Of a stretch of DNA of 64,000 bases, positions 1 to 64,000 are shown in pieces. The notes under the pieces were generated by a model. That model worked only from the letters and a program-made list of their open reading frames with translations, searched no databases and was not told where the DNA came from. Positions within the stretch are counted from its first letter, which is position 1. Each line of letters opens with the position of its first letter. The stretch is from Bacteroidales bacterium (GTDB lineage Bacteria; Bacteroidota; Bacteroidia; Bacteroidales; UBA932): positions 1-64,000 of the forward strand of contig JAFPVJ010000013.1 of the NCBI GenBank assembly GCA_017400135.1, read 5' to 3'. The translations under genes and the position numbers were made by a program.

Positions 1-118
1 AAATTCTATCGGACAAATCCTCTTCAAAAGAGGTGATATCCGTGAAATGTATAATCAACCTTCCTTCCCTGTTATTGTCCCGGAGGCACCGTATGGAAGG
101 CAACTTACGCTTTGGTAA
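1..118 (+). CDS. Possible C-terminal fragment of an upstream gene (partial)
   Basis: Reading from base 2, an open frame enters from the left edge and ends at TAA 116-118, giving 38 residues ending in the sequence EAPYGRQLTLW. The composition is protein-like, but a second frame is also open up to a TGA at 141-143 that overlaps the ATG of the next gene, so the choice of frame is uncertain. If real, it would be the first gene of an operon with the PIN protein that starts 22 bp later. I do not recognise a family. Confidence 0.25.
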   Translation, partial: NSIGQILFKRGDIREMYNQPSFPVIVPEAPYGRQLTLW

Positions 119-139
119 AATTTCTCCGGACAGCTATGA

Positions 140-1267
140 ATGAAACTTGTTTTTGACACAAACATAATCCACAAGGATTTCCATCTCCATGGATCACGCA
201 TCATCAAACTAACAAGCGCTGCTAATCAGTTGGGCTATGACCTAATGATACCTGATATTGTGGTTGATGAGATGGTATGTCAGTATCGAAAAGTTTTACT
301 CCAACATCTGCCCGGTTATGCGGAATTATTAATGCTTGTTACGCGAACACAAGGTAGAGCGGAAAAACTGGACAAAGATTCCTTCATTAACGACAAGACG
401 AAAGAATATGAAGCTTTCTTTAGAAGCCGACTAAATGCTCTCGGAATAAAAGTAATAAACTACCCTAAAGTCGACATCAAGGAATTAGTTTCCAAAGAAT
501 TAAACATAAAGAAACCATTCAAGGAATTTAAAGAAGGTAACGTTGGTTATCGTGATGCTCTCATCTGGGAAACAATCAAATCGGAATGCTCAATACAAAA
601 AGCATTGATAGAAGACCCTCAAATTGTATTTCTTTCAGAAAATACAAAAGACTTCGCAGGGTCGGACAATGCCTTGCACCCAGACTTGGTGCAAGAACTT
701 AAGAATGCTGGTCTCGCAGAGAACTGCGTAATGCTTATTTCAGATGTAATCACGTTCTTTGAAACCCAAATTAACACTGAACTTGAATTGCTGGAACAGA
801 TAAAGAACGCTCTGGTGAAAATAGGGAAATTTAACCGATTTGAAATCAATGAAGAGGTTAAAAGAGTATTGAATGAAGAATATGTGACCGAGGTATTGGA
901 AGAAACAGATTACGATGGTGGAGAACATTTTCATCTTCCCGGTTACATGGAAGACCCCACCATCAGCAGTGTTAACACTCCCACTATTGAGGATGTTACA
1001 GTACGGCGACTTACAGACCAGACCGTGTTGATTGAAGTCGAAGTAACCGTTAATGTAGATTTGAATTTCTTTGTCTTTAAAGCAGACTACCTTCTGATAG
1101 ATGAAGATAAAGCGCCCTCTATTCTGGATGATGATTGGAATGATCACTATATGTGGTGCGAAGGCTCGGTTGATGTGCCATTCCAACTCGCATTCCGAAC
1201 AACCCCAAAACTTGGAAAGATTCTGTCTGTGGATGTGCAGGTAGAAGAAGTGTTGAACACTCTATAG
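140..1267 (+). CDS. PIN-like domain protein (DUF4935-like), putative RNase
   Basis: 375 residues. The N-terminal half looks like a PIN nuclease fold: a first acidic residue in LVFDTNI (D6), a second in VVDEM (E44), a third in GYRDAL (D139) and a fourth in SENTKDF (D171). These are the positions expected to hold the metal in PIN ribonucleases. The region after about residue 215 is a separate, unrecognised domain with many beta-type segments. PIN proteins of this length with a C-terminal extension are found in defence-type and toxin-type contexts, unlike short VapC toxins, and no VapB-like partner is visible. The gene is AT-rich compared with the core genes of the window, consistent with transfer. 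The substrate is unknown. Confidence 0.7.
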   Translation: MKLVFDTNIIHKDFHLHGSRIIKLTSAANQLGYDLMIPDIVVDEMVCQYRKVLLQHLPGYAELLMLVTRTQGRAEKLDKDSFINDKTKEYEAFFRSRLNALGIKVINYPKVDIKELVSKELNIKKPFKEFKEGNVGYRDALIWETIKSECSIQKALIEDPQIVFLSENTKDFAGSDNALHPDLVQELKNAGLAENCVMLISDVITFFETQINTELELLEQIKNALVKIGKFNRFEINEEVKRVLNEEYVTEVLEETDYDGGEHFHLPGYMEDPTISSVNTPTIEDVTVRRLTDQTVLIEVEVTVNVDLNFFVFKADYLLIDEDKAPSILDDDWNDHYMWCEGSVDVPFQLAFRTTPKLGKILSVDVQVEEVLNTL

Positions 1268-1285
1268 TTAAACGGAAAACTATAT

Positions 1286-1444
1286 ATGAATGCATTTGAA
1301 AGTATAGTATCCAAGAAACCACGCGAAAACGCAGGCCCATTAGCCGCAAACAGGTTTGTATACCAACTGGACTGGGGTTTGAAAAAGCTTTCGATCTGCG
1401 GCAACAGACCGAAAGCTCTAATCAGAAACGCTTTCGCGCAGTAG
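1286..1444 (+). pseudogene. Short ORF resembling the N-terminus of a DUF4297 (Cap4-type) dsDNA nuclease
   Basis: 52 codons starting 18 bp after the PIN gene. It contains the stretch KKPRENAGPLAANRFVYQLD followed by W-G-L-K-K-L. From memory, this is the opening of DUF4297 dsDNA-nuclease proteins, where an R-E-x-x-G...N-R-F/Y-x-Y-Q segment precedes a W-x-L-x-x-L helix and a hydrophobic strand. Here the similarity stops at about residue 36 and the rest (RNAFAQ) does not continue the fold. DUF4297 proteins run to several hundred residues, so this is best read as a truncated remnant. The assignment rests on recall of the motif and needs a profile search. Confidence 0.4.
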
Positions 1445-1463
1445 AAACAACAGAACAACCGTT

Positions 1464-1721
1464 TTACTTGCCCGTATTGTTCTTGTTGTACATAGGAGTG
1501 TCACCGCCATGATTCCTCTGGTAAGTTTGAATCCTGGCAGTTTCCCAGTCTGAAGCAGCTTCTGGGGTTGTAACATTACCAACTTTCCTAATAGAAGAGA
1601 ACTTCATGCCATCTGCCCGATGTTCAGCTTCTCTTCGTTCCAAGTCGTTGGTAATACCAACATAAACCAGTTTGTTGCCCTGGTAACACTCGTACTTGTT
1701 TGTGTCTCGTTTTTGAGCCAT
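1464..1721 (-). CDS. GIY-YIG nuclease-like small protein
   Basis: 85 residues. The order of motifs fits a minimal GIY-YIG domain: a Y-E-C-Y strand near residue 10, VYVGITND at residues 19-26 as the YIG half, the R in LERRE (about R29/R30) and a conserved-type Glu in SDWETAR (E60), with an Asn-rich end. Such stand-alone domains nick or cut DNA, but many are uncharacterised. It is transcribed against the PIN gene and sits between two gene remnants, so it is part of the accessory patch. Start is the ATG at 1719-1721. Confidence 0.65.
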   Translation of the reverse strand: MAQKRDTNKYECYQGNKLVYVGITNDLERREAEHRADGMKFSSIRKVGNVTTPEAASDWETARIQTYQRNHGGDTPMYNKNNTGK

Positions 1722-1743
1722 AATACAATAGTTTTTGTTTTCT

Positions 1744-1977
1744 CCTCTGCTTTGGTATTCGAGGCGTAACCAGTCAATTTAGAATAGGGATCTCGTCTTA
1801 CAGACGATTTAATCCAGATGCAGATCCTACCGTTTTTGACTTTAACAATTATGTGGCCAGCAAGGAAGAAACTGACAAATTGACAATTCATTGACTCAAG
1901 ATTCTAGCGTGCATCGATCCACCGAATGGAAGAAGGAGCGCGTGTTTCGCATACTGAAAGACTTCGCCGAAGAATAA
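1744..1977 (+). pseudogene. Frameshifted gene remnant, family unknown
   Basis: No start codon is present, but two overlapping frames look like one protein C-terminus. The first frame reads through YRRFNPDADPTVFDFNNYVA and stops at TGA 1892-1894. The second frame opens after 1875 and runs through STEWKKERVFRILKDFAEE to TAA 1975-1977. A single shift between 1876 and 1891 joins them. The remnant ends exactly where the first 350-bp repeat begins. I cannot name the parent gene. Confidence 0.35.
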
Positions 1978-2327
1978 CATCAAAGGGCTGCCCCCAATGG
2001 TAGGCGACCCCTTGCGCGGATGGGTAAACAGGATCCCAGACTAACCAGGATCGACTACATCTTCTTTTCGAAGACGAGTCCGGATGATCTCTTTAACGAC
2101 CTTCAAGGCTTTTGAGCTGGCCTTGATTGTTTGCTTGACACGCCTGGATTCCAGGCAGATGTCAAAGCTCAACTTGGTTGAGAATTTGACCATAAGCATT
2201 AGTTGCGTTAAATAAGTAGATAAACCATTGGAAAGCATAATAGAGTACGCATCCGAGATAAAAAATAGTAGGACATTCCCCCTCACGGGAAAATGCCCTA
2301 TGTAATGGTGCCCTTTCTCAAGGGGCG
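1978..2327. repeat. 350-bp dispersed element, copy 1
   Basis: Closely matches the segment at 4761-5111 in the same orientation. Both copies start with CATCAAAGGG and end with a hairpin ending AAGGGGCG. The layout is: a hairpin around GGG(T/C)TGCC...GGC(A/G)ACCC, then the minus-strand 50-codon ORF, then a variable stretch of about 60 bp, then a hairpin of the form GGGCA...TTCCC/GGGAA...TGCCC, and finally the GCCCTTT-CTC-AAGGGGC hairpin. The ORF part is the most conserved. No target duplication or transposase was seen. Confidence 0.8.
2041..2193 (-). CDS. 50-residue protein of the repeat element, copy 1
   Basis: Starts MVKFSTKLSFDICLESR and ends with a Lys/Arg-rich helical stretch (KVVKEIIRTRLRKEDVV). 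The second copy at 4823-4975 encodes the same protein with three amino-acid changes plus a different penultimate residue, while several other differences are silent. The frame is kept open and the start Met conserved in both, and the homology upstream of that Met breaks down, so I placed the start here and not further upstream. It is basic and probably helical. No function is recognised. Confidence 0.45.
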   Translation of the reverse strand: MVKFSTKLSFDICLESRRVKQTIKASSKALKVVKEIIRTRLRKEDVVDPG

Positions 2328-2408
2328 GTTCGCTACTAATGCTTTGGCAAATATACGAAAAAGATTATTATCACGATACGATAAGATTGAGATTAATTTG
2401 TTATTTCT

Positions 2409-3680
2409 ATGAACCTTAAACTTAGAAACATCCCGTTCTCCCCGCCTGACATGACGGAGGCGGAGGCGAAGGAAGTACGCGAGGCGATTCTTTCGGGTTG
2501 GATCACGACCGGCCCGCGGACGAAGAAGCTGGAGAAGCAGATTTCGGAATACATTCACACGGACAAGACGGTCTGCCTGAATTCCGCAACGGCGGCGATG
2601 GAGATGGTGCTACATCTGCTGGATTTAGGGCCGGAGGATGAGGTGATCGTGCCGGCGTACACTTACACGGCGACGGCATCGGTGACACAACACGTGGGGT
2701 GCCGGCTGGTGATGGTAGACAGCCAGAAGGACAATGTGGAGATGGATTATGACCGGCTGGCGGAGGCCATCACGGAGCGGACGAAGGTGATCGTGCCGGT
2801 AGATCTGGGTGGCATCGTGGCCGATTACGACCGCGTATTCGAGATCGTGGAGGCGAAACGGGGGCTGTTCCGGCCCTCGAATGCCTTGCAGGCGCGGATC
2901 GGCCGGATCGTGGTGTCGGCTGACTGCGCGCACTCATTCGGCGCCAGCCGCAAAGGTCGGATGGCCGGCTCGATTGCGGATTTCAGCTCGTTCAGCTTCC
3001 ACGCCGTGAAGAATTTCACGACTGCGGAGGGCGGCGCGATGACGTGGCATCTGCCATTCGGCGAGGAGCCCGTGCCTGCGGGCGTGGACTACATGCCCAC
3101 GGTCCCGAAGAAGGAGGGCGAGACGTGGAATGAGTTGATTTACCGCCTCGCGCAGCTGTTCAGCCTCCACGGCCAGAACAAGGATGCGCTCGCGAAGACC
3201 CGGCTCGGCGCCTGGGAATACGACATCATCGGCCCGTGGTACAAGTGCAACATGACGGACATCATGGCTGCGATGGGTCTGGTCCAGTTCGAGCGGTATC
3301 CGTCCATCTTGCAACGGAGATATGACATCGTGGCGCGGTACAACAAGGCCCTGGAAGGCCTGCCCGTCGCTGTGCTGAACCACCGTTCCGCCGAACACTG
3401 CAGTTCGCATCACCTCTACCTGGTACGCCTGCTCGGCAAGACCCGCGAAGAGACCAACCGCGTGATCGAGCAAATGGCCGAACGGGGCATCGCCACCAAC
3501 GTCCACTACAAGCCGCTCCCGATGATGACGGCCTACAAGGCGCTGGGGTTTGATATTGCTGATTTTCCGAACGCCTTCCGGCTGTTTGAGAACGAGATCA
3601 CGCTCCCGCTGCACACTTGCCTCTCGGACGAGGATGTGGAGTACGTCATCGGGAACTTTGTTGAGATTCTGAAGAGATAG
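2409..3680 (+). CDS. DegT/DnrJ/EryC1/StrS family PLP-dependent aminotransferase
   Basis: 423 residues, normal to slightly long for this family. These enzymes transfer an amino group to a nucleotide-linked keto-sugar for surface polysaccharide synthesis. The PLP lysine is K201 in FHAVKNFTTAEGGA. A cofactor-stacking region PAYTYTATASV and an Asp-containing strand VVSADCAHSFG precede it, both typical of the family. The N-terminus (IPFSPPDMTEAEAKEV...SGWITTGP) matches the usual start of ArnB/PglE-like members. The gene is GC-rich like the core of the genome although its neighbours are AT-rich. No other sugar-nucleotide gene is adjacent, so the exact product is unknown. Confidence 0.9.
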   Translation: MNLKLRNIPFSPPDMTEAEAKEVREAILSGWITTGPRTKKLEKQISEYIHTDKTVCLNSATAAMEMVLHLLDLGPEDEVIVPAYTYTATASVTQHVGCRLVMVDSQKDNVEMDYDRLAEAITERTKVIVPVDLGGIVADYDRVFEIVEAKRGLFRPSNALQARIGRIVVSADCAHSFGASRKGRMAGSIADFSSFSFHAVKNFTTAEGGAMTWHLPFGEEPVPAGVDYMPTVPKKEGETWNELIYRLAQLFSLHGQNKDALAKTRLGAWEYDIIGPWYKCNMTDIMAAMGLVQFERYPSILQRRYDIVARYNKALEGLPVAVLNHRSAEHCSSHHLYLVRLLGKTREETNRVIEQMAERGIATNVHYKPLPMMTAYKALGFDIADFPNAFRLFENEITLPLHTCLSDEDVEYVIGNFVEILKR

Positions 3681-3696
3681 ACTGCGCTATAAAAAA

Positions 3697-3740
3697 TCCA
3701 GAGGGCTCCTTTCAGTTACCAGCTTGAGAGCCCTCCGGAT
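3697..3740. terminator. Possible bidirectional terminator between convergent genes
   Basis: Inverted repeat AGGGCTC / GAGCCCT separated by about 17 bases, lying between the end of the aminotransferase gene and the end of the 43-residue gene on the opposite strand. An A-run precedes the left arm, which would act as the T-run for minus-strand transcripts. Confidence 0.5.
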
Positions 3741-3760
3741 GTTGACTTACATCAAGGAAG

Positions 3761-3892
3761 TTACTTGCGGCGTTTTACCGGACCGACTTTTACTTTCTCG
3801 ATGACAGTTGTGGCAGGATGCTTTTCAGCTTCCCCGATTGGGATGAAACGCCCAGTACTGGCATCTCTTCCTTTTTTTACAGTACGTGCCAT
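3761..3892 (-). CDS. 43-residue basic protein with HPATTVIE motif
   Basis: Begins MARTVKKGRDASTGRFIPIG, continues EAEKHPATTVIEKV and ends VKRRK. From memory this pattern (G-R-F-x-x-x-x-x-A-x-x-x-P-x-T-T-x-x-E) is a widespread family of very small bacterial proteins of unknown function, often carried in accessory regions. It lies just downstream of the zinc-ribbon HNH-like gene on the same strand. It is too short for ordinary ORF calling but the whole length fits the family. Confidence 0.6.
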   Translation of the reverse strand: MARTVKKGRDASTGRFIPIGEAEKHPATTVIEKVKVGPVKRRK

Positions 3893-3972
3893 AAAAAAGT
3901 TGTGATTTTGTTTTGCTTCCACTAAAGTTTCGAAGTTTCACTTCTCCCATTTAAAGGCTTGGATGCCACCTA

Positions 3973-4254
3973 CTAGAGACCGTTGGGAACTCTAACAAGT
4001 TCGGTATAAACATCAAAGCACCCGGAGATTTGATTGCATTTTGCACATAACGGCGTGATGTAGAGTTCGTCGCCTCCATTTTGTTTCTTAACATGAGCTC
4101 CAACAAGATTGTGCACACACCCACAGTTTCCGCAGCATACTGGCAATCCAGTATACTTTCTGCGTAGAATCCAGTAATCAAGCCACGAAGGCTCTCCTGT
4201 CGAAGGTCGACTCCATCGGGACGTACCCGATACATTTAGAACGGTTTTTGCCAT
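3973..4254 (-). CDS. Small HNH-like zinc-binding protein
   Basis: 93 residues. Two Cys pairs and a His form a plausible zinc site: C41/C44 in VCCGNCGC, H54 in GAHV and C70/C73 in PLCAKCN. The phrase G-A-H-V...G-x-D...Y-I-T-P-L-C-x-x-C-N is a recurrent Bacteroidota small-protein motif related to the HNH nuclease core, although a full catalytic set cannot be confirmed by eye. It probably forms a two-gene unit with the 43-residue gene downstream. The 235-bp region upstream (4255-4489) is AT-rich and I see no convincing gene in it. Confidence 0.6.
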   Translation of the reverse strand: MAKTVLNVSGTSRWSRPSTGEPSWLDYWILRRKYTGLPVCCGNCGCVHNLVGAHVKKQNGGDELYITPLCAKCNQISGCFDVYTELVRVPNGL

Positions 4255-4489
4255 AGAATTTTTTTAGATGCTCATAGCAAGCGGTTTATAATAAATATCA
4301 ATTGCTAGTTCAGTGTAAATGTATCTAAAAGGCGTTAAGTACTGCACTATTTTATTTCCCGCAAATGTATCGTATTCTCCGTCATTAGCACTCTCCTTCC
4401 CCCTTTTGTTATCAACATCTTTTTTACATTCAAATTATAAGGCAATCGATAATGATCTAAATGCCGTTTCATAAGAAGGTCGCAGAACT

Positions 4490-4672
4490 ATGAAAAAACA
4501 CGCGAACGATAATCAAATTAGGGACTACGACAAGGTTCTCGATGCGGAATTTGGTGCGCCTGGCACTCCCGAGCGCATCGCCGCTGAGGAGCAGGCCCGC
4601 GCTTTCTATTCGGAGCATCTTTCGGGGAAGGTGTCAGGCATAATTGGGGAAGGTGGGAAAAATGCCCGTTGA
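4490..4672 (+). pseudogene. Truncated XRE/HigA-type antitoxin
   Basis: 60 codons. The first 48 residues, including DYDKVLDAEFGAPGTPERIA and EEQARAFYSEH, match the N-terminal part of Bacteroidota HTH antitoxins, which normally continue into a helix-turn-helix domain. Here the homology stops at about base 4624, exactly where the GGGGAAGGTGTC repeat cluster starts, and the last residues (SGKVSGIIGEGGKNAR) are encoded by the repeat. The DNA-binding domain is missing, so the protein is unlikely to repress. No partner toxin gene remains. Confidence 0.6.
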
Positions 4673-4756
4673 CCTTCCCCACCCAATCGAGCTCTCAGGC
4701 ACTTCCAAGGCACATTCGATGGGGAAGGTGTCGGCCCTAAAATCCCACCTTCCCCA
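4624..4756. repeat. Palindrome cluster built on GGGGAAGGTG
   Basis: Five copies of the motif lie within 133 bp: forward at 4624-4635, 4646-4657 and 4721-4732, and inverted at 4672-4684 and 4744-4756. Two forward copies continue as GTGTC(A/-)GGC. The cluster separates the truncated antitoxin gene from the second 350-bp element. Confidence 0.75.
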
Positions 4757-4760
4757 CAAT

Positions 4761-5111
4761 CATCAAAGGGTTGCCCCCAATGGTAGGCAACCCTTTGGCG
4801 GATGGGTAAACAGGATCCCGGGCTAGCCGGAGTCGACTACATCCTCTTTTCGAAGACGAGTCCGGATGATCTCTTTAACGACCTTCAAGGCTTTTGAGCT
4901 GGCCTTGATCGTTCGCTTGACACACCTGGATTCCAGGCAGATGTCAAAGCTCAACTTGGTTGAAAATTTGACCATAGATAGAGATTGGTTTTTAGAACAT
5001 GGTTGAACCATTGGAGCAGATAAGAAAGTACGCATCCGCTGAGAAAAATAGTAGGGCACTTCCCCTCACGGGAAAATGCCCTATGTAATTGTTGCCCTTT
5101 CTCAAGGGGCG
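4761..5111. repeat. 350-bp dispersed element, copy 2
   Basis: Second copy of the element at 1978-2327, same orientation. In this copy the left hairpin is perfect: GGGTTGCC, a ten-base loop, GGCAACCC. The right-end hairpins GGGCACTTCCCC/GGGAAAATGCCC and GCCCTTT/AAGGGGC are also present. The copies differ most in the 60 bp between the ORF start and the right-end hairpins. Confidence 0.8.
4823..4975 (-). CDS. 50-residue protein of the repeat element, copy 2
   Basis: Same protein as at 2041-2193: MVKFSTKLSFDICLESR, then a Lys-rich helix ending LRKEDVVDSG. It differs at R/C, Q/R and P/S positions. The mixture of silent and replacement changes with an intact frame suggests past selection on the protein, but with two copies this is weak evidence. 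Function unknown. Confidence 0.45.
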   Translation of the reverse strand: MVKFSTKLSFDICLESRCVKRTIKASSKALKVVKEIIRTRLRKEDVVDSG

Positions 5112-5189
5112 CTATCAATCTCTATCGATACAAAGGTACATAAAGTTTGAGAAACAACAAACTATTTTAACGATATAACCCGTGCATTT

Positions 5190-5420
5190 ATGATAGACAA
5201 ACGCACCTTCTGCAGACGCTTCATGATCGGGACGGCCGTCGTGGTCGCGATCGCCGTCGCCGCCATTGGCCTCTGTTTCGGCCGGGTGGTGGAGGCGACG
5301 CTGGCCGAGGAGGTCGGCAAATGGGTGCTCATGGGCATCTTCCTCATCGGCATCTTCGAGGTCTTCGCCTACATCCTCGCCCCGCTGGTTTATCATCGGA
5401 TCTACGATAAAAAGAAATAG
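5190..5420 (+). CDS. Small two-helix inner-membrane protein
   Basis: 76 residues. A short basic N-terminus (DKRTFCRR) is followed by two hydrophobic segments, roughly residues 12-30 and 43-66, and a Lys-rich tail (RIYDKKK). This predicts a hairpin in the inner membrane with both ends in the cytoplasm. No family is recognised. It is GC-rich and has its own terminator at 5453, so it is probably a native single-gene unit. Confidence 0.6.
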   Translation: MIDKRTFCRRFMIGTAVVVAIAVAAIGLCFGRVVEATLAEEVGKWVLMGIFLIGIFEVFAYILAPLVYHRIYDKKK

Positions 5421-5452
5421 TCAACGGGTAGTAATTCTTATTCTGAATATGA

Positions 5453-5486
5453 TAAAAGGGAGACTGGCAGGTTTCCCTTTTTTTGT
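5453..5486 (+). terminator. Rho-independent terminator
   Basis: AAAGGGA, an eleven-base loop, TCCCTTT followed by a run of T, 33 bp after the small membrane protein gene. Confidence 0.75.
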
Positions 5487-5504
5487 TTAAATTTTTACGT
5501 ACAT

Positions 5505-5535
5505 TTTGTGTAAGTCAAATTTATAACTATCTTTG
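5505..5535 (+). promoter_or_regulatory. Bacteroidota-type promoter of the higBA-irrE module
   Basis: TTTG at 5505-5508 and TATCTTTG at 5528-5535 with a 19-bp gap match the -33/-7 arrangement of Bacteroides promoters (TTTG, TAnnTTTG). The toxin gene starts at 5559. Confidence 0.65.
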
Positions 5536-5558
5536 CCTAGCTTACTAACAATAAGGAA

Positions 5559-5894
5559 ATGAATATCACGTTCGGGGACAAGAAGTTGAAAAGGGCAGCG
5601 GAAGATGAACGGCGGTGTTACAAGGAACTTGGGCAGCGAAGAGGTGAGTTATTCCTGAGACGGCTTTACGATTTGGCGACAGCGGACACCCTGGAAGACG
5701 TGCGTTACCTTCCGGGGCATTATCACGAACTTCATGGGAACCGAGAGGGATATTGGGCCTGTGATTTGGATCAACCCTATCGATTGGTTTTCCGGCCTCA
5801 CGAGGACCCCATTCCAGAAGATGAAAACCACCATTACCTGTGGATGGAAATACTTGGGGTCGAAATCGAGGAAATAGTTGACTATCACAAATAA
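5559..5894 (+). CDS. higB: HigB/RelE-family toxin
   Basis: 111 residues. The middle of the protein carries the pattern L-P-G-H-Y-H-E-L-H-G-N-R-x-G-Y-W-A-C-D-L and then YRLVFRP, typical of HigB-like RelE-superfamily mRNA interferases that cut mRNA on the ribosome. It precedes its antitoxin gene by 14 bp, the reversed gene order that is characteristic of HigBA. Its own TAnnTTTG promoter lies upstream. A little longer than the shortest HigB proteins because of the C-terminal segment EILGVEIEEIVDYHK. The residues look intact. Confidence 0.85.
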   Translation: MNITFGDKKLKRAAEDERRCYKELGQRRGELFLRRLYDLATADTLEDVRYLPGHYHELHGNREGYWACDLDQPYRLVFRPHEDPIPEDENHHYLWMEILGVEIEEIVDYHK

Positions 5895-5908
5895 ACAACG
5901 ACAGCGAT

Positions 5909-7018
5909 ATGACAGGAAAGAACGAAAACTTTTATAAGCCCATCAAGGCTTTTCATCCAGGGATTACTCTAAAGGAGAAACTGTCTGAGATGGAAATGAG
6001 CGTGAAAGAGTTCGCGCTTAGGACGTCAAAGCCGGAAAAGACAATCAACGCTGTCCTGACAGGAGCAAGCTCGATAACACCTGACATGTCCGTGGCGTTT
6101 GAACAGGTAACCCATATCACGGCTCGGATGTGGCTGAATCTTCAGCGGAATTATGACGAGTATTGCGCACGAAAAAAAAGAGAGGAAATCTATCAAGATG
6201 AGACCACAAAAAAGTGGGCTCAGGCATTCCCCTATTCAAAAATGGCTGCTCTCGGATGGGTACCTGAGACCAGGTCCTCAACGGAACGCATCAAGAACTT
6301 GTTTGACTTCTTTGATATCACAACTGCGAAGGCGTGGGAAGATTATTACCTTAATCAAGAGCTTAAGGTTGCTTTTCGAATCTCTCTTGCGTCAACCAAG
6401 AATCCTTATGCAGTCTCTGCATGGCTAAGACAAGGCGAAGTCCTGGCCAGCAAGCAATCTGTCGAGAATCCATACAGCGATGTCGCCCTTAAACAAGTCA
6501 TCCCTGAGATGAAGCAATTGGTCGAAGAGCAGCCTGAGGATTTCACAAATCATCTAATAGAGATTTGTCAAAAAGTGGGTATTAAGTTGGTCTTCGTCCA
6601 CCACATCCAACACGCGCCCGTGAATGGTTGTGTCAGATGGCTAGGAGGGACTCCCTGCATCCAAATGACCGATAAGCAAAAACGAAACGACGTATTCTGG
6701 TTCTCTTTTTTTCACGAAATCGGCCACGTTTTGCTTCATGGTAAGAAAGACATCTTTTTGGAAGACAAGACAATGGATTTTGACAACATACGGAAAGAGA
6801 GTGAGGCAGATCATTTTGCATCCAAAATCCTTTTCCCCTATTCTGCCGAATTAGAATTGATCTCCGCCAATGATTTCAGCAGAAAAGCAATTATCGCATT
6901 TGCAAAGAAATATCATACTCACCCCGCCATCATTGTCGGGAGACTGCAATATCGAGGACTCATCCCTCACAGCTCTCCCCTGAATGATCTTATCACCCAC
7001 ATCGATCTGTTCTCGTAG
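5909..7018 (+). CDS. higA: HigA-type HTH antitoxin fused to an ImmA/IrrE metallopeptidase domain
   Basis: 369 residues. Residues 1-95 contain the HigA helix-turn-helix: HPGITLKEKLSEMEMSVKEF, then the recognition part and ARMWLNLQ. The C-terminal part is a zinc peptidase with HEIGH at residues 269-273 and a likely third ligand in the E-S-E-A-D-H-F-A helix (E299). Long HigA proteins with IrrE domains are known; the peptidase part may cleave a repressor or trigger toxin release. Here the enzyme motif is complete. The region between (about 100-220) is helical and unassigned. The gene is co-transcribed with higB and autoregulation is expected for the family. Confidence 0.85.
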   Translation: MTGKNENFYKPIKAFHPGITLKEKLSEMEMSVKEFALRTSKPEKTINAVLTGASSITPDMSVAFEQVTHITARMWLNLQRNYDEYCARKKREEIYQDETTKKWAQAFPYSKMAALGWVPETRSSTERIKNLFDFFDITTAKAWEDYYLNQELKVAFRISLASTKNPYAVSAWLRQGEVLASKQSVENPYSDVALKQVIPEMKQLVEEQPEDFTNHLIEICQKVGIKLVFVHHIQHAPVNGCVRWLGGTPCIQMTDKQKRNDVFWFSFFHEIGHVLLHGKKDIFLEDKTMDFDNIRKESEADHFASKILFPYSAELELISANDFSRKAIIAFAKKYHTHPAIIVGRLQYRGLIPHSSPLNDLITHIDLFS

Positions 7019-7044
7019 ATCACCTGCAGGATAACTTGACGCCC

Positions 7045-7142
7045 CGTTCCCGAAACGAACGTTTCCCCGGGGTTTCGCTCTTTTCAAATACGCCTTCGTT
7101 CCCGAAGCGTACGAATCATTGGGATTTTGTACGCTTCGGGCT
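7045..7142. repeat. Tandem pair of CGTTCCCGAA palindromic units, locus 1
   Basis: Two related units of about 45 bp start at 7045 and 7097, 52 bp apart. Each begins CGTTCCCGAA(A/G)CG. The second unit forms a strong hairpin with 12-bp perfect arms, CCCGAAGCGTAC / GTACGCTTCGGG, followed by a T-run, so it can serve as terminator for higA. A second pair with the same spacing lies at 16613-16709. Confidence 0.8.
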
Positions 7143-7185
7143 CATTTTTTCCGTAGGAAAAGAGCGGATTTCCAATCTTTATTCA

Positions 7186-7193
7186 TAAATTTG
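7186..7193 (+). promoter_or_regulatory. Candidate -7 element (TAAATTTG)
   Basis: Matches TAnnTTTG and lies 62 bp upstream of the small peptide gene at 7256. No clear -33 TTTG accompanies it, so confidence is moderate. Confidence 0.4.
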
Positions 7194-7255
7194 TAGTCTG
7201 CGAGAAAAAGACAGAAAACAATTTGTAATTAATAACATAAAAACATTCAAACACT

Positions 7256-7396
7256 ATGAACAAAAAAGAATTTTACGAAGCGCCCGAATGGGCTATGAGA
7301 GCTTTGATGCTCGAGAGAACGCCAATCTGTTCCAGCCCGGGCGGCCCTGGTGATGATGAAGATTACAATGAGCCGAATAATGGAAATGATTACTAG
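7256..7396 (+). CDS. 46-residue leader-like peptide, Cys-Ser-Ser family, copy A
   Basis: Starts MNKKEFYEAPEWAMRALMLE, has a single Cys in the context T-P-I-C-S-S, then a Gly/Pro/Asp-rich acidic tail (DDEDYNEPNNGNDY). The same design occurs in three other small genes of this window (44909-45052, 48543-48683, 56596-56733). Each, like this one, ends 10-12 bp before a lipoprotein gene, here 10 bp. There is no signal peptide or membrane segment. The start is preceded by an A-rich stretch, as is usual for Bacteroidota genes. Function unknown; it could be a secreted partner, a precursor peptide or a translational leader. Confidence 0.65.
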   Translation: MNKKEFYEAPEWAMRALMLERTPICSSPGGPGDDEDYNEPNNGNDY

Positions 7397-7406
7397 AATT
7401 TGCCTT

Positions 7407-10127
7407 ATGAAAAAGATCACTCTTTTTAGCTTTTTTGCTCTCGCTATTCTTTCTTTTGGCGCTTGCCAAAAAGATGTCGTTTCCAGTGATGTTGACGAAC
7501 AGGTTCAGAATTTAGTTACGGTCACATTCACCGCAGAAAAAGTGGTAGATACTAGAACTACCGCCGTTGAAGGTGAAAGCAGTGTTTCTTACGAATGGAC
7601 TGATGACGATGTTGCGAATATGCACCTCTATTTGGTTACCGAGGAAGAGGTGGAAGAAAATGGTACTACGGTGACGAAATCGGTAGAGACGGAGGTCACT
7701 GACAAGACTGTTGCCATACAGTCTCCCACAAAGCTTACCATTTCTGCAAATGTAAGCTCGGCAGAATCGTACACTTTCCGTGCGAAATTGTTTACTGAGA
7801 CCACCTCTGGCGGCTCACCGAAAAGCTTGTCTTCACAGTACCCTGACGGAACAAGTAGTTACGATCCGACGGCGGATATTCTTCTTTCTGAGGATCTTAC
7901 TACTACGGAGACATCAGGACTCCTTCTCACCTTTTCTCGCAAGGTAGTTGTCAATAAGATGACTTTAAAGGGACTGACCCCGGAAGAACACGTAAAAGAG
8001 GTAACCATTACTTCCGACAAAAATATTGTGGGCTATCTTAACGGGACTACGATGAACGGTCAGACGAAGTCTATCACCCTTCATTATTCAAATGTTGAAG
8101 TCCCGGATAACGGTCAGTTCCCAGTATATTTTGTGACAATGCCTCAAGCTGGACAGACATTGACCGTTGTGGTGACCGTAAATGAAGGCTACACCTATTA
8201 TAAAACTTTCGGTGGCGGTAATCTGGAATTTAAGCTTGGGTCATTCACCCGTTTTGGGGTCAATAACCTTACTAAAGCGGAAATAGTTGACTTGAGTGGT
8301 ACGTATGTACTGGTAAATGCAGGTGGATCCTTCATGGCGAAGGCATATGTTGATGAAGACACGAAACTTACCTCTACTTCGACTACCCTTGAAGAAGGAA
8401 CGGTTTATTATGATCCGGATGATGTTGACATTAACTCCGCCAAGGTGACACTTGCAAAGGTTTCCATCAACGGCACGGATTATTATACCATTGCCCAGAA
8501 TAGTAAGTACCTCTATGCCGCCGGAGCGAAGGAGGGTGATAATCACCTTAAGGCGGCTACTTCTATTCCAGAAGAGAATAATGGAGGCTATTATTGGTCC
8601 ATCTCCAATACCAGTGGCTCATGGTCAGTTGTCGCTAATCGCACGCAGTATAGCAATATTCTGCAGATGAATACTAGTGGTCATAATTTTACTTGCTATG
8701 CTGCAGCTACACAGACTGCTGTTTCGCTCGTTCCCAATTATGCTCCCACTCCTGTAATCACGGCTAGCAATATCGCTCTGGTTGACGGAAATGCTATTAC
8801 GACTGCAACAGATCTGGGTGCCTCGTTTAATAGCAATACGGCGAGTGTAACCGCTGCGGCATATGATGACGAGACCCTTAATACAAACTCCTCCTGGCTC
8901 ACTGTTTCAGTTACTGGCAATACAGTAAAATATACTGCTTTGGCTAATAATACTGGAAATGAACGCGTCGCATATGTAAAGATTAATGCTACGAATTCTA
9001 ATAACAGAACTGTCTCCAAGACGATTGAGGTCTCACAACCGGCATTAGGATCTACATCAATGACGGACCACATAACCTATTCTTTGATTGGCGTTTCTGG
9101 AACTAGTTATACTGCTTGGTCAGGAAAAACATCTGTTTCCGATGCTGTCTATGCAGGAAAAACTGCGGGTGGTAATAACTCTATCCAGATTAATGCCACA
9201 AGTGGAAATGGTATCTATTCCTCATCTTCTGGTGGTTATTTGAAAAAAATATCTATTATCTGGAATAGCAATAATACGAATACATCTAGAAAAGTTACAG
9301 TCTATGCAAATAATACCGCATATACTTCTCCTTCATCAAGTGGAACAAAGGTCGTTGAATTTGCGGTAGGCGGTAGCACCACCTCCTACGATTTTACTGA
9401 TAATTTTCAGTATATTAGTATCGTTGCAAATGGAGCCGTTTATCTAGACGAGATTGCAATCACATGGGATTCAAATCCGTTCATGGAAACAGTTGCAAAA
9501 CCTTCTATTTCTGTTTCCAGCAATGTGATAACCATTACATGCGCAACTGAAGGTGCGTCTATTTATTATACTACTGATAACACCACTCCTTCTGTTTCTT
9601 CACATTTGTATACCTCTCCGATCTCTCTTAACGAGGGTGATTCGTATACAGTCAAGGCGATCGCTGTTAAAGAAAACTATTATGATAGTGAGGTTGCCAC
9701 TAAGGCCGTTTCGTATGTGGCACCTTCTAACAACTATTACGTCTTACTACCAACTGATGTCCCTGAGGTAAGTGCTTATTCCTCTACAGAAAAGAGTGTT
9801 ACCGCAGAGGATAAATCAGTTTGGAAACTGAAAGGATATGGTGCTTCCGAAACCCGGATCCAACTTGGGAAGGGCGGTGATAATTTTATCCTTACTCCTG
9901 AATGCGGGAGTGCGATTTCTTCGATCACTGTTGATTGTACTTCTTCTTATTATTTAACTGTCCAAAACACAGATGGGGAAGAGTTAATTGCTGCTCAGCC
10001 CGAAGATGGGGTTATTACCTTTGATTTATCAAGCTATTCTTACACTCAGGTGAAACTCGTTGCTCGAAGGTCGAGTGGAACAAGTAATGCTGCAGTATAC
10101 ATTACTAAAATTCAATTGAACTATTGA
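7407..10127 (+). CDS. Large surface lipoprotein with fimbrillin-like N-terminus, BACON-like and chitobiase-C-like domains
   Basis: 906 residues from the ATG at 7407; a longer frame begins at 7350 but overlaps the preceding peptide gene, whereas this start gives a clean lipoprotein signal (MKKITLFSFFALAILSFGAC). Residues to about 290 resemble fimbrillin/FimB-type domains with the early T-R-T-T and W-x-x-D-D motif. A BACON-like repeat follows (about 460-560), then a beta-sandwich, a chitobiase C-terminal-like domain (YYTTDNTTPS) and a last beta-sandwich ending ITKIQLNY. The composition is AT-rich. The stop TGA (10125-10127) is in the same frame as the nuclease gene behind it, and the frame after the stop keeps coding, so this may be the first part of a longer protein. 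Confidence 0.7.
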   Translation: MKKITLFSFFALAILSFGACQKDVVSSDVDEQVQNLVTVTFTAEKVVDTRTTAVEGESSVSYEWTDDDVANMHLYLVTEEEVEENGTTVTKSVETEVTDKTVAIQSPTKLTISANVSSAESYTFRAKLFTETTSGGSPKSLSSQYPDGTSSYDPTADILLSEDLTTTETSGLLLTFSRKVVVNKMTLKGLTPEEHVKEVTITSDKNIVGYLNGTTMNGQTKSITLHYSNVEVPDNGQFPVYFVTMPQAGQTLTVVVTVNEGYTYYKTFGGGNLEFKLGSFTRFGVNNLTKAEIVDLSGTYVLVNAGGSFMAKAYVDEDTKLTSTSTTLEEGTVYYDPDDVDINSAKVTLAKVSINGTDYYTIAQNSKYLYAAGAKEGDNHLKAATSIPEENNGGYYWSISNTSGSWSVVANRTQYSNILQMNTSGHNFTCYAAATQTAVSLVPNYAPTPVITASNIALVDGNAITTATDLGASFNSNTASVTAAAYDDETLNTNSSWLTVSVTGNTVKYTALANNTGNERVAYVKINATNSNNRTVSKTIEVSQPALGSTSMTDHITYSLIGVSGTSYTAWSGKTSVSDAVYAGKTAGGNNSIQINATSGNGIYSSSSGGYLKKISIIWNSNNTNTSRKVTVYANNTAYTSPSSSGTKVVEFAVGGSTTSYDFTDNFQYISIVANGAVYLDEIAITWDSNPFMETVAKPSISVSSNVITITCATEGASIYYTTDNTTPSVSSHLYTSPISLNEGDSYTVKAIAVKENYYDSEVATKAVSYVAPSNNYYVLLPTDVPEVSAYSSTEKSVTAEDKSVWKLKGYGASETRIQLGKGGDNFILTPECGSAISSITVDCTSSYYLTVQNTDGEELIAAQPEDGVITFDLSSYSYTQVKLVARRSSGTSNAAVYITKIQLNY
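10125..10127 (+). other. In-frame TGA separating lipoprotein and nuclease halves
   Basis: Both flanking ORFs are in the same frame. The codons just after the TGA read NQSEGGTLGDGNITAVSSDN and then an Ig/FN3-like domain without any stop. A single base change (TGG to TGA) would explain the split; stop readthrough or a sequencing error are alternatives. Confidence 0.6.
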
Positions 10128-10235
10128 AACCAATCCGAGGGCGGAACCCTCGGGGATGGAAACATCACAGCAGTTTCCTCCGATAACGTAAGCGCGTCAG
10201 GGGCGACCCTGACCGCTTCGTTTGAAGGAGTTAGT

Positions 10236-11360
10236 GTGACGCCGCATGCGCCGCAGCCAGTTGGATTCCGATACAAAAAAGCATCTGAATCGACTTGGCA
10301 GGAGGTGTTGTATGCGGAAGGTATCACGGTTTCCTCCGGCTCATTCTCTGTTGATATCAACAATCTGTCACCCGAAACCACATACGATTATGAAGCGTAT
10401 ATGTCGGTATGGACGGAGGATGGCTATCAAGAGATCTCTAAGGCGGGTCAATTCACTACGTTGTCTTCGGGGAGCGTGGCTACAGGATGGCTGGAACTTC
10501 CTGCATACACTGGAAACGAAGACTTGATACTAACGATGTACAAGACTGGAGGTACATCTGGGTCGGATGTTAATAGAAACTATACCTTCAATTACAGTAA
10601 GCAGTATTATGCCGCTCTTTGGACAGCATATACTCTAACTGAAGACGATGTGGTTGGTGGCCAAACTGGATCAACAAGTTGGACATTCAATAATTCTGTG
10701 TTCGATGGCGAATATCAGGTCGGCGTGAGCCAGAATGCCGGTAGTTATCCTTCGAATTATGAGAATGCCGACAAATACTCACGAGGACATCAAATCCCGA
10801 AAGCAGACCGAACCTCTTCTGGGATGGCTATGACTCAAACATACTATCTTTCCAATCAAACGGCTCAGATTCAGAATAAGTTTAATGGAAGCATCTGGGG
10901 CTCTCTTGAGAAGGCTGGACGTGGATTTGTGGTAACGGCATCCCATTCAGGCCATGATAGTTATAACGGTTCGTTTACTAAGACGGACGAATTGTATGTT
11001 GTTACAGGGCCTTGTTACGGAAAAAAGGGGACTACTGAAAGTCCCTCTTACTTGGAGGCATCCAATTCATCCATCCAGCCTCAGCGGCTCCCTATACCAA
11101 AATACTACTGGAAGGTCTTCCTAAAGGTCAAGAAAGACTCCAGCGGTAACATTACATCTGCTTGTGCAATCGGCTTTTGGTTTGTACACAGAGAGTACAA
11201 TTCTGATACAGAGCATTACACAGATTTTGCAGTCAGTGTTGACGATATAGAAGAATGGACTGGCTTTGACTTCTTTACGAATTTGCCTGGAACCCAGACT
11301 TCCGGCATCGAGAAAACAGCCGAGGCCAACTCCAACTGGACGACATTCCAGAACTTCTGA
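10236..11360 (+). CDS. DNA/RNA non-specific endonuclease (NUC family) with FN3-like N-terminus
   Basis: 374 residues from the first possible start, GTG at 10236; the frame is open back to 10128. Residues 1-75 complete an Ig/FN3-like domain (NNLSPETTYDYEAYMSVW). The nuclease core has the family signature S-R-G-H-Q-I-P-K-A-D-R with catalytic H185, then TYYLSNQTAQ and N-G-S-I-W-x-x-L-E, which bind the metal and position the substrate. NUC nucleases cut single- and double-stranded DNA and RNA and are normally exported. This ORF has no signal peptide of its own, which supports the view that it was once the C-terminal part of the lipoprotein before it. The active site looks intact. Confidence 0.8.
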   Translation: MTPHAPQPVGFRYKKASESTWQEVLYAEGITVSSGSFSVDINNLSPETTYDYEAYMSVWTEDGYQEISKAGQFTTLSSGSVATGWLELPAYTGNEDLILTMYKTGGTSGSDVNRNYTFNYSKQYYAALWTAYTLTEDDVVGGQTGSTSWTFNNSVFDGEYQVGVSQNAGSYPSNYENADKYSRGHQIPKADRTSSGMAMTQTYYLSNQTAQIQNKFNGSIWGSLEKAGRGFVVTASHSGHDSYNGSFTKTDELYVVTGPCYGKKGTTESPSYLEASNSSIQPQRLPIPKYYWKVFLKVKKDSSGNITSACAIGFWFVHREYNSDTEHYTDFAVSVDDIEEWTGFDFFTNLPGTQTSGIEKTAEANSNWTTFQNF

Positions 11361-11378
11361 TCCGTGTAAACAGCTTCA

Positions 11379-11413
11379 AAAACGGGAAAGACTCACCTCT
11401 TTCCCGTTTTTTT
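11379..11413 (+). terminator. Rho-independent terminator
   Basis: AACGGGAAAG, a short loop, CTTTCCCG followed by a T-run, 18 bp after the nuclease stop. Confidence 0.85.
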
Positions 11414-11422
11414 ATACCTTTC

Positions 11423-11453
11423 TTGTCTTTTCAATAGAAAAACACTAACTTTG
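11423..11453 (+). promoter_or_regulatory. Promoter of the OmpA-family gene
   Basis: TTG at 11423-11425 and TAACTTTG at 11446-11453 with 20 bp between them, a good match to the Bacteroidota consensus. The ATG is 33 bp beyond the -7 box. Confidence 0.65.
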
Positions 11454-11486
11454 TGAATTGGAAAAGAATTATCAAACCATAGCATC

Positions 11487-12665
11487 ATGAAAAAGCTTGT
11501 TTTAATCATCACCGCTGCTCTGGCGCTGGCTTTCAGCGCCAAGGCGCAGGACACTTTCTATCCCGGCTGGTACTTCGGTATCCAGGGCGGTGCTAACTAT
11601 GTGACTTCCAACTACTGGGGCACTACGATCCCTCACGCGAAGCACATCACCCCCAACGCTGCCATCGACCTGGGTTATGACTTCACCCCTTGGTTCGGCC
11701 TGCGCGGGACCCTCAGCGGCCCCATCGGCACGTTCCCCAAGGACAAAGCTACGGTCGTCGGCAAATACGGTTATGCTCAGCTCGGACTGGATGCGATGTT
11801 CGACATCTGCAACATGTTCCGCTACAACGAGAAGCGTTTCCTGAGCCCTTACGTGTTCCTCGGTGGAGCGGCCAACTACCGTTTCGCCGTGGATAACGAG
11901 AAGGGTTACTTCGGCCCCGGCGTCCGTGCCGGTCTCGGCTTCAACTTCCGCCTGGCGGAGGGCCTGAAGCTCGGCCTCGAGCTGCAGGACAACTTCCTGA
12001 GCAACAAGTTCAACACCATGGATGACAACAAGATCTTTGGTGGCAACATCCTTGGTTGGAAGAAGCCCTTCCAGTGGGATGACAACTTCGCCGCCCTCCT
12101 GGGCCTGAAGTTCGAGTTCGGTGCCAACGCCGCCCGCAAGGCTGCCGCCCTGGCCGCTGCTGAGGCTGCCGCTGCCGCTGAGGCCGCTGCCCGTGCCGCT
12201 GCCGAGAAGGCTGCTGCTGAGAAGGCCGCCGCCGAGAAGGCTGCCGCCGAGCGTGCCGCCGCTGAGCGTGCTGCTGCCGAGAAGGCTGCCGCCGAGCGTG
12301 CCGCTGCTGAGAAGGCTGCCGCTGAGGCCGCCCGTGCCAAGGCTCGCGCCATCGAGGAGAACATCTACTTCATCATCGGCCGCACCAACATCCGCGACTG
12401 TGAGAAGGAGAAGATCGACCACATCGTCGCCATCATGAACACCTATCCGGAGGCTGTCGTGAGCGTGACCGGTTATGCCGATAAGGCCACCGGTACCGCG
12501 AAGATCAACTGGGATCTGTCCCAGAAGCGCGCTGAGAATGTCGCGAAGGCCCTGGTCGACGCCGGCATCGCTGCCGACCGCATCAGCACCAACTTCTACG
12601 GCGACACCGTGCAGGTCTCCGAGGTTCCCGCTGAGAACCGCGTGTCCGTCTGCGTGACCCGCTAA
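11487..12665 (+). CDS. OmpA-family outer membrane protein with Ala/Glu-rich coiled-coil linker
   Basis: 392 residues. Signal peptide MKKLVLIITAALALAFSAKA is followed by an eight-strand beta-barrel (about 22-210). A helical Ala/Glu/Lys/Arg-rich linker (about 213-283) consists of repeats of the AAAEKAAAER type, and the C-terminal OmpA domain binds peptidoglycan (SVTGYADKATGT and the final N-R-V-S-V). It anchors the outer membrane to the cell wall. The linker is encoded by near-identical repeated codons and is prone to length change. It is a single-gene unit with its own strong promoter and terminator, as expected for an abundant porin-like protein. Confidence 0.9.
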   Translation: MKKLVLIITAALALAFSAKAQDTFYPGWYFGIQGGANYVTSNYWGTTIPHAKHITPNAAIDLGYDFTPWFGLRGTLSGPIGTFPKDKATVVGKYGYAQLGLDAMFDICNMFRYNEKRFLSPYVFLGGAANYRFAVDNEKGYFGPGVRAGLGFNFRLAEGLKLGLELQDNFLSNKFNTMDDNKIFGGNILGWKKPFQWDDNFAALLGLKFEFGANAARKAAALAAAEAAAAAEAAARAAAEKAAAEKAAAEKAAAERAAAERAAAEKAAAERAAAEKAAAEAARAKARAIEENIYFIIGRTNIRDCEKEKIDHIVAIMNTYPEAVVSVTGYADKATGTAKINWDLSQKRAENVAKALVDAGIAADRISTNFYGDTVQVSEVPAENRVSVCVTR

Positions 12666-12684
12666 TCAGGAACAAGCACTTAAA

Positions 12685-12717
12685 ACGGCCCGGACTTTCA
12701 TCCGGGCCGTTTTTTTG
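12685..12717 (+). terminator. Rho-independent terminator
   Basis: Perfect ten-base arms ACGGCCCGGA / TCCGGGCCGT, loop CTTTCA, and a T-run. It lies between two convergent genes; the A-run on the left side gives weaker activity for the minus strand. Confidence 0.9.
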
Positions 12718-12733
12718 TCTTTGATATCAAGCC

Positions 12734-13879
12734 CTACCGGGGGTTGGCGAAGCGACTGTCCAGCCATTCTCCGAAGAAACGATCATAGACCAGGTAGCCG
12801 CCATCAGGGGCTTGATATACGATTTCCTCATCGAGCATTCGCTTCAGCGCGCCTTTGACGCTGCTGGTGGCTGTCAGGTCGTATTTGGCGATGAATGCGC
12901 CGGCGGTGATTTCCTTGACCTTCTTTTCTTTGGCGATGGCTTTGACAAGCTTCATCTGGCCTTTGGGATAGATCCGGATCAAATGCTGATAATAGTATTC
13001 ATTCTCCTCCAGAATGTCCCGGATGCATTCGTGAAACAGCGCTTCGTCGATGGGCCTTTGCGCCTTGGCATAGATCCGGTTCAAGATCATTTGCAGATAC
13101 CAGGTATACCCTTCATACCGCTGGTACAATTTCCGGAACACGTCCTCCGGAAGTGTGCGATCTTGTTTCTGGAAGAAAGACGACGCGAACGCGTAATATG
13201 TATCTTCCGGGATGGTCTCTATCGTCATTACAGCCGTGCTCAGGTAGAAGGGGCGCTTGGGAGACAGGAACATCTCTTGTAGCATGTGCGATTGGCTGCC
13301 GGAGAAGATGAACTGGACATTGTGCAGGTCTTGCATATAAGACCGAAGCAGGGCTTCCACATTTGTCTCGGGATAATTTGCGATCTGCTGAAACTCATCG
13401 AAGGCGATGAAACAGGTCTTCCCGGACTGTTTCAGATAGTGGAATACTTGCCCGATCGTACTGGATTCGCTTCCCCTTGCTATATCGAGGTTCAGAACCG
13501 GTTTCCCAGTCACCTCATCTATGGACATACTGGGACGCAATCCTTTGAAAAAGTCCATAATCTTCCTCAGGGCTTTTACCGGGCTGGAGTCCAGCTGGCC
13601 CAGCACCGCAGATGCAAAGACTTGGGTGAAATCGGAGAGATTGGCCGTCGGAAACAAATCTATATAGATTGTCGTTATCTCCGGAGATTGAGTCTTGAGC
13701 AAGTGGAAAGTATGTTTGATCAGACCGGTCTTACCAATCCTCCGGGGGGATGTCAGGGTAACGTTCCTCCCGTTCCGTAACATTTCCGTGAGGGTCTCCG
13801 CTTCTTTTTTCCTGTCGCAGAAATAGGTCGGGGATTCGTATCCCGAGACCAGGAATGGGTTTTCTAAAACAGCATCCAT
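12734..13879 (-). CDS. P-loop ATPase of the ATPase_2/AAA type with winged-helix C-terminus
   Basis: 381 residues from MDAVLENPFLVSG; longer upstream frames are poor. The family start FCDRKKEAETL, a Walker A variant SPRRIGKT (K50, T51), Walker B CFIAFDEFQQ (D161, E162) and an arginine-rich sensor region are present. The C-terminal part (from about 310) resembles a winged helix followed by a strand-rich end, as in the DUF234/ATPase_2 proteins. These are often stand-alone in Bacteroidota genomes; substrates are mostly unknown and a role with DNA or as a self-contained regulatory ATPase is guessed. It is convergent with the OmpA gene and divergent from GH92. Confidence 0.75.
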   Translation of the reverse strand: MDAVLENPFLVSGYESPTYFCDRKKEAETLTEMLRNGRNVTLTSPRRIGKTGLIKHTFHLLKTQSPEITTIYIDLFPTANLSDFTQVFASAVLGQLDSSPVKALRKIMDFFKGLRPSMSIDEVTGKPVLNLDIARGSESSTIGQVFHYLKQSGKTCFIAFDEFQQIANYPETNVEALLRSYMQDLHNVQFIFSGSQSHMLQEMFLSPKRPFYLSTAVMTIETIPEDTYYAFASSFFQKQDRTLPEDVFRKLYQRYEGYTWYLQMILNRIYAKAQRPIDEALFHECIRDILEENEYYYQHLIRIYPKGQMKLVKAIAKEKKVKEITAGAFIAKYDLTATSSVKGALKRMLDEEIVYQAPDGGYLVYDRFFGEWLDSRFANPR

Positions 13880-13968
13880 ATCGTTGCTTTTTTGTCGTTG
13901 CGAAAAAATAGCAACGCGAATATCGCAATAAAATTTCATATTCCAAACTTTCGGACCGTTATTTTTGT

Positions 13969-13976
13969 TATCTTTG
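13969..13976 (+). promoter_or_regulatory. Candidate -7 element (TATCTTTG) directly at the GH92 start
   Basis: The box ends three bases before the ATG at 13980. If it is used, the transcript would start at or just inside the start codon, giving an almost leaderless mRNA, or initiation occurs at a later codon. Confidence 0.35.
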
Positions 13977-13979
13977 GAT

Positions 13980-16604
13980 ATGGCTAAGAGATTTCTGTGT
14001 TGCAGCTTGCTGCTGCTTGCCTGGGTGTTTGCGACAGCCCAAGGCGTCACGCAATACGTGGACCCGTACATCGGCATCAAGGGCGGCGGCAACGTCACGA
14101 TCGGTCCTTCCGCGCCTTATGGGATGGTGAAGCCCGGGCCGGACTGTTCCCGTAAAGAGGCCAGCGGCTGGCGGCCGCTGAATGAGGGCTGTTTCGGCTT
14201 TTCGCAGGTCCACAACAGCGGGACGGGCGGCGGAGCGAAGTATGGCAACATCCTGATCCAGCCTTTCTCCGGGCAGCTGGATGCGACGGAGCACCGGCAG
14301 CTGCGCACGGAGGAGGAGGCAAGGCTGGGGTATTATCGGTGTCGGTATGAGGGCGCCGGCGCCGGGGAGTCGGGTCGCACGGGCACGGGCGGTCCTGGCG
14401 CCGGCGCCATCACCACGGAGATCACGGCGGCGGCCCGGGCTGCGTTTTACCGATTCACCTACGCCGGTGACGGGCCGCGCTGCCTGAGCGTCGACTGCGG
14501 CTGGCTACTGGGCGGGGAGAACCTCCATTACCCCAAGGAGGGGCAATACCTGGTCGGTTCGGAGGTGCGCATCCTGTCGGACCATGAGGTGGAGGGCTAC
14601 ACCCGCGCCAACGGTGGCTGGAACGGCGGCCGGGCTTATACGGTGTATTTCTATCTCGTCGCGGACCGTCCTTTCACGGCGACGCGGACCTGGAAGGGCG
14701 ACCTTATCACGAATGACCGATGGCAGTACGATTCGGGCGAAGCGACCGGGGCGCTGTTGCGTTTCACGGACGGGGCCGGGGTGGTCAATGTCAAGGTGGG
14801 CATTTCGAACATCGGCTGCCTGCGCGCGCGGCAGAATGTAGAGGAGCAGTTGCCGCAGGATTCGCTGGAGGAGGCCCATGCGGCGCTGACTGCGGAATGG
14901 GAGTCGCTGCTCGGCCGCGTGGAGATCGCGCCTGAGACGCCGGACAGCCTGAAGCGGATGTTCTACACCGCGCTTTATCACACGTATCTCCATCCGGTCG
15001 ACAAGACGGGCGAGAACCCGCTCTGGACGGGGTCGGAGCCGTATTTCGATGATTATTATGCGATCTGGGACACCTTCCGCACTTCCCTGCCCCTGATGAT
15101 GCTGCTGACGCCTTCGCGCGCGTCGGATTTCTGCCGCTCGCTCATCGACACGTACCGGCACGACCATTATCTGCCGGACGGGCGCAGCGGGCATTGCAAC
15201 GGGCGCACGCAGGGGGGATCGAACGCCGACATCGTCTTGGCGGATGCATTCCTGCGGGGGCTGCCGGGGATCGATTGGAAGACGGCGCTGGAGGCTTGCC
15301 TGAAGGATGCGGATGTGCCGCCGGGGGACGATGAGGAGGCGGAAGGGCGCGGGGGCCTGGCGGCTTACAACACGCTGGGCTATGTGCCGTACGGCATCCC
15401 GCGCGCCGGAACGCGGACGCTGGAGTATGCGCGCTGCGACTATGCTATCTATCTGATGGCCAAGGGAATGAAGGAGGCCGGATATGATGGGGCGGAGCTG
15501 GGTTGCGACCTGGATTCGCTGGCGCGGCGTTTCCTGCGGCAGAGCGGGAATTGGAGGAATCTGTGGCGGAGCGATTTCGAGAGCAACGGGTTCCGGGGCT
15601 TTATCATGCCGCGGGACCGTTCCGGGCGCTGGCTGGATTCGATTCCGGCCTATCCGTCGAAGGTCTATGGGTCGAAGCTTTATGACGGCGGGGCACTGAC
15701 CACGGCAGGAACGGCCTGGGCCCGCGCCGGGGATGATTGGACCGCCTCGGTGGGCACCTGGTCGGGCGCCGGCGCCGGTCCTGGTCCGAGCGCCTCTGCC
15801 GGGGCTGGTCCTGGTGGTCCCGGGGTCCAGCCTGATGCCAGCGCTTCGTCCGATGCTGCCGGCGCTGCTTCTGCGACCGTGACCCCCGCCGGCGCCGGCT
15901 GGCCCTTCATGCCCTACACCCCTGTCACTCGCGAGCCCGGCACCTTCTGCACCAACTGGGAAATGTTCTTCTACGAAGGCACCGGCTGGATCTATTCGCT
16001 CAGCGTCCCCCACGACGTCCCCGGGCTCATCGAAGCCTGCGGCGGCCCGGACACCTTCAAGGCGCGCCTCGACGAATTCCTCTATGCCGGATATTTTTCG
16101 ACGAACAATGAGCCGGCGTTTTTCGCGCCTTGCCTGTATCACTGGGTGGGGCGACCGGACCTGACGGGTGAGATCGTGCGGACGACGGTCTTTAAGGAAT
16201 TCAACGACGGGTGGAAGGGTCTTCCGGGGAATGATGACACGGGTGCGACGTCGGCCTGGCTGTTGTGGCATCTGATGGGGTTGTATCCCGTCGCGGGGCA
16301 GGATCTGTATATTCTCCACGCGCCGCTGGTACGGGAAGTTGTTTTGCATTTGGATGCAGCTGACGGGCTTGCTGCTGGGTCGGGTACCGGTTCGGCTGCT
16401 GGGGCTGTCTCGCCTGCGACCCGTACCCTGGTCATTCGCGCCGAAGGGCTGTCCGATACGAACCGTTTCATCCAATCGGTCACCCTCAACGGCCGGAACT
16501 ATCCATATAGCTCCCTACACCACGCCGATCTTTCCTCCGGTGGCCTCCTGGTCCTCAAAATGGGTCCCAAGCCCACCTCCTGGGGCCGAGAGCTCGCCCC
16601 ATAA
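13980..16604 (+). CDS. GH92 family alpha-mannosidase, exported, with low-complexity insertions
   Basis: 874 residues from ATG 13980; the alternative TTG upstream is less likely. Signal peptide MAKRFLCCSLLLLAWVFATA. GH92 exo-alpha-mannosidases release mannose from N-glycans or yeast mannan using calcium. The hallmark segments are present: VDPYIGIKGGGNV, GTGGGAKYGNI, the catalytic-domain phrase IWDTFRTSLPL, and N-D-D-T-G-A-T-S-A-W-L-L-W near the end. Three loops carry Gly/Ala/Ser/Pro-rich insertions (at 14352-14408, 15765-15899 and 16372-16420), the first two bracketed by GGCGCCGGCGCC-type palindromes. They make the protein about 100 residues longer than usual. Both core domains remain otherwise intact, so activity is probable. 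Confidence 0.85.
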   Translation: MAKRFLCCSLLLLAWVFATAQGVTQYVDPYIGIKGGGNVTIGPSAPYGMVKPGPDCSRKEASGWRPLNEGCFGFSQVHNSGTGGGAKYGNILIQPFSGQLDATEHRQLRTEEEARLGYYRCRYEGAGAGESGRTGTGGPGAGAITTEITAAARAAFYRFTYAGDGPRCLSVDCGWLLGGENLHYPKEGQYLVGSEVRILSDHEVEGYTRANGGWNGGRAYTVYFYLVADRPFTATRTWKGDLITNDRWQYDSGEATGALLRFTDGAGVVNVKVGISNIGCLRARQNVEEQLPQDSLEEAHAALTAEWESLLGRVEIAPETPDSLKRMFYTALYHTYLHPVDKTGENPLWTGSEPYFDDYYAIWDTFRTSLPLMMLLTPSRASDFCRSLIDTYRHDHYLPDGRSGHCNGRTQGGSNADIVLADAFLRGLPGIDWKTALEACLKDADVPPGDDEEAEGRGGLAAYNTLGYVPYGIPRAGTRTLEYARCDYAIYLMAKGMKEAGYDGAELGCDLDSLARRFLRQSGNWRNLWRSDFESNGFRGFIMPRDRSGRWLDSIPAYPSKVYGSKLYDGGALTTAGTAWARAGDDWTASVGTWSGAGAGPGPSASAGAGPGGPGVQPDASASSDAAGAASATVTPAGAGWPFMPYTPVTREPGTFCTNWEMFFYEGTGWIYSLSVPHDVPGLIEACGGPDTFKARLDEFLYAGYFSTNNEPAFFAPCLYHWVGRPDLTGEIVRTTVFKEFNDGWKGLPGNDDTGATSAWLLWHLMGLYPVAGQDLYILHAPLVREVVLHLDAADGLAAGSGTGSAAGAVSPATRTLVIRAEGLSDTNRFIQSVTLNGRNYPYSSLHHADLSSGGLLVLKMGPKPTSWGRELAP

Positions 16605-16612
16605 AACCGTAT

Positions 16613-16709
16613 CGTTCCTGAACCGAACGATTTCTCAGGTTTTCGTACGCTTCAAACACGGCAACGTTCCCGAAACGAACGATTTCCCGGGTTTTTGTAC
16701 TCTTCGGCG
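16613..16709. repeat. Tandem pair of CGTTCCCGAA palindromic units, locus 2
   Basis: Units start at 16613 (CGTTCCTGAACCGAACG) and 16665 (CGTTCCCGAAACGAACG), again 52 bp apart, just after the GH92 stop. They belong to the same family as the pair at 7045-7142. Each continues with a C-C-G-G-G-T-T-T-T-like middle and ends GTAC(G/T)CTTC. Confidence 0.8.
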
Positions 16710-16710
16710 A

Positions 16711-16876
16711 CAGTTATCCTCGGCCAAGGAGCCACGGCGGCAATCGGTGGGGCGGTCACGCAGTTATCCTCGGCCGGAGCGAGGAGAGCCCTTGCCCCGG
16801 CGCTCCCCGCAGCCCCGGCCGGGAGATAACTGCCGGCACAGACCTTGGCATCTGGCACTGGGCCGGGAGATAACTG
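16711..16876. repeat. Palindrome cluster with four CAGTTATC arms in a convergent junction
   Basis: Two direct copies of CAGTTATCCTCGGCC (16711-16725 and 16761-16775) face two inverted copies, GGCCGGGAGATAACTG (16817-16832 and 16861-16876). The region can fold into a large stem and lies between the GH92 3' end and the opposite-strand gene at 16918. This and the pair at 16613 fill the 313-bp gap; no gene is seen there. Confidence 0.8.
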
Positions 16877-16917
16877 TCCGAGAGGATGGCACCGCCGCCG
16901 CGCGGACAGTTGTTCTT

Positions 16918-17427
16918 CTATTGGGCAGCGCCGTTGGCTTTTAGGATTTCGCGGATGAGGCGGTCGGAGGCGCGGTGGTTCCAGAGGTAGAGGTTGGTGA
17001 TCTCGTAATCGACTAGGAGGCCGGCGGGAACTTGGCGGTAACGGACTTTGAGGTCGCCGCTGACGCCGAAGGGGCGGGTCAGGCGGTAGAGACGGCGCAT
17101 CTGCTTGTGGAGGGTGGCATCTTTCTGGATGAATTCCTGCTGGAGGAGTTGCCTCATCGAGTCGTTGAAACGGAGTTTCTTGCAGCTGGCGTAGGATTTC
17201 CCATCGGCGTCGTAACTGTCATAGACAAAGGTCGTTGGGGCCATCTTGAGGGCCTGGCGGAATTGCTTGCGCTGGGCGTCGGTCTTGAGGGTGTCGCGCA
17301 GGCGAATCGTCTCGTGGCCGGAGCTCGCGGAGAAGGACGATGACTTCGTCTGCGCGGCCACTCTCCCCGGCAGAACCGAAGAGAGCAGCAGCACCAGCGC
17401 GAAAACTCGGGCGACGATTCGTCTCAT
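16918..17427 (-). CDS. Secreted protein of unknown function
   Basis: 169 residues. Arg-rich start, hydrophobic segment and Ala-x-Ala site (MRRIVARVFALVLLLSSVLPGRVAAQ) give an export signal. The mature part is helix-rich and basic with Asp/Lys/Arg; I do not recognise a family. It follows the GH2 gene by 4 bp on the same strand and is very probably in its operon, so it may be an accessory protein of that glycosidase system or unrelated. Confidence 0.65.
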   Translation of the reverse strand: MRRIVARVFALVLLLSSVLPGRVAAQTKSSSFSASSGHETIRLRDTLKTDAQRKQFRQALKMAPTTFVYDSYDADGKSYASCKKLRFNDSMRQLLQQEFIQKDATLHKQMRRLYRLTRPFGVSGDLKVRYRQVPAGLLVDYEITNLYLWNHRASDRLIREILKANGAAQ

Positions 17428-17431
17428 ATCT

Positions 17432-19258
17432 TTATTCTTCCGCCCAGGCGGGTTTTAACGACAGAATCGCCCGCAGGCGCTCCGCATCGAACTTCGTCTG
17501 GCGGTCGTAGGTGTAGATGCCGTTTTGTTCCTGCTCCACGTCCGTCAGCTGGGTGTAGCAGAAGCCGCTGCAGTAGTCCAGGTTGCGGATCACTTCCGTC
17601 AGGGCGGCCAGGCGGGTGTAGACCTCCTCCATGTTCTCCGGGGTCTTGCCGTAGCCCCAGGTCTTCTCCGAATACTGCTCGATGACCCAGCGGATGCCGC
17701 CGTATTCGTCCAGGACGTAAGGCTGGCCGATATAGGGGCATTCGCGCTCGACATCGAAGGTCGGGACGGTCCCGTCGCCCTTCAGCGTCTGCTTCTCCAG
17801 CAGGCGGGCGGCGTCCTGCTCGTAGTTGTGGTAGGTCCAGATGTCCGTCACGACGTGGTAGCCGCCGCTGACGTCATTCACCGGACGGTAGTCCAGGGCC
17901 TTCGTGATCTTGTAGACATCAGCCACCATGCGGTCGTGGCAGCGGGCGCCCTCAACATCCTTATTACGGTCCCAGCTTTCGTTGAAAGGCGTCCAGGCGA
18001 TGATCGACGGGTGGTTGCGGTCGCGAATGACGATCTCTTCCCATTCGGAGATGAAGTTGCGCGCACTGAGCTCGTTGTTGGAGTTCGCGCCCCAGCTGGA
18101 GGATTCGCCCCAGGTCAGGTAGCCGAGTTTGTCGGCCCAGTAGTGGAAGCGCTCCTCGAAGACCTTCTGGTGCAGGCGGGCGCCGTTGAAGCCCACGGCC
18201 ATGGAGCGCTCGATGTCCTCACGAAGGGCATCGTCAGAAGGCGCCGTCCAAATGCCGTCGGGATAGAAGCCCTGGTCCAGGACGAAGCGGACGAACAAGG
18301 GCTTGTTGTTCAGATACATACGGTTGCCCTCGATGTGGATCTTACGCATGCCGGCGTAGGAGCTGACTTCGTCCAGGACGCGCCCGTCGGCGGCCAGGAC
18401 CTCGAACTTCAGGTCATAGAGGAACGGATCCGCAGGCGACCAGGTGCGGAGCTTTTTGGCGGGAACGGGCAGGATCAAGGTCGCGGCATCGGAAGCCGCC
18501 ACCGTCACGACGGCCACGGGCTTGGCGCCGCCGTCGCTCAGGGTGGCACGCAGCTTCTGCCCGCGGGACAGTCCGTAGAAGGAAGGCTCCACGACGAAAC
18601 GGCTGCCGTCCAGGTCGGGCCGGACATAGACGCTCTTCAGACCGCAGGGATCGACCGCCTCCATCCAGACCGTCTGCCAGATGCCCGTCGTGCGGGTGTA
18701 GCGGCAGCCCCAGGAAGCGAAACGCGCGCTCTGCTTGCCGCCGGGCTGCACGCCGCTGCGGACGTCATCCTCGACCAGCAGCACCAGGTTGGCGCTCTGT
18801 CCGGGGGTCACGAAACGGGTGATGTCGATTTCGAAGGAAACGGTTCCGCCCCAATGGCGGCCGGCCAGCTGCCCGTCCACGTAGAGCGCGCAGTTGAAGT
18901 CCACGGCGCCGAAATGGATCAGGACTTTCTTGCCCGTCCAGGCGGTGGGCACGTCCACCTTCCGCTGGTACCACATACAGGTGATGAAGTCCTTGTAGCC
19001 AACTCCGGACAACGAGCTCTCCGGGCAGAACGGCACGGTGATCCGGCCGTTGAAGCCTTCGGAAGCGGCATAGCCCTGGGCCAGGCCGGAGCCGCCGAAG
19101 TCAAAGGTGTAGGTCCAGGTGCCGTTCAGGTTGATCCAGTCGGCCCGCTCAAACTGCGGACGGGGGTATTCCGGGCGCGGCAGCGTCTCGGAGTAAGCGG
19201 CAAAGGAAAGGAGGCCGGCGGCCAGGGCCAGGGCGAAGCACATCCCAATTTTTTTCAT
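17432..19258 (-). CDS. GH2 family glycoside hydrolase, exported
   Basis: 608 residues from MKKIGMCFALALAAG; a Met three codons upstream (19267) is also possible. Signal peptide, then a sugar-binding jelly-roll (about 25-190, RPQFERADWINLNGTWTYTF), an immunoglobulin-like domain (about 190-300) and a TIM barrel. The acid/base Glu is in WTPFNESWDRN and the nucleophile Glu in VLDEYGGI. Members hydrolyse beta-linked galactosides, glucuronides or mannosides; the exact substrate cannot be told. The protein is short for GH2, so it lacks the large C-terminal domains of LacZ types. It is transcribed from a box of type TATCTTTG at 19292-19299 (minus strand) and faces mdh divergently. Confidence 0.85.
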   Translation of the reverse strand: MKKIGMCFALALAAGLLSFAAYSETLPRPEYPRPQFERADWINLNGTWTYTFDFGGSGLAQGYAASEGFNGRITVPFCPESSLSGVGYKDFITCMWYQRKVDVPTAWTGKKVLIHFGAVDFNCALYVDGQLAGRHWGGTVSFEIDITRFVTPGQSANLVLLVEDDVRSGVQPGGKQSARFASWGCRYTRTTGIWQTVWMEAVDPCGLKSVYVRPDLDGSRFVVEPSFYGLSRGQKLRATLSDGGAKPVAVVTVAASDAATLILPVPAKKLRTWSPADPFLYDLKFEVLAADGRVLDEVSSYAGMRKIHIEGNRMYLNNKPLFVRFVLDQGFYPDGIWTAPSDDALREDIERSMAVGFNGARLHQKVFEERFHYWADKLGYLTWGESSSWGANSNNELSARNFISEWEEIVIRDRNHPSIIAWTPFNESWDRNKDVEGARCHDRMVADVYKITKALDYRPVNDVSGGYHVVTDIWTYHNYEQDAARLLEKQTLKGDGTVPTFDVERECPYIGQPYVLDEYGGIRWVIEQYSEKTWGYGKTPENMEEVYTRLAALTEVIRNLDYCSGFCYTQLTDVEQEQNGIYTYDRQTKFDAERLRAILSLKPAWAEE

Positions 19259-19291
19259 ATGATTCATCGTTAATACTATCTTCGTACCTCT

Positions 19292-19299
19292 CAAAGATA
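19292..19299 (-). promoter_or_regulatory. Candidate -7 element of the GH2 gene
   Basis: CAAAGATA on the plus strand, that is TATCTTTG reading toward the gene, ends 33 bp before the ATG at 19258. No clear -33 element was picked. Confidence 0.45.
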
Positions 19300-19320
19300 G
19301 CATATATCCGTGAATAATAC

Positions 19321-19328
19321 TATATTTG
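19321..19328 (+). promoter_or_regulatory. Candidate -7 element of mdh
   Basis: TATATTTG, 38 bp before the mdh ATG. A matching -33 TTTG is not obvious at the expected distance. Confidence 0.45.
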
Positions 19329-19366
19329 TAAGCTATTTGGCAAACGACTAAAACACTTATATCATT

Positions 19367-20359
19367 ATGAAATTTTTGACGGATGAAAAGCTTGTCATCG
19401 TCGGCGCAGCCGGCATGATCGGCTCCAACATGGCACAGACCGCCATGATGCTCGGTCTGACTCCGAACCTTTGCCTGTACGACATCTATGAGCCCGGCCT
19501 CCGCGGCGTCGTCGCCGAGATGGACCACTGCGCGTTCCCGGATGCCAACATCACCTGGACGACCGACCCCGCCGTCGCGTTCAAGGATGCCAAGTACATC
19601 ATTTCCTCCGGCGGCGCCCCCCGCAAGGAAGGCATGACCCGTGAGGATCTGCTGAAGGGCAACTGCCAGATCGCCGAGGACTTCGGCAAGAACGTGAAGC
19701 AGTACTGCCCCGACGTCAAGCACGTCGTCGTCATCTTCAACCCCGCCGACCTGACCGGTCTGGTGGTGCTCCTGCATTCCGGCCTGTCGCCGGAGAAGGT
19801 CACGACCCTCGCGGCCCTCGATTCGACCCGCCTCCAGGAGGCCCTCGCTTGCGAGTTCGGCGTCCAGCAGTGCAAGGTCACCAACGCCTACACCTACGGC
19901 GGTCACGGCGAGGCGATGGCGGTGTTCGCCAGCAAGGCCCTCATCGACGGCAAGCCTCTCGCGGAGTGCGCGCTGAGCGAGGAGCGTTGGGCTGAGATCA
20001 AGCACAACACGATCCAGGGCGGCTCCAACATCATCAAGCTGCGCGGCCGCAGCTCCTTCCAGAGCCCGGCTTACAACGCGGTCAAGATGATCGAGGCGGC
20101 GATGGGCGGTGAGAAGTTCACCTGGCCCGCCGGCTGCTATGTCAACTGCGACAAGTGCGGTTTCAAGAACGTTATGATGGCCATGCCGACCGTGATCGAC
20201 GCGACCGGCGTGCACTTCACCTGCCCCGTCGGCACCGAGACCGAAATGGCCGACCTGAAGGCTTCCTACGAGCACCTCTGCAAGATGCGTGACGAGATCA
20301 TCGAGCTCGGCATCATCCCGCCGGTGGCCGAGTGGGCCAAGGCCAATCCTGCGCTGTAA
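19367..20359 (+). CDS. mdh: Malate dehydrogenase (NAD-dependent)
   Basis: 330 residues. Oxidises malate to oxaloacetate, or runs in reverse in the reductive branch that leads to succinate in anaerobic Bacteroidota. The NAD-binding motif VIVGAAGMIGSN (about 9-21), the substrate-loop arginines R86 and R92 (GAPRKEGMTRED), D152/R155 (LDSTRL) and the catalytic H180 in TYGGHGEAM are present. The motif order and the G-x-H-G segment fit the lactate/malate dehydrogenase family. Single gene with a strong terminator. Confidence 0.93.
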   Translation: MKFLTDEKLVIVGAAGMIGSNMAQTAMMLGLTPNLCLYDIYEPGLRGVVAEMDHCAFPDANITWTTDPAVAFKDAKYIISSGGAPRKEGMTREDLLKGNCQIAEDFGKNVKQYCPDVKHVVVIFNPADLTGLVVLLHSGLSPEKVTTLAALDSTRLQEALACEFGVQQCKVTNAYTYGGHGEAMAVFASKALIDGKPLAECALSEERWAEIKHNTIQGGSNIIKLRGRSSFQSPAYNAVKMIEAAMGGEKFTWPAGCYVNCDKCGFKNVMMAMPTVIDATGVHFTCPVGTETEMADLKASYEHLCKMRDEIIELGIIPPVAEWAKANPAL

Positions 20360-20375
20360 AACAAACAGATAGCGA

Positions 20376-20408
20376 AAAAGACCGGCCCGTCGCGGCCGGT
20401 CTTTTTTG
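20376..20408 (+). terminator. Rho-independent terminator of mdh
   Basis: AAAAGACCGGCC, six-base loop, GGCCGGTCTTTT; the arms are 12 bp perfect and a T-run follows. Confidence 0.92.
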
Positions 20409-20418
20409 ATTTATTTCC

Positions 20419-20447
20419 TTTGATTATCAAAATAATGATTATATTTG
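20419..20447 (+). promoter_or_regulatory. Candidate promoter for the phosphopantetheinyl transferase region
   Basis: TTTG at 20419-20422 and TATATTTG at 20440-20447, spacing 17 bp, somewhat shorter than the optimum. Confidence 0.4.
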
Positions 20448-20473
20448 TGGCCTAAAGTATTGTTGAACCATTC

Positions 20474-20608
20474 ATGGAGCCTCCCAGTACCATACTGAAA
20501 GACACCAACGCGGCGGACCCGGCCTCTGAGGTACCGTTGCGCAACCGCGACATTACCCTTTCCCTTCCCTTCCGGACCTTCAGGCCCCGGACGGTCGTTT
20601 GTATGTAG
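20474..20608 (+). CDS. Possible 44-residue leader ORF
   Basis: ATG 20474 to TAG 20606-20608, between a plausible promoter and the phosphopantetheinyl transferase gene 20 bp downstream. The composition (MEPPSTILKDTNAADPASEV...) is not clearly that of a folded protein, and an opposite-strand ORF covers the same region. Listed because of its position; it may be nothing but GC-rich noise. Confidence 0.2.
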   Translation: MEPPSTILKDTNAADPASEVPLRNRDITLSLPFRTFRPRTVVCM

Positions 20609-20627
20609 ACATCACTTTTAGCCATAT

Positions 20628-21269
20628 ATGCCACTATATCTTAAAAAAGAATTGGAAGACAAGACCCGGATCGGCGTCTGGCAGGTCACGGAGACCGAAG
20701 AGGAGCTGAAAGCCCTCACCAGCGTCCCGTCGGACGAGCTGGAGGAGATCTCCTTCATCCGCAGCGAGTCGCTGCGCCGCCAGATGCTCGCGGTCCGCGC
20801 CCTCCTCGACGAGATGTTCGAGGACAAGGTCTATCTGTCCCACCACGACAACGGCAAGCCGTACATCGAGAACTGCGTCACCAACATCAGCATCACCCAC
20901 ACCGAAAAATACGTCGCCGTGATCCTCAACGACAACGAGGATGTCGGCATCGACATCGAGTCCCTCTCCCGTGACTTCTCTTCCGTGGAGAAGAAGGCCC
21001 TCAGCGAGGACGAGATCGACGACCTCGAGGAGGACGAGAAGCGCAACGGCCAGCTGGCCATCTACTGGTGCGCCAAGGAGGCGATCTACAAGATGCTCGG
21101 CCAGTACGACGTCAATTTCGCGGAGCAGATCGAGGTCGAGAAGTTCCGTCCGAAGAAGGACGGCGAGCTCGAGGCGACCTTCGAGGATGAGGATGGATAC
21201 GAGGAGGAATTCGACCTCGAGTACATCATTTTCGACAACCACGTGCTGGTCTGGGTGGTCGGCAACTAG
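20628..21269 (+). CDS. 4'-phosphopantetheinyl transferase superfamily protein
   Basis: 213 residues. Transfers phosphopantetheine from CoA to acyl- or peptidyl-carrier proteins. The family signatures are present: VGIDIE (D109, E111, magnesium binding), then W-C-A-K-E-A-I-Y-K-M (K150, E151, K155). The flanking part SISIT-H (residues 88-91) fits as well. The C-terminal third is unusually acidic (ATFEDEDGYEEEFDLE). It is a Sfp/AcpT-like protein, probably the housekeeping holo-ACP synthase substitute, and not linked to any synthase gene here. Confidence 0.85.
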   Translation: MPLYLKKELEDKTRIGVWQVTETEEELKALTSVPSDELEEISFIRSESLRRQMLAVRALLDEMFEDKVYLSHHDNGKPYIENCVTNISITHTEKYVAVILNDNEDVGIDIESLSRDFSSVEKKALSEDEIDDLEEDEKRNGQLAIYWCAKEAIYKMLGQYDVNFAEQIEVEKFRPKKDGELEATFEDEDGYEEEFDLEYIIFDNHVLVWVVGN

Positions 21270-21323
21270 GCCCCCGGAAGGTTATCAACAGCCGTGTAAC
21301 AAAAATGTACGAAATTTTCGTAA

Positions 21324-21340
21324 TTTAGAATAATTCTAAA
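21324..21340. promoter_or_regulatory. Perfect 7-bp-arm palindrome upstream of nrdD
   Basis: TTTAGAATAATTCTAAA, arms of seven bases around TAA, in the 221-bp gap between the transferase gene and nrdD. It has the form of a repressor site, but it lies about 107 bp upstream of the nrdD -7 box and may also belong to the 3' end of the preceding gene. Confidence 0.4.
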
Positions 21341-21354
21341 TCATAGAAATTTGT

Positions 21355-21393
21355 AATCCCCTGCTGGACAATGGTTTAGCAGGGGATTTTGGT
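21355..21393 (+). terminator. Rho-independent terminator
   Basis: AATCCCCTGCT / AGCAGGGGATT, perfect 11-bp arms, followed by TTGG; the T-run is short but the stem is strong. Confidence 0.8.
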
Positions 21394-21446
21394 ATATGTT
21401 GATAACTTTTCTTGGCAAATTCCAAGGAACTGGAGAGGGAAAGCCG

Positions 21447-21454
21447 TATCTTTG
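21447..21454 (+). promoter_or_regulatory. Candidate -7 element of nrdDG
   Basis: TATCTTTG, 36 bp upstream of the nrdD ATG. Confidence 0.5.
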
Positions 21455-21490
21455 CACTTACCGCACCTATACTAATTAACCGAACCTCAA

Positions 21491-23698
21491 ATGATCAAGA
21501 GAGTCATCAAGCGCGACGGCCGGATCGTCGAGTTCAACAACCAGAAAATCGTAGCCGCCATCCTGAAGGCGATGGCCGTGACCAGCCAGGGAGAGGACAT
21601 CATCCTCGCCGCCCAGATCGCAGACAAGATCTCCAAGATGGGCAAGGACGAGATGACCGTCGAAGAGATCCAGGACTGCGTCGAAATGGAACTGATGAAC
21701 AGCCCGCGCAAGGAGGCGGCCAAGCGGTATATCGCGTATCGCAACCAGCGCAGCCTGGCCCGTAACGCCAAGAGCAACGAGATCTTCCAGGAGATCATCG
21801 ACGCCCAGGCCAACGACATCACGCGCGAGAACGCGAATATGAATACGGACACGCCCGCGGGCATGATGATGAAGTTCGCGTCCGAGTCCACCAAGGCCTA
21901 CGTGGACAACTGCATGCTCTCCGACGACGTGCGTTCCGCCGTGCAGAACGGCTACATCCACATCCACGATAAGGATTACTATCCCACCAAGAGCCTCACC
22001 TGCATCCAGCATCCCCTGGACCGCATCCTGAAGAACGGCCTGAAAGCCGGCCACGGCGAGTCCCGTCCCGCCAAGCGCATCGAGACCGCGTCCGTGCTGG
22101 CCTGCATTTCGATGGAGACCGTCCAGAACGAGATGCACGGCGGCCAGGCCATCCCAGCATTCGACTACTACCTGGCTCCTTACGTGCGGGCGACCTTCCA
22201 GGAAGAGCTCAAGAAGCTCGAGGCCTACGACAACCGGAAGTATTCCCACTTGTATGAGATCCCGATCCGGGATTACATCCGCCGCGACCTGACCGGCCTG
22301 CTCGGAGACGAGCGCGCCGTGCAGCAGGCGATCAACCAGACCGTCGGGCGCGTGCACCAGGCCATGGAGGCATTCGTGCACAATATGAACACGATCCACA
22401 GCCGCGGCGGCAACCAGGTGGTGTTCAGCTCCATCAACTACGGCACGGACACTTCGGCCGAGGGCCGTTGCATCATCCGCGAGATCCTCAACACGACGTA
22501 TGAGGGCGTGGGCAACGGCAGCACGGCCATATTCCCCATACAGATTTGGAAGAAGAAGCGGGGCGTCAGTTATCTCCCCACCGACCCCAATTACGACCTC
22601 TACAAATTCTCCTGCAAGGTCTCGGCGCGCCGCTTCTTCCCCAATTTCTTGAACCTGGACGCCAGCTACAACCAGGACGACGCCTGGAAGGAGGACGACC
22701 CGCGCCGCTTCGAGCATGAGGTGGCGACCATGGGCTGCCGCACCCGCGTGTACGGCAACAAGTTCGGTCCCAAGACCTCCATCGGCCGCGGCAACCTGAG
22801 TTTCACGACCATCAACATCGTGCGTATCGCGATCGAGTGCATGGGCATCCAGAACAAGGAAGAGCGCATCGGCGCTTTCATGAACAAGGTGGACTGGGCG
22901 CTGGACATCGCGGCCAAGCAGCTCTGCGAGCGTTTCAATTTCCAGAAGACCGCGCTGAAGAAGCAGTTCCCGCTGCTGATGAGCGGCCTGTGGCTGGGCA
23001 GCGACAAGCTGGAGGACTGCGACACGATCGAGAGCGTGATCAACCAGGGAACGCTGTCGATCGGTTTCATCGGCCTCGCCGAGACGCTGATCGCGCTGAT
23101 CGGCAAGCACCACGGCGAGAGCGAGGAGGCCCAGGAGCTCGGTCTGCGCATCATCTCCCACATGTCGGAGCGCGTGGCCGGCTATGCCGAAACCTTCCAG
23201 CACAACTTCACTTTCTTCGCCACCCCGGCGGAGGGCCTGGCGGGCCGTTTCACCAAGATGGACCGCAAGAAGTTCGGCGTCATCAAGGGCGTCACGGACA
23301 AGGACTACTACACCAATTCGAGCCACGTGCCGGTCTATTTCAAGTGCACTCCTCAGCACAAGGCCGCCATCGAGGGCCCGTACCACAAATATGAGAACGC
23401 CGGCCACATCTTCTATGTGGAAATCGACGGCGACGCAACCCACAACCCGGAGGCCATCATGGCAATCGTGGACCTGATGGACAAGTACGACATCGGTTAC
23501 GGCTCGGTCAACCACAACCGCAACCGCTGCCTGGACTGCGGGTATGAAGATGCAACGGAGGGGCTCGAGGAGTGCCCGCACTGCCACGGCCACAACATCG
23601 ACACCCTGCAGCGCATCACGGGTTACCTGGTCGGCACGACCAACCGCTGGAACAGCGCGAAGCTGGCTGAACTGAAGGATAGAGTCGTGCACAAGTAG
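21491..23698 (+). CDS. nrdD: Anaerobic (class III) ribonucleoside-triphosphate reductase
   Basis: 735 residues. Reduces ribonucleoside triphosphates to deoxy forms without oxygen using a glycyl radical. An N-terminal ATP-cone (about residues 1-95, MIKRVIKRDGRIVEFNNQKI) gives allosteric control. The Cys-rich zinc ribbon near the C-terminus (CLDCGYED...CPHCHG) is followed by the radical site RITGYLVG with the expected glycine near residue 711. It is followed two bases later by its activase gene. Both are necessary for anaerobic growth and point to a strictly or mostly anaerobic life. Confidence 0.95.
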   Translation: MIKRVIKRDGRIVEFNNQKIVAAILKAMAVTSQGEDIILAAQIADKISKMGKDEMTVEEIQDCVEMELMNSPRKEAAKRYIAYRNQRSLARNAKSNEIFQEIIDAQANDITRENANMNTDTPAGMMMKFASESTKAYVDNCMLSDDVRSAVQNGYIHIHDKDYYPTKSLTCIQHPLDRILKNGLKAGHGESRPAKRIETASVLACISMETVQNEMHGGQAIPAFDYYLAPYVRATFQEELKKLEAYDNRKYSHLYEIPIRDYIRRDLTGLLGDERAVQQAINQTVGRVHQAMEAFVHNMNTIHSRGGNQVVFSSINYGTDTSAEGRCIIREILNTTYEGVGNGSTAIFPIQIWKKKRGVSYLPTDPNYDLYKFSCKVSARRFFPNFLNLDASYNQDDAWKEDDPRRFEHEVATMGCRTRVYGNKFGPKTSIGRGNLSFTTINIVRIAIECMGIQNKEERIGAFMNKVDWALDIAAKQLCERFNFQKTALKKQFPLLMSGLWLGSDKLEDCDTIESVINQGTLSIGFIGLAETLIALIGKHHGESEEAQELGLRIISHMSERVAGYAETFQHNFTFFATPAEGLAGRFTKMDRKKFGVIKGVTDKDYYTNSSHVPVYFKCTPQHKAAIEGPYHKYENAGHIFYVEIDGDATHNPEAIMAIVDLMDKYDIGYGSVNHNRNRCLDCGYEDATEGLEECPHCHGHNIDTLQRITGYLVGTTNRWNSAKLAELKDRVVHK

Positions 23699-23700
23699 TT

Positions 23701-24213
23701 ATGTGCAAGGATAAGATCTGCATCATGGAGGTGATCGAGGAGACCATGGCCGACGGGCCGGGGCTCCGGACTTCCATCTATTGCGCGGGCTGCAGCCACC
23801 GCTGCCCGGGTTGCCACAATCCCCAGTCCTGGAATATGAAGAACGGGCATTGGGTGACCGTGGATGACCTGCTGGACGTGATCAAGGCGGACGAATTCTG
23901 CAACGTGTCGTTCTCCGGAGGGGATCCTTTCTATCAGGCGGAGGCGTTCACGGAGCTGGCGCGGCGGATCAAGGAGGAGACGTCCAAGACGATCTGGTGC
24001 TGGACGGGATTCACCTATGAGGAGATCCTGGCCAACGCGCAGATGAAGCAGATGCTGCAGTACCTCGACGTGCTGGTGGACGGGCCGTTCATCCAGGAGC
24101 AGCGGGACACGCAGCTGCATTTCCGCGGGAGCGCCAACCAGCGTATCATCCATCTGGTCCCCGAGGAGGATGATTACATTCCCGGCACCGTCCCGCTGGT
24201 GCCGCTGCGATAA
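23701..24213 (+). CDS. nrdG: Anaerobic ribonucleotide reductase activating protein (radical SAM)
   Basis: 170 residues. Generates the glycyl radical of NrdD from S-adenosylmethionine. The iron-sulfur motif CX3CX2C is at C31-C35-C38 (CSHRCPGCHNP), followed by the glycine-rich FSGGDPF. Starts two bases after the nrdD stop, so the two are translated together. Length is normal for NrdG. Confidence 0.95.
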   Translation: MCKDKICIMEVIEETMADGPGLRTSIYCAGCSHRCPGCHNPQSWNMKNGHWVTVDDLLDVIKADEFCNVSFSGGDPFYQAEAFTELARRIKEETSKTIWCWTGFTYEEILANAQMKQMLQYLDVLVDGPFIQEQRDTQLHFRGSANQRIIHLVPEEDDYIPGTVPLVPLR

Positions 24214-24248
24214 GGGTGGCGCCCTTAGATTGAGACACACTTTTTTTT

Positions 24249-27200
24249 ATGAAATATACTGCTAGCATGATAGCCAGAGCCGCCGTCGTGGCGGCGTTGG
24301 TGTTTATATCGGTCGATCTGTTCTCCCTGGGTGCGCCCAATGGCGCAGAAAATGTTCCATTGGGAGCAAAAACGGCCCAAAATGCGCCCAATGGGACGAA
24401 AAATGCGCCATTGAGCGCAGTCCCGGTTCATGGGGGGTGTCCGGAACCGGACGCCTTTGCGCAGCCGCCGAAGGAAAATTATCCGGAGACGTGGTTCCAC
24501 TTCATCGGGGGAAATGTCTCCCGGGAGGGCATCGACGCGGATCTGGAAGCGATTGCCGGAGCCGGGATTTCCGGCGTACAGTGGTTCCACGGGCATTTCG
24601 GCGGGCCCTGGCCGGGGACATCGCGCCAGGTCCGGGCGCTGACGCCCGAATGGGAGGAACTGGTCGCGCATCTGGCGGAGAAGGCCGATAGCCTCGGACT
24701 GCGGCTGACCATCCAGACCTGCCCGGGATGGGCGATGGCGGGTGGTCCGTGGATCGAACCGGAGAATGCGATGCGGAGGCTGGTGTGGTCACGGACGGAT
24801 GTGGAAGGGTTTGAGAAGATTACGCTGCCCGTGGGAGAGCCGTCTGCGGAAGAGTGGAGGGATTACCGGGATATCTGTGTGCTGGCGTTCCCGACGCCGC
24901 TGGGCGATACGGGCGAGCCGCTGCGGCCGGCCGATGTCCGGTCGGAGGAAGCCGGGTGGGCGGAGATGATTGAAGGGGGCTGGAAGATGGTGACCGGAGA
25001 TGGGGACGCGAAGTATCGGCCAGTGGACCTTCCGGCCGGCAGCGAGCACAGCTTCACTTTCAGTCTACCCGCGGGGGAAGTCATCCGGACCTTGGAGCTT
25101 CCCAGCATCGGAAATATCTGTTACAATGATGTTTACGATCCGGCCATTCACGTGTGCCTGACGGCGGAATGGTCCGACGGAAGCCAGCGGACCCTGGTGG
25201 ATGCGGACCTGCCGAAAGCGGCCTGGCAGCACAGTGACGGGGAGATATTCCTGGCTTGTGAGGAGATCGGGCTTTCGGAAAAGGGTAGCTGGAGCGAGGG
25301 AGCGGTCAGCGACGGAGCGACCCCCGGGACGCCGCGCTATACCCTCACGTTACGCAACGGGCATCGTTCCTCTCTCCCCTATCTGCGTTTCTGGTCCGCC
25401 GCCCGCAAGAACAACTGGCGCGGCGAGGCCGGCTGGGCGCTGATCGCGAAAGAATCAACCCAGGAGCACGTCAAACAGAATGATTCCGCATACGTTCGTC
25501 CGGAGGACATCCTCGACCTGAGCGATCGCCTGAAAGCCGACGACACGCTCGACTGGACCGCACCGGAAGGGCGCTGGACCGTTCTCCGGATAGGGCACGT
25601 CAACCTCGGGCGGCGCAATTCCCCTGCTCCGCCGGAAGCGACCGGCTGGGAATGCAACAAGCTGGATCCGCGCGGGGCCGAGACGCAGTTCGCCCATTAT
25701 GTCGGGGCACTGCAGGACGGGTCGATGGGCGGCCGGGCTGACGGGATGCTGATGGACAGTTGGGAGTGCCAGACCCAGACCTGGACGGCCGGGATGGAGG
25801 AAGAATTCGCCGGCGCGGCCGGCTATTCCCTGCGGAAATGGATGCCGGCGCTTCTAGGCTATATCATTGGGAACCAGGAGAATACGAGCCGCTTTCTAAT
25901 CGACTGGCGGCGGACGGTCAACGGGTTGTATTGCGAGAATTTCTTCCGCCGGATGACGGACCTGGCGCACGAAAAGGGGCTGACCGTCCAGTACGAGACG
26001 GCGGGCGGCGACGTGGTCGTGATGGATCCGCTCGAATATTACAAGTACGCCGACGTGCCGATGTGCGAGTTCTGGCAGCCGGTGACGGAGGGATTCGTCG
26101 GAGACCTGGATTTCAAGCCCATTCGCCCGACGGCATCGGCCGCACACCTGTACGGCAAGCCGCGCGTGGCGGCGGAGAGTTTCACCAGCTTCAATCTGAC
26201 CTGGGACGAGCATTGGCAGATGCTGCGCGAGGTGGCCAACCTCAACATGGCCGAGGGCGTGACGCACAATGTGTTCCATACTTATACGCACAATCCGCAG
26301 GTGGGGTTCCTGCCGCCGGGCACGAGTTTCGGAAGCGCCATCGGCACGCCGTTCCTCCGGGGACAGACCTGGTGGAAGTATATGCCGCTCTTTACCGCTT
26401 TCCTGGCGCGCACGAGCTATATGCTGGAGCAGGGGCGGCCGGTCGCGCAGATCCTGTGGTACCTGGGCGACGAGGTGGGTCACCGGCCGTACCAGTACAC
26501 GGGCAACGGCACGCGGCAAACGGGGCCGTACCGCATTCCGGACGGATTCGACTATGATTATTGCACGACGGATGCGCTGCTGCACCGGCTGACGGTCGTG
26601 GACGGGCACATCTGCACGCCGGAGGGGATCTCGTATGAGGTGCTGTGGATCCCGGAGAATGAGCGGATGCTGCCGGAGACGGTTTTGAAGCTGGAGGAAT
26701 TGGTGCGGGCTGGGGCTCGGGTGATCGCTTCGGCACCGTTGGCTCCGGCGACGCTTTCGGGCGGCGAGGAGGCCGTAGAGCGGTTTGAGAAGGCGGTTGA
26801 CGCGCTCTGGGGGGACGCTAAAGATGGCAAAATCATTCGTATAGGTAAAGGTTTCCTGGCTACGGGGATGTCCCTTGATCAGGCATTGAAGGCTTACCGC
26901 CTGTCGACGCATTTGATCTGTGATGATGCAGACCTTCTCTGGTCGGAACATGTTTCTGATAAGGCTCGTTGGTTCTTCCTGGCGGCGCCGGTGGGTAGAT
27001 CCTATCAAGGTGATGTCCGCGTACTGGCCCGCCGCGGTTTCCGGCGGCTGCGGGCCGAGTGGTGGGATCCCGTGGACGGAAGCGTCCATGCTGTGCCCTT
27101 CCGTCGCCAGGGCCGCTATGTCGAGGTTCGGTTAGATCTCGCCCAGGCCGAAGGCGGCTTCCTCGTCCTGCGCCGCGCTACCGTTCCCTCCGTCCCGAAA

Positions 27201-27857
27201 GTTGGGACAGAGGGAGCAAAAAACGGGGTAAAACGCTCCCTCCGTCCGGGGAAAAGGGACGGAGGCGACACCCTCGATCTTCATCCGGACATCGGCGCTG
27301 GACAGCTGACCCTTTCCGATTGGACGATCCGCTTTCCCGAGGGCTGGGGCGCTCCGACCGAGCCGACGGCGATCTCCGAACTGAAAGCCTGGAAAGACCT
27401 CGGTTTCGGCCCCGAAGCCAGCGCCTTCTCCGGCACTGCCACCTACGAAACCACCTTCGACCTTCCCGAAGGCTTCCCGCCCGCCTCATCGCTGACCGAC
27501 CGGACCACCGACGAGACCCCTACCCCGTTCGACCCTAAGCGGCATCCCCGAAAACTGTCGGTCGTCCTGGATCTCGGCACGGTAGACTTCATCGCCGAAG
27601 TAACCGTCAACGGACAGCCCGCCGGCGTCCGCTGGACCCCGCCTTACCGTCTCGATATCAGCGACTTGGTCCACGCAGGCACCAACACCCTCACCGTCGA
27701 CGTCACCAGCACCTGGTACAACCGTCTCACCTACGACGCCTCCCAACCCGAAGCCGCCCGCAAGACCTGGACCATCTCCGGTCCCGCCCCCGGCAGCCCC
27801 CTCCGCCCCTCCGGCCTCCTCGGTCCCGTCACCCTGACATTTCAGCACCCGCTCTGA
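24249..27857 (+). CDS. GH106-like alpha-L-rhamnosidase, exported, with palindromic in-frame insertions
   Basis: 1202 residues. A hydrophobic start suggests export. The beginning of the mature region, PPKENYPETWFHFIGGNVSR followed by EGIDADLEAIAGAGISGVQW, is the usual N-terminus of GH106 enzymes that release rhamnose from pectin-like glycans. The central TIM-barrel region contains phrases such as YYKYADVPMCEFW and VAAESFTSF, and the C-terminus ends in a galactose-binding jelly roll (about 1075-1200, VVLDLGTVDFIAEVTVNGQP). Two linkers, at 24332-24418 and 27186-27265, consist of palindrome arrays translated in frame, as explained in the findings. They lie outside the catalytic core, which appears intact. 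Confidence 0.8.
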   Translation: MKYTASMIARAAVVAALVFISVDLFSLGAPNGAENVPLGAKTAQNAPNGTKNAPLSAVPVHGGCPEPDAFAQPPKENYPETWFHFIGGNVSREGIDADLEAIAGAGISGVQWFHGHFGGPWPGTSRQVRALTPEWEELVAHLAEKADSLGLRLTIQTCPGWAMAGGPWIEPENAMRRLVWSRTDVEGFEKITLPVGEPSAEEWRDYRDICVLAFPTPLGDTGEPLRPADVRSEEAGWAEMIEGGWKMVTGDGDAKYRPVDLPAGSEHSFTFSLPAGEVIRTLELPSIGNICYNDVYDPAIHVCLTAEWSDGSQRTLVDADLPKAAWQHSDGEIFLACEEIGLSEKGSWSEGAVSDGATPGTPRYTLTLRNGHRSSLPYLRFWSAARKNNWRGEAGWALIAKESTQEHVKQNDSAYVRPEDILDLSDRLKADDTLDWTAPEGRWTVLRIGHVNLGRRNSPAPPEATGWECNKLDPRGAETQFAHYVGALQDGSMGGRADGMLMDSWECQTQTWTAGMEEEFAGAAGYSLRKWMPALLGYIIGNQENTSRFLIDWRRTVNGLYCENFFRRMTDLAHEKGLTVQYETAGGDVVVMDPLEYYKYADVPMCEFWQPVTEGFVGDLDFKPIRPTASAAHLYGKPRVAAESFTSFNLTWDEHWQMLREVANLNMAEGVTHNVFHTYTHNPQVGFLPPGTSFGSAIGTPFLRGQTWWKYMPLFTAFLARTSYMLEQGRPVAQILWYLGDEVGHRPYQYTGNGTRQTGPYRIPDGFDYDYCTTDALLHRLTVVDGHICTPEGISYEVLWIPENERMLPETVLKLEELVRAGARVIASAPLAPATLSGGEEAVERFEKAVDALWGDAKDGKIIRIGKGFLATGMSLDQALKAYRLSTHLICDDADLLWSEHVSDKARWFFLAAPVGRSYQGDVRVLARRGFRRLRAEWWDPVDGSVHAVPFRRQGRYVEVRLDLAQAEGGFLVLRRATVPSVPKVGTEGAKNGVKRSLRPGKRDGGDTLDLHPDIGAGQLTLSDWTIRFPEGWGAPTEPTAISELKAWKDLGFGPEASAFSGTATYETTFDLPEGFPPASSLTDRTTDETPTPFDPKRHPRKLSVVLDLGTVDFIAEVTVNGQPAGVRWTPPYRLDISDLVHAGTNTLTVDVTSTWYNRLTYDASQPEAARKTWTISGPAPGSPLRPSGLLGPVTLTFQHPL
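24332..24418 (+). repeat. Four-arm palindrome array inside the GH106 gene, 5' copy
   Basis: The arms alternate GCGCCCAATGG / CCATTGGGAGC / GCGCCCAATGGG / GCGCCATTGAGCGC. Between the inner arms lies GGGAGCAAAAACGG followed by CCCAAAATGCGCCC. The array is translated as an Ala/Asn/Gly-rich linker behind the signal segment. It shares its core with the array at 27186. Confidence 0.75.
27186..27265 (+). repeat. Four-arm palindrome array inside the GH106 gene, 3' copy
   Basis: Arms: CCCTCCGTCCC / GGGACAGAGGG / CTCCCTCCGTCC / GGGACGGAGG, with the middle GGGAGCAAAAAACGGGG then TAAAACGCTCCC. Length stays in frame and it encodes a basic linker between the barrel and the C-terminal domain. Confidence 0.75.
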
Positions 27858-27859
27858 CA

Positions 27860-27999
27860 GCCGAAAGGGGAACTGCCCTTGGCGGGCGTGTCCACCCCAG
27901 GACACGGGAAGGGGGAGGGGCCCGCAACCGTCAGGTTGTGGGAGGGGCCGGAGTGAGCGAAGCGAATGGAGTCCCGCCGAGGGCAGTTCCCCCTTCGGC
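27860..27999. repeat. Large nested palindrome in the convergent GH106/purB junction
   Basis: Arms of 27 bp at 27860-27886 and 27973-27999 match except for two bases (left arm begins GCCGAAAGGGGAACTGCCCT). The 86-bp loop holds its own hairpin CCCGCAACC / GGTTGTGGG. The structure fills the space between the two stop codons and probably stops transcription from both sides. Confidence 0.8.
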
Positions 28000-28000
28000 G

Positions 28001-29293
<1,293 letters not shown>

Positions 29294-29297
29294 GGCT

Positions 29298-30245
29298 CTA
29301 TTCGCGGGTTTTTAGGAATTCATTGATGTGGGTTTCGATACGGGCCTCGACATCGGGGCACTCGGCACGGTCGAAGGGCTGGCCTGTGATGTGCTCGTAG
29401 AGCTCGACGTAGCGGTCGGTGATGCCCTTCACGACTTCCGGGGTCATCTCGGGGACTTTCTGTCCGGCCTGGCCCTGGAAGCCGCCGGCCATCAGCCATT
29501 CGCGGACGAATTCCTTGGAAAGCTGCTTCTGGCGCTCGCCTTTCGCGAGGCGCTCCTCGTAGCCTTCCGCATAGAAGTAGCGGGAGGAATCGGGGGTGTG
29601 GATCTCGTCCATCAGGATGATCTGGCCGTCCTTTTTGCCGAATTCGTATTTGGTGTCGACGAGGATGAGGCCCTTGGCGGCCGCGATCTCGGTGCCGCGC
29701 TGGAAGAGGGCGCGGGTGTAGGCTTCGAGCTGCTCGTAGTCTTCCTTGGAGACGATGCCCTGGGCGATGATTTCCTCTTTGCTGATGTCTTCATCGTGGC
29801 CTTCAGCGGCCTTGGTGGTCGGGGTGATGATGGGCTTGGGGAAGCGCTGGTTCTCAACCATTCCTTCGGGCATGGTCTCTCCGCAGAGGGTCCGCTTGCC
29901 GGCCTTGTATTCGCGCCAGGCGTGTCCGGCTAGGTAGCCGCGGACGACCATCTCGACTTTGAAAGGCTCGCAGCGGACACCGACGGTGACCATCGGATCC
30001 GGCGTGGCGATCTTCCAGTTCGGCAGAATGTCGGCCGTGAGGTCGAGGAACTGGGCCGCTATCTGGTTGAGTACCTGACCCTTGAAGGGAATGCCTTCGG
30101 GCAGGACCACGTCGAAGGCGGAAATGCGGTCTGTAGTCACCATCACGAGGAGGTCGCCCTCGAGGCTATAGACGTCTCTGACCTTTCCGGTGTACTTGGA
30201 CAGCTGGCTGGGAAAATGGAAATCGGTGTTTACTACGGCTTTCAT
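29298..30245 (-). CDS. purC: Phosphoribosylaminoimidazole-succinocarboxamide synthase
   Basis: 315 residues from [12 protein letters not shown]; the upstream in-frame Met is not used in this interpretation because it overlaps the promoter. Joins aspartate to CAIR to make SAICAR. ATP-grasp-like family phrases are seen: [33 protein letters not shown], and VDTKYEFGK near the C-terminus. This eukaryote-like longer PurC is common in Bacteroidota. Operon with purB. Confidence 0.95.
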
Positions 30246-30267
30246 ATCGAAGAGTATTTCTATCAAA

Positions 30268-30275
30268 CAAAGATA
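30268..30275 (-). promoter_or_regulatory. Candidate -7 element of purC
   Basis: TATCTTTG on the minus strand, 22 bp upstream of the ATG. Confidence 0.5.
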
Positions 30276-30304
30276 ATGTTTTCCCTCCGAAATGCCCAAA
30301 ATAT

Positions 30305-31534
30305 CTACCGGGGCCTAAGCCAGATTTCGGGGTTTTGGGGGATGGTGCGGTCGTCCCAGATTTCGAAGTGGAAGACGGTCTCGCCGGCGATGGTGTCGAC
30401 GGTGCCGAGGACCTGCTCGGTCTTGACCTTGTCACCGGCCTTCACGTCCACCCGTTTCATCTTGGCGTACAGCGTGAAATAGTTGCCGTGCTGCACCAGG
30501 ATGCATTGGTGGTAACCCGGCAGCACCGTGATCTGCGCCACCGTGCCGTTGAAAACCGCCTTGACCGGCGCATCCGGAGAAACCGCCACGTTGATGCCGT
30601 TGTTCGCCGGCAACTGGAGATTCTTGAAAACGGGATGGTACTGCTTGCCGAAACGACCGGTCAACGCCCCCGACACGGGCCACGGCAGGATACCCCGGTT
30701 CGCCACGAACTGGTCCGCCAGCTTGTAATCCACCGGCGTCCGCGACTTGGAGGACGAAGATCCCTTCTTCGACCCCTTCGACGAAGAAGCCTTGGACGAA
30801 GCCATCGCCTTGTTGATCGCCGCCCGGATCTCCCGCTCCAGCGCATCGGCCTGACGACGCTTCGCCGCCAGATCCTTCTGGTACTTCGCCTTCTGCTTGG
30901 TCAGAGAAGCCGACAGGTTCTGCGCCTCCTTCTCCTCCGACTTCAGTTTCTGCATGTCGGCCATCCGCTGCGCCTTCAAAGTCCGCGCATTCGCAGCCAG
31001 CACCTCCATCGCAGCCTTCTCCTTCTCCAATTCCGCCTTGGAAGCCCGGATCTTCGCCGCCTGGACCGTCATCTGGGAGGAAAGATTCTTGAAGAAACCC
31101 ATGCGCCGGAAACCCTGGGCCACATTGTCGGAAGCCAGGATGTACATATACCAGATCCGCGCATCGCGATTCTTGTAGGCACTTTTGACCAGACGGCTGC
31201 CGTAGGTGATCATCGTATCCAGCCGCGACTGCAGCACGTCGATCTGCTTTTGCCGCACGGCAATGGAGTCCTCCAGCACGGCGATCTCCCGGTCACTCTC
31301 TTCCAGCAGCGACTGACGCGTCGAGATCTTGCTCCGCACCAGCGACAGGCGCGACAGGGCGTCCGCGTTCTTGGCCGCATTGTCCTTGATCTGCTTGTCC
31401 AGCAGGGCGATCTCCTTCTCCAGCCGGGCCTTGCGCGATTCCTTCTCCTTCACGTTCTGGCCATACGCCGCGAAGCCCGCACCCAGACACAGGCACAGGC
31501 AGAAAAGCGATATGACCTTCCGTAAAACCATCAT
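30305..31534 (-). CDS. EnvC-like protein: coiled coil plus degenerate LytM (M23) domain
   Basis: 409 residues. Signal peptide followed by a long heptad-rich coiled coil (about 30-235), a Ser/Lys-rich stretch, and a C-terminal LytM domain (about 275-400). The metal ligands of active M23 enzymes are not conserved: the position of the HxxxD Asp is Asn (NNGINVAV), Y-A-H is YAKM, and the final H-x-H reads VFHFEIW. This is what is seen in EnvC, which activates cell-wall amidases instead of cutting itself. Overlaps the end of the TPR gene by 4 bp, so the two are likely translated together. Related to cell division or envelope upkeep. Confidence 0.8.
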
Positions 31535-33246
31535 TCTATGGCCTTCAGCCGCGCCTCCACCCGCTCATCGAGATCGGGAACGGCGCCGTCCGTGTTCTTG
31601 TTCTTCGCGAGGTTCCAATACACCCGCGCGGTATCGTATTCCTTCAGTTTGTACAGGACCTCGGCATAGTGGTCCAGCACGGCCGCGGAATCCTTGCCCC
31701 CATACAGCATCGCGTGCTTGAAATAGGGCTTGGCCTCCGCCGCCTTCCCCTGCAGGTACAGGATCCAGCCGTAGGTGTCGAGGTAGGTCGCATTGTCGGG
31801 CTCCGCCTCGATCGTGATCTTGCTCATCGCGGCGGCCTTCTTGAGCTTGCGGCCCTCGAGACAGAGGAAATAGGCGTAGTTGTTGAGCACCGGCAGGTAG
31901 TGCGGATCGATCTTGAGCGCCTTCTCGTAAGCCGCGAAGGCTTTCTGGGAATCGCCGATCTCGTGCCAGGCGTCGCCGATGCCCGAATACGCGCGCAGGC
32001 GGATGGACGTATCGCGGGGAGAAGTGGCCCCGATGATGCGTTCGCAGTCCCGGATCAACCCCTCGAAGTCCTTCAGGTTGTAGTCGGAATAGGTCTTCAT
32101 CTCCAGGAATCCGGGCTCCTGCGGGAAGTCGGCGAAGGCCTGTTCGGCGGCGGGGCCGGCCTCGTCCCAGCGCTCGAGCAGGGTCAGGAGCTGGACATAC
32201 ATTCCGCGGGAACCGATGCTCTCCGGGTACAACTCGCTGCACTCCTTCATCAGATCCACCGCCTTGTCCCCGTCGGCCGTATTGTAATAATAGGACGCGA
32301 CGGTCTGCAGGACGCTGCTGTCCCGGGGCGCCTGGTCGCGGTAGGTGTCGACCAGCAGGTCGAGGCTGGGCTTGAAGCGCCGGGCGAACTGGGGATCGGC
32401 GTGCTGGAAGAGCGTCTGAATGTAGCGGGTCTTCATCTCCAGCGGAGTCTCCTCCTCCCTCACGAACTCCGTGACCGTCGCGAAATAATTGGGGAAATCG
32501 CCGCGGTAGCGGTAAATCTCTGACATTCCCAGGAGCGCCTGCGGCATCCCGGCCTCGTACGAAAGCGCCTCGCTGTAGTATTTGAGGGCCAGGGTATCCC
32601 TGAATTGGGACACGCAGTGGTCCCCCATCGCGACCAGGATGCGCGGGGAAGTCAGTTCCTCGTTGTAGGACTCCAGCAGGGCGTAGGCCTCGTCGGGCTT
32701 CTCCTGCCGCATCAGGATATCATACTTGGTCAAAGCCACCATGTCGTCCTTGCCGGCGACGGTCTCGATCTCATCGAGCGTCCGGAGAACATCCTCGGTC
32801 TTGCCGTTCTGCATGTAAAGCTGGACCAGGGAGTAGTAGATGTCGGTTTTCTTGGGATTCTCCTTGATCAGGGACTCGTAGATATCGATGGCCAGTTCGG
32901 GCTGGTTGGTCGAGATATAGAGGCGGGCCAGGCGGTCGCGGTACCAGTAGTTGGTGGGATCCAGCCGGACGGCTTCGCGCAGCTGCGCCACGGCCGTGTC
33001 ATAGTCCCGCAGTCCGACGGCGCTCATGCCGTAGTAATAGTGGACGGCATCGTTGGCGGGGTCCGCATTGGCCAGGACCTTGAGCAGGGAGGAGGCTTCC
33101 TTGAAGTGGCCGGCATCGAAGAGGGCGACGGCGTCGACCAGGCCGGTCTCGACCTGGAGGGCTTTCTTGCTCTGGGCGGGCGCGGGTGCTATGGCGCTGA
33201 AGATCAGCACACAGGCGGCCGCGGCCGCCATCAACGTTTTTTTCAT
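31531..33246 (-). CDS. TPR-repeat exported protein
   Basis: 571 residues from MKKTLMAAAAACVLIF; two earlier Mets (33255, 33264) are possible. Signal peptide ending APAQ. The mature protein consists of tetratricopeptide repeats, for example NDAVHYYYGMSAVGLRDYD, then NYWYRDRLARLYISTNQPEL and LPVLNNYAYFLCLEG, which form a helical solenoid for protein binding. This arrangement next to EnvC-like proteins is common in Bacteroidota, where the TPR protein probably acts in the periplasm with the LytM protein. Function beyond that is unknown. Confidence 0.8.
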   Translation of the reverse strand: MKKTLMAAAAACVLIFSAIAPAPAQSKKALQVETGLVDAVALFDAGHFKEASSLLKVLANADPANDAVHYYYGMSAVGLRDYDTAVAQLREAVRLDPTNYWYRDRLARLYISTNQPELAIDIYESLIKENPKKTDIYYSLVQLYMQNGKTEDVLRTLDEIETVAGKDDMVALTKYDILMRQEKPDEAYALLESYNEELTSPRILVAMGDHCVSQFRDTLALKYYSEALSYEAGMPQALLGMSEIYRYRGDFPNYFATVTEFVREEETPLEMKTRYIQTLFQHADPQFARRFKPSLDLLVDTYRDQAPRDSSVLQTVASYYYNTADGDKAVDLMKECSELYPESIGSRGMYVQLLTLLERWDEAGPAAEQAFADFPQEPGFLEMKTYSDYNLKDFEGLIRDCERIIGATSPRDTSIRLRAYSGIGDAWHEIGDSQKAFAAYEKALKIDPHYLPVLNNYAYFLCLEGRKLKKAAAMSKITIEAEPDNATYLDTYGWILYLQGKAAEAKPYFKHAMLYGGKDSAAVLDHYAEVLYKLKEYDTARVYWNLAKNKNTDGAVPDLDERVEARLKAIE

Positions 33247-33384
33247 ACCTTTCATCCCATACAAAAATAGTACAAATTCAAAGGATTTTGCGTACTTTCG
33301 TGAAAAGGTTCGGGAAGATTTTGGACGAAAGATGCAACATTTCCCGGATCGGACGCATCTTATAAACCGACGAACGAAGGCATC

Positions 33385-33945
33385 ATGCCGGAGAAACTGA
33401 TACTAAAACCTGACGAGAAGAGACTGATCCGCCTTGCCAAGAAAGGGGACCCAGGCGCTCAAAAGGGTTTGTATGACCTCCTGGCGCCGAAAATGTTTGC
33501 GGTTTGCATCCGTTATATGGGTGACCGGATGGCAGCGGAAGACGTCTTGCAAGACGGCTTCGTTACCTTGTTCGCCAAGCTCGACAGCTTCTCGGGGATC
33601 GGTTCCTTCGAGGGCTGGGCTAGAAAGATCTTTGTCAACACGGCGCTCATGAGCCTGCGCAAATCCGATGTGCTGAAGGATTCCGGTGACATCGAGGAGG
33701 CGCGGAGCCTGACCGGCGGCGGCACCACGGCCTTCGAAGACATCGGATACAAGGAGTTGATGGACTTGATCGGTGGCCTGCCTCCCGGGTTCCGGACCGT
33801 CTTCAACATGTATGTGATCGAAGGTTATTCCCACAAGGAAATCGGAGAGGCGCTGGGGATCACGGAAAACACCTCACGGTCCCAGCTGCAGCGGGCGCGA
33901 ACGTTGTTGCAAAGTAAAATTAGAGAATTGAGTGATGACAGATAG
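33385..33945 (+). CDS. ECF-type RNA polymerase sigma factor
   Basis: 186 residues. Region 2 with the helix YMGDRMAAEDVLQDGFVTLF and the DNA-melting segment, and region 4 with EGYSHKEIGEALGITENTSR, a helix-turn-helix that reads the -35 element. The two domains are joined by a linker of about 30 residues. The gene overlaps the next one by 11 bp, pairing the sigma factor with its likely anti-sigma factor. Confidence 0.9.
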   Translation: MPEKLILKPDEKRLIRLAKKGDPGAQKGLYDLLAPKMFAVCIRYMGDRMAAEDVLQDGFVTLFAKLDSFSGIGSFEGWARKIFVNTALMSLRKSDVLKDSGDIEEARSLTGGGTTAFEDIGYKELMDLIGGLPPGFRTVFNMYVIEGYSHKEIGEALGITENTSRSQLQRARTLLQSKIRELSDDR

Positions 33946-35245
33946 AGAGTTTGATCAGAAAGTAAAATCGCTTCTGGCGAATGCCGGGGAACAAGTTCCC
34001 GACGGCGCGTGGGACGCGATCCGCGCACGGATTCCGGCGAAGGCACCGAAGACGGCGGCCCCCTGGTGGTGGGCCGGCGCCGGCCTTGCGGCCGCCGCTG
34101 CCGCGGTCGCCCTGGCCCTCGTGCTGGGCGGGACGTTCCGCGCGGACCCTTCGGTCGTGACGGCCGGGGAAGGTCCCGTCGTGGCTCAGGTCGCCGAGCC
34201 TGACATGCAGATCGGCAAGAAGGCCGTGGAGACGCAGGCCGTCGAGGAGGCGGTGCAGGATCAGAAGGTTCCGGCCACGGCGCCGAAGAGCACCGGTCCC
34301 ACTTTCCGCGCCAGCAAGCGCGCCACGCCCACCGGCCTGAAACCCAAGACTTTACCGGATGGTTCGCAGTCTGCGACCACCGCTCCCGCTACCGAAGCAG
34401 CCCCTGCCAACAACGCCGCTCCCGCCGCCAAGGGCGTCGAATCCGCGACGACCAAGAGCGCGCCGGCTTCCGAGAAAGCCCCTGCGACCAAGACTTCCGA
34501 GAAGAAACCGACCCAGGTCTCCGACAAGACCGTCCAGGGCTGGAGCGATCCCTTCGCCCAGATGGCTTGGGAGGACGCCCACCGCAAGACTCGCCGTGGC
34601 GTCTCTCTCGACATCAACGGCCTCGTGGGTACCAACGACAAGCCGCTGGCCAACCTGCGGAACGGGATGATGGCGGTGCCGGCCAAGGCCAAGTCCGCCA
34701 CCGGCCAGTCCACCTATATCACGGAAGAGGGTGAGTCCCGCTACGGCATACCGCTCTCCTTCGGTCTCGGTGCGAAGTTCTATCTGTCCGACCGCTGGGC
34801 CCTCGGGACCGGCGTCAGCTACAGCCTCCTGTCGCGTTCCTTCCCCGGTTCGTACACCAAGGAAGGGGCCGTGATCAAGCCAACCAATTCTAACATCAAA
34901 CATACGATCCAGTACATCGGAATCCCCGTCAACCTGTATTACGACCTCGTCTCTAACCGCTTCACAAAGATGTATACCTTCGTCGGCGGTTCCGTGGAAA
35001 AGGGTCTCGTGCAGAAGTACACCATCCCCGGTTCCGGCAGCACGGAGGTCTGGAAACAGAACGTTCCCGGCCTGCAAGGCTCCGCCGCCATCGGTATGGG
35101 CGTGCAGATGAAGCTTTCCGACAATCTGGGCCTTTATGTGGACCCGAGCGCCAGGTATTATTTCGGCGCCAACCAGCCGAAGAGCATCCGTACCCAACAG
35201 AACGTGATGTTCAATATCGAGCTCGGTCTGAGGTTTGACCTATAA
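33935..35245 (+). CDS. Putative anti-sigma protein: cytoplasmic helix, one TM segment and C-terminal beta-barrel
   Basis: 436 residues from ATG 33935. Residues 1-40 are a short cytoplasmic helical region, and 45-67 (PWWWAGAGLAAAAAAVALAL) is a membrane helix. A long Ala/Pro/Thr/Lys-rich linker follows (about 70-200), and the C-terminus (about 205-436) looks like an outer-membrane beta-barrel of the PorT type (TYITEEGESRYGIPLSFGLG, final F-N-I-E-L-G-L-R-F). Anti-sigma/porin combinations behind ECF genes are known in Bacteroidota. If both parts are in membranes, the protein spans the periplasm. The linker is rich in near-repeats and long enough for that. Confidence 0.65.
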   Translation: MTDREFDQKVKSLLANAGEQVPDGAWDAIRARIPAKAPKTAAPWWWAGAGLAAAAAAVALALVLGGTFRADPSVVTAGEGPVVAQVAEPDMQIGKKAVETQAVEEAVQDQKVPATAPKSTGPTFRASKRATPTGLKPKTLPDGSQSATTAPATEAAPANNAAPAAKGVESATTKSAPASEKAPATKTSEKKPTQVSDKTVQGWSDPFAQMAWEDAHRKTRRGVSLDINGLVGTNDKPLANLRNGMMAVPAKAKSATGQSTYITEEGESRYGIPLSFGLGAKFYLSDRWALGTGVSYSLLSRSFPGSYTKEGAVIKPTNSNIKHTIQYIGIPVNLYYDLVSNRFTKMYTFVGGSVEKGLVQKYTIPGSGSTEVWKQNVPGLQGSAAIGMGVQMKLSDNLGLYVDPSARYYFGANQPKSIRTQQNVMFNIELGLRFDL

Positions 35246-35289
35246 GAAAACCATCATTCCACTAAAAAACTTAAAAACTAATCGGAATG

Positions 35290-35313
35290 CCCTGTCGTGA
35301 GACAGGGTTTTTT
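35290..35313 (+). terminator. Rho-independent terminator
   Basis: CCCTGTC, loop GTGA, GACAGGG, followed by seven T. Confidence 0.9.
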
Positions 35314-35360
35314 CTTTTTTTGCCGGGGGTTTTTCGTTTCTTTGCGGAAAACCGTAGACT

Positions 35361-36671
35361 ATGAAAACTTCCATTTTTCTTGTGCTGGCCCTGTGCCTGG
35401 CACTCAGCTGCGACCGGCTGGATCCCGACATTACGGTCCGGCATGGCGCTACCTTTCCCAACCACGACAACGGCCGTCCGCCCCGCGGGGCGAGCGATTC
35501 CACCGGGGGGCCGGTCGTCATTCCCCCGGACGGGCTTTTCGTCACGGCCGTCGCCTATCCCGAAGGCTATGACTGGCGGAGGGACACGGCCCGGGGCGAC
35601 ATCCGCGGCCGCCTGCTGCTGCTCCGGATGCGGGACGGGGCGGCCGGATGCGACACCGTGCTGTCTTTGGAAGCCGGTGCCGGCCGCCCGGTCAGTCTCG
35701 ATCCGGACCGGCACCAGTTTGCCGGCGGACACCTTTACACCCAGTGCATCACCGAAGCGGGGACGGTCTACCGGCGCGACGGTCGGACGGTGCTGCTGTC
35801 GCAGGAGCGAGAATACCTGCGCGGCATCCTGGTGATGGACGACGGGGCCGGCACTCTTTACACCCTCTCCCAACGCCTCGACGGCGACGGCGGATTCGTG
35901 CTCCGGCGCAACTGGAAGCCGGTTTTGACCCGGGAAGGAGGCCGCATCCACGGCAGTTTCGGAGAGTCCTCCTTCGGCCCGACCGGCGCTCTTTTCGCAG
36001 ACGGCGGGCAGGCTTGTTTCTTCTATGAACAGGATTCAAGCGACTGGATCCTTGTCCGGGCCGGGAATGGGTCCACCTCACCGGATTCCCCCGGGCGGGA
36101 AGTCCAGGAAATCCCGGTCACCCTCCCTGACGGCATCACCCGGCTTTACGACCTCCGCTGTCACAACGGTACCCTGTACTTTGTCTGCCGCTGGAAGCAG
36201 CGGGAGCCCGTCCTCTACATCGGATCCAAGAAATACGACCTCTCCGCCGCGCTCCCTACCCCGGGGCAAAAATCCGGCTTCCGTCTCATCCCATCCGACG
36301 ACGGCATACGGATCAGCGGGACAGTCCGGCTTTCCTACAACCAGCGGCTCTGCACCGGTCTCTGGTCGGAAAACAGTTTGGTGAAACTGATCGACGGCCG
36401 CTGCGACTGGCTGGACCCGGAAACATTTTTGCGAAAGGAAAACGGCCGCATTACAGGTGCGGGCATCGATGAGAAATACTATTCGCTGAGCGGCAGCGGC
36501 ACCCTGATGATGCCCTCCTGTGCCTACCGGAACGGCCATGACCTGTATCTGGCCCTGACCGGAAGCGGGAATGTCGGGGCAGTATCCTACCCCGCCCTCT
36601 GGATCAACGGCCAGTCCATCCCCCTTCCCCTCAACGGCTTCCTCTCCTCCGTCGTTCTCCTCCAACAATAG
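35361..36671 (+). CDS. Lipoprotein of unknown function
   Basis: 436 residues. Signal peptide with lipobox MKTSIFLVLALCLALSC, so it is lipid-anchored and probably surface-exposed. The mature protein is beta-rich with several repeat-like segments ending in VLLLSQEREYLRGIL and VLYIGSKKYDL, suggesting a beta-propeller-like fold. I recognise no family. Its own unit between the sigma module terminator and hicAB. Confidence 0.6.
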   Translation: MKTSIFLVLALCLALSCDRLDPDITVRHGATFPNHDNGRPPRGASDSTGGPVVIPPDGLFVTAVAYPEGYDWRRDTARGDIRGRLLLLRMRDGAAGCDTVLSLEAGAGRPVSLDPDRHQFAGGHLYTQCITEAGTVYRRDGRTVLLSQEREYLRGILVMDDGAGTLYTLSQRLDGDGGFVLRRNWKPVLTREGGRIHGSFGESSFGPTGALFADGGQACFFYEQDSSDWILVRAGNGSTSPDSPGREVQEIPVTLPDGITRLYDLRCHNGTLYFVCRWKQREPVLYIGSKKYDLSAALPTPGQKSGFRLIPSDDGIRISGTVRLSYNQRLCTGLWSENSLVKLIDGRCDWLDPETFLRKENGRITGAGIDEKYYSLSGSGTLMMPSCAYRNGHDLYLALTGSGNVGAVSYPALWINGQSIPLPLNGFLSSVVLLQQ

Positions 36672-36714
36672 ATATATTTCCTATCAAATTCAAACTGTTT
36701 AATAGAAATATTAC

Positions 36715-36722
36715 TATATTTG
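36715..36722 (+). promoter_or_regulatory. Candidate -7 element of hicAB
   Basis: TATATTTG ends one base before the ATA that opens the hicA frame. A transcript from here would begin at about 36728-36730, inside the first hicA codons. Confidence 0.4.
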
Positions 36723-36723
36723 T

Positions 36724-36912
36724 ATAAAATATACAGAACTCCATCGCTTGATAGAAACGAATGGTTGGCTACCTATAAGACAATCCGGTAGCCATGTAAT
36801 ATACAAGAAGGGGGAACGGTCTTACCCCGTCCCTTTTCACAAAGGGAGAGAGGTAGGCTCAGGACTGGAGAAGAAGATTCGAAAGGAAATGGGACTTAGA
36901 AAACACAGATGA
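36724..36912 (+). CDS. hicA: HicA-family toxin with non-ATG first codon
   Basis: 62 codons of an uninterrupted HicA sequence, from the ATA at 36724: KYTELHRLIETNGWLPIRQ, then S-G-S-H-V-I-Y with the catalytic His (H24), YPVPFHKGREVGSG, and LEKKIRKEMGL. HicA is a small RNase with a double-stranded RNA-binding fold. There is no ATG in the right frame: the expected start position reads ATA, and the next candidate is TTG at 36748, which would remove 8 residues. The stop TGA (36910-36912) lies 3 bp before hicB, the usual arrangement. The toxin may be silenced or only weakly made. Confidence 0.75.
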   Translation: MKYTELHRLIETNGWLPIRQSGSHVIYKKGERSYPVPFHKGREVGSGLEKKIRKEMGLRKHR

Positions 36913-36915
36913 ATT

Positions 36916-37323
36916 ATGACCAAGATAGAAGCGATCATCGAAAGGGCCGGGGACGGAACGTACGATATTTATTGTCTGAATGAAATCTTTTCCGGGGCGG
37001 GAAAAAGCATTGAAGACGCCAAGAAAGATCTGCGCCGACAAATGGAATTCTATAAGGAAACTGCCAGGAAAGAAGGGTTCAAGTACCCTGCCTTCCTGGA
37101 TGACGAATATGAAATCGTCTATCGGATTGATGCTCCCAGCCTGATGAAATACTATGTAGGGGCCGGTGTATTCTCATTGGCCGGTCTGGAAAAGGTTACA
37201 GGAATCAGCCAAAAGCAACTCTGGTCTTATTTGAATGGGACCCGGCCGAGACGGAGACAGTCCGACCGGATCGAAGCGGGGTTCCGGGCACTCAGCCGAG
37301 ATCTCAATGCCCTTTTCGCCTAG
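36916..37323 (+). CDS. hicB: HicB-family antitoxin
   Basis: 135 residues. Residues 1-60 have the RNase-H-like HicB fold (IIERAGDGTYDIYC, SGAGKSIEDAKKDLR), and 95-130 contain a helix-turn-helix that can autoregulate the operon (KVTGISQKQLWSYLNG). It binds and blocks HicA. The gene ends in a CTAG overlap with the convergent nagA gene (both stops share those four bases), so no space is left for a terminator. Confidence 0.85.
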   Translation: MTKIEAIIERAGDGTYDIYCLNEIFSGAGKSIEDAKKDLRRQMEFYKETARKEGFKYPAFLDDEYEIVYRIDAPSLMKYYVGAGVFSLAGLEKVTGISQKQLWSYLNGTRPRRRQSDRIEAGFRALSRDLNALFA

Positions 37324-38486
37324 ACGATACGGCGTCCGGCGATGAGGACGTGGGAGACGCGGATGTCGTCGTCGAAGATTACGATGTCGGCGTCTTTGCC
37401 GGGGGCAATAATGCCCTTCCGGGCGGTCAGGCCCATGAAACGGGCGGGATTGACCGTCATCATCTTGACGGCATCCACCACGCTGCAGCCGGCAATTTGA
37501 ACCATGGTCCGGACCAGGCGGTCGGTCGTGGCGACGCTGCCGGCGAAGCAGCTGCGGTCGGGCATCTTGGCCACGCCGTCTTCGACGATGACCTCCCGTC
37601 CTTCCGCGAGTCCGCCCAGGATGCTCTTGCCTTCGGGCATGCCCGCGGCGCGCATGGAGTCGGTCACCAGCGCGATCCGGTCCACACCCTTGATTTTCAA
37701 AACGAGCTTCAGCAAAGACTGCGGCACGTGGACGCCGTCCGCAATGATTTCGATGCTCATGCCGTCCTGATAATAGCCATACTCGACCACGCCCGCATAG
37801 CGGTAGGCGTTGCGGCGCGTGACGGTGCTCATGCAGGAGAAGAAATGCGTCAGATGCTCCGCGCCGCTCAAATACGCGGCCTCGCACTGCTCAAACGTCG
37901 CATTGGTATGTCCGATGGACGCCAGGATCCCCCGCGCCTTGAGGGCCGCGGCGAAGGCGGGCGCACCGTCCAGCTCGGGCGCGAAACTCCAGCGCTTCAG
38001 GATGTCGCCGCCCTTCTCCAAGATCGCCTCATAGTCCTCCGGTTTGGGGCAGCGCAGATAGGCCGGATCCTGGGCCCCGGCCTGCTCGGGGGCGAAATAC
38101 GGGCCCTCCAGGTGAAGGCCGCCCATCACCGCGCCGTCGTGGCAGTAGGCCTGCGCCTTGCGGTAGGTCTCGAACGAATCGAACAGCAATTCATTGGAAC
38201 TCGTGCAGGTCGTGGGATACAGCAGCGTAGTGCCGTGCGTGGCGTGCATGCGCGTCGCGGTCTGATAAGCCTCGACCGTCCCGTCCATGAAATCCGCCCC
38301 GCCTGCACCGTGGGTATGGATGTCGATGAATCCGGGGCTGACATAGCGTCCTTCGGCGTCGATGACCTCCGCACCGGGACTCTTGCGCTTGTTGATTCCC
38401 TGAATGAGGCCGTCTTTCAGGACCAGGACGCCCTCGACGATGCTGTCGCCCGCAATGATGCGGCCGTTTATGATGTTCGTGACCAT
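37320..38486 (-). CDS. nagA: N-acetylglucosamine-6-phosphate deacetylase
   Basis: 388 residues. Removes the acetyl group from GlcNAc-6-P, giving GlcN-6-P for NagB. Amidohydrolase features: metal-binding FIDIHTHGAGG, the Glu-containing HLEGPYFAPEQAG, GHTNA, and the catalytic Asp in LVTDSMRAAG. Normal length. The last gene of the nagB-permease-nagA operon, overlapping the permease gene by 19 bp. Confidence 0.93.
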   Translation of the reverse strand: MVTNIINGRIIAGDSIVEGVLVLKDGLIQGINKRKSPGAEVIDAEGRYVSPGFIDIHTHGAGGADFMDGTVEAYQTATRMHATHGTTLLYPTTCTSSNELLFDSFETYRKAQAYCHDGAVMGGLHLEGPYFAPEQAGAQDPAYLRCPKPEDYEAILEKGGDILKRWSFAPELDGAPAFAAALKARGILASIGHTNATFEQCEAAYLSGAEHLTHFFSCMSTVTRRNAYRYAGVVEYGYYQDGMSIEIIADGVHVPQSLLKLVLKIKGVDRIALVTDSMRAAGMPEGKSILGGLAEGREVIVEDGVAKMPDRSCFAGSVATTDRLVRTMVQIAGCSVVDAVKMMTVNPARFMGLTARKGIIAPGKDADIVIFDDDIRVSHVLIAGRRIV

Positions 38487-39733
38487 CTTTGAATCTTATG
38501 ACCGTAAACCGTATAGAAGAACATGAAGAGGAAGCAAGGGAGCAGGGGCCAGTATGCGGCCTGCAGGCCGATGCGGTCGGAGGCCGCGCCGTACAGCAGG
38601 GGCATGATGGCGTTGCCGCAGAGGGCCATGACGAGGAGCGAGCTGCCCAGGCTGGTCCATTTGCCCAGGTTCGGGATCGCCAGCGCCCAGATGCCGGAAT
38701 AGACGATCGAATTGGAGAAGCCCAGCAGGACCAGGCAGATCACCGACCAGCGGATGGGCAGGACCAGGACCAACACGGAAAGGATGATGCCGGAAATCGT
38801 GCAGACCAGCAGCGCCTTCTGCTGACTCAGCAGTTTGGGAATCGTGACAACGCCGAAAAGATAGCCGATCAGGATGCATCCCAAGGTGAAGGAAGGGAAG
38901 ATCGCGGCGTTGGCGTAACCCGCCTCGGCGGCATAGCCGACGATAGTGTTGACCGTCAGCTGCTGGGAGCCCAGGTGGCAGAAGAGCGCAATGATACCCA
39001 GGACCAGGTAGGGATAAGCAAGGATGGAACGGCGCTCGGTCCCCTCCCCGCTCTCGGCCCCCCGTTTGTCGGGGTTGATGTCGGGGATGGGCGACTTGTA
39101 GAACGCCAGGCCGAAGATCACGAAAACGATGGCCAGTACGATGTAGGGCGGGATGACGCCTCGTATCAACTCATTGAGCGCCAGCTCTTTCGCTTCGCCC
39201 ACCAGTTCGCCGGAGGCGACCTGGTTCATGATGACCTTGTCCTGGGGACGGATCACCGCCGCGGCGAAAAGCATCGGCGACAGGATGCCGGCCGTCTTGT
39301 TGCAGACACCCATGATGCTGAAGCGCCGGATGGTGGTGTCGGGCGAGCCGATGATCGTCACGAAGGGGTTCGCGACGTTCTGCAGGATGGCCATGGCCGT
39401 TCCCATCGTGAAGAGCGCCAGCAGGAAGAGTCCGTAGGTCCGGGTCCGGGCCGCGGGCCAGAAGAGCAGGGCGCCGGCCGCCAGGATGAACATGCCGATG
39501 AGGGTGCCCTTCTTGTAACCGATCCTGGAGAGCAGCATGCCCGCGGGAATGGTCACGACCAGGTAGGCGATGTTGAAGGCGAAGGTGACGAGGTAGCTCT
39601 TGAACTGCGTGTCCAGGTCGCAGGCCACCTTGAAATAAGGCACCAGGGTCGCATTCACCCACGAGACGAGCCCGAAGATGAAGAACAGGCACGCGAGCAG
39701 GACGAGCGAAAGGACGAACTGTGACTTTTTCAT
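38468..39733 (-). CDS. nagP: MFS sugar permease, NagP/FucP (FHS) family
   Basis: 421 residues with about 12 hydrophobic segments, starting SQFVLSLVLLACLFFIFGLV. The N-terminal signature YKKGTLIGMFILAAGA and the sugar-proton symporter layout resemble the fucose/galactose/GlcNAc permease family. Its position between nagB and nagA implies that it imports N-acetylglucosamine; the protein name is inferred from context. It overlaps nagB by 4 bp. Confidence 0.8.
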   Translation of the reverse strand: MKKSQFVLSLVLLACLFFIFGLVSWVNATLVPYFKVACDLDTQFKSYLVTFAFNIAYLVVTIPAGMLLSRIGYKKGTLIGMFILAAGALLFWPAARTRTYGLFLLALFTMGTAMAILQNVANPFVTIIGSPDTTIRRFSIMGVCNKTAGILSPMLFAAAVIRPQDKVIMNQVASGELVGEAKELALNELIRGVIPPYIVLAIVFVIFGLAFYKSPIPDINPDKRGAESGEGTERRSILAYPYLVLGIIALFCHLGSQQLTVNTIVGYAAEAGYANAAIFPSFTLGCILIGYLFGVVTIPKLLSQQKALLVCTISGIILSVLVLVLPIRWSVICLVLLGFSNSIVYSGIWALAIPNLGKWTSLGSSLLVMALCGNAIMPLLYGAASDRIGLQAAYWPLLPCFLFMFFYTVYGHKIQRWSRTS

Positions 39734-40500
39734 GACTGCAGGATGTACTTGCCGCTGTCGGAATCGACGAACATGCGCGCGTCCTTATGCCGGCGCATGA
39801 TCGTGGAAGGGCAGGCCTCCGTGATCGGGCCGCAGACCGTCGCCCGGACGGCGTCGGCCTTGGTCAGCGCCGGTACGACGCAGATCAGCTTGTCCGCGTT
39901 GAAGAGCGTGGGGACCGTGAGGGTAAGCGCATATTTGGGGACGTCCTTCAGTTTGGCGAAACAGCCGTCGTGGACCTGCTGGTTGCGGCATTTCTGGTCC
40001 AGGGCCACTTTCTTGATGGCCACGGGATCATTGAAATCGGCCACGCCGGGGTCGTTGAAGGCAATGTGGCCGTTCTCCCCTATTCCCATGAACACGATGT
40101 CCACGTGATGCTTGTTCAGGATATCCGTGTATCGGGCGCAGGTTTCCTCGATGCTTTCATCCGCATAGATGTAGTCGACGGACGCGAAGGGCACCTTGTC
40201 GAAGATGGCCCGGCGGAGGAAATTGCCGAAACCCTGGGGAGCGTCTTCCGGAAGGCCGATGTATTCGTCCATGTGCAGGGCGTGAATCCGGCTCCAGTCG
40301 ATGCCGGGAGCCTCCGCTACATATTGGAGGAACTCGTTCTGGGAGGGCGCTGCGGCAAAGACAATGTAGATCTCATCTTTCTTGGAAAGCAAATCCTTGA
40401 TGGCGTCCACCGCATACTGTCCGGCCCCTTCGCCCATGGATTGCCTGGTGTCATGGACATCAACCTTCAGTTTGTCCACGAAAAAGGAATGGATTAACAT
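39730..40500 (-). CDS. nagB: Glucosamine-6-phosphate deaminase
   Basis: 256 residues. Converts GlcN-6-P to fructose-6-P and ammonia. The active-site Asp is in ALHMDEYIGL (D78), and the catalytic His in MGIGENGHIAFNDP (H145). It starts the operon; the 192-bp region upstream is AT-rich and separates it divergently from the Gfo/Idh gene. Its promoter could be the TTG/TATATTTA pair seen on the minus strand. Confidence 0.93.
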   Translation of the reverse strand: MLIHSFFVDKLKVDVHDTRQSMGEGAGQYAVDAIKDLLSKKDEIYIVFAAAPSQNEFLQYVAEAPGIDWSRIHALHMDEYIGLPEDAPQGFGNFLRRAIFDKVPFASVDYIYADESIEETCARYTDILNKHHVDIVFMGIGENGHIAFNDPGVADFNDPVAIKKVALDQKCRNQQVHDGCFAKLKDVPKYALTLTVPTLFNADKLICVVPALTKADAVRATVCGPITEACPSTIMRRHKDARMFVDSDSGKYILQS

Positions 40501-40667
40501 TTAGACTTAGGTTTATTCTTGTTAAATATACCCTTTGTAATCGATAAATGCAAAAATTTCGTTTTCCTTTCTTCGCGAAAACACATAAGACTGTTCGTTA
40601 TTTCATAGCTTGCGCAAATAAACACAAAACTATTCGAATTATGTAAGAAAAAACTTAATAATTTCAG

Positions 40668-40675
40668 TACATTTG
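40668..40675 (+). promoter_or_regulatory. Candidate -7 element of the plus-strand Gfo/Idh operon
   Basis: TACATTTG, 17 bp upstream of the ATG at 40693. The region 40501-40667 is AT-rich and has no gene. Confidence 0.5.
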
Positions 40676-40692
40676 TGTATCAGGTCAAGCTT

Positions 40693-41706
40693 ATGAAACA
40701 TTTCCTTTTCAGCCTGGTGGCTTTCACCGCATTGCTCACCGGCGCCAACGCACAAGAAGTCTTCCGGCTCGGCATCATCGGGCTGGACACATCCCATTCC
40801 GCCCGCTTCTCCCAACTGCTGAATGACCCGGAAAGCACCGATCCTTTCGTACGGAAATTCGAGGTCGTAGCCGCCTATCCTTACGGCACCACCACCATCG
40901 AGAGCGCCGCCAAGCGCATTCCCCAGTACATCGAGGAAGTCAAGAAATATGGCGTCAAGGTGGTCGACAGCATCCAGGAAGTGCTGGACCAGGTGGATGG
41001 CGTGTTCATCGAGACCAATGACGGCCGCCTCCATCTCGAGCAGGCCATCGAGGTCTTCAAGAGCGGAAAGAAAGTATTCATCGACAAACCGATGGGCTCC
41101 ACCCTCGGCGAGACGATCGCCATCTACAGGATGGCGGAGAAATACGGCGTGAAGACTTTCTCTTCCTCCGCGCTCCGTTTCGCCAAGCGCAACCAGGAGC
41201 TGCGGGCCGGGCAATACGGCGAAGTCTGGGGTGCCGACTGCTATTCCCCTCACAACCCGGAGCCTACCCATCCCGATTTCGGATACTACGGCATCCACGG
41301 CGTTGAAATGCTCTATACCGTCATGGGAACGGGCTGCGAAAAGGTCAGCCGCATCCACAGCGACGCGGGTGACATCGTTTCGGGCTGCTGGACAGACGGC
41401 CGTCTCGGCTGTTTCCGGGCCCTGGTCGGAGGCTCCTACATCTACGGCGGCGAGGCCTTCTTCCAAAAGGGCAAGAGCGTGCCCATGGGCGCCTACGAAG
41501 GCTACAAACCCCTGCTGGACGCCATCCTGACCTTCTTCGAGACCGACGAACTGCCCGTCACCCCGGAGGAGACCATCGAGATTTTCGCCTTCATGAAAGC
41601 GTCCAACATGAGCCTGGAGCGCGGCGGCAAATATGTCACCATCGCGGAGGCCATGAAACTGGGCGAGAAAGATGCCAAGAAACTGCTTAAGAAATACAAC
41701 AGATAG
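40693..41706 (+). CDS. Exported Gfo/Idh/MocA-family oxidoreductase
   Basis: 337 residues from ATG 40693 (an upstream in-frame ATG at 40675 is less likely). Signal peptide MKHFLFSLVAFTALLTGANA. The nucleotide-binding fold begins FRLGIIGLDTSHSARF; the usual E-K-P catalytic motif reads VFIDKPMGS, so the Glu is replaced by Asp. Family members oxidise or dehydrogenate sugars and cyclitols with NAD(P). Periplasmic members in Bacteroidota are found in glycan loci, where they can convert sugars to 3-keto forms or act as glycosidases. The pair with 41707 is arranged back to back without a gap. Confidence 0.8.
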   Translation: MKHFLFSLVAFTALLTGANAQEVFRLGIIGLDTSHSARFSQLLNDPESTDPFVRKFEVVAAYPYGTTTIESAAKRIPQYIEEVKKYGVKVVDSIQEVLDQVDGVFIETNDGRLHLEQAIEVFKSGKKVFIDKPMGSTLGETIAIYRMAEKYGVKTFSSSALRFAKRNQELRAGQYGEVWGADCYSPHNPEPTHPDFGYYGIHGVEMLYTVMGTGCEKVSRIHSDAGDIVSGCWTDGRLGCFRALVGGSYIYGGEAFFQKGKSVPMGAYEGYKPLLDAILTFFETDELPVTPEETIEIFAFMKASNMSLERGGKYVTIAEAMKLGEKDAKKLLKKYNR

Positions 41707-43026
41707 ATGGAGAAACAACAAGGAGTTGATTTGAGCTTGAGAAAGTTCATCAAAGACCTGGGATGCATCGCAGGCGGGACCGCCCTGCTGGCCACCACTC
41801 CCTGGCTGAAGTCCTGCACCCCCGAGAAACTTGCGGAAATCAAGAAGGAGAAGGCGCGCATCGGCATCATCGGCACCGGTTCCCGCGGACAATACCATAT
41901 CGTGAATCTCCTTCAGATCCCGCACGCCAAGATCGTGGCCCTGTGCGACAACTACGACGTCAACCTGGAGGCCGCGCACGCCATGGTCCCGGACGCCCGC
42001 ACCTATACCGACTATCACGAGCTGCTGGACTGCCCCGACATCGACGGCGTGATCATCGCCACCCCGCTGGGAGCGCACGCGCAGATCACCCTGGACAGCC
42101 TCGCGGCCGGCAAGCATACCTTCTGCGAGAAGGCCATGGCCCGCACCCTGGACGAATGCAAGGCCGTGTACGACGCCTACACGCAGTCCGACCGGGCCCT
42201 GTATTTCTGCATGCAGCGCATGTATGACGAGAAATATGTCCGGGGCATGCAGATGATCACTTCCGGTCAGTTCGGAGAGGTGGTCGGGATGCGCTGCCAC
42301 TGGTTCCGCAACGCGGACTGGCGGCGTCCCGTGCCCAGCCCGGAACTGGAGCGCAAGATCAACTGGCGCCTGTACAAGGAGTACTCCGGCGGCCTGATGA
42401 CCGAGCTGGCCTCCCATCAGCTGGAGGTCTGCACGCTGGTGGTCCACAAGATGCCGGTCGAGGTCTGCGGCTACGGCGACATCGTCTATTGGAAGGACGG
42501 GCGCGAGGTGTACGACAGCTGCAACTGCGTGTTCCATTTCGCCGACGGGCGCAAGATCAACTACGAGACGCTCATCTCCAACAAGTTCAACGGCATGGAG
42601 GACCAGATCCTCTGCAAGAACGCTACCATCGACTTGGCGAAGGGCGTTTACTATTTGGAGGAGGACAACATGATCTTCGGCGTACGCCAGCTGCTGGACC
42701 AGGTCCGGACCGGAGTCTTCGCCGCAGTGCCGACCGCCGGCCCGAGCTGGAGACCGGAGTTGAAGAGCGAGTATGTGCCCCACGCCATCCTGGACAAGCG
42801 TTACGACGTCAACCAGGGCCAGAGCATGATCGGCGTGGTCAACGACGGCTCGGATGTCATCGTGTCGGCTTTCTGCCAGTCCTGCATCACGGGCGAGAAG
42901 GCGGAAAATGTGGTCGAGGAGGCCTACTGCGCCACCACCCTGTGCCTGCTGGCGAACCAGGCGATGGACGAGCACCGGATCGTGACCTTCCCGGACGAGT
43001 ACAAGATTCCTTACATGAATTTCTAG
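41707..43026 (+). CDS. Gfo/Idh/MocA-family oxidoreductase, exported
   Basis: 439 residues. The N-terminus contains LSLRKFIKDLGCIAGGTALL, a Tat-type-looking signal with the twin Arg reduced to Arg-Lys. The Rossmann motif ARIGIIGTGSRGQYHIVN is present, the catalytic region reads HTFCEKAMA, and the C-terminal part has the beta-sheet dimer domain. The stop of the preceding gene abuts its ATG, so the two are one unit. Substrate unknown. Confidence 0.82.
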   Translation: MEKQQGVDLSLRKFIKDLGCIAGGTALLATTPWLKSCTPEKLAEIKKEKARIGIIGTGSRGQYHIVNLLQIPHAKIVALCDNYDVNLEAAHAMVPDARTYTDYHELLDCPDIDGVIIATPLGAHAQITLDSLAAGKHTFCEKAMARTLDECKAVYDAYTQSDRALYFCMQRMYDEKYVRGMQMITSGQFGEVVGMRCHWFRNADWRRPVPSPELERKINWRLYKEYSGGLMTELASHQLEVCTLVVHKMPVEVCGYGDIVYWKDGREVYDSCNCVFHFADGRKINYETLISNKFNGMEDQILCKNATIDLAKGVYYLEEDNMIFGVRQLLDQVRTGVFAAVPTAGPSWRPELKSEYVPHAILDKRYDVNQGQSMIGVVNDGSDVIVSAFCQSCITGEKAENVVEEAYCATTLCLLANQAMDEHRIVTFPDEYKIPYMNF

Positions 43027-43032
43027 ATCCCT

Positions 43033-43272
43033 ATGAAACCGATCGTTATAGATTCCAAATTCGTCAAGCGGGAGCTATGGATCCTGCTGGGCTGCTTTGT
43101 CGCCGCCGTGATCTTCGACCTCGTGGGGATCATCATGTTCAAGCGTCCGGCCATCGAGCTGCTGACCACCATCGGCTACGAAGTGGTCATCGCCCTGGCC
43201 CTCTACGCCTTCCTGGCGCTAGTCAGGATTATTGTTTTCCTTATCGCCAGTCTCTTCAGGAAAAAGACCTGA
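43033..43272 (+). CDS. Small membrane protein
   Basis: 79 residues with two hydrophobic segments (about 18-36 and 46-73) around a short charged turn (MFKRP) and a basic end (FRKKT). It begins 6 bp after the oxidoreductase gene and is presumably co-transcribed with it. Unknown function. Confidence 0.55.
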   Translation: MKPIVIDSKFVKRELWILLGCFVAAVIFDLVGIIMFKRPAIELLTTIGYEVVIALALYAFLALVRIIVFLIASLFRKKT

Positions 43273-43290
43273 CAGGAGGCATCATCGGTT

Positions 43291-43381
43291 GGCTCGAAGT
43301 GCAAATTAGGCTCTTTCTGCACCTGAACAGCCTCAAATTGAGGGTTCGAGGTGCAAATCGAGCCTAATTTGTACTTGAGCC
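43291..43381. repeat. Palindrome in the convergent junction after the plus-strand Gfo/Idh operon
   Basis: Left arm 43291-43313 (begins GGCTCGAAGTGCAAATTAGG) and right arm 43360-43381 are inverted copies with few mismatches. The middle has the perfect CCTCAAATTGAGG palindrome (43331-43343) and a second partial copy of the arm. The element lies between two convergent stop codons. Confidence 0.75.
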
Positions 43382-43405
43382 TAAAAGCAGGCGCCTTACA
43401 CGACC

Positions 43406-44896
43406 CTAGGAAGCATCGGCAGTAAACAGCACGATACGCGACACAAGAGCGGCGTAGGCGTTATAGTTTACCTGAGCTTCGAATTTCAGGGTCATGCCAG
43501 TCATGTCCTCGCCCGGAGCTATGTCGATAATTCCACCTCGGGTGTATCCTTGTCCCAGGTCCAGCATGGTTACATTGGTAACGGTGTAGACCAGCTGTTC
43601 GGCACCATTTACAGTCTTGTAGACTTTCAGAGGAAAGCTTTTGTTCTCCGGGAGCGACACGGGAGCGAGATAAAGCCGCACTTTCGTAATGGTTTTCCCT
43701 GCGACTGCCGGCAGTTTTATGTACCCCTGTCTGGCTTCTTCTGTCCGGCAGGGGAAACCCAGGGCGTCCGGAAGCATGCTGCCTCCATCCAGGTTGGAGG
43801 CCTTCCAGTTGAATGCCTTGATTTCCCAGTCACGGGTCACGTTGTCCGTCGCTGTCAGTTGTTTTGTCTGCGCGCTTAAAGTAGGATAATTCGACGTCGC
43901 TGCAGGCATCCCGTTGTGGAAAAATCCCTGGCTGATGGCAGGCTCCTCCGAATAACCGCTTCCCTTGATGTCGACGGTGAAAGTATTGATGGTTTTTGTG
44001 CTGAAAGTACCGGCCTTGATGTTGACGGTCCTTGTATAGCAAGCGTTGGCAGTAAGCACCGTAACGGTCATCGTCTTGCCGGAATTGATTTTAATGGGAC
44101 GCACGTTGAACCATACAGGCCAGCAGTCGCCCACCTTCTCCAGTCCTTCGTCATAAACGGCGCTTACGGCGTTGGACCGTGTGTAAGGAAGTGCCACCGC
44201 CGACCAATTAACTTCGTCGGGAGTAGCTCCAGCCGTGTAATTGCATCTGCCAGCCATGGTATTCAAATCCTCTGGAGATGCAGTCTGGCTTAAATCGAAG
44301 GTTACCGCATAAATCTTATCACCGGGATCGAGTCCCGTAATCTGAAGCTTGAACGGTGCGGTCAGGCGTTTGAAAGCGTTGATACTAGCCGTCTTGTCTC
44401 CGGTTCCTTCGATGGTGAAAGGCTTCGACACAAGGATATCCGTGGCCGGGTCAAAAGAATTCTGGCCGGGGAATTGGATGGCAGGGAAAGTAATCAAGAG
44501 ATGCTTGGTATTAGGATTCGCCCGGGTCAGTTCTTTGCTGTAAGGCACGATACCATACCAGGTCTTGTCCAAGGAAGCGTCAGGGGCGGTAAAACTATAC
44601 TTGCCGGTACCATCGGGAGTAGAAGCGATGGCATAAGAGGAATTTCCGACATACAACGGTTTCGTCTCATCTTCGTTGTCGTATAACAGAGCTATTCTCT
44701 CGTTTTGAGTGAGCCTAATACCATCACCGGGAGTATAAGCGGACCGGGACGATACCCAATCTTCATCAGAAACGGAAAGAGTCACCGGAGTACCTGAAGA
44801 AGGGATAATAATCTGTTCTTCATCGAGTTCCTGGACACAAGACACTCCGGCCAGGAAAAGGGCGAGGATGCCCGCTATTGCATAAATCTTTTTCAT
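43406..44896 (-). CDS. Fimbrillin-like surface lipoprotein
   Basis: 496 residues. Lipoprotein signal MKKIYAIAGILALFLAGVSC. The first half (EDWVSSRSAYTPGDGI, then YLYDNED-type and FPAIQFPGQNSF) is nearly the same protein family as the N-terminal half of the gene at 53926-56583; the end of the C-terminal part (ALVSRIVLFT) also recurs there. It has no beta-helix domain, so it is a shorter paralogue. The 47-residue peptide gene ends 12 bp upstream. Probably surface-exposed and glycan- or adhesion-related. Confidence 0.7.
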   Translation of the reverse strand: MKKIYAIAGILALFLAGVSCVQELDEEQIIIPSSGTPVTLSVSDEDWVSSRSAYTPGDGIRLTQNERIALLYDNEDETKPLYVGNSSYAIASTPDGTGKYSFTAPDASLDKTWYGIVPYSKELTRANPNTKHLLITFPAIQFPGQNSFDPATDILVSKPFTIEGTGDKTASINAFKRLTAPFKLQITGLDPGDKIYAVTFDLSQTASPEDLNTMAGRCNYTAGATPDEVNWSAVALPYTRSNAVSAVYDEGLEKVGDCWPVWFNVRPIKINSGKTMTVTVLTANACYTRTVNIKAGTFSTKTINTFTVDIKGSGYSEEPAISQGFFHNGMPAATSNYPTLSAQTKQLTATDNVTRDWEIKAFNWKASNLDGGSMLPDALGFPCRTEEARQGYIKLPAVAGKTITKVRLYLAPVSLPENKSFPLKVYKTVNGAEQLVYTVTNVTMLDLGQGYTRGGIIDIAPGEDMTGMTLKFEAQVNYNAYAALVSRIVLFTADAS

Positions 44897-44908
44897 GGCA
44901 GTGAAGTG

Positions 44909-45052
44909 TTAGTCATCAAAACTGTTATATTCATCCTCATCATCCGGGATATATCCATCGTCCCAGGATGAACAAATGACGGACCTGAAACCCATCATCC
45001 TGATCACAATATCCGGCACTTCATACGGCGCCTTAAGCATTTCTTTAGTCAT
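44909..45052 (-). CDS. 47-residue leader-like peptide, Cys-Ser-Ser family, copy B
   Basis: Begins MTKEMLKAPYEVPDIVIRMM, then V-I-C-S-S-W-D-D, and an acidic tail with repeated Asp (DDEDEYNSFDD). The Y-E-V-P-D segment is shared with copy D at 56596. It ends 12 bp before the lipoprotein gene at 44896. One Cys only, no signal peptide. Missed by ORF finders because of its length. Confidence 0.65.
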   Translation of the reverse strand: MTKEMLKAPYEVPDIVIRMMGFRSVICSSWDDGYIPDDEDEYNSFDD

Positions 45053-45105
45053 AGGCGTTGATTTAAGGTGTTGATTATTAATGTTTAGCGTTGTTCAATT
45101 AAGCG

Positions 45106-46524
45106 CTACTGCAGGCGCTGGGCATACTTTTCCTCGAGGCGGGTGATGGGCTCCAGGATGCCGCCTGAGCGGGCCCAGTAGTCGTCGTCGAGGGTGAAGA
45201 CGCCGCTTTTCACCAGGGACCAGGGGGCGTTCGGGTCCGGGAGGTCCTGACGCATTTTCTGCCAGTTGACATAGTTCTGGTGGCCGTTGGTCTCGACCAG
45301 GCCGAGGTCTCCGATGCCCGGGAAGGAAGGGAGGCGGGCAGCGACGGCCTTGTTCCATTCGACCATCACGGGCGGGACGGTCAGGTCCGCGCAGAAGCAC
45401 GGAACTCCCCGGTCGAAGGCGGCCTTGGCGATCATCAGGCTCATGGACATCGTCTTCGCGATCGGCTTGAGGGCCATGGCCCGGTAGCCCATGTCCATAC
45501 GTTTCTCAGCATCGGCCACCGTGTGGGCGGATTCATCCGCAGCCAGGCGCAGGGGGATGTCGCTCACGTCGATGTCCGCGGCCTCGTCGAAGGGTTCCTC
45601 GATGATGGCGACCTGGTCGTAGGCGCCGATGGCCTTGAGGTGGTCGATGAACTTCAGCAGCGTCTCCTTGGTCTCATAGCGCCCGTTCGCATCGAAATAG
45701 TACGGGATCTTGCCGTTGTCCGTATAGGGCGTGCGGATGTCCTTCAGGGCCTCGTGGATCTCGCTCACGCGTGCCATGTCCTTGGCCAGCATCTCTTCCT
45801 GGGTGCCAGCCTGCCCGATCTTGATCTTCATGAAGAAATAGCCCTCCTCAGCGAGGGACTTGATTTCCTCCACCGGCACGGCGTAGGTGATCAGCGGGAT
45901 GGCCGCGCAGTGCGCGTGATGCTCGGCCAGCGCGGGGCGATACTCCGGCGGAATCATGTCGTCGAAGTTCGTCAGACCATTCTCCTTGGCATAGAGCACC
46001 CAGGCCGCATTGTCCACCGACACGAGGGCATTCAGGGCGAAGGTGGCGCGCAGGTCGGGGTTGGCGCTGATCTGCCTGCCGTATTCCCAGACCTGGGGGA
46101 AGAGCCACTCCATCAGCTCGACGGGCGTGCGGAAGCTCTTGCCTTTCGCCAGCTTCAGGGCATACTGGGTCATGGAATACATGATGGCGCTGCCACCGGT
46201 CTCTGAGTTGGCGAAAAAAACGGAGGCGTCGCTCCAGAGGATGCTCTGCAGGCCCAGGCCGATGGCGTGCTGCCCGGAGGTGGAGCTCATGTAGGCCGAC
46301 ACGTTCCAGATCTCGGAGACATAGCCGCCCTTGAAGCCGAAGGGCCTCAGCAGGGGTTCGCGGTCGAAGTCGCAGGAGACCTTGTCGATGGTGATGACCT
46401 TGAGCGTCGTGTCGGGGCTCAGAACGGGTTCCGCAGGGATTGTTTGGGCGCACTCGCGGGACTTGCAGCCGGCAAAAGCGGCCGCCAGGACCAGCAGGAA
46501 GGTTATTTTGAAGAGGGGTTTCAT
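45106..46524 (-). CDS. Lipid-anchored enolase-superfamily protein (mandelate racemase/muconate-lactonising type)
   Basis: 472 residues. Lipobox in LLVLAAAFAGCKS. Enolase-superfamily barrel features are visible: FMKIKIGQ (the K-x-K base), YYFDANGRYET (first Asp ligand), VAIIEEPFDE (Glu ligand), RLAADES, and YRAMALKPIAKT (Lys). Enzymes of this fold abstract a proton next to a carboxylate, typically in sugar-acid dehydration or dipeptide epimerisation. A secreted lipoprotein version is unusual, since most work in the cytoplasm. The substrate is unknown, though the neighbours suggest a sugar derivative. Confidence 0.75.
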   Translation of the reverse strand: MKPLFKITFLLVLAAAFAGCKSRECAQTIPAEPVLSPDTTLKVITIDKVSCDFDREPLLRPFGFKGGYVSEIWNVSAYMSSTSGQHAIGLGLQSILWSDASVFFANSETGGSAIMYSMTQYALKLAKGKSFRTPVELMEWLFPQVWEYGRQISANPDLRATFALNALVSVDNAAWVLYAKENGLTNFDDMIPPEYRPALAEHHAHCAAIPLITYAVPVEEIKSLAEEGYFFMKIKIGQAGTQEEMLAKDMARVSEIHEALKDIRTPYTDNGKIPYYFDANGRYETKETLLKFIDHLKAIGAYDQVAIIEEPFDEAADIDVSDIPLRLAADESAHTVADAEKRMDMGYRAMALKPIAKTMSMSLMIAKAAFDRGVPCFCADLTVPPVMVEWNKAVAARLPSFPGIGDLGLVETNGHQNYVNWQKMRQDLPDPNAPWSLVKSGVFTLDDDYWARSGGILEPITRLEEKYAQRLQ

Positions 46525-46536
46525 ATCGGGATCGTT

Positions 46537-48531
46537 CTATTGCCAGCCGAATTCGTCGCTGCCATGTCCTTCGCCGTAGGACTCGGAGTTGCCGCCGGAA
46601 TCCCCGGCCCAGCTGCGCCAGAGCTTGGTTTCATAGCTGCAGCCCTTCCCGGCAAGGGACGGGATCAGACCCAGGTAGCCAACGGCCGTGTCGACAAGGG
46701 AGAAGGGGGTGAGGCCATACTCGAAGCGGTTGGGGGTCGGGACGGCGAAACGGGCCTTCAAGGCGTCCCCGTTGGCGAAATCCACGCCGCTGATGAAGCC
46801 GCCGCTGTTGTTGCAGTAATTGCCACCCACGGAAGAGGTCTCCGCCGACAGCTTGGAGTAGGGATAATAGATATTGAGCAGATAGATGGCCGAAGTGAGC
46901 TTCTGGTCCAGCACATTGTCCTCACAGACGATCGCCTTCGGGTCACAGGTCGCAAGGATGGTACCGCTGCCCTTGTAGCCCAGCACCGAATTGTTCCTGA
47001 AGGTGAATTCCAGTGTCGAATTCTTGGCGTCGGTGTCCGTGCTGAGGGTGAACAGGTTCGAGGTGCAACTCTCCTTGCCCAGGATCCCGCTCGTGTAGAC
47101 CAGGGCGTTGTTTTCGATCACGAAATCCGCGTACGGGACGGTCCCGTATGCAATGCTGCGGAACAGGGCGTGGTTGTAGTCGTTGCTGCGGACGACCACG
47201 CTGTTCTTCAGGGCGAAGGAACCCAGCGGGCTCGTGCTCTTGCTGTCATAGACCAGGCTGCCCGCCGCATTCTCGTTCGGAGCGAGGTAGAAGGCGCAGT
47301 CTTCAATGTCGAGCCGGGACCCTGAGACGGTCATCGACGCCGTCGTGAGGGCATTCGTATTGCTCCGGACACAGACGTTCTTCAGGGCCAGGGAGCCCTG
47401 GGGCGTGAGACTCTTTCCTTCAAAGACCAGCTCGCTGTGGTGGTCGGAATAGCGGCCCACAAGAGCCACGCCGTCGGCCGGGGCCAGGTTCGCATCCCGG
47501 ACTGTCAGCTTGTCCACGCCGGCATCGGCGGCGACATAATCCAGGAACACGACGTCGTAGCTTCCTCCGAGATAAGCGGCCAGATCGCTGCCCGCGGACA
47601 GCTGGCTCAGCCGAACCAAGGCGTAGGAAGGATGGGTGGACTTGTTGTAGGTCTTTCCGCCGATGACGAGGTCCTGACCGGCGGTGAAACGCCCGTACCA
47701 GTCGATGCCTTCCGGGGCCTCGAAGCTGGGCGTCCAGGTATAGGGGCTGATATGGCCCGCTTGGAAGGTCGCGGCGCCGCCCCGGTTCACCAGGGTCGCC
47801 TTCGAGCCGTCATTGGCATGGGCGGTGATGCTGAGCTCGCCGAGTGGTACCGTGAGAGCCGGGAAACCGATGTAGAAGCGCGTCCCTTCCGGGGTCAGGG
47901 CCACGCCGCTGCCGCAATCAAGAGTCACGGCGGTGCCCGAATACGGCAGCATCGTCATCAAATCGACCAGGCCGGAGATGGGGGTTTCCTTCGTCTGGAC
48001 GGAGATGCTCGTCAGGGTCTTGTCGCCCTTGATGGTCAGTTCCAGCAGGCCCATGGCGTTCTGGAACGAGAAACTGAGGGTTTCCGTCGAGGCGAACATC
48101 ACGTTCATATCCTTGATATTGCCCGGAGACTGGTAGTGCTGCGTGGAGGGCAGCGTAATGATCGGGATGCCCGATTCCATCGTCACGAGCCCAGCAGGAT
48201 ACAGGGCGGCATATTTGCCAATGCCATAATAGTCGGGCAAGGGAACGGGCTCGGGATCGGACGGATTCTTCTTGGTGAATACGGCCTTGCGGGCATCGGA
48301 CGCGTCAGGCGTGGCCACGTAGGTCACGACGCCGGCTCCGCTGATGATGTCCAGCTCATCCCCGCTCTCCCAGAGGACGCGGACGCCGTCCAGGGTGGTG
48401 CGGGTCAGGGCGCCGATCTCGGCGGTGAAGCGGATGGAAGCCGGGGGCTCGGGAAGGACGGTCTCCTTCCGGCATCCGGCCAGCAGGAGAGAAAGGGCCA
48501 GGGCGGCGAATAAGAATGCTTTGCTCTTCAT
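46537..48531 (-). CDS. Surface lipoprotein with fimbrillin-like N-terminus and beta-helix (DUF4957/DUF5123-like)
   Basis: 664 residues. Lipoprotein signal MKSKAFLFAALALSLLLAGC. The start contains IGALTRTTLDGVRVLWESGD, the T-R-T then W-x-x-G-D hallmark of fimbrillin-like domains. From about residue 290 it shows DUF4957/DUF5123-type parallel beta-helix repeats (GRFTAGQDLVIGGKTYNKST, ALKNVCVRSN, FVIENNALVY). Such proteins are frequent in pectin- and plant-glycan loci. It follows the peptide gene at 48543 by 11 bp. Confidence 0.7.
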   Translation of the reverse strand: MKSKAFLFAALALSLLLAGCRKETVLPEPPASIRFTAEIGALTRTTLDGVRVLWESGDELDIISGAGVVTYVATPDASDARKAVFTKKNPSDPEPVPLPDYYGIGKYAALYPAGLVTMESGIPIITLPSTQHYQSPGNIKDMNVMFASTETLSFSFQNAMGLLELTIKGDKTLTSISVQTKETPISGLVDLMTMLPYSGTAVTLDCGSGVALTPEGTRFYIGFPALTVPLGELSITAHANDGSKATLVNRGGAATFQAGHISPYTWTPSFEAPEGIDWYGRFTAGQDLVIGGKTYNKSTHPSYALVRLSQLSAGSDLAAYLGGSYDVVFLDYVAADAGVDKLTVRDANLAPADGVALVGRYSDHHSELVFEGKSLTPQGSLALKNVCVRSNTNALTTASMTVSGSRLDIEDCAFYLAPNENAAGSLVYDSKSTSPLGSFALKNSVVVRSNDYNHALFRSIAYGTVPYADFVIENNALVYTSGILGKESCTSNLFTLSTDTDAKNSTLEFTFRNNSVLGYKGSGTILATCDPKAIVCEDNVLDQKLTSAIYLLNIYYPYSKLSAETSSVGGNYCNNSGGFISGVDFANGDALKARFAVPTPNRFEYGLTPFSLVDTAVGYLGLIPSLAGKGCSYETKLWRSWAGDSGGNSESYGEGHGSDEFGWQ

Positions 48532-48542
48532 CTTCCGTCCTC

Positions 48543-48683
48543 CTATCCGTTAAACCAGTCCACATCGTCGTCGCGGACGAGATCATCGGTCTCTCCGCTC
48601 TGGCAGAGTACGCCCTGCGAGAGGAATTCCAGGATCTCCACCCGGGGAGATTCGTACAAGGGAAGGTAGGGTTGTTTCCTCAT
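48543..48683 (-). CDS. 46-residue leader-like peptide, Cys-Ser-Ser family, copy C
   Basis: Begins MRKQPYLPLYESPRVEILEF, has its Cys in G-V-L-C-Q-S and an acidic tail (D-D...D-D-D-V-D-W-F-N-G). It shares the Y-E-x-P segment with copies B and D. It lies between two lipoprotein genes, 11 bp before the one at 48531 and 11 bp after the stop of the one at 48695. Confidence 0.65.
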   Translation of the reverse strand: MRKQPYLPLYESPRVEILEFLSQGVLCQSGETDDLVRDDDVDWFNG

Positions 48684-48694
48684 GGCCGGACGCG

Positions 48695-51490
48695 TTAATA
48701 AATTCTGATATTGGAGTCCACGACCCGCGTGCTGACGTCGCCGTTCAGGTTGAGCGTCACCCGGGCCGGGCCGCTGGCGCCTTCAGGCAGGAAGTTGACG
48801 TGGTTGAACTCGACCAGGCAGGGGTTCTCGACCGTCACGGGCAAATAGATTACGTATGTCCGTACGGCCGTATTGGTCTTGAAGACATAGTTGAGGTCCT
48901 TCACCTTGACGCTGGTGATATGTCCGAGCGGGTCAGGATACTTCTGCCCATCCGAAAGGTGGAACAGGGAGAACGCCGAAGCGCCGACGATCAGGTGGAC
49001 CGTCATCCCGTCGACCTCTAGGTTGGGCATGTTCTTCTTGGCCAGTTCCGGGCGCGGGTTGATCTTCGCATCGTACTTGCCCAGGTTGACCAAGGCGTGC
49101 TGGCCGCCCGAAATCAACTCACAGTTCCGCAGGACGATGTCGAAGGGCGTGAAGGCGTTGTATTCGGTGCGCATGCTGTAGGAGAAGCAGTCGGAGAAAG
49201 TGACGTTCTCGCAGAGGACGGTGCCGAAGATCGAAGAGCAAGGGATGCCTTTTCCGGTCAGGGTCGAATTGCGCACCGTGATGTTCCGCCCGTAGCAGTG
49301 AATGTCAAAACGCTCCACGTCGCTGTCCTCCAGGAAGGAGTCCTGCATGTTGTTGCAGCCGAAGGCCGCCCAACGGTTGTGGGAATGGATGCGGCGGAAG
49401 ACGGCGTTCCAGGTGTTGTTGATGCTGAGGCCGTAGCCGGTCTCGTGGTCGTCGCAATACAAGCCGTCGAAGGTCACGTCCTCGCAGGTGAGGTTGGTGC
49501 AGTGGCGGATGTCAATCGCCGTGTCGCTGTAGATCCCGGTTCCGGACGGCGTCTCGACACGCACATTGCTCAGATACAGGTTGTTGATACCTCTCACGGA
49601 CAAGAGGTTGATGATCTGCGTCGAAGCGGCGTCGCGCACCAGGGTGACGTTGCAGAACGACTTCCGCGCATCGTCCGCATCGCACCATTCGGCGTTGATC
49701 CGCGTGGCAGGCGTGTCGTAGGAGGCAATAGGGGTGTTGGATCCGACGCCGTTGCGCACCAGCACCACATCGGCGCGGTCCGCGGGATGGTCGAAACCCT
49801 CGCGGTCGTTCACCCAGTGCTGGTCGTCCTGGATGCGCAGCAGGTGCAGGCCGCCGGACAGGACCGGTACGCCGGAATAGTCCGCCGCGTCAATCTGGGC
49901 GCCGCTGACGCCTACGCGGGTAAACACCTTCTCCAGTGAGAACAGGTAACCCTTCTGGGCCGTGTTGAGGACACGGAAGACGGTCCCCTTGAAGTCCGTG
50001 TTGTTCGGGAGGGGAAGGGCCTTCGCGCCGGGAGGAACAGTCAGTTCGACCGTGCCGACACCGCTGTAGTCGAGTTCCAACCCGAGGGCGACCGCAGCGC
50101 AATGGGCATTGTAAAGGGCCTGGTAGCGCGCCTCGCCCGTGGTCGCTTCCCGCAGGCCGTAGTCGAAAGGAGAGACGGATCCGCTCGGAAGTGCATTCGG
50201 AGTCGGTGCATATTCCAGACGAATGCTCTGGATGTAAAGGTAGGCGGAGGCCGCGTTAAGGATACGGTAGGCGCGTCCCCGTTCGGACCCGTACAGGGTC
50301 CAGGAAAGGGTTTCGCCCTTGGCCGACGCGGCGTAGACAATATCGCCGCCAGTCACACTCTTTCCTTCGTCGGTAGAAATGCAGGCGCCCGCCATGACGC
50401 CTCCGGAAACCAGCGTGACGCGGTTCAGACACAGGCCCGGAATCGCGGGGCATTCGAAATAGTCGCCCGTCCCCAGACCGATAACCAGGCCGGAACCCGA
50501 GCGGGCCACGCCCTTGGTGCCGTATGCCGCGCAGGTGTAGCCGCCCTGCGAGGCAGGCAGGGTGAACTCGAGGCGCGTTCCGGGAGAAGAAGGATTGCTT
50601 GTCGAGGTCGAGAGCCGCATCAGGTCCGGGCTCTCGAAGGGATTGACGAAGGTCGTCCCGGTCGAAAAGACGATATCCATCGTAACGGGCTCATAATCAG
50701 AGCGTTCTTCCCAGGAAGAGGGAGCGAGCGTCCCCATGTTGCTGGAGGTCGAGCGCTCGAAAGCGCCGTGGAAGGCGCTGGTCATGCGGCCGGTGAGGGT
50801 CGCTTTCTTGAAGGTCAGCGTCAGGCCGCTGTGGCTGCCGGGAAGGACAACGAAGCAGTACTCCCCTGCCTCGAAACGTCCCTGGAGCGTCACTTCGTCA
50901 CTGCCTTCGGTCGGCGTCGCGGCCGGCAGGCTACTGGCCAGGGAGATGTCCGCCCGGCCGGAAAGGGCCGTGCCCGCCGTGCTTTTCAGGGTCACGGCGA
51001 CCAGGTCCCGGGCCGTCTCCGCATTGATGGAGAAGCGGACCAGGGCCCCGACGTTCTTGAAGGTCATGGGGTCTCCGGCCCGGTCCGAGGAAGCCACGGA
51101 GAGGGCGGCGGCGGGATCGAAGCCGCCCGCGACCGCCTGTTGGACGGTCGGCAGGACGGCGGAGATGACGCCATTATTGCAAGTTGCCTCTGCGCTGTAG
51201 GGATAGAGGGCGTACACGGGTCCCTCTTCCCCGGACATCAGCCCGGTGAAGGTACAGGAAGTGCCCTCAATCTCTGAGGCCGTGAACGGGGCGGAATATT
51301 CCCCGGAGAACACGGCCGCCCGGTCCCCTTCCGACCACCAGACGGCGTTCCCCTGCAGGGACGTCCGCGTGGCGGGTTCGCCGGTGGCGCGGAAAGAGAG
51401 GGTCCGGACCGGGGATTCCACACGGTCCGGAAGCTGCGAGCAGGACAGGACCAGCCCTGCAGCGCAGAGTATGCTTGCCAGTTTTTTCAT
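48695..51490 (-). CDS. Surface lipoprotein with right-handed beta-helix
   Basis: 931 residues. Lipoprotein signal (LASILCAAGLVLSC). Fimbrillin-like N-terminus with ATRTSLQGNAVWWSEGD. A carbohydrate-binding-like middle (about 270-420) is followed by a long parallel beta-helix (about 480-900; repeated phrases such as LSVRGINNLYLSNVRVET, INNTWNAVFRRIHSHN and FLEDSDVERFDIHCYGRN), as in pectate-lyase-like proteins. No certain catalytic residues were identified. The ATG overlaps the TGA of the Gfo/Idh gene (ATGA), so translation is coupled. Confidence 0.7.
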   Translation of the reverse strand: MKKLASILCAAGLVLSCSQLPDRVESPVRTLSFRATGEPATRTSLQGNAVWWSEGDRAAVFSGEYSAPFTASEIEGTSCTFTGLMSGEEGPVYALYPYSAEATCNNGVISAVLPTVQQAVAGGFDPAAALSVASSDRAGDPMTFKNVGALVRFSINAETARDLVAVTLKSTAGTALSGRADISLASSLPAATPTEGSDEVTLQGRFEAGEYCFVVLPGSHSGLTLTFKKATLTGRMTSAFHGAFERSTSSNMGTLAPSSWEERSDYEPVTMDIVFSTGTTFVNPFESPDLMRLSTSTSNPSSPGTRLEFTLPASQGGYTCAAYGTKGVARSGSGLVIGLGTGDYFECPAIPGLCLNRVTLVSGGVMAGACISTDEGKSVTGGDIVYAASAKGETLSWTLYGSERGRAYRILNAASAYLYIQSIRLEYAPTPNALPSGSVSPFDYGLREATTGEARYQALYNAHCAAVALGLELDYSGVGTVELTVPPGAKALPLPNNTDFKGTVFRVLNTAQKGYLFSLEKVFTRVGVSGAQIDAADYSGVPVLSGGLHLLRIQDDQHWVNDREGFDHPADRADVVLVRNGVGSNTPIASYDTPATRINAEWCDADDARKSFCNVTLVRDAASTQIINLLSVRGINNLYLSNVRVETPSGTGIYSDTAIDIRHCTNLTCEDVTFDGLYCDDHETGYGLSINNTWNAVFRRIHSHNRWAAFGCNNMQDSFLEDSDVERFDIHCYGRNITVRNSTLTGKGIPCSSIFGTVLCENVTFSDCFSYSMRTEYNAFTPFDIVLRNCELISGGQHALVNLGKYDAKINPRPELAKKNMPNLEVDGMTVHLIVGASAFSLFHLSDGQKYPDPLGHITSVKVKDLNYVFKTNTAVRTYVIYLPVTVENPCLVEFNHVNFLPEGASGPARVTLNLNGDVSTRVVDSNIRIY

Positions 51491-52860
51491 CAGACCTTGG
51501 GCATCCAGCCCTTCTCGTACTTGCGGGTCCAGTACTTCATCGCCTCGCTGTCGCCGAGGATCTTGCCGGTCTTCGGGTCGATGTGCAGCGAATGGCCGAC
51601 ACGCTGGGCGATGTTGCCGTACTGCATCAGCTGGGTGCTCTTGCAGCCCTCGATGAGCGGGGCGTTGAGCGGGGTCCCGAGCCGGATGCCGTCGAGGAAG
51701 TTCTTGAGGTGGATGGTATCCAGGGCTTCGCAGGGGTTGAAGGTGTCGTTGACGCGCACGGGCAGGCTGCCCACGGCTTCCTTGACCACGTTGCCCTTCA
51801 TATCCCGGATGACATAGGAGTCACGGAAGTCGAACCACATGCAGCTGTCCTCGCCGTAGAAGGTCACGCCGTGCGTGAGGCCGTCGGTGGGGAAATGGTT
51901 GCGGCTGCGGCCCTCCCAGTTGACGGAGCAGCGGTCGCCGTACTGGAGCGTGATGAGCTGATAGTCAGGGGTCTGCCAGTCGTCGTCGACGAAGCGGTAC
52001 TTGCCGCCGACCGAGTTGACGAGGGTCGGATAATCATCCAGGCCCATGCCCCAGCGAATCACGTCGATGAAGTGGCTGCCGTTGTTGAGCGCCTCACCGG
52101 TGCCCCAGTCCCAGTACCAGTGCCAGTTGTAGTGGAGGCAGTTGGCCTTGAACTCCGTCTTGTGCGGAGCGGGGCCCTGCCAGAGCTCCCAGTCGAGGTT
52201 CTCCGGGACCGGAGAAGGATCGAACTTGCCGATGGACGGACGCGGGTGGGAATACCAGCTCTTCGCGACGGAAACGGTACCGAGACCGTATTCGCCGTTG
52301 CGCAGGATCTCTATGCCCTCACGGACGGTCGGCCAGGAACGGCGCTGGGTGCCGATCTGCACGACCTTGCCGTACTTCTTCTGGGCCTTGAGGACCATCT
52401 CGTTCTCCGCCGGAGTGTGGGTGGCGGGTTTCTCGAGATAGACGTGCTTGCCGTTCTCCATCGCCATGATGGCGGCGGCGGCATGCCAGTGGTCCGGCAT
52501 CGCGACGACGATCACGTCGATGTCGGGCATCTTGACCAGTTCGCGGTAGTCGCGCACATACTTGGGCTCGATGCCGGAAGCGGCCTTGCAGGCTTCCTGG
52601 GCGGCGGGTACGACAGCCGAGTCGCAGTCGCAGATGTAGACCACCTCGCAGTCGGAAGTCATCTGGGCGAAGTTCATGGCCAGGGCGCGGCCCCGGTTGT
52701 GGACACCGGCGACGGCCACACGGACCTTGTCGTTCGCACCCAGGACGCGGCCGGGAGCGGTCACGGGAATCTTCTTGCCCATGGCGTCCAGTTTGTCACC
52801 GATGGCGAGCGCGGCGCTCGCGACGGCGACCTGCTTGATAAATTCTCTTCTTGTTGACAT
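51490..52860 (-). CDS. Gfo/Idh/MocA-family oxidoreductase with Tat signal
   Basis: 456 residues. Twin-arginine signal MSTRREFIKQVAVASAALAI. Rossmann phrase VRVAVAGVHNRGRALAMNFA, the E-K-P motif intact in KHVYLEKPATHTP, and the C-terminal region HLKNFLDGIR. Close in style to periplasmic Bacteroidota members (GH109-like or 3-keto-sugar dehydrogenases). Tat export implies folding with its cofactor before transport. Confidence 0.85.
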   Translation of the reverse strand: MSTRREFIKQVAVASAALAIGDKLDAMGKKIPVTAPGRVLGANDKVRVAVAGVHNRGRALAMNFAQMTSDCEVVYICDCDSAVVPAAQEACKAASGIEPKYVRDYRELVKMPDIDVIVVAMPDHWHAAAAIMAMENGKHVYLEKPATHTPAENEMVLKAQKKYGKVVQIGTQRRSWPTVREGIEILRNGEYGLGTVSVAKSWYSHPRPSIGKFDPSPVPENLDWELWQGPAPHKTEFKANCLHYNWHWYWDWGTGEALNNGSHFIDVIRWGMGLDDYPTLVNSVGGKYRFVDDDWQTPDYQLITLQYGDRCSVNWEGRSRNHFPTDGLTHGVTFYGEDSCMWFDFRDSYVIRDMKGNVVKEAVGSLPVRVNDTFNPCEALDTIHLKNFLDGIRLGTPLNAPLIEGCKSTQLMQYGNIAQRVGHSLHIDPKTGKILGDSEAMKYWTRKYEKGWMPKV

Positions 52861-52884
52861 ATTTGATTTTTAGATTATTACCTG

Positions 52885-53922
52885 TTACAGGGCCGGATAG
52901 ACGTGCTTCCAGACGAGGTCCATCAGCTTCTGGCCCGCCGAATTGTAGGAGGTGACGACGATGACGGCATCCTTGTCCGGGATGACGATCACCCACTGTC
53001 CATAGGCGCCGCTCATGCGGTAGGCATCGTGTGTGCAGCGCCAGAACTGATAGCCGTAACCCTGGTAGAAGTCGCTGGTGGGGATCGTTGCCTCCACTTC
53101 GGGCTTCAGGGTCCCGGGAATGAACTGCTCGATCTGCTTGGAAGTGGCCTCTTCGATGAAGGCGGCATCCAGCAGTTGCTTACCCTTCCACTGTCCTTCC
53201 TGGAGGAGGAACTGTCCGGCCTTGGCGAGGGACTCGGGGCTCAGGAAGAGGCCCCAGCCTCCGAAGCAATAGCCTTCCGCGCTCTTCTCCCAGTACCAGT
53301 CCTTGATCCCGAGGGGCTTGAAAAGCTTCCGGGCGAGGTACTGGTCCAGGCTCTGGCCGGTCAGGTCGCTGACGATGACGCCCAGCAGGTAGGTGTTGGT
53401 GCTGTTGTACTCGTAGCGGCTGCCCGGGTCGAACTTGAAGGGTTCCTTGAACAGCGTCGCGGCGACGTCCTTCATCCCGGCGCGCAGCTCGCCGATGTAG
53501 TCCTTTCCGAAACCGGAGGCCATGATCGCAAGGTCACGGACGCTCACCTGCGCCAGGCGCGGATCCGCCCCGGCCGGGACGGCCTCGGGGAAGAAGTCCA
53601 CGACCTTGTCGTCGAGGCTCAGCAGCCCGTCCTGGATGGCAAAGCCCAGGGCCAGGGCCGTGAAGGACTTGCTGGCGCTCCACAAGACGTGGCGCCCCTT
53701 CATCGAATGGGCCGGGTCATGATACTCGTAGATCAGTTCCCCGCCCTTCAAGACCACCAGGGAGTGCAGCTGGTCCGTGCTGCGGCCCAGCGCGATTTCC
53801 GTAGCAACCTTGTCGAAATCTGCGTCGTAGCGCCCGTAGGCCGCACCCTTTTTCAGCCCCCCTGCGGACAGGGAGGCTGAAAGGGCGAATACGGCCAGAA
53901 GCGTTGAGACAACTCTTCTCAT
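52885..53922 (-). CDS. Exported serine hydrolase, beta-lactamase/S12 family
   Basis: 345 residues. Signal peptide MRRVVSTLLAVFALSASLSA. S-x-x-K motif at S82-K85 (LWSASKSF), a Tyr-based second motif in YEYNSTNTY, and a penicillin-binding-fold C-terminus. S12 enzymes include esterases and peptidases as well as beta-lactamases; within a glycan locus, a sugar esterase is a plausible role but this is inference. It lies 3 bp from the lipoprotein stop upstream in the operon, and 24 bp from the Gfo/Idh gene downstream. Confidence 0.8.
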   Translation of the reverse strand: MRRVVSTLLAVFALSASLSAGGLKKGAAYGRYDADFDKVATEIALGRSTDQLHSLVVLKGGELIYEYHDPAHSMKGRHVLWSASKSFTALALGFAIQDGLLSLDDKVVDFFPEAVPAGADPRLAQVSVRDLAIMASGFGKDYIGELRAGMKDVAATLFKEPFKFDPGSRYEYNSTNTYLLGVIVSDLTGQSLDQYLARKLFKPLGIKDWYWEKSAEGYCFGGWGLFLSPESLAKAGQFLLQEGQWKGKQLLDAAFIEEATSKQIEQFIPGTLKPEVEATIPTSDFYQGYGYQFWRCTHDAYRMSGAYGQWVIVIPDKDAVIVVTSYNSAGQKLMDLVWKHVYPAL

Positions 53923-53925
53923 GGG

Positions 53926-56583
53926 TTACCAGGTCTGCCAGAGCTTGGTCGCGTAGGTGGCACCGGCACCGTTGGTCACAACGGCGGTGTTGACCGGGAA
54001 GTAAAGCTTATCCACGTCGCAGGTCCCGAAGACGGTATTCTCGGTCGCATCTTCCTTGACGTTGTTGTCGGCAATCTTATACCAGGAGTCCTCTCCGCCC
54101 CATTGCGCGCCCCAATGCGTATTGGTCGTGAAGGGGGTGAAATGGAAGGTATTGCCACTGATGGAAGAATTGGACGCATTCGGATAAACCCAGTCGGGAG
54201 CCGGCGCAACATTACTCGCAGAATTACCGGCAAGAGCAAAAATCTTAACCGGATAAATGCCCGAGTCCGTTCCTCCGGTATACGTCCCAAACAGGACATT
54301 GTCGTCAATCACCACAGACTTGGCATTACTGGTGTTGAGAATGGCCCGGGGAGCGAAACCGTACATCGAGTTGTTCTTGAAGGTAAATTCGAGATTCTCA
54401 TGGTTTCCGAAAGCCGAAGGATAAGCGGCGCTCAGGTTGGAGAACACGAAGCAGCGGAAAGTGACCGCCTTGGTGCCGGACATCCGATTGTAGAAAACCG
54501 TATTCGTAACGGAGAACTTCTTGTACATCGGACACAGTTCAGGGGTCTTTGCCGCATTCTCGATGAAGTAGCAGGCACGGTCGCTGATATACGAATGGGC
54601 GATGATCGAATTGTCGATGATATAGCTGGTCACGGCCGCGGCTTCCTGGGCCTGGTCATAATAGAGGAAATGCGGGGAATCGATGGTACAGTCGATGATG
54701 TTCAGGCAGTTGTTCACCGTCGAACCGGCGTCATAGAACAAGCCGTGACTACTATCGGTGCTGGACATCCTTATGTTCAACAGAGACATTCCACCTCCCT
54801 TAATCTGCCAGAACTTGCCTCTCATGTCGATGAAGGGCTGGCCCTTTCCGATCTTGTAGCGACCGACGATGGCAGTAGGACGGACACGGGTCAGCACGAT
54901 ACCGGCCGCGTTGTCACCGGTAATCGTGACGGAATTGTCAATGAACAGGATATCACATTTCCGCACGGTATCCTTGAACGCCTTGTAATCACCATCCTCA
55001 ATCAGGCCGTATACGATGTCGTCGTCCTTGATGTTGTAGGTCTGGTTGCCGATGACGATGTCCTTACCGTCCATGAAATCCTGGTAATAGTCGCCTTCCA
55101 CCGGCAAGGGCTGCGTATTGCCCGTGAACAGGACGATGCGGGACACCAGGGCGTGGACGTGCTTGGCACATTCGCCGAACTTGATCGTCAGTCCCGTCAT
55201 GTCGCCGCTCGTCACCGCTTCCGGACAAGGGATGTCGATGATACCGCCGGCGGTATAACCCTTGGAGGGATTGTAGTCCAGCATGGCGCAGTTGTCGTAT
55301 GACGCGACGATATCCTCCCCATTGTACACCTCGAACGGGAAATCACGGGTCTCCGCGTACGAAATGGGAGCGAGGTACAGACGTACTTTCGTGATAGGAT
55401 TGCCTTCCGCCACGGCCGGGATCTTGATCGAAGCTCCCTGGCTCTCGGGGAAGCCCAAAGCGTTCGGAAGCGTACTTCCGCCGTCCATCTTGGCGGCCGT
55501 CCAGTTGTATGCCTTCATCTCCCAGTCGCGCGCCACGCCGTCCGTAGCCGTCAGGGAGACCGTCTTCTCGGTCGCAGCTGTGGTGATCGCCGCCGCATCA
55601 GGCATTCCGTTGTTGAAGAAGTCCTGGCTGATGGCAGGAACGCTCGTATAACCGTCTCCCTTGATGTTGAAGGTCAGTTTGTGGAGCTTGTCCGCCTCGA
55701 AGGCGCACTCATTGATGGTAGCAGAGCGCGTGTAGCAGGCGTTGGCCGTGAACACGGTGACGGTCACCTTGCTGTTCGCCGGAAGGGTACCGGGCAGAAC
55801 GCTGAACCAGACCGGCCAGCAGCCACCCTCCTCAACGAGACCCTCCTTATAGACGGCGCTCAGGTCATTCGACCGCGTGTAGGCCATCTGGATCGCATCG
55901 TAGGTGAAGTTGTCCGGCTCCGCGCCGATGTTGTAGAAGGCGACGCCGGCCAGCAGGTTGCCGAACGCTGACGACGCCTTCTTGCTCACGGCAAAGGTCG
56001 CGGCATAGATCTTCTCGCCGGCATCCAGACCGGTGATTTCAAGCTTGAAGGGTGCCGTGAGGCGCTTGAAGGCATCAATCGTCGCGGTCTTTGCACCGGC
56101 GGCGTCGATGGTGAACGGCTTGGCCACCAGGACATCCGTCTGCGGGTCGAAGGTGTTCTGGCCCGGGAACTGGATACTAGGGAAGGTGATCATCATCCGT
56201 TGGTTGGTGTTGATCTTCGCCCGTGACATCCAATAGCTGTAGGGCACGATGGCATACCAGGTCTTGTCCAGACCCTCCTCCGGGGCCGTGAAGCTATAGC
56301 TGCCACCACCCTGGGGAGAAGCGACGATGCCGAAGGAATTGTTACCAACGAGCAGGGAGCCGTTGTCATAGAACAGGGCGATCTTCTCGTCTTTGGTCAT
56401 TTTGACACCCTCGCCGGGCGTGTAGGCCGAACGGGTGGATACCCACGCCTCGTCAGAGACGGTCAAGGAAACGCGCGCTCCGTTCTCGGGGAGAACGACC
56501 GCACCTTCATCAAGTTCTTTTACGCAGGAAACGCCGGTCAGACAGAGAGCAGCGATCGCGAAGAATGCAAAAATCTTTTTCAT
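53926..56583 (-). CDS. Surface lipoprotein: fimbrillin-like N-half and DUF4957/DUF5123 beta-helix
   Basis: 885 residues from MKKIFAFFAIAALCLTGVSC; a Met three codons upstream is possible but overlaps the leader region. Residues to about 490 parallel the 43406-44896 protein almost segment for segment (EAWVSTRSAYTPGEGVKMTK, FPSIQFPGQNTFDP). The C-terminal part (about 500-880) carries DUF4957/DUF5123 repeats (YYQDFMDGKDIVIGNQTYN) as in 46537. It looks like a fusion or duplication of the two other lipoprotein types in the locus. The peptide gene ends 12 bp upstream. Confidence 0.7.
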   Translation of the reverse strand: MKKIFAFFAIAALCLTGVSCVKELDEGAVVLPENGARVSLTVSDEAWVSTRSAYTPGEGVKMTKDEKIALFYDNGSLLVGNNSFGIVASPQGGGSYSFTAPEEGLDKTWYAIVPYSYWMSRAKINTNQRMMITFPSIQFPGQNTFDPQTDVLVAKPFTIDAAGAKTATIDAFKRLTAPFKLEITGLDAGEKIYAATFAVSKKASSAFGNLLAGVAFYNIGAEPDNFTYDAIQMAYTRSNDLSAVYKEGLVEEGGCWPVWFSVLPGTLPANSKVTVTVFTANACYTRSATINECAFEADKLHKLTFNIKGDGYTSVPAISQDFFNNGMPDAAAITTAATEKTVSLTATDGVARDWEMKAYNWTAAKMDGGSTLPNALGFPESQGASIKIPAVAEGNPITKVRLYLAPISYAETRDFPFEVYNGEDIVASYDNCAMLDYNPSKGYTAGGIIDIPCPEAVTSGDMTGLTIKFGECAKHVHALVSRIVLFTGNTQPLPVEGDYYQDFMDGKDIVIGNQTYNIKDDDIVYGLIEDGDYKAFKDTVRKCDILFIDNSVTITGDNAAGIVLTRVRPTAIVGRYKIGKGQPFIDMRGKFWQIKGGGMSLLNIRMSSTDSSHGLFYDAGSTVNNCLNIIDCTIDSPHFLYYDQAQEAAAVTSYIIDNSIIAHSYISDRACYFIENAAKTPELCPMYKKFSVTNTVFYNRMSGTKAVTFRCFVFSNLSAAYPSAFGNHENLEFTFKNNSMYGFAPRAILNTSNAKSVVIDDNVLFGTYTGGTDSGIYPVKIFALAGNSASNVAPAPDWVYPNASNSSISGNTFHFTPFTTNTHWGAQWGGEDSWYKIADNNVKEDATENTVFGTCDVDKLYFPVNTAVVTNGAGATYATKLWQTW

Positions 56584-56595
56584 GGCTCTCATCTG

Positions 56596-56733
56596 TTAAA
56601 GGTTTCCGAAATCATTGAAATCCCCGGGGATGGTTCCATCCGTCCAGGATGTACATACGATGGATTCCGGCTCCATCAAGTCGATCCTAAGATCCGGCAC
56701 CTCGTATGGTGCCTTTGCCGTTTTTGTACTCAT
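56596..56733 (-). CDS. 45-residue leader-like peptide, Cys-Ser-Ser family, copy D
   Basis: Starts MSTKTAKAPYEVPDLRIDLM, Cys in S-I-V-C-T-S-W-T-D, acidic tail D-F-N-D-F-G-N-L. The core A-P-Y-E-V-P-D is identical to copy B at 44909, as is the following C-(S/T)-S-W. It ends 12 bp before the lipoprotein at 56583 and starts 43 bp after the DUF5017 gene. Confidence 0.65.
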   Translation of the reverse strand: MSTKTAKAPYEVPDLRIDLMEPESIVCTSWTDGTIPGDFNDFGNL

Positions 56734-56776
56734 AGGCTTGGATTTAATAGTTGATAGTGATTATTCGTATATGGTT

Positions 56777-57820
56777 TTAGTCTGTCTCTTTGATTGTGAA
56801 CTCCAGGGATTTGCTGGTCCGGGTCATCCCGAGGTGGCTGGCGTTGGTCGCCTCGAAGGTCACGGTGTAGGTGCCCGGCTGGTTGTAGATATACGTGTAA
56901 TTCGTTTTGTGCTCCATCAGGTTCTTGATGTTGAAACCCGTATCGGGATTGACACCGTTGAGGGATACGGGAGACGTGAAGGCGGCAATTTCGCACTCAT
57001 AGACGTCACCCGTGTTGCCGGCAAAGCAACCACCCTGGAAGACGATTTCAGATTTCTGCGCGAAATCATAGAGGAAACCTCCGGTATAGACACTCCACGT
57101 CGTCACCGCATACGGATCGATGACCCTGGGGTTGACGGCCATGAAGAAATGTTTCCAATCCAGGGTCCTGAAATTGTACTTCTGGGTCGGAACGTCCTTC
57201 ATTTCGACATAGATATCTCCCGCCATGAAGATTTTCTTCCGGAGGGTAAGGTTTCTGGATATGGGATGGAACCAGATGAAGAAACTCAGGTTGGTCACCT
57301 CCTCCGGCTCGATGACGAATTCCTTTTCCGCCCAATACATCTGGCGGCTGGGAGAATCATTGAACTGGGCATTCGGGATGGTATCGATCAGTTTCCAGTC
57401 CTTCAGGCCTTCCGCAAGGATTTTCCGGGTATAGAGAGAATCCGACTGAAAATCGGTACCGGTGACGACACCGTCGTATGTGTTGGACTTGTACAGGGAC
57501 AGGGCCGCGCCGGGAGCGCCGATATAGCTGTACTGCACCAGGACATTCATGACCAGACGGGCGGAAATGACATCCTCGACCGGTACTTCATAACGGTCCT
57601 TGAAGCGGAACTGGTGACCGACTTCCCCGCTGAAGAAGGTGATGTTCTCAGCATTGCCCGTGAAATTGAAACGTATGGGGCTGCCCACCTCGTACACGTT
57701 GGACGGGTCCAGGGCCGCGTCGAACACGACGGGCGCGCTGATGTCACTCTGGTCGCAGCCGGCCAGGAGAAGCACGGCGGCGCAAAAGGCCGCAACGGCC
57801 GGGAAAAACGCCTTTACCAT
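56777..57820 (-). CDS. DUF5017-like surface lipoprotein (SusE-position)
   Basis: 347 residues. Lipobox in AAVLLLAGCDQ. The first part VFDAALDPSNVYEVGSPIRF, then FNFTGNAENITFFSGEVGHQ is the DUF5017 signature; the C-terminal end resembles a PKD/Ig domain (YNQPGTYTVTFEATN). Placed directly after susD and overlapping it by 7 bp, it is in the position of a SusE/F-type surface glycan-binding protein. Confidence 0.8.
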   Translation of the reverse strand: MVKAFFPAVAAFCAAVLLLAGCDQSDISAPVVFDAALDPSNVYEVGSPIRFNFTGNAENITFFSGEVGHQFRFKDRYEVPVEDVISARLVMNVLVQYSYIGAPGAALSLYKSNTYDGVVTGTDFQSDSLYTRKILAEGLKDWKLIDTIPNAQFNDSPSRQMYWAEKEFVIEPEEVTNLSFFIWFHPISRNLTLRKKIFMAGDIYVEMKDVPTQKYNFRTLDWKHFFMAVNPRVIDPYAVTTWSVYTGGFLYDFAQKSEIVFQGGCFAGNTGDVYECEIAAFTSPVSLNGVNPDTGFNIKNLMEHKTNYTYIYNQPGTYTVTFEATNASHLGMTRTSKSLEFTIKETD

Positions 57821-59565
57821 AGCTTGTTCTGTTTTAATTCGGTGTTGACACCCAGTTCGATGTTGGGGATGGGGAAGAGGATGTGCCGCTCCTTGACATT
57901 GGCGGGAATGTGGGCCGCGTAGGTGGATGCGGTCGTCACGCCGGCGCAGCGGACATCGGTGAAATAGGCGTTGTAGGTCGTCCGCATCACGCCGGCGAAG
58001 TTGCCCCAGCGAATCAGGTCGAAGCGGCGGATGCCGGCCTCGCCCACCAGTTCGCGGGCCCGCTCGTTGCGGACCAGCTGACGGAATGCGGCCTGGTCAT
58101 ACTCCGCGAAATCGCGTGTCTTGACCTTCGCGCGGTCACGGATCAGTTTCACGCAGTCGTATGCCTCCTGGCTGGGCGTGCCGTTGTACTCGTTGTCCGC
58201 CTCGGCGAACATCAGGAGGACGTCCGGGTAGCGCAGCAGGGGCATGTTGACGCAAGTGCGGGTGCTCTTGAAGGTCTTCTGTCCCTCCCATTCCACATAA
58301 CGGCGATACTTGCAGAGATAGCGGTTGCCGGCGTGGTAGGTAAAATCGGACAGGGAACTGTTAGGCACGGAACCACCGTAAGGGCATTTTTCCTTGCCGG
58401 ATATGATGAGATGGATATCGGAAGGATCCCCGTCGAACGGATAGAGCTGGACGGCGTTGGCCGAGTATTGACCGCCATAATGATAGGGCGGCATGTTCCA
58501 GATCTGGCGCTCATCGGTCTGACGGTCCAGGTTGTACTCGTCGGAGGTGCGGTCGTCATTCATATACAGGTCCCAGAGTTTGATGGAACCCAGATACCAG
58601 GCATTGGCGTAATTGACCACCCAGTTCGAGAAGTCGGAATTATTGTTCTCGATCGCCAGGATGCCGATCAGGTTGCCCCACTGGCCGTTGGACCAGTCGC
58701 TGGCCGAAATCTGGTCGCCCTTGAACTCGACTTCCCACATCGACTCGTAGTAGTCGGTATCGTATTCGTCACAGACCAGACGCTTGTAGATATCCACGAC
58801 ATCGGGGTTCAGCCGGTGCTTGCGGCTGTCGATGACGGTCTTGCAAAGGTCACGGGCCTTGCCTATATACTCGTGCTTGACATTTTCAGGACAGTCGACG
58901 GTATCGCCGGCCATGAAGAGGTAGAAGCGGGCGAGGATGGCGCGGGCGGTATTGGCAACCACCTTGGAGGGCGCTCCGTCCAGGCTTTCGCTCAACTGGG
59001 GAAGAACGGCCTCGATCTCGTCCACGCACCATTTCATCACCTCGTATTGCGGCGTCGCAGGGCAGGATGCCCCTTCGTAGGTGACTACCGGATCCTTGTG
59101 GAGAGGCACGTCACCCCAGGTCTGGGCGAGGACGAAATGATAGTAGGCCCGCAGGAATCTCGCCTGGGCGATGAATTCCCCGGTGGGGTCGAGCTCTTCG
59201 GCGCGGGGCGTGATCGCTGCGATGAATTCGTTCGCGTTCTTTACGCCCGCGTAGATGCGCGTCCATGCAAGATAGATGTTATTGGTCGTGGCGTCGTGGT
59301 TGAACCAGCACTCCTTGTTGGAGTCGGACTCCGCCCGACACCACAGCAGGTCGTCGGTCATCACCATATACAGACCGTAGATGCGACCATAGAAGGCATC
59401 GCCGCTCATCGCGCCATAAATGGCGTTCAAGCCGTACTGGACGTCCTTGTCACTCTGGTAGAAGTTGGTACTGGTGATGACAGTGGGTTCCTGATCTAGG
59501 AATTCGCTGCAAGAGGCCGCCAGGAGCAGGAAGCCGAAGGAAAGTATGCCGAATATCTTTTTCAT
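57814..59565 (-). CDS. susD: SusD/RagB-family nutrient-binding lipoprotein
   Basis: 583 residues. Lipobox LLLAASCSEFLDQEPTV, the usual SusD start, and helical TPR-type segments. SusD lids the SusC channel and binds glycan or peptide at the surface. Normal length. It follows susC with 12 bp spacing. The symbol is the family name, not a proof of the starch substrate. Confidence 0.9.
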   Translation of the reverse strand: MKKIFGILSFGFLLLAASCSEFLDQEPTVITSTNFYQSDKDVQYGLNAIYGAMSGDAFYGRIYGLYMVMTDDLLWCRAESDSNKECWFNHDATTNNIYLAWTRIYAGVKNANEFIAAITPRAEELDPTGEFIAQARFLRAYYHFVLAQTWGDVPLHKDPVVTYEGASCPATPQYEVMKWCVDEIEAVLPQLSESLDGAPSKVVANTARAILARFYLFMAGDTVDCPENVKHEYIGKARDLCKTVIDSRKHRLNPDVVDIYKRLVCDEYDTDYYESMWEVEFKGDQISASDWSNGQWGNLIGILAIENNNSDFSNWVVNYANAWYLGSIKLWDLYMNDDRTSDEYNLDRQTDERQIWNMPPYHYGGQYSANAVQLYPFDGDPSDIHLIISGKEKCPYGGSVPNSSLSDFTYHAGNRYLCKYRRYVEWEGQKTFKSTRTCVNMPLLRYPDVLLMFAEADNEYNGTPSQEAYDCVKLIRDRAKVKTRDFAEYDQAAFRQLVRNERARELVGEAGIRRFDLIRWGNFAGVMRTTYNAYFTDVRCAGVTTASTYAAHIPANVKERHILFPIPNIELGVNTELKQNKLW

Positions 59566-59577
59566 GATCCTGCCTGT

Positions 59578-62500
59578 TTAGAATTTGAGATTGATACCGG
59601 CCGTAAAACTCCGGGCCCTGGGATAGGGTGACCAGTCGAAGCCAGGCGTGAGGACGGTCGGACGGGTGGAGACCTCGGGATCGTTGCCCGAGTAGTTCGT
59701 CAAAGTCCAGAGGTTCTCTCCGGAGACGTAGATGCGGGCGTCCCGGATATGCAGCTTGGAAAGCAGCTTGGTGGGGACGTTGTAGCCCAGGGAACAGGTC
59801 TTGAGGCGCAGATAGGAGCCATCCTCGATCACCCGGGAGGAGTAGTTGTCGATAGCCTCGGCGTAGGCGACGGGAATGTCGGATGTCGTATTGGTCGCCG
59901 AATAACGGTTCTCGACGGAGATGAACTGGTTGAGGTTGGTGCGGCGCGGGTTCTCGAAGACCAGGCGGTTGGCGTTGAGGATATGGTTGCCGTAACTCCA
60001 CTGGAAGAAGAAGTTCAGGTCGAAATCCCAGATCCGGAAAACGCTGGAGAAGCCGCCCGTCGCCAGGGGCTGCCCGCAGCCGATGACGGTGCGGTCGCTG
60101 TCGTCGATGATGCCGTCGCCGTTGATATCCTTGTACTTGGGATAACCGGGCTGGGTCTTCTCCTTGCCAACGGTTTCCACGTATGCGACACCCCGCTTGA
60201 GACCGGTCTCATCGAAGTCGTCCGGCTTGTAGGTGCCCTCATACAGGTAGCCATACATCATACCGGCCGGTTTCCCGATCTGGGTGACGTATGCGTACTG
60301 GCCGCTGTACTGTCCGTCGAAACTCACCTGGGACATCAGCACGTCCTGCATGCCGGACAGGGCCACGACGGTGTTGCGGTTGAAGGCGATGTTGGCATTG
60401 AGGTCCCATTCGAAGTTCTTCTTGCGGAAGGGAACCAGGTCGAGGGTGAGCTCGAGGCCCCGGTTGCGCAGCGAGCCGATGTTGATCATCGCCTGCGTGT
60501 AGCCGCTGGAGGCGGGAAGCGTCGCGTTGAGCAGGAGGTCGCGGGTGTATTTCACATAGACGTCGGCCGTCAACTTGATCCGGCTGTCCAGGAAGGCCAG
60601 GTCCAGGCCGAGGTCCGTCTGTTCGGTCGTCTCCCATTTCAGGTTGGGATTCTCCATGTTGGACTGGTAGTAGCCCGGGACGATCTGGCCGCCAGAGACA
60701 TAGTCGAAGGTCTGTGAGGAGCCCGGCGAGGTCTGCATGATGGCGTAGAAGTCGTACGGAGTGTTAGTCCGGTTGTTTCCGGTATATCCCCAGGACGCGC
60801 GCAGCTTGCCATTGCTCAGCCACCTCAGATTCTTCAGCCAGGGCTCGCGGTTGAAGTTCCACGCGACAGAGGCCGAAGGGAAATAGCCCCAGCGGTTATG
60901 TACGGGGAATTTGGACGAGCCATCCGCGCGGAAGGAAGCCGTCAGGTAGTAACGGAAGTCGTAGGAATAGTTGAACCGCGCCAGGTAGGACATCAGGGTC
61001 CAGGCCCGCTCCCAGGGCACGACGGTCTGGTAGACACCGGTGTGGAGGCCGTTCAGGCCCAGGGACTCGTTGGTCATCTGGTAGGCCACCGTGCCGTTGT
61101 ACTTGTAGTTGTCGCCCTGGAAGGTGATACTGCCGAGCAGGTTGAGGCGGTGCTTGTCGGCGAAGGTCTTGTTCCAGGTCAGGGTGTTCTCGTTGAGCCA
61201 GTTGCGTCGTTCGTACCAATAGATGGCTCCGTTGACGCCGCGGCCGGTCAGGGAGTAGGGGTTGCCGGTCGTCGTCGCGCTGCCGTTGAACTCCTCGTTC
61301 TTCATCGTGTACTCCAGGTAGCCGCCGGAGATGCGCAGCTTGAGGTCGTCGGTGAAGGCGAAGGTGAAGGCGCCGTTGGCGGAGAAATTGCTCTCCAGGC
61401 GCTTGCGGTACTCGTTCTCGATGGACTTGAGGGGGTTGAAACGGGAGTCGAGGACCTTGCCGTCCTCGATGTCCAGCATCGCGTCGATGATGTCATCCAC
61501 GTCGCGCCCGTAGAGGAGGGGCTTGGTGGGACGATAGCCCCAGACCGAGTAGAAGAAGTACGACGATCCGTTGGTCGGCGACAGGCCGTTCTTGACCGAG
61601 CGGGCGTAGTTGACGCGCAGGTCGAGCTGGCCCCGCTTGCCGACTTCCTGGATGAGGGAAACCTTGCCCTGGTAGCGCTGGAAGTCGGAATTTTTGATGA
61701 TACCCTGCTGGTCGAGGGTGGAGAGGTTGACGTTGTAACGCGTGCCCGTCTTGCGGCTGCCGCCGGACACGGAGACGTTGTAGTTCTGGGTCAGGGCCGT
61801 CCGGTACACCAGGTCCTGCCAGTCGATGCTCGGGGCGTCGCGGTAATCCTCGACCGTATAGATGTCGGGCTTGGGGATGCCGTCCGGGCCGTAGGCGTAG
61901 GTGTACATGTGGGTCGTGCCGCGAACCTTGTAGATCTCGTCCTGGAGTTTCACGAACTCGTAGGCACCCATCAGCTCCATCGTATTCGTCACCTTGCCGG
62001 CGGACACGGAAGCCGTCAGGTTGACGACAGGCACGCCCTCGTTGCCGCTCTTGGTCGTGATGACGATGACACCGTTGGCGCCGCGGGCGCCGTAGATGGC
62101 CGTCGCGGAGGCGTCCTTCAGGATATCGATGCTCTCGATGTCGGCCGGGTTGATGGTGGTCGCGTTGGAGGATTCGGAGGGGAAGCCGTCGATGACGTAG
62201 AGCGGCTCGTTGCTCTGGGTGATGGAGTTGTTGCCACGGATGGTGATGGTGGCGGTGGTGCCGACTTCGCCGTCCGCGCTGCTGACCACCACGCCGGCGA
62301 CGCGGCCCGCGATGGCATTGTCGAAGGACGTGACCGGCGCCTTCATGATCTCGTCCATGTCCACCTTGGCCACGGAGCCGGTCAGGTCGCGCTTGGAGAG
62401 CGTACCGTAACCGACGCTGACAACCTCGGCCGCTTCAAGGGCCTCACGGTCCTCCTGCATCGTGATGTCGACGGTGCCTTCGTTGCGGATGGTCTTCCGG

Positions 62501-62745
62501 GTGTCCATGTAACCCAGGGAGGACCAGACGACGACAGCTCCCTTTGGAACGGTGATGCTGTACCGGCCGTTCTCGTCCGTGACGGTGCCGTTGGACAGGC
62601 GCCCGTCCTCATAGACGGTGATGGCCTGGAGGGCTTCGCCTTCCGCATCCGTCACCTTTCCCCGGATGGTCAGGCGCCCGCCTTGTCCCCAAACGGGGAC
62701 GACGAGGACCAGCGCGAGAAGGGCTGTTATGAATTTTCGGAACAT
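59578..62745 (-). CDS. susC: SusC/RagA-family TonB-dependent outer membrane transporter
   Basis: 1055 residues. Signal peptide, then a carboxypeptidase-regulatory-like domain (about 23-105, RGKVTDAEGEALQAITVY), the plug (about 110-230, with GARGANGVIVITTKSG) and a beta-barrel ending in an aromatic residue (AGINLKF). Imports oligosaccharides or peptides using TonB energy. Starts the operon-like run down to the lipoprotein at 43406, though leaders and gaps make several transcripts likely. Confidence 0.92.
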   Translation of the reverse strand: MFRKFITALLALVLVVPVWGQGGRLTIRGKVTDAEGEALQAITVYEDGRLSNGTVTDENGRYSITVPKGAVVVWSSLGYMDTRKTIRNEGTVDITMQEDREALEAAEVVSVGYGTLSKRDLTGSVAKVDMDEIMKAPVTSFDNAIAGRVAGVVVSSADGEVGTTATITIRGNNSITQSNEPLYVIDGFPSESSNATTINPADIESIDILKDASATAIYGARGANGVIVITTKSGNEGVPVVNLTASVSAGKVTNTMELMGAYEFVKLQDEIYKVRGTTHMYTYAYGPDGIPKPDIYTVEDYRDAPSIDWQDLVYRTALTQNYNVSVSGGSRKTGTRYNVNLSTLDQQGIIKNSDFQRYQGKVSLIQEVGKRGQLDLRVNYARSVKNGLSPTNGSSYFFYSVWGYRPTKPLLYGRDVDDIIDAMLDIEDGKVLDSRFNPLKSIENEYRKRLESNFSANGAFTFAFTDDLKLRISGGYLEYTMKNEEFNGSATTTGNPYSLTGRGVNGAIYWYERRNWLNENTLTWNKTFADKHRLNLLGSITFQGDNYKYNGTVAYQMTNESLGLNGLHTGVYQTVVPWERAWTLMSYLARFNYSYDFRYYLTASFRADGSSKFPVHNRWGYFPSASVAWNFNREPWLKNLRWLSNGKLRASWGYTGNNRTNTPYDFYAIMQTSPGSSQTFDYVSGGQIVPGYYQSNMENPNLKWETTEQTDLGLDLAFLDSRIKLTADVYVKYTRDLLLNATLPASSGYTQAMINIGSLRNRGLELTLDLVPFRKKNFEWDLNANIAFNRNTVVALSGMQDVLMSQVSFDGQYSGQYAYVTQIGKPAGMMYGYLYEGTYKPDDFDETGLKRGVAYVETVGKEKTQPGYPKYKDINGDGIIDDSDRTVIGCGQPLATGGFSSVFRIWDFDLNFFFQWSYGNHILNANRLVFENPRRTNLNQFISVENRYSATNTTSDIPVAYAEAIDNYSSRVIEDGSYLRLKTCSLGYNVPTKLLSKLHIRDARIYVSGENLWTLTNYSGNDPEVSTRPTVLTPGFDWSPYPRARSFTAGINLKF

Positions 62746-62756
62746 TTGTGAATCAG

Positions 62757-62848
62757 TTATTGCAACTAAAATTATCCTTCGGATTATTTTCTTGCAATAA
62801 CAAGGCGCTTATTATTCGTTTTTGCACATAACGATATTCGTTATTGCA
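62757..62848. promoter_or_regulatory. Putative operator region upstream of susC
   Basis: TTATTGCA occurs at 62757-62764 and 62841-62848 and its inverse TGCAATAA at 62793-62800. A perfect palindrome ATAACGATATTCGTTAT is at 62828-62844, overlapping the end of the regulator gene. On the minus strand TTGCAAG and TAATTTTA have the -33/-7 spacing upstream of susC. These are plausible targets of the adjacent XylR-type regulator. Confidence 0.5.
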
Positions 62849-64000
62849 TAATCGAAGCGCCCGAACGCTTGGACCGGCGCCAGGATGCCGGGGAGCAACC
62901 CTTGACTTTCTTGAAGACGTGGAAGAGATAATTGATGTCGAAGATGCCGGAACGGGACGCACATTCAGACAGGGACAGGTCCGTCGTCTCGAGCAGGGAG
63001 CAGAGATGATCTATTCTCCTGTCTATCAGATATTTGTAAACTGTGGTACCGGTGGTTTTCTTGAAACGGATCTCGGCGGCACGGCGGCAGAGGAAAGCCT
63101 TGTTGAAGATTTCTTCCGTCGTGATCTCGCGGGTGAAGTTCTGGTCGATGAATTCCAGCATCTTGGCCACTTCCTTGTCCTCCACGTTGTGCTGCTGGGT
63201 GGAGCCCCGCTGGACGATGAGACCCGGCTTGATGGAAATAACGAAAATCGGCCGGTTCCCGGAGGGTTCCTTCTCCTGCTCGTGCAGCATGCGTCCCAGT
63301 TCGTATCCGCCCTTTTCGGCATCCTGGACGATGGAGGACAGCGGGGGGTCGGAGATGTTGCAGAGCAGCTCGTCGTTGTCCACGCCCAGGATGGCCACTT
63401 CCTGGGGGACGCGGATCCGCGCCAGGCGGCAGTATTCGGAGATTGCGAGGGCGTATTCGTCGTCGCTGCAGAACACGGCGACAGGCTTGGGGAGATCGGC
63501 GAGCCAGCGGATGATCTCGCTGCTTTCGCCCTCCGGGGCCTTCTGGACGGTGTATTCCTGGTAGTTGAAGCCGTGGAGCTTGACGAGGTTGCGGAAGCCT
63601 TGGGCGCGTTCCTCGGACCAGATGATGTCCTTGACGCCGAAGAAGGCGAAGTTGACGAAGCGCCTCCGGATGAAAAAATCGGCGGCCAGTTCGCCAGTCT
63701 TCACGTATTCGCCGGTGATGGTGGAGAGCCCGGTCTGGCGGGAGGTCAGATTCTGGATGACTACCGTGCAATCCAGGTTGGAAAGGGGAAGGAGGTCATC
63801 GTATGGCCAGCGGCCGATGATAGCATCCGCTTTCCAGTCCCGGGCCCACTGGGCGATGCGGTAACCGTTCTTGGAGGCAGCGCTCAGACTGGAGGGTACG
63901 CGGGACAAGAGCAGGCAATTGCCGTGCTCTTGCGAATACTGTATCAGCCCCCGGACGATGGAGCGGTCATATTCGCTGGAATTGTCTATGCATAGCAGCG
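62841..64000 (-). CDS. XylR-family transcriptional regulator (LacI-type sensor plus AraC HTH), partial
   Basis: The frame is open to the window edge, giving at least 385 residues, and the N-terminus is not visible (the first residues read are LLCIDNSSEYDRSIVRGLIQ). The first two thirds are a LacI/periplasmic-binding-type sensor (ADAIIGRWPYDDLLPLSNLD; VAILGVDNDELLCNISDPPL), and the last 100 residues an AraC-type double helix-turn-helix (EITTEEIFNKAFLCRRAAEI; YLFHVFKKVKGCSPASWRRS). Such regulators sense a cytoplasmic sugar and activate the neighbouring locus. It reads toward susC, 95 bp upstream of it. The start lies beyond 64000. Confidence 0.85.
   Translation of the reverse strand, partial: LLCIDNSSEYDRSIVRGLIQYSQEHGNCLLLSRVPSSLSAASKNGYRIAQWARDWKADAIIGRWPYDDLLPLSNLDCTVVIQNLTSRQTGLSTITGEYVKTGELAADFFIRRRFVNFAFFGVKDIIWSEERAQGFRNLVKLHGFNYQEYTVQKAPEGESSEIIRWLADLPKPVAVFCSDDEYALAISEYCRLARIRVPQEVAILGVDNDELLCNISDPPLSSIVQDAEKGGYELGRMLHEQEKEPSGNRPIFVISIKPGLIVQRGSTQQHNVEDKEVAKMLEFIDQNFTREITTEEIFNKAFLCRRAAEIRFKKTTGTTVYKYLIDRRIDHLCSLLETTDLSLSECASRSGIFDINYLFHVFKKVKGCSPASWRRSKRSGASIMQ

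What the first reader, a model, noticed from the sequence alone, without database searches (positions are those of the whole stretch)
7256..56733. Four tiny proteins of one design, each just upstream of a fimbrillin-like lipoprotein gene
Seen in the sequence: ORFs at 7256-7396 (+), 44909-45052, 48543-48683 and 56596-56733 (-) encode 46, 47, 46 and 45 residues. All have a basic start, a Y-E-x-P-type segment, an alternating hydrophobic stretch, a single Cys in [PVI]-[ILV]-C-[SQT]-S, and an Asp-rich tail. Each stop is 10, 12, 11 and 12 bp from the next ATG, which begins a lipoprotein with T-R/W-x-x-D or related N-terminal features. The nearest neighbours otherwise differ (nuclease half, plain lipoprotein, beta-helix lipoproteins). 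Inference: a conserved two-gene unit in which the peptide is a co-secreted partner, a precursor of a short-lived signal or modified peptide, or a translational leader. No signal peptide or known modification enzyme is present, so the route is open. Four instances within 50 kb make chance unlikely.
Basis: partly seen in the sequence, partly recalled or inferred. Interest (0 to 1): 0.8.

Follow-up and report, generated by a model that had tools for sequence, protein, structure and literature searches.

The report
Scattered peptide precursors beside surface lipoproteins
The four tiny proteins look like precursors of short modified peptides, probably processed by one small operon elsewhere in the genome and each paired with a surface-type lipoprotein, a layout that I found described nowhere for this recently reported class of phosphorylated bacterial peptides.

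Summary
In detail: four 45-47-residue ORFs of one design, each 10-12 bp before a lipoprotein gene. The genome holds nine more such pairs. Best reading: leader-core RiPP precursors, with YxxP and a strand-like stretch, then [Cys/Ala]-x-Ser and an acidic tail. Elsewhere the genome has one operon with an HprK-like kinase, a Ser-His-Asp S24/S26-like peptidase, a PqqD-type RiPP recognition element (RRE) and an MsbA-like exporter; an NTP transferase gene follows another peptide-lipoprotein pair. These are the five core gene types of linear polyphosphorylated peptides (LPPs), reported in Bacillota in 2026. In 148 order genomes, 10 of 11 peptide-bearing genomes carry the kinase, against 8 of 137 others. 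In other Bacteroidales, YxxP peptides lie inside or beside such operons, in three loci directly before a lipoprotein. The predicted mature tail, not the leader, covaries weakly with the lipoprotein. Binding, phosphorylation, cleavage and export are inferred from LPP, not shown. New: an LPP-like system in Bacteroidota, a dozen or so precursors spread through one genome, and pairing with lipoproteins.

The parts
7256..7396 (+). Precursor-like peptide 1, 46 aa. YxxP at 7274-7285; predicted leader 7256-7327; predicted core from Cys25 (7328) to 7393; predicted Ser3 of core at 7334-7336
   Evidence: core boundary inferred from the LPP paper, not shown
7407..10127 (+). Lipoprotein paired with peptide 1, 906 aa, Fn3-associated domain and a BACON hit just under its cut-off; gap 10 bp
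10236..11360 (+). DNA/RNA non-specific endonuclease (PF01223) downstream of pair 1; a peptide-lipoprotein-nuclease order lies 1.7 kb after the maturation operon in L126
44909..45052 (-). Precursor-like peptide 2, 47 aa. Predicted leader 45052-44975; predicted core from Cys27 (44974) to 44912
   Evidence: core boundary inferred
43406..44896 (-). Lipoprotein paired with peptide 2, 496 aa; gap 12 bp
   Evidence: (no Pfam family at E<=0.01)
48543..48683 (-). Precursor-like peptide 3, 46 aa. Predicted leader 48683-48606; predicted core from Cys27 (48605) to 48546
   Evidence: core boundary inferred
46537..48531 (-). Lipoprotein paired with peptide 3, 664 aa; gap 11 bp
   Evidence: (no Pfam family at E<=0.01)
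56596..56733 (-). Precursor-like peptide 4, 45 aa. Predicted leader 56733-56656; predicted core from Cys27 (56655) to 56599
   Evidence: core boundary inferred
53926..56592 (-). Lipoprotein paired with peptide 4, 888 aa from the first ATG (gap 3 bp), or from 56583 (M-K-K, gap 12 bp)

Best explanation
The peptides are leader-core precursors of an LPP-like RiPP system. A PqqD-type RRE binds the YxxP leader. An HprK-like kinase phosphorylates the conserved Ser, predicted to be residue 3 of the core. A soluble S24/S26-like (SipW/Sec11-type) peptidase cuts just before [Cys/Ala]-x-Ser. An MsbA-like ABC transporter then exports an acidic core of about 21 residues, perhaps after an NTP transferase has added to the phosphate. 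One operon serves about a dozen precursors spread through the genome. Each precursor is encoded with, and is probably dedicated to, the surface-type lipoprotein next to it. Shown here: the sequence design, the genomic pairing, the presence, layout and active-site residues of the operon, co-occurrence, linkage in relatives, and covariation of core with lipoprotein. Inferred from LPP: binding, phosphorylation, cleavage and export. Inferred from pairing and covariation only: action on the partner lipoprotein.
For: YxxP is invariant in the 42 diverse peptides chosen for A6 and is the motif that LPP and most lasso RREs bind. A Ser stands 18-20 residues after the Tyr in 98 of 107 relatives; two before it is Cys in 62 and Ala in 17 of 98. 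The LPP core begins Ala-Gln-Ser with Ser3 phosphorylated. The assembly has one PF05402 protein (E 7.9e-16), in an operon with kinase, peptidase and exporter. Ser33, His71 and Asp86 of the peptidase are invariant in 9 of 9 genus copies, as the LppS triad. A PF14907 NTP transferase gene follows another peptide-lipoprotein pair of the same genome. Among 80 kinase loci, 78 have the peptidase, 72 the RRE and 55 the exporter. Co-occurrence in 148 order genomes: both 10, peptide only 1, kinase only 8, neither 129, p 4.5e-10, without the window's genus p 2.6e-8. With profile A2, made before the operon was known: 7, 1, 11, 129, p 8.9e-7; leaving out a doubtful hit (G082) and the window's genus, p 4.7e-4. 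In 61 genus genomes: 44, 1, 10, 6, p 8.5e-4. Linkage: kinase, peptidase, RRE, NTP transferase, peptide, lipoprotein in the three loci read (L141, L146, L156); RRE-peptide-kinase-peptidase-exporter in L250; peptide-kinase-peptidase-RRE-NTP transferase-exporter in L243. Core similarity tracks lipoprotein similarity (rho 0.11 to 0.17, permutation p 0.0005 to 0.003), also between different genomes only (0.116, p 0.001); leader similarity does not.
Against: In the window's own genome no peptide lies within 7.7 kb of the four-gene operon, so the link there rests on co-occurrence and on relatives. G032 has 25 peptide hits and no kinase hit (91% complete). G186 has a peptide frame before a lipoprotein but no kinase hit. 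Ten genus and eight order genomes have the kinase but no peptide found, which may be insensitivity of the profiles or another use of the kinase. The leader end ([VIL]-[IL] before Cys) differs from the LPP leader end Phe-Glu-Thr, so cleavage before Cys is a guess. In 6 of 107 relatives no Ser is at the expected place, and the distance was chosen to find one. The covariation is weak. L007 is an orphan without a lipoprotein. Related genomes are not independent, so the p values are too small. No structure or complex could be predicted. Peptidase and kinase stay below the cut-offs of the Pfam and NCBIfam models.
Confidence: 0.76

Rival explanations
1. Translational leader or upstream ORF: the peptide is only a reading frame that couples translation to, or regulates, the lipoprotein gene in cis.
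For: Nearly always just upstream on the same strand (72 of 82 with a script-found lipoprotein ATG between -20 and 37 bp). Peptide 1 lies 237 bp from the previous same-strand gene, so it may be the first ORF of its transcript.
Against: In G054 two peptides lie 20-23 bp after a large protein and no lipoprotein follows; L007 has no partner; some peptides stand inside the maturation operon; the conserved residues are those of RRE leaders; the distal part covaries with the lipoprotein.
Confidence: 0.1
2. Unprocessed small partner: the peptide stays whole and acts as a chaperone or adaptor, with RRE and kinase bringing a modification to the lipoprotein rather than to the peptide.
For: Tight pairing with lipoproteins; kinase and RRE in one operon; no signal peptide visible in the peptides (sequence).
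Against: The operon also holds an SpI-like peptidase with an intact triad and an exporter, as in LPP where the precursor itself is cut and phosphorylated. Lipoproteins leave by Sec as unfolded chains (recalled).
Confidence: 0.1
3. Lasso peptide precursors: YxxP leader, RRE and an acidic core that could form a macrolactam.
For: Leader motif; the only solved relative of the RRE below E 0.001 is TfuB1, a lasso RRE (name recalled; E 3.5e-4); one of 53 members gives a weak hit to a lasso model (E 0.18).
Against: No B2-type protease above cut-off in the genome (best E 0.0095, 16.7 bits against 26); no macrolactam synthetase noticed beside the kinase-peptidase-RRE operons read. L102, a different RRE cluster of a relative, does have Asn synthases. 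The synthetase was not searched in the own genome.
Confidence: 0.04

Closest known systems
Linear polyphosphorylated peptides (LPPs), Popov et al. 2026, PMC13381572 (matched passages, outline with abstract, sections 6, 7, 8, 11, 12 read; not the supplement)
   Same: Core gene types: SipW-like SpI peptidase, discrete RRE, HprK-like kinase, NTP transferase, MsbA-like exporter; YxxP leader; x-x-Ser at about the expected place; variable tail; no macrolactam cyclase noticed beside the operon
   Different: The paper calls LPPs restricted to Bacillota and finds 1-3 precursors per cluster. Here: Bacteroidales, 13 precursor-like ORFs away from the operon in this genome, all before lipoprotein genes; mostly Cys at core position 1 (LppA has Ala); leader end [VIL]-[IL] instead of Phe-Glu-Thr; NTP transferase not in the operon in this genome
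Paeninodin-type and other phosphorylated lasso peptides (from the LPP paper, and recalled)
   Same: RRE, HprK-like kinase, NTP transferase, [Y/W]xxP leader
   Different: Cysteine protease B2 not found above cut-off; cyclase not noticed beside the operon
SynChlorMet cassette (ScmC, TIGR04249)
   Same: The kinase gives its best NCBIfam hit to ScmC (E 1.8e-7, 30.8 bits against a cut-off of 125)
   Different: No radical SAM gene noticed by eye beside the operon; not searched

Membership tests
LPP (linear polyphosphorylated peptides) | SpI-like (Ser-His-Asp) leader peptidase | tested here: met
   S33, H71, D86 invariant in 9 of 9; Pfam S24/S26 hits below cut-off, S24 only just; PDB relatives LexA and, weakly, SEC11A (E 0.033)
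LPP (linear polyphosphorylated peptides) | Discrete RRE next to the peptidase | tested here: met
   PF05402 60 bits against cut-off 23.4; RRE in 72 of 80 kinase loci
LPP (linear polyphosphorylated peptides) | HprK-like kinase | tested here: met
   SGTGKST P-loop invariant in 9 of 9; HprK-related Pfam and NCBIfam hits, all weak and below cut-off
LPP (linear polyphosphorylated peptides) | MsbA-like exporter | tested here: met
   ABC membrane and ATPase domains over cut-off; MsbA second among NCBIfam models, below cut-off; in 55 of 80 loci
LPP (linear polyphosphorylated peptides) | NTP transferase | tested here: met
   PF14907 in the genome directly after a peptide-lipoprotein pair, not in the operon; in the operon in L107, L141, L146, L156, L243. 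In one search, 13 of 25 genomes had one. That LppN is of the PF14907 family is recalled, not tested
LPP (linear polyphosphorylated peptides) | Precursor with YxxPxVLxHQxIxFETxxS leader motif | tested here: inconclusive
   YxxP and Ser met; Glu six before Ser in 52 of 98; His-Gln and Phe-Glu-Thr not seen in the consensus
LPP (linear polyphosphorylated peptides) | Precursors encoded in the cluster | tested here: inconclusive
   Not in the window's genome; inside or directly beside it in L243, L250, L141, L146, L156
LPP (linear polyphosphorylated peptides) | RRE falls in the LPP clade of the RRE tree | not testable with these tools
   No LppB sequence was obtained; the PDB search did not return it
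LPP (linear polyphosphorylated peptides) | Ser3 carries one or more phosphates; product linear | not testable with these tools
   needs mass spectrometry
Lasso peptides | B2 protease (PF13471) | tested here: not met
   best hit 16.7 bits, cut-off 26; the assembly is 88.6% complete
Lasso peptides | Macrolactam synthetase (Asn-synthase type) | not tested
   none noticed beside the operon; no genome-wide search made

The most novel reading that the evidence does not exclude
A hub-and-spoke RiPP system: one maturation and export operon turns a dozen or more scattered precursors into different acidic phosphopeptides, each a dedicated ligand, assembly factor or covalent decoration of the surface lipoprotein made from the same transcript, with the N-terminal Cys left by cleavage as a possible attachment point.
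Probability: 0.4. Interest if true: 0.92.

Novelty: new variant of a known kind. Interest (0 to 1): 0.8.

Why it matters
LPPs were reported in 2026 as a Bacillota family of unknown role. If these peptides are a Bacteroidota branch or parallel, the class reaches many uncultured rumen and gut Bacteroidales (record titles), and the precursors point to a role: a partner of surface-type lipoproteins. It would also show that RiPP precursors can be spread through a genome far from their enzymes, where mining centred on gene clusters would miss them. The finding makes the role of such peptides testable through defined peptide-lipoprotein pairs.

Tried and rejected
Rejected readings: a known small-protein family (no credible hit: best Pfam E 0.0072 and best NCBIfam E 0.095, each for one of 53 members; best PHROGs E 0.055 for one of the four); lasso peptide; disulfide partner of the lipoprotein (Cys content of lipoproteins equal whether the peptide has Cys1 or not, 55 and 24 pairs, p 0.70). 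An early error of mine: I read four own-genome hits on the wrong strand and took them for false; two searches showed that two (L008, L009) are true members and L007 a weak one; L010 stayed without a match. The codon-position test (762, 599 and 1169 differences at positions 1, 2 and 3 over 54 pairs) fits coding but is biased, since pairs were chosen by amino-acid identity; I give it no weight. A search for YxxP ORFs in gaps of distant kinase clusters gave no convincing new peptide.

Literature: no paper holds fimbrillin, small proteins, upstream and Bacteroidales together; RiPP with Bacteroidales and PqqD gives one paper, in whose passages matched by my terms no such system is named; 'linear polyphosphorylated peptides' occurs in one paper, whose main text has no word starting with 'bacteroid'; fimbrillin-like with lipoprotein and RiPP gives none. 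Listings and passages of PMC12710340 and PMC7533575 showed no account of this system. Only open-licence papers are held, so an account elsewhere is possible.

Full report
Observation. The four ORFs are real and of one design. Each lies 10-12 bp before a lipoprotein ATG. Profiles A2 and A6, which contain window peptides themselves, find no further member below E 0.1 in the window; a plain motif search finds the same four and none in the reversed window.

How many in this genome. Profile A2 finds 13 places in the 2.3-Mb assembly, 88.6% complete: four in the window and nine elsewhere. The nine also stand just before lipoprotein genes. A fourteenth, L007, is weak (E 0.016) and has no lipoprotein; it sits between a large ORF and a hairpin. 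The genus is that of G012, whose contig C59 has the same length (166,926) as a record named Candidatus Cryptobacteroides onthequi; so the window is very probably from a Cryptobacteroides MAG.

The family. From 60 relatives and an order sample of 148 I collected 82 distinct peptides. For 73 a script found a lipoprotein start downstream: in 72 of these its ATG lies between -20 and 37 bp (negative values come from alternative upstream ATGs), while L048 has a second small ORF in between (193 bp). Of the other nine, five show a lipoprotein signal by eye (L036, L030, L021, L092 and L065, the last with a broken frame), one is cut by a contig end (L061), and three have none: L007, L087 and L093. L087 and L093, from another family (G054), lie 20-23 bp after a large protein that ends like a T9SS sorting domain (recalled motif). 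My crude pattern for a T-[RK]-T ... W-x-x-G-D type N-terminus matched 44 of the 73.

Anatomy. In 107 distinct peptides with YxxP, a Ser stands 19 residues after the Tyr in 77, 20 in 15, 18 in 6, 21 in 3; 6 have none there. I looked for a Ser at these distances, so its presence is partly by construction; in A2, aligned without that choice, Ser is in at least 90% of 53. For the 98 at 18-20: two before the Ser is Cys in 62 and Ala in 17; the residue before that is Ile, Leu, Phe or Val in 88; six before is Glu in 52. The part from Cys or Ala onward averages 20.9 residues; after the Ser it has 24.7% Asp+Glu and 2% Lys+Arg; 85 of 98 have an aromatic residue among the last six. That is a leader with a fixed motif and a variable acidic core. 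The sample leans to this genus.

The machinery. The YxxP leader suggested an RRE, so I searched PF05402: the own assembly has one match, and 29 of 41 genomes in the call have one. The own copy lies in a four-gene operon on contig C17: HprK-like kinase (46078-46956), S24/S26-like peptidase (45656-46081), PqqD-type RRE (45383-45652), ABC exporter (43751-45382). In nine genus copies the peptidase Ser, His and Asp, the kinase P-loop SGTGKST and RRE residues N35 and D73 are invariant. By spacing, N35 and D73 could be the residues that in LppB hold the leader at Pro and Tyr; I had no LppB sequence to test this. In the PDB the RRE profile finds TfuB1 (E 3.5e-4), the peptidase profile LexA and, weakly, SEC11A. 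A PF14907 NTP transferase lies at C20:65894-66925, directly after the lipoprotein (66938-69355 from its first ATG) of a further peptide pair. So the five LPP core gene types are all present.

LPP comparison. In PMC13381572 (sections 6, 7, 8, 11, 12 read) the LPP genes are SpI peptidase, RRE, HprK-like kinase, NTP transferase and MsbA-like exporter; the precursor has YxxP; the peptidase triad is Ser-His-Asp; the core begins Ala-Gln-Ser and Ser3 is phosphorylated; the authors call LPPs restricted to Bacillota and their role unknown.

Linkage in relatives. Of these, 51 show kinase-peptidase-RRE-exporter in that order and 14 the same without exporter; overall 78 have the peptidase, 72 the RRE, 55 the exporter (contig ends cut some). 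Thirteen of the 80 hold a peptide match at E<1, the weakest at 0.28. I read L141, L146 and L156: kinase, peptidase, RRE, NTP transferase, YxxP peptide, lipoprotein (NTP transferase by Pfam; some operon ORFs are hidden by opposite-strand ORFs in the listing and are taken). L152, L153, L161, L163, L164 and L169 have a peptide at a similar distance, but I did not read them. In L126 a peptide, lipoprotein and nuclease, as in window 7256-11360, stand 1.7 kb after the operon. Among 17 kinase loci of the order sample, 15 have the peptidase, 12 the RRE, 13 the exporter; L250 has a peptide between RRE and kinase, L243 one directly before the kinase, and L249 a weak one (E 0.47) before the kinase; no peptide match at E<=0.5 lay in the other 14.

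Co-occurrence. In one sample of 148 order genomes the kinase (A4, E<=1e-10) is in 18 and the peptide (A6, E<=0.01) in 11; both in 10; Fisher p 4.5e-10, or 2.6e-8 without the two genus genomes. A6 includes peptides found beside operons of other genomes. With A2, made before the operon was known, the peptide is in 8 and both in 7, p 8.9e-7; one of these hits (G082) lies in a 1466-residue frame and is doubtful; without it and without the genus p is 4.7e-4. In 61 genus genomes the kinase is in 54, the peptide in 45, both in 44; p 8.5e-4. Related genomes are not independent, so these p values are too small. Exceptions: G032 (25 peptide hits, no kinase) and G186 (peptide frame in which I saw no ATG before YxxP, then a lipoprotein, no kinase).

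Pairing. Over 79 peptide-lipoprotein pairs, similarity of the part after Ser3 rises with similarity of the lipoprotein (rho 0.144, p 0.001); the leader shows rho 0.048, p 0.13. With redundancy limits (60-75 pairs) and with leader or length held fixed the result stays, rho 0.106 to 0.138. With the core taken from Cys onward, 78 pairs, rho is 0.175. Within the genus (67 pairs) core gives rho 0.123, p 0.001, leader -0.049, p 0.82; with G+C held fixed core 0.122. Counting only comparisons between different genomes (2079 of 2211), core 0.116, p 0.001, leader -0.052, p 0.88. The effect is small, but the leader is an internal control for shared descent. It suggests that the mature part belongs to its lipoprotein.

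Mechanism and doubt. I hold precursor status as well supported, phosphorylation of the Ser and cleavage before Cys or Ala as likely by analogy, export as likely, and action on the lipoprotein as a fair guess. The predicted cut site is the weakest step: the leader end differs from that of LPP.

Noticed in passing
window 43406-62745 (-): The three minus-strand pairs sit in what reads, by eye, as a glycan-uptake type operon: SusC-like 59578-62745 and SusD-like 57814-59565 (recalled resemblance, no family search), a DUF5017 lipoprotein, a serine-hydrolase-like protein (by eye), a GFO/IDH/MocA oxidoreductase and an enolase-like enzyme.
   Followed up: partly
window 48695-51490 (-): A lipoprotein with the same T-R-T ... 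W-S-E-G-D type N-terminus but no peptide directly before it; peptide 3 and the next lipoprotein follow it instead.
   Followed up: no
window 5559-7018 (+): A 111-aa ORF and a protein with an IrrE-like M78 domain (PF06114) stand before peptide 1; by recalled resemblance they may be a toxin-antitoxin type pair.
   Followed up: no
L102 5613-13026: Another RRE-type cluster in a genus relative (G013): two Asn-synthase proteins, HprK-like kinase, sulfotransferase, PqqD and YcaO side by side. It looks like a separate RiPP locus.
   Followed up: partly
   Followed up: partly
L048 (-), about 1091-1286 counted on the reverse strand: A second small ORF of similar look, but without YxxP, stands between a peptide and its lipoprotein.
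   Followed up: partly
G032 (no single locus): 25 peptide hits in one genus genome without a kinase hit, at 91% completeness.
   Followed up: no
L007, 1482-1614 counted on the reverse strand: Orphan peptide of the own genome after a PhoH-like ORF (recalled) and before a hairpin.
   Followed up: partly
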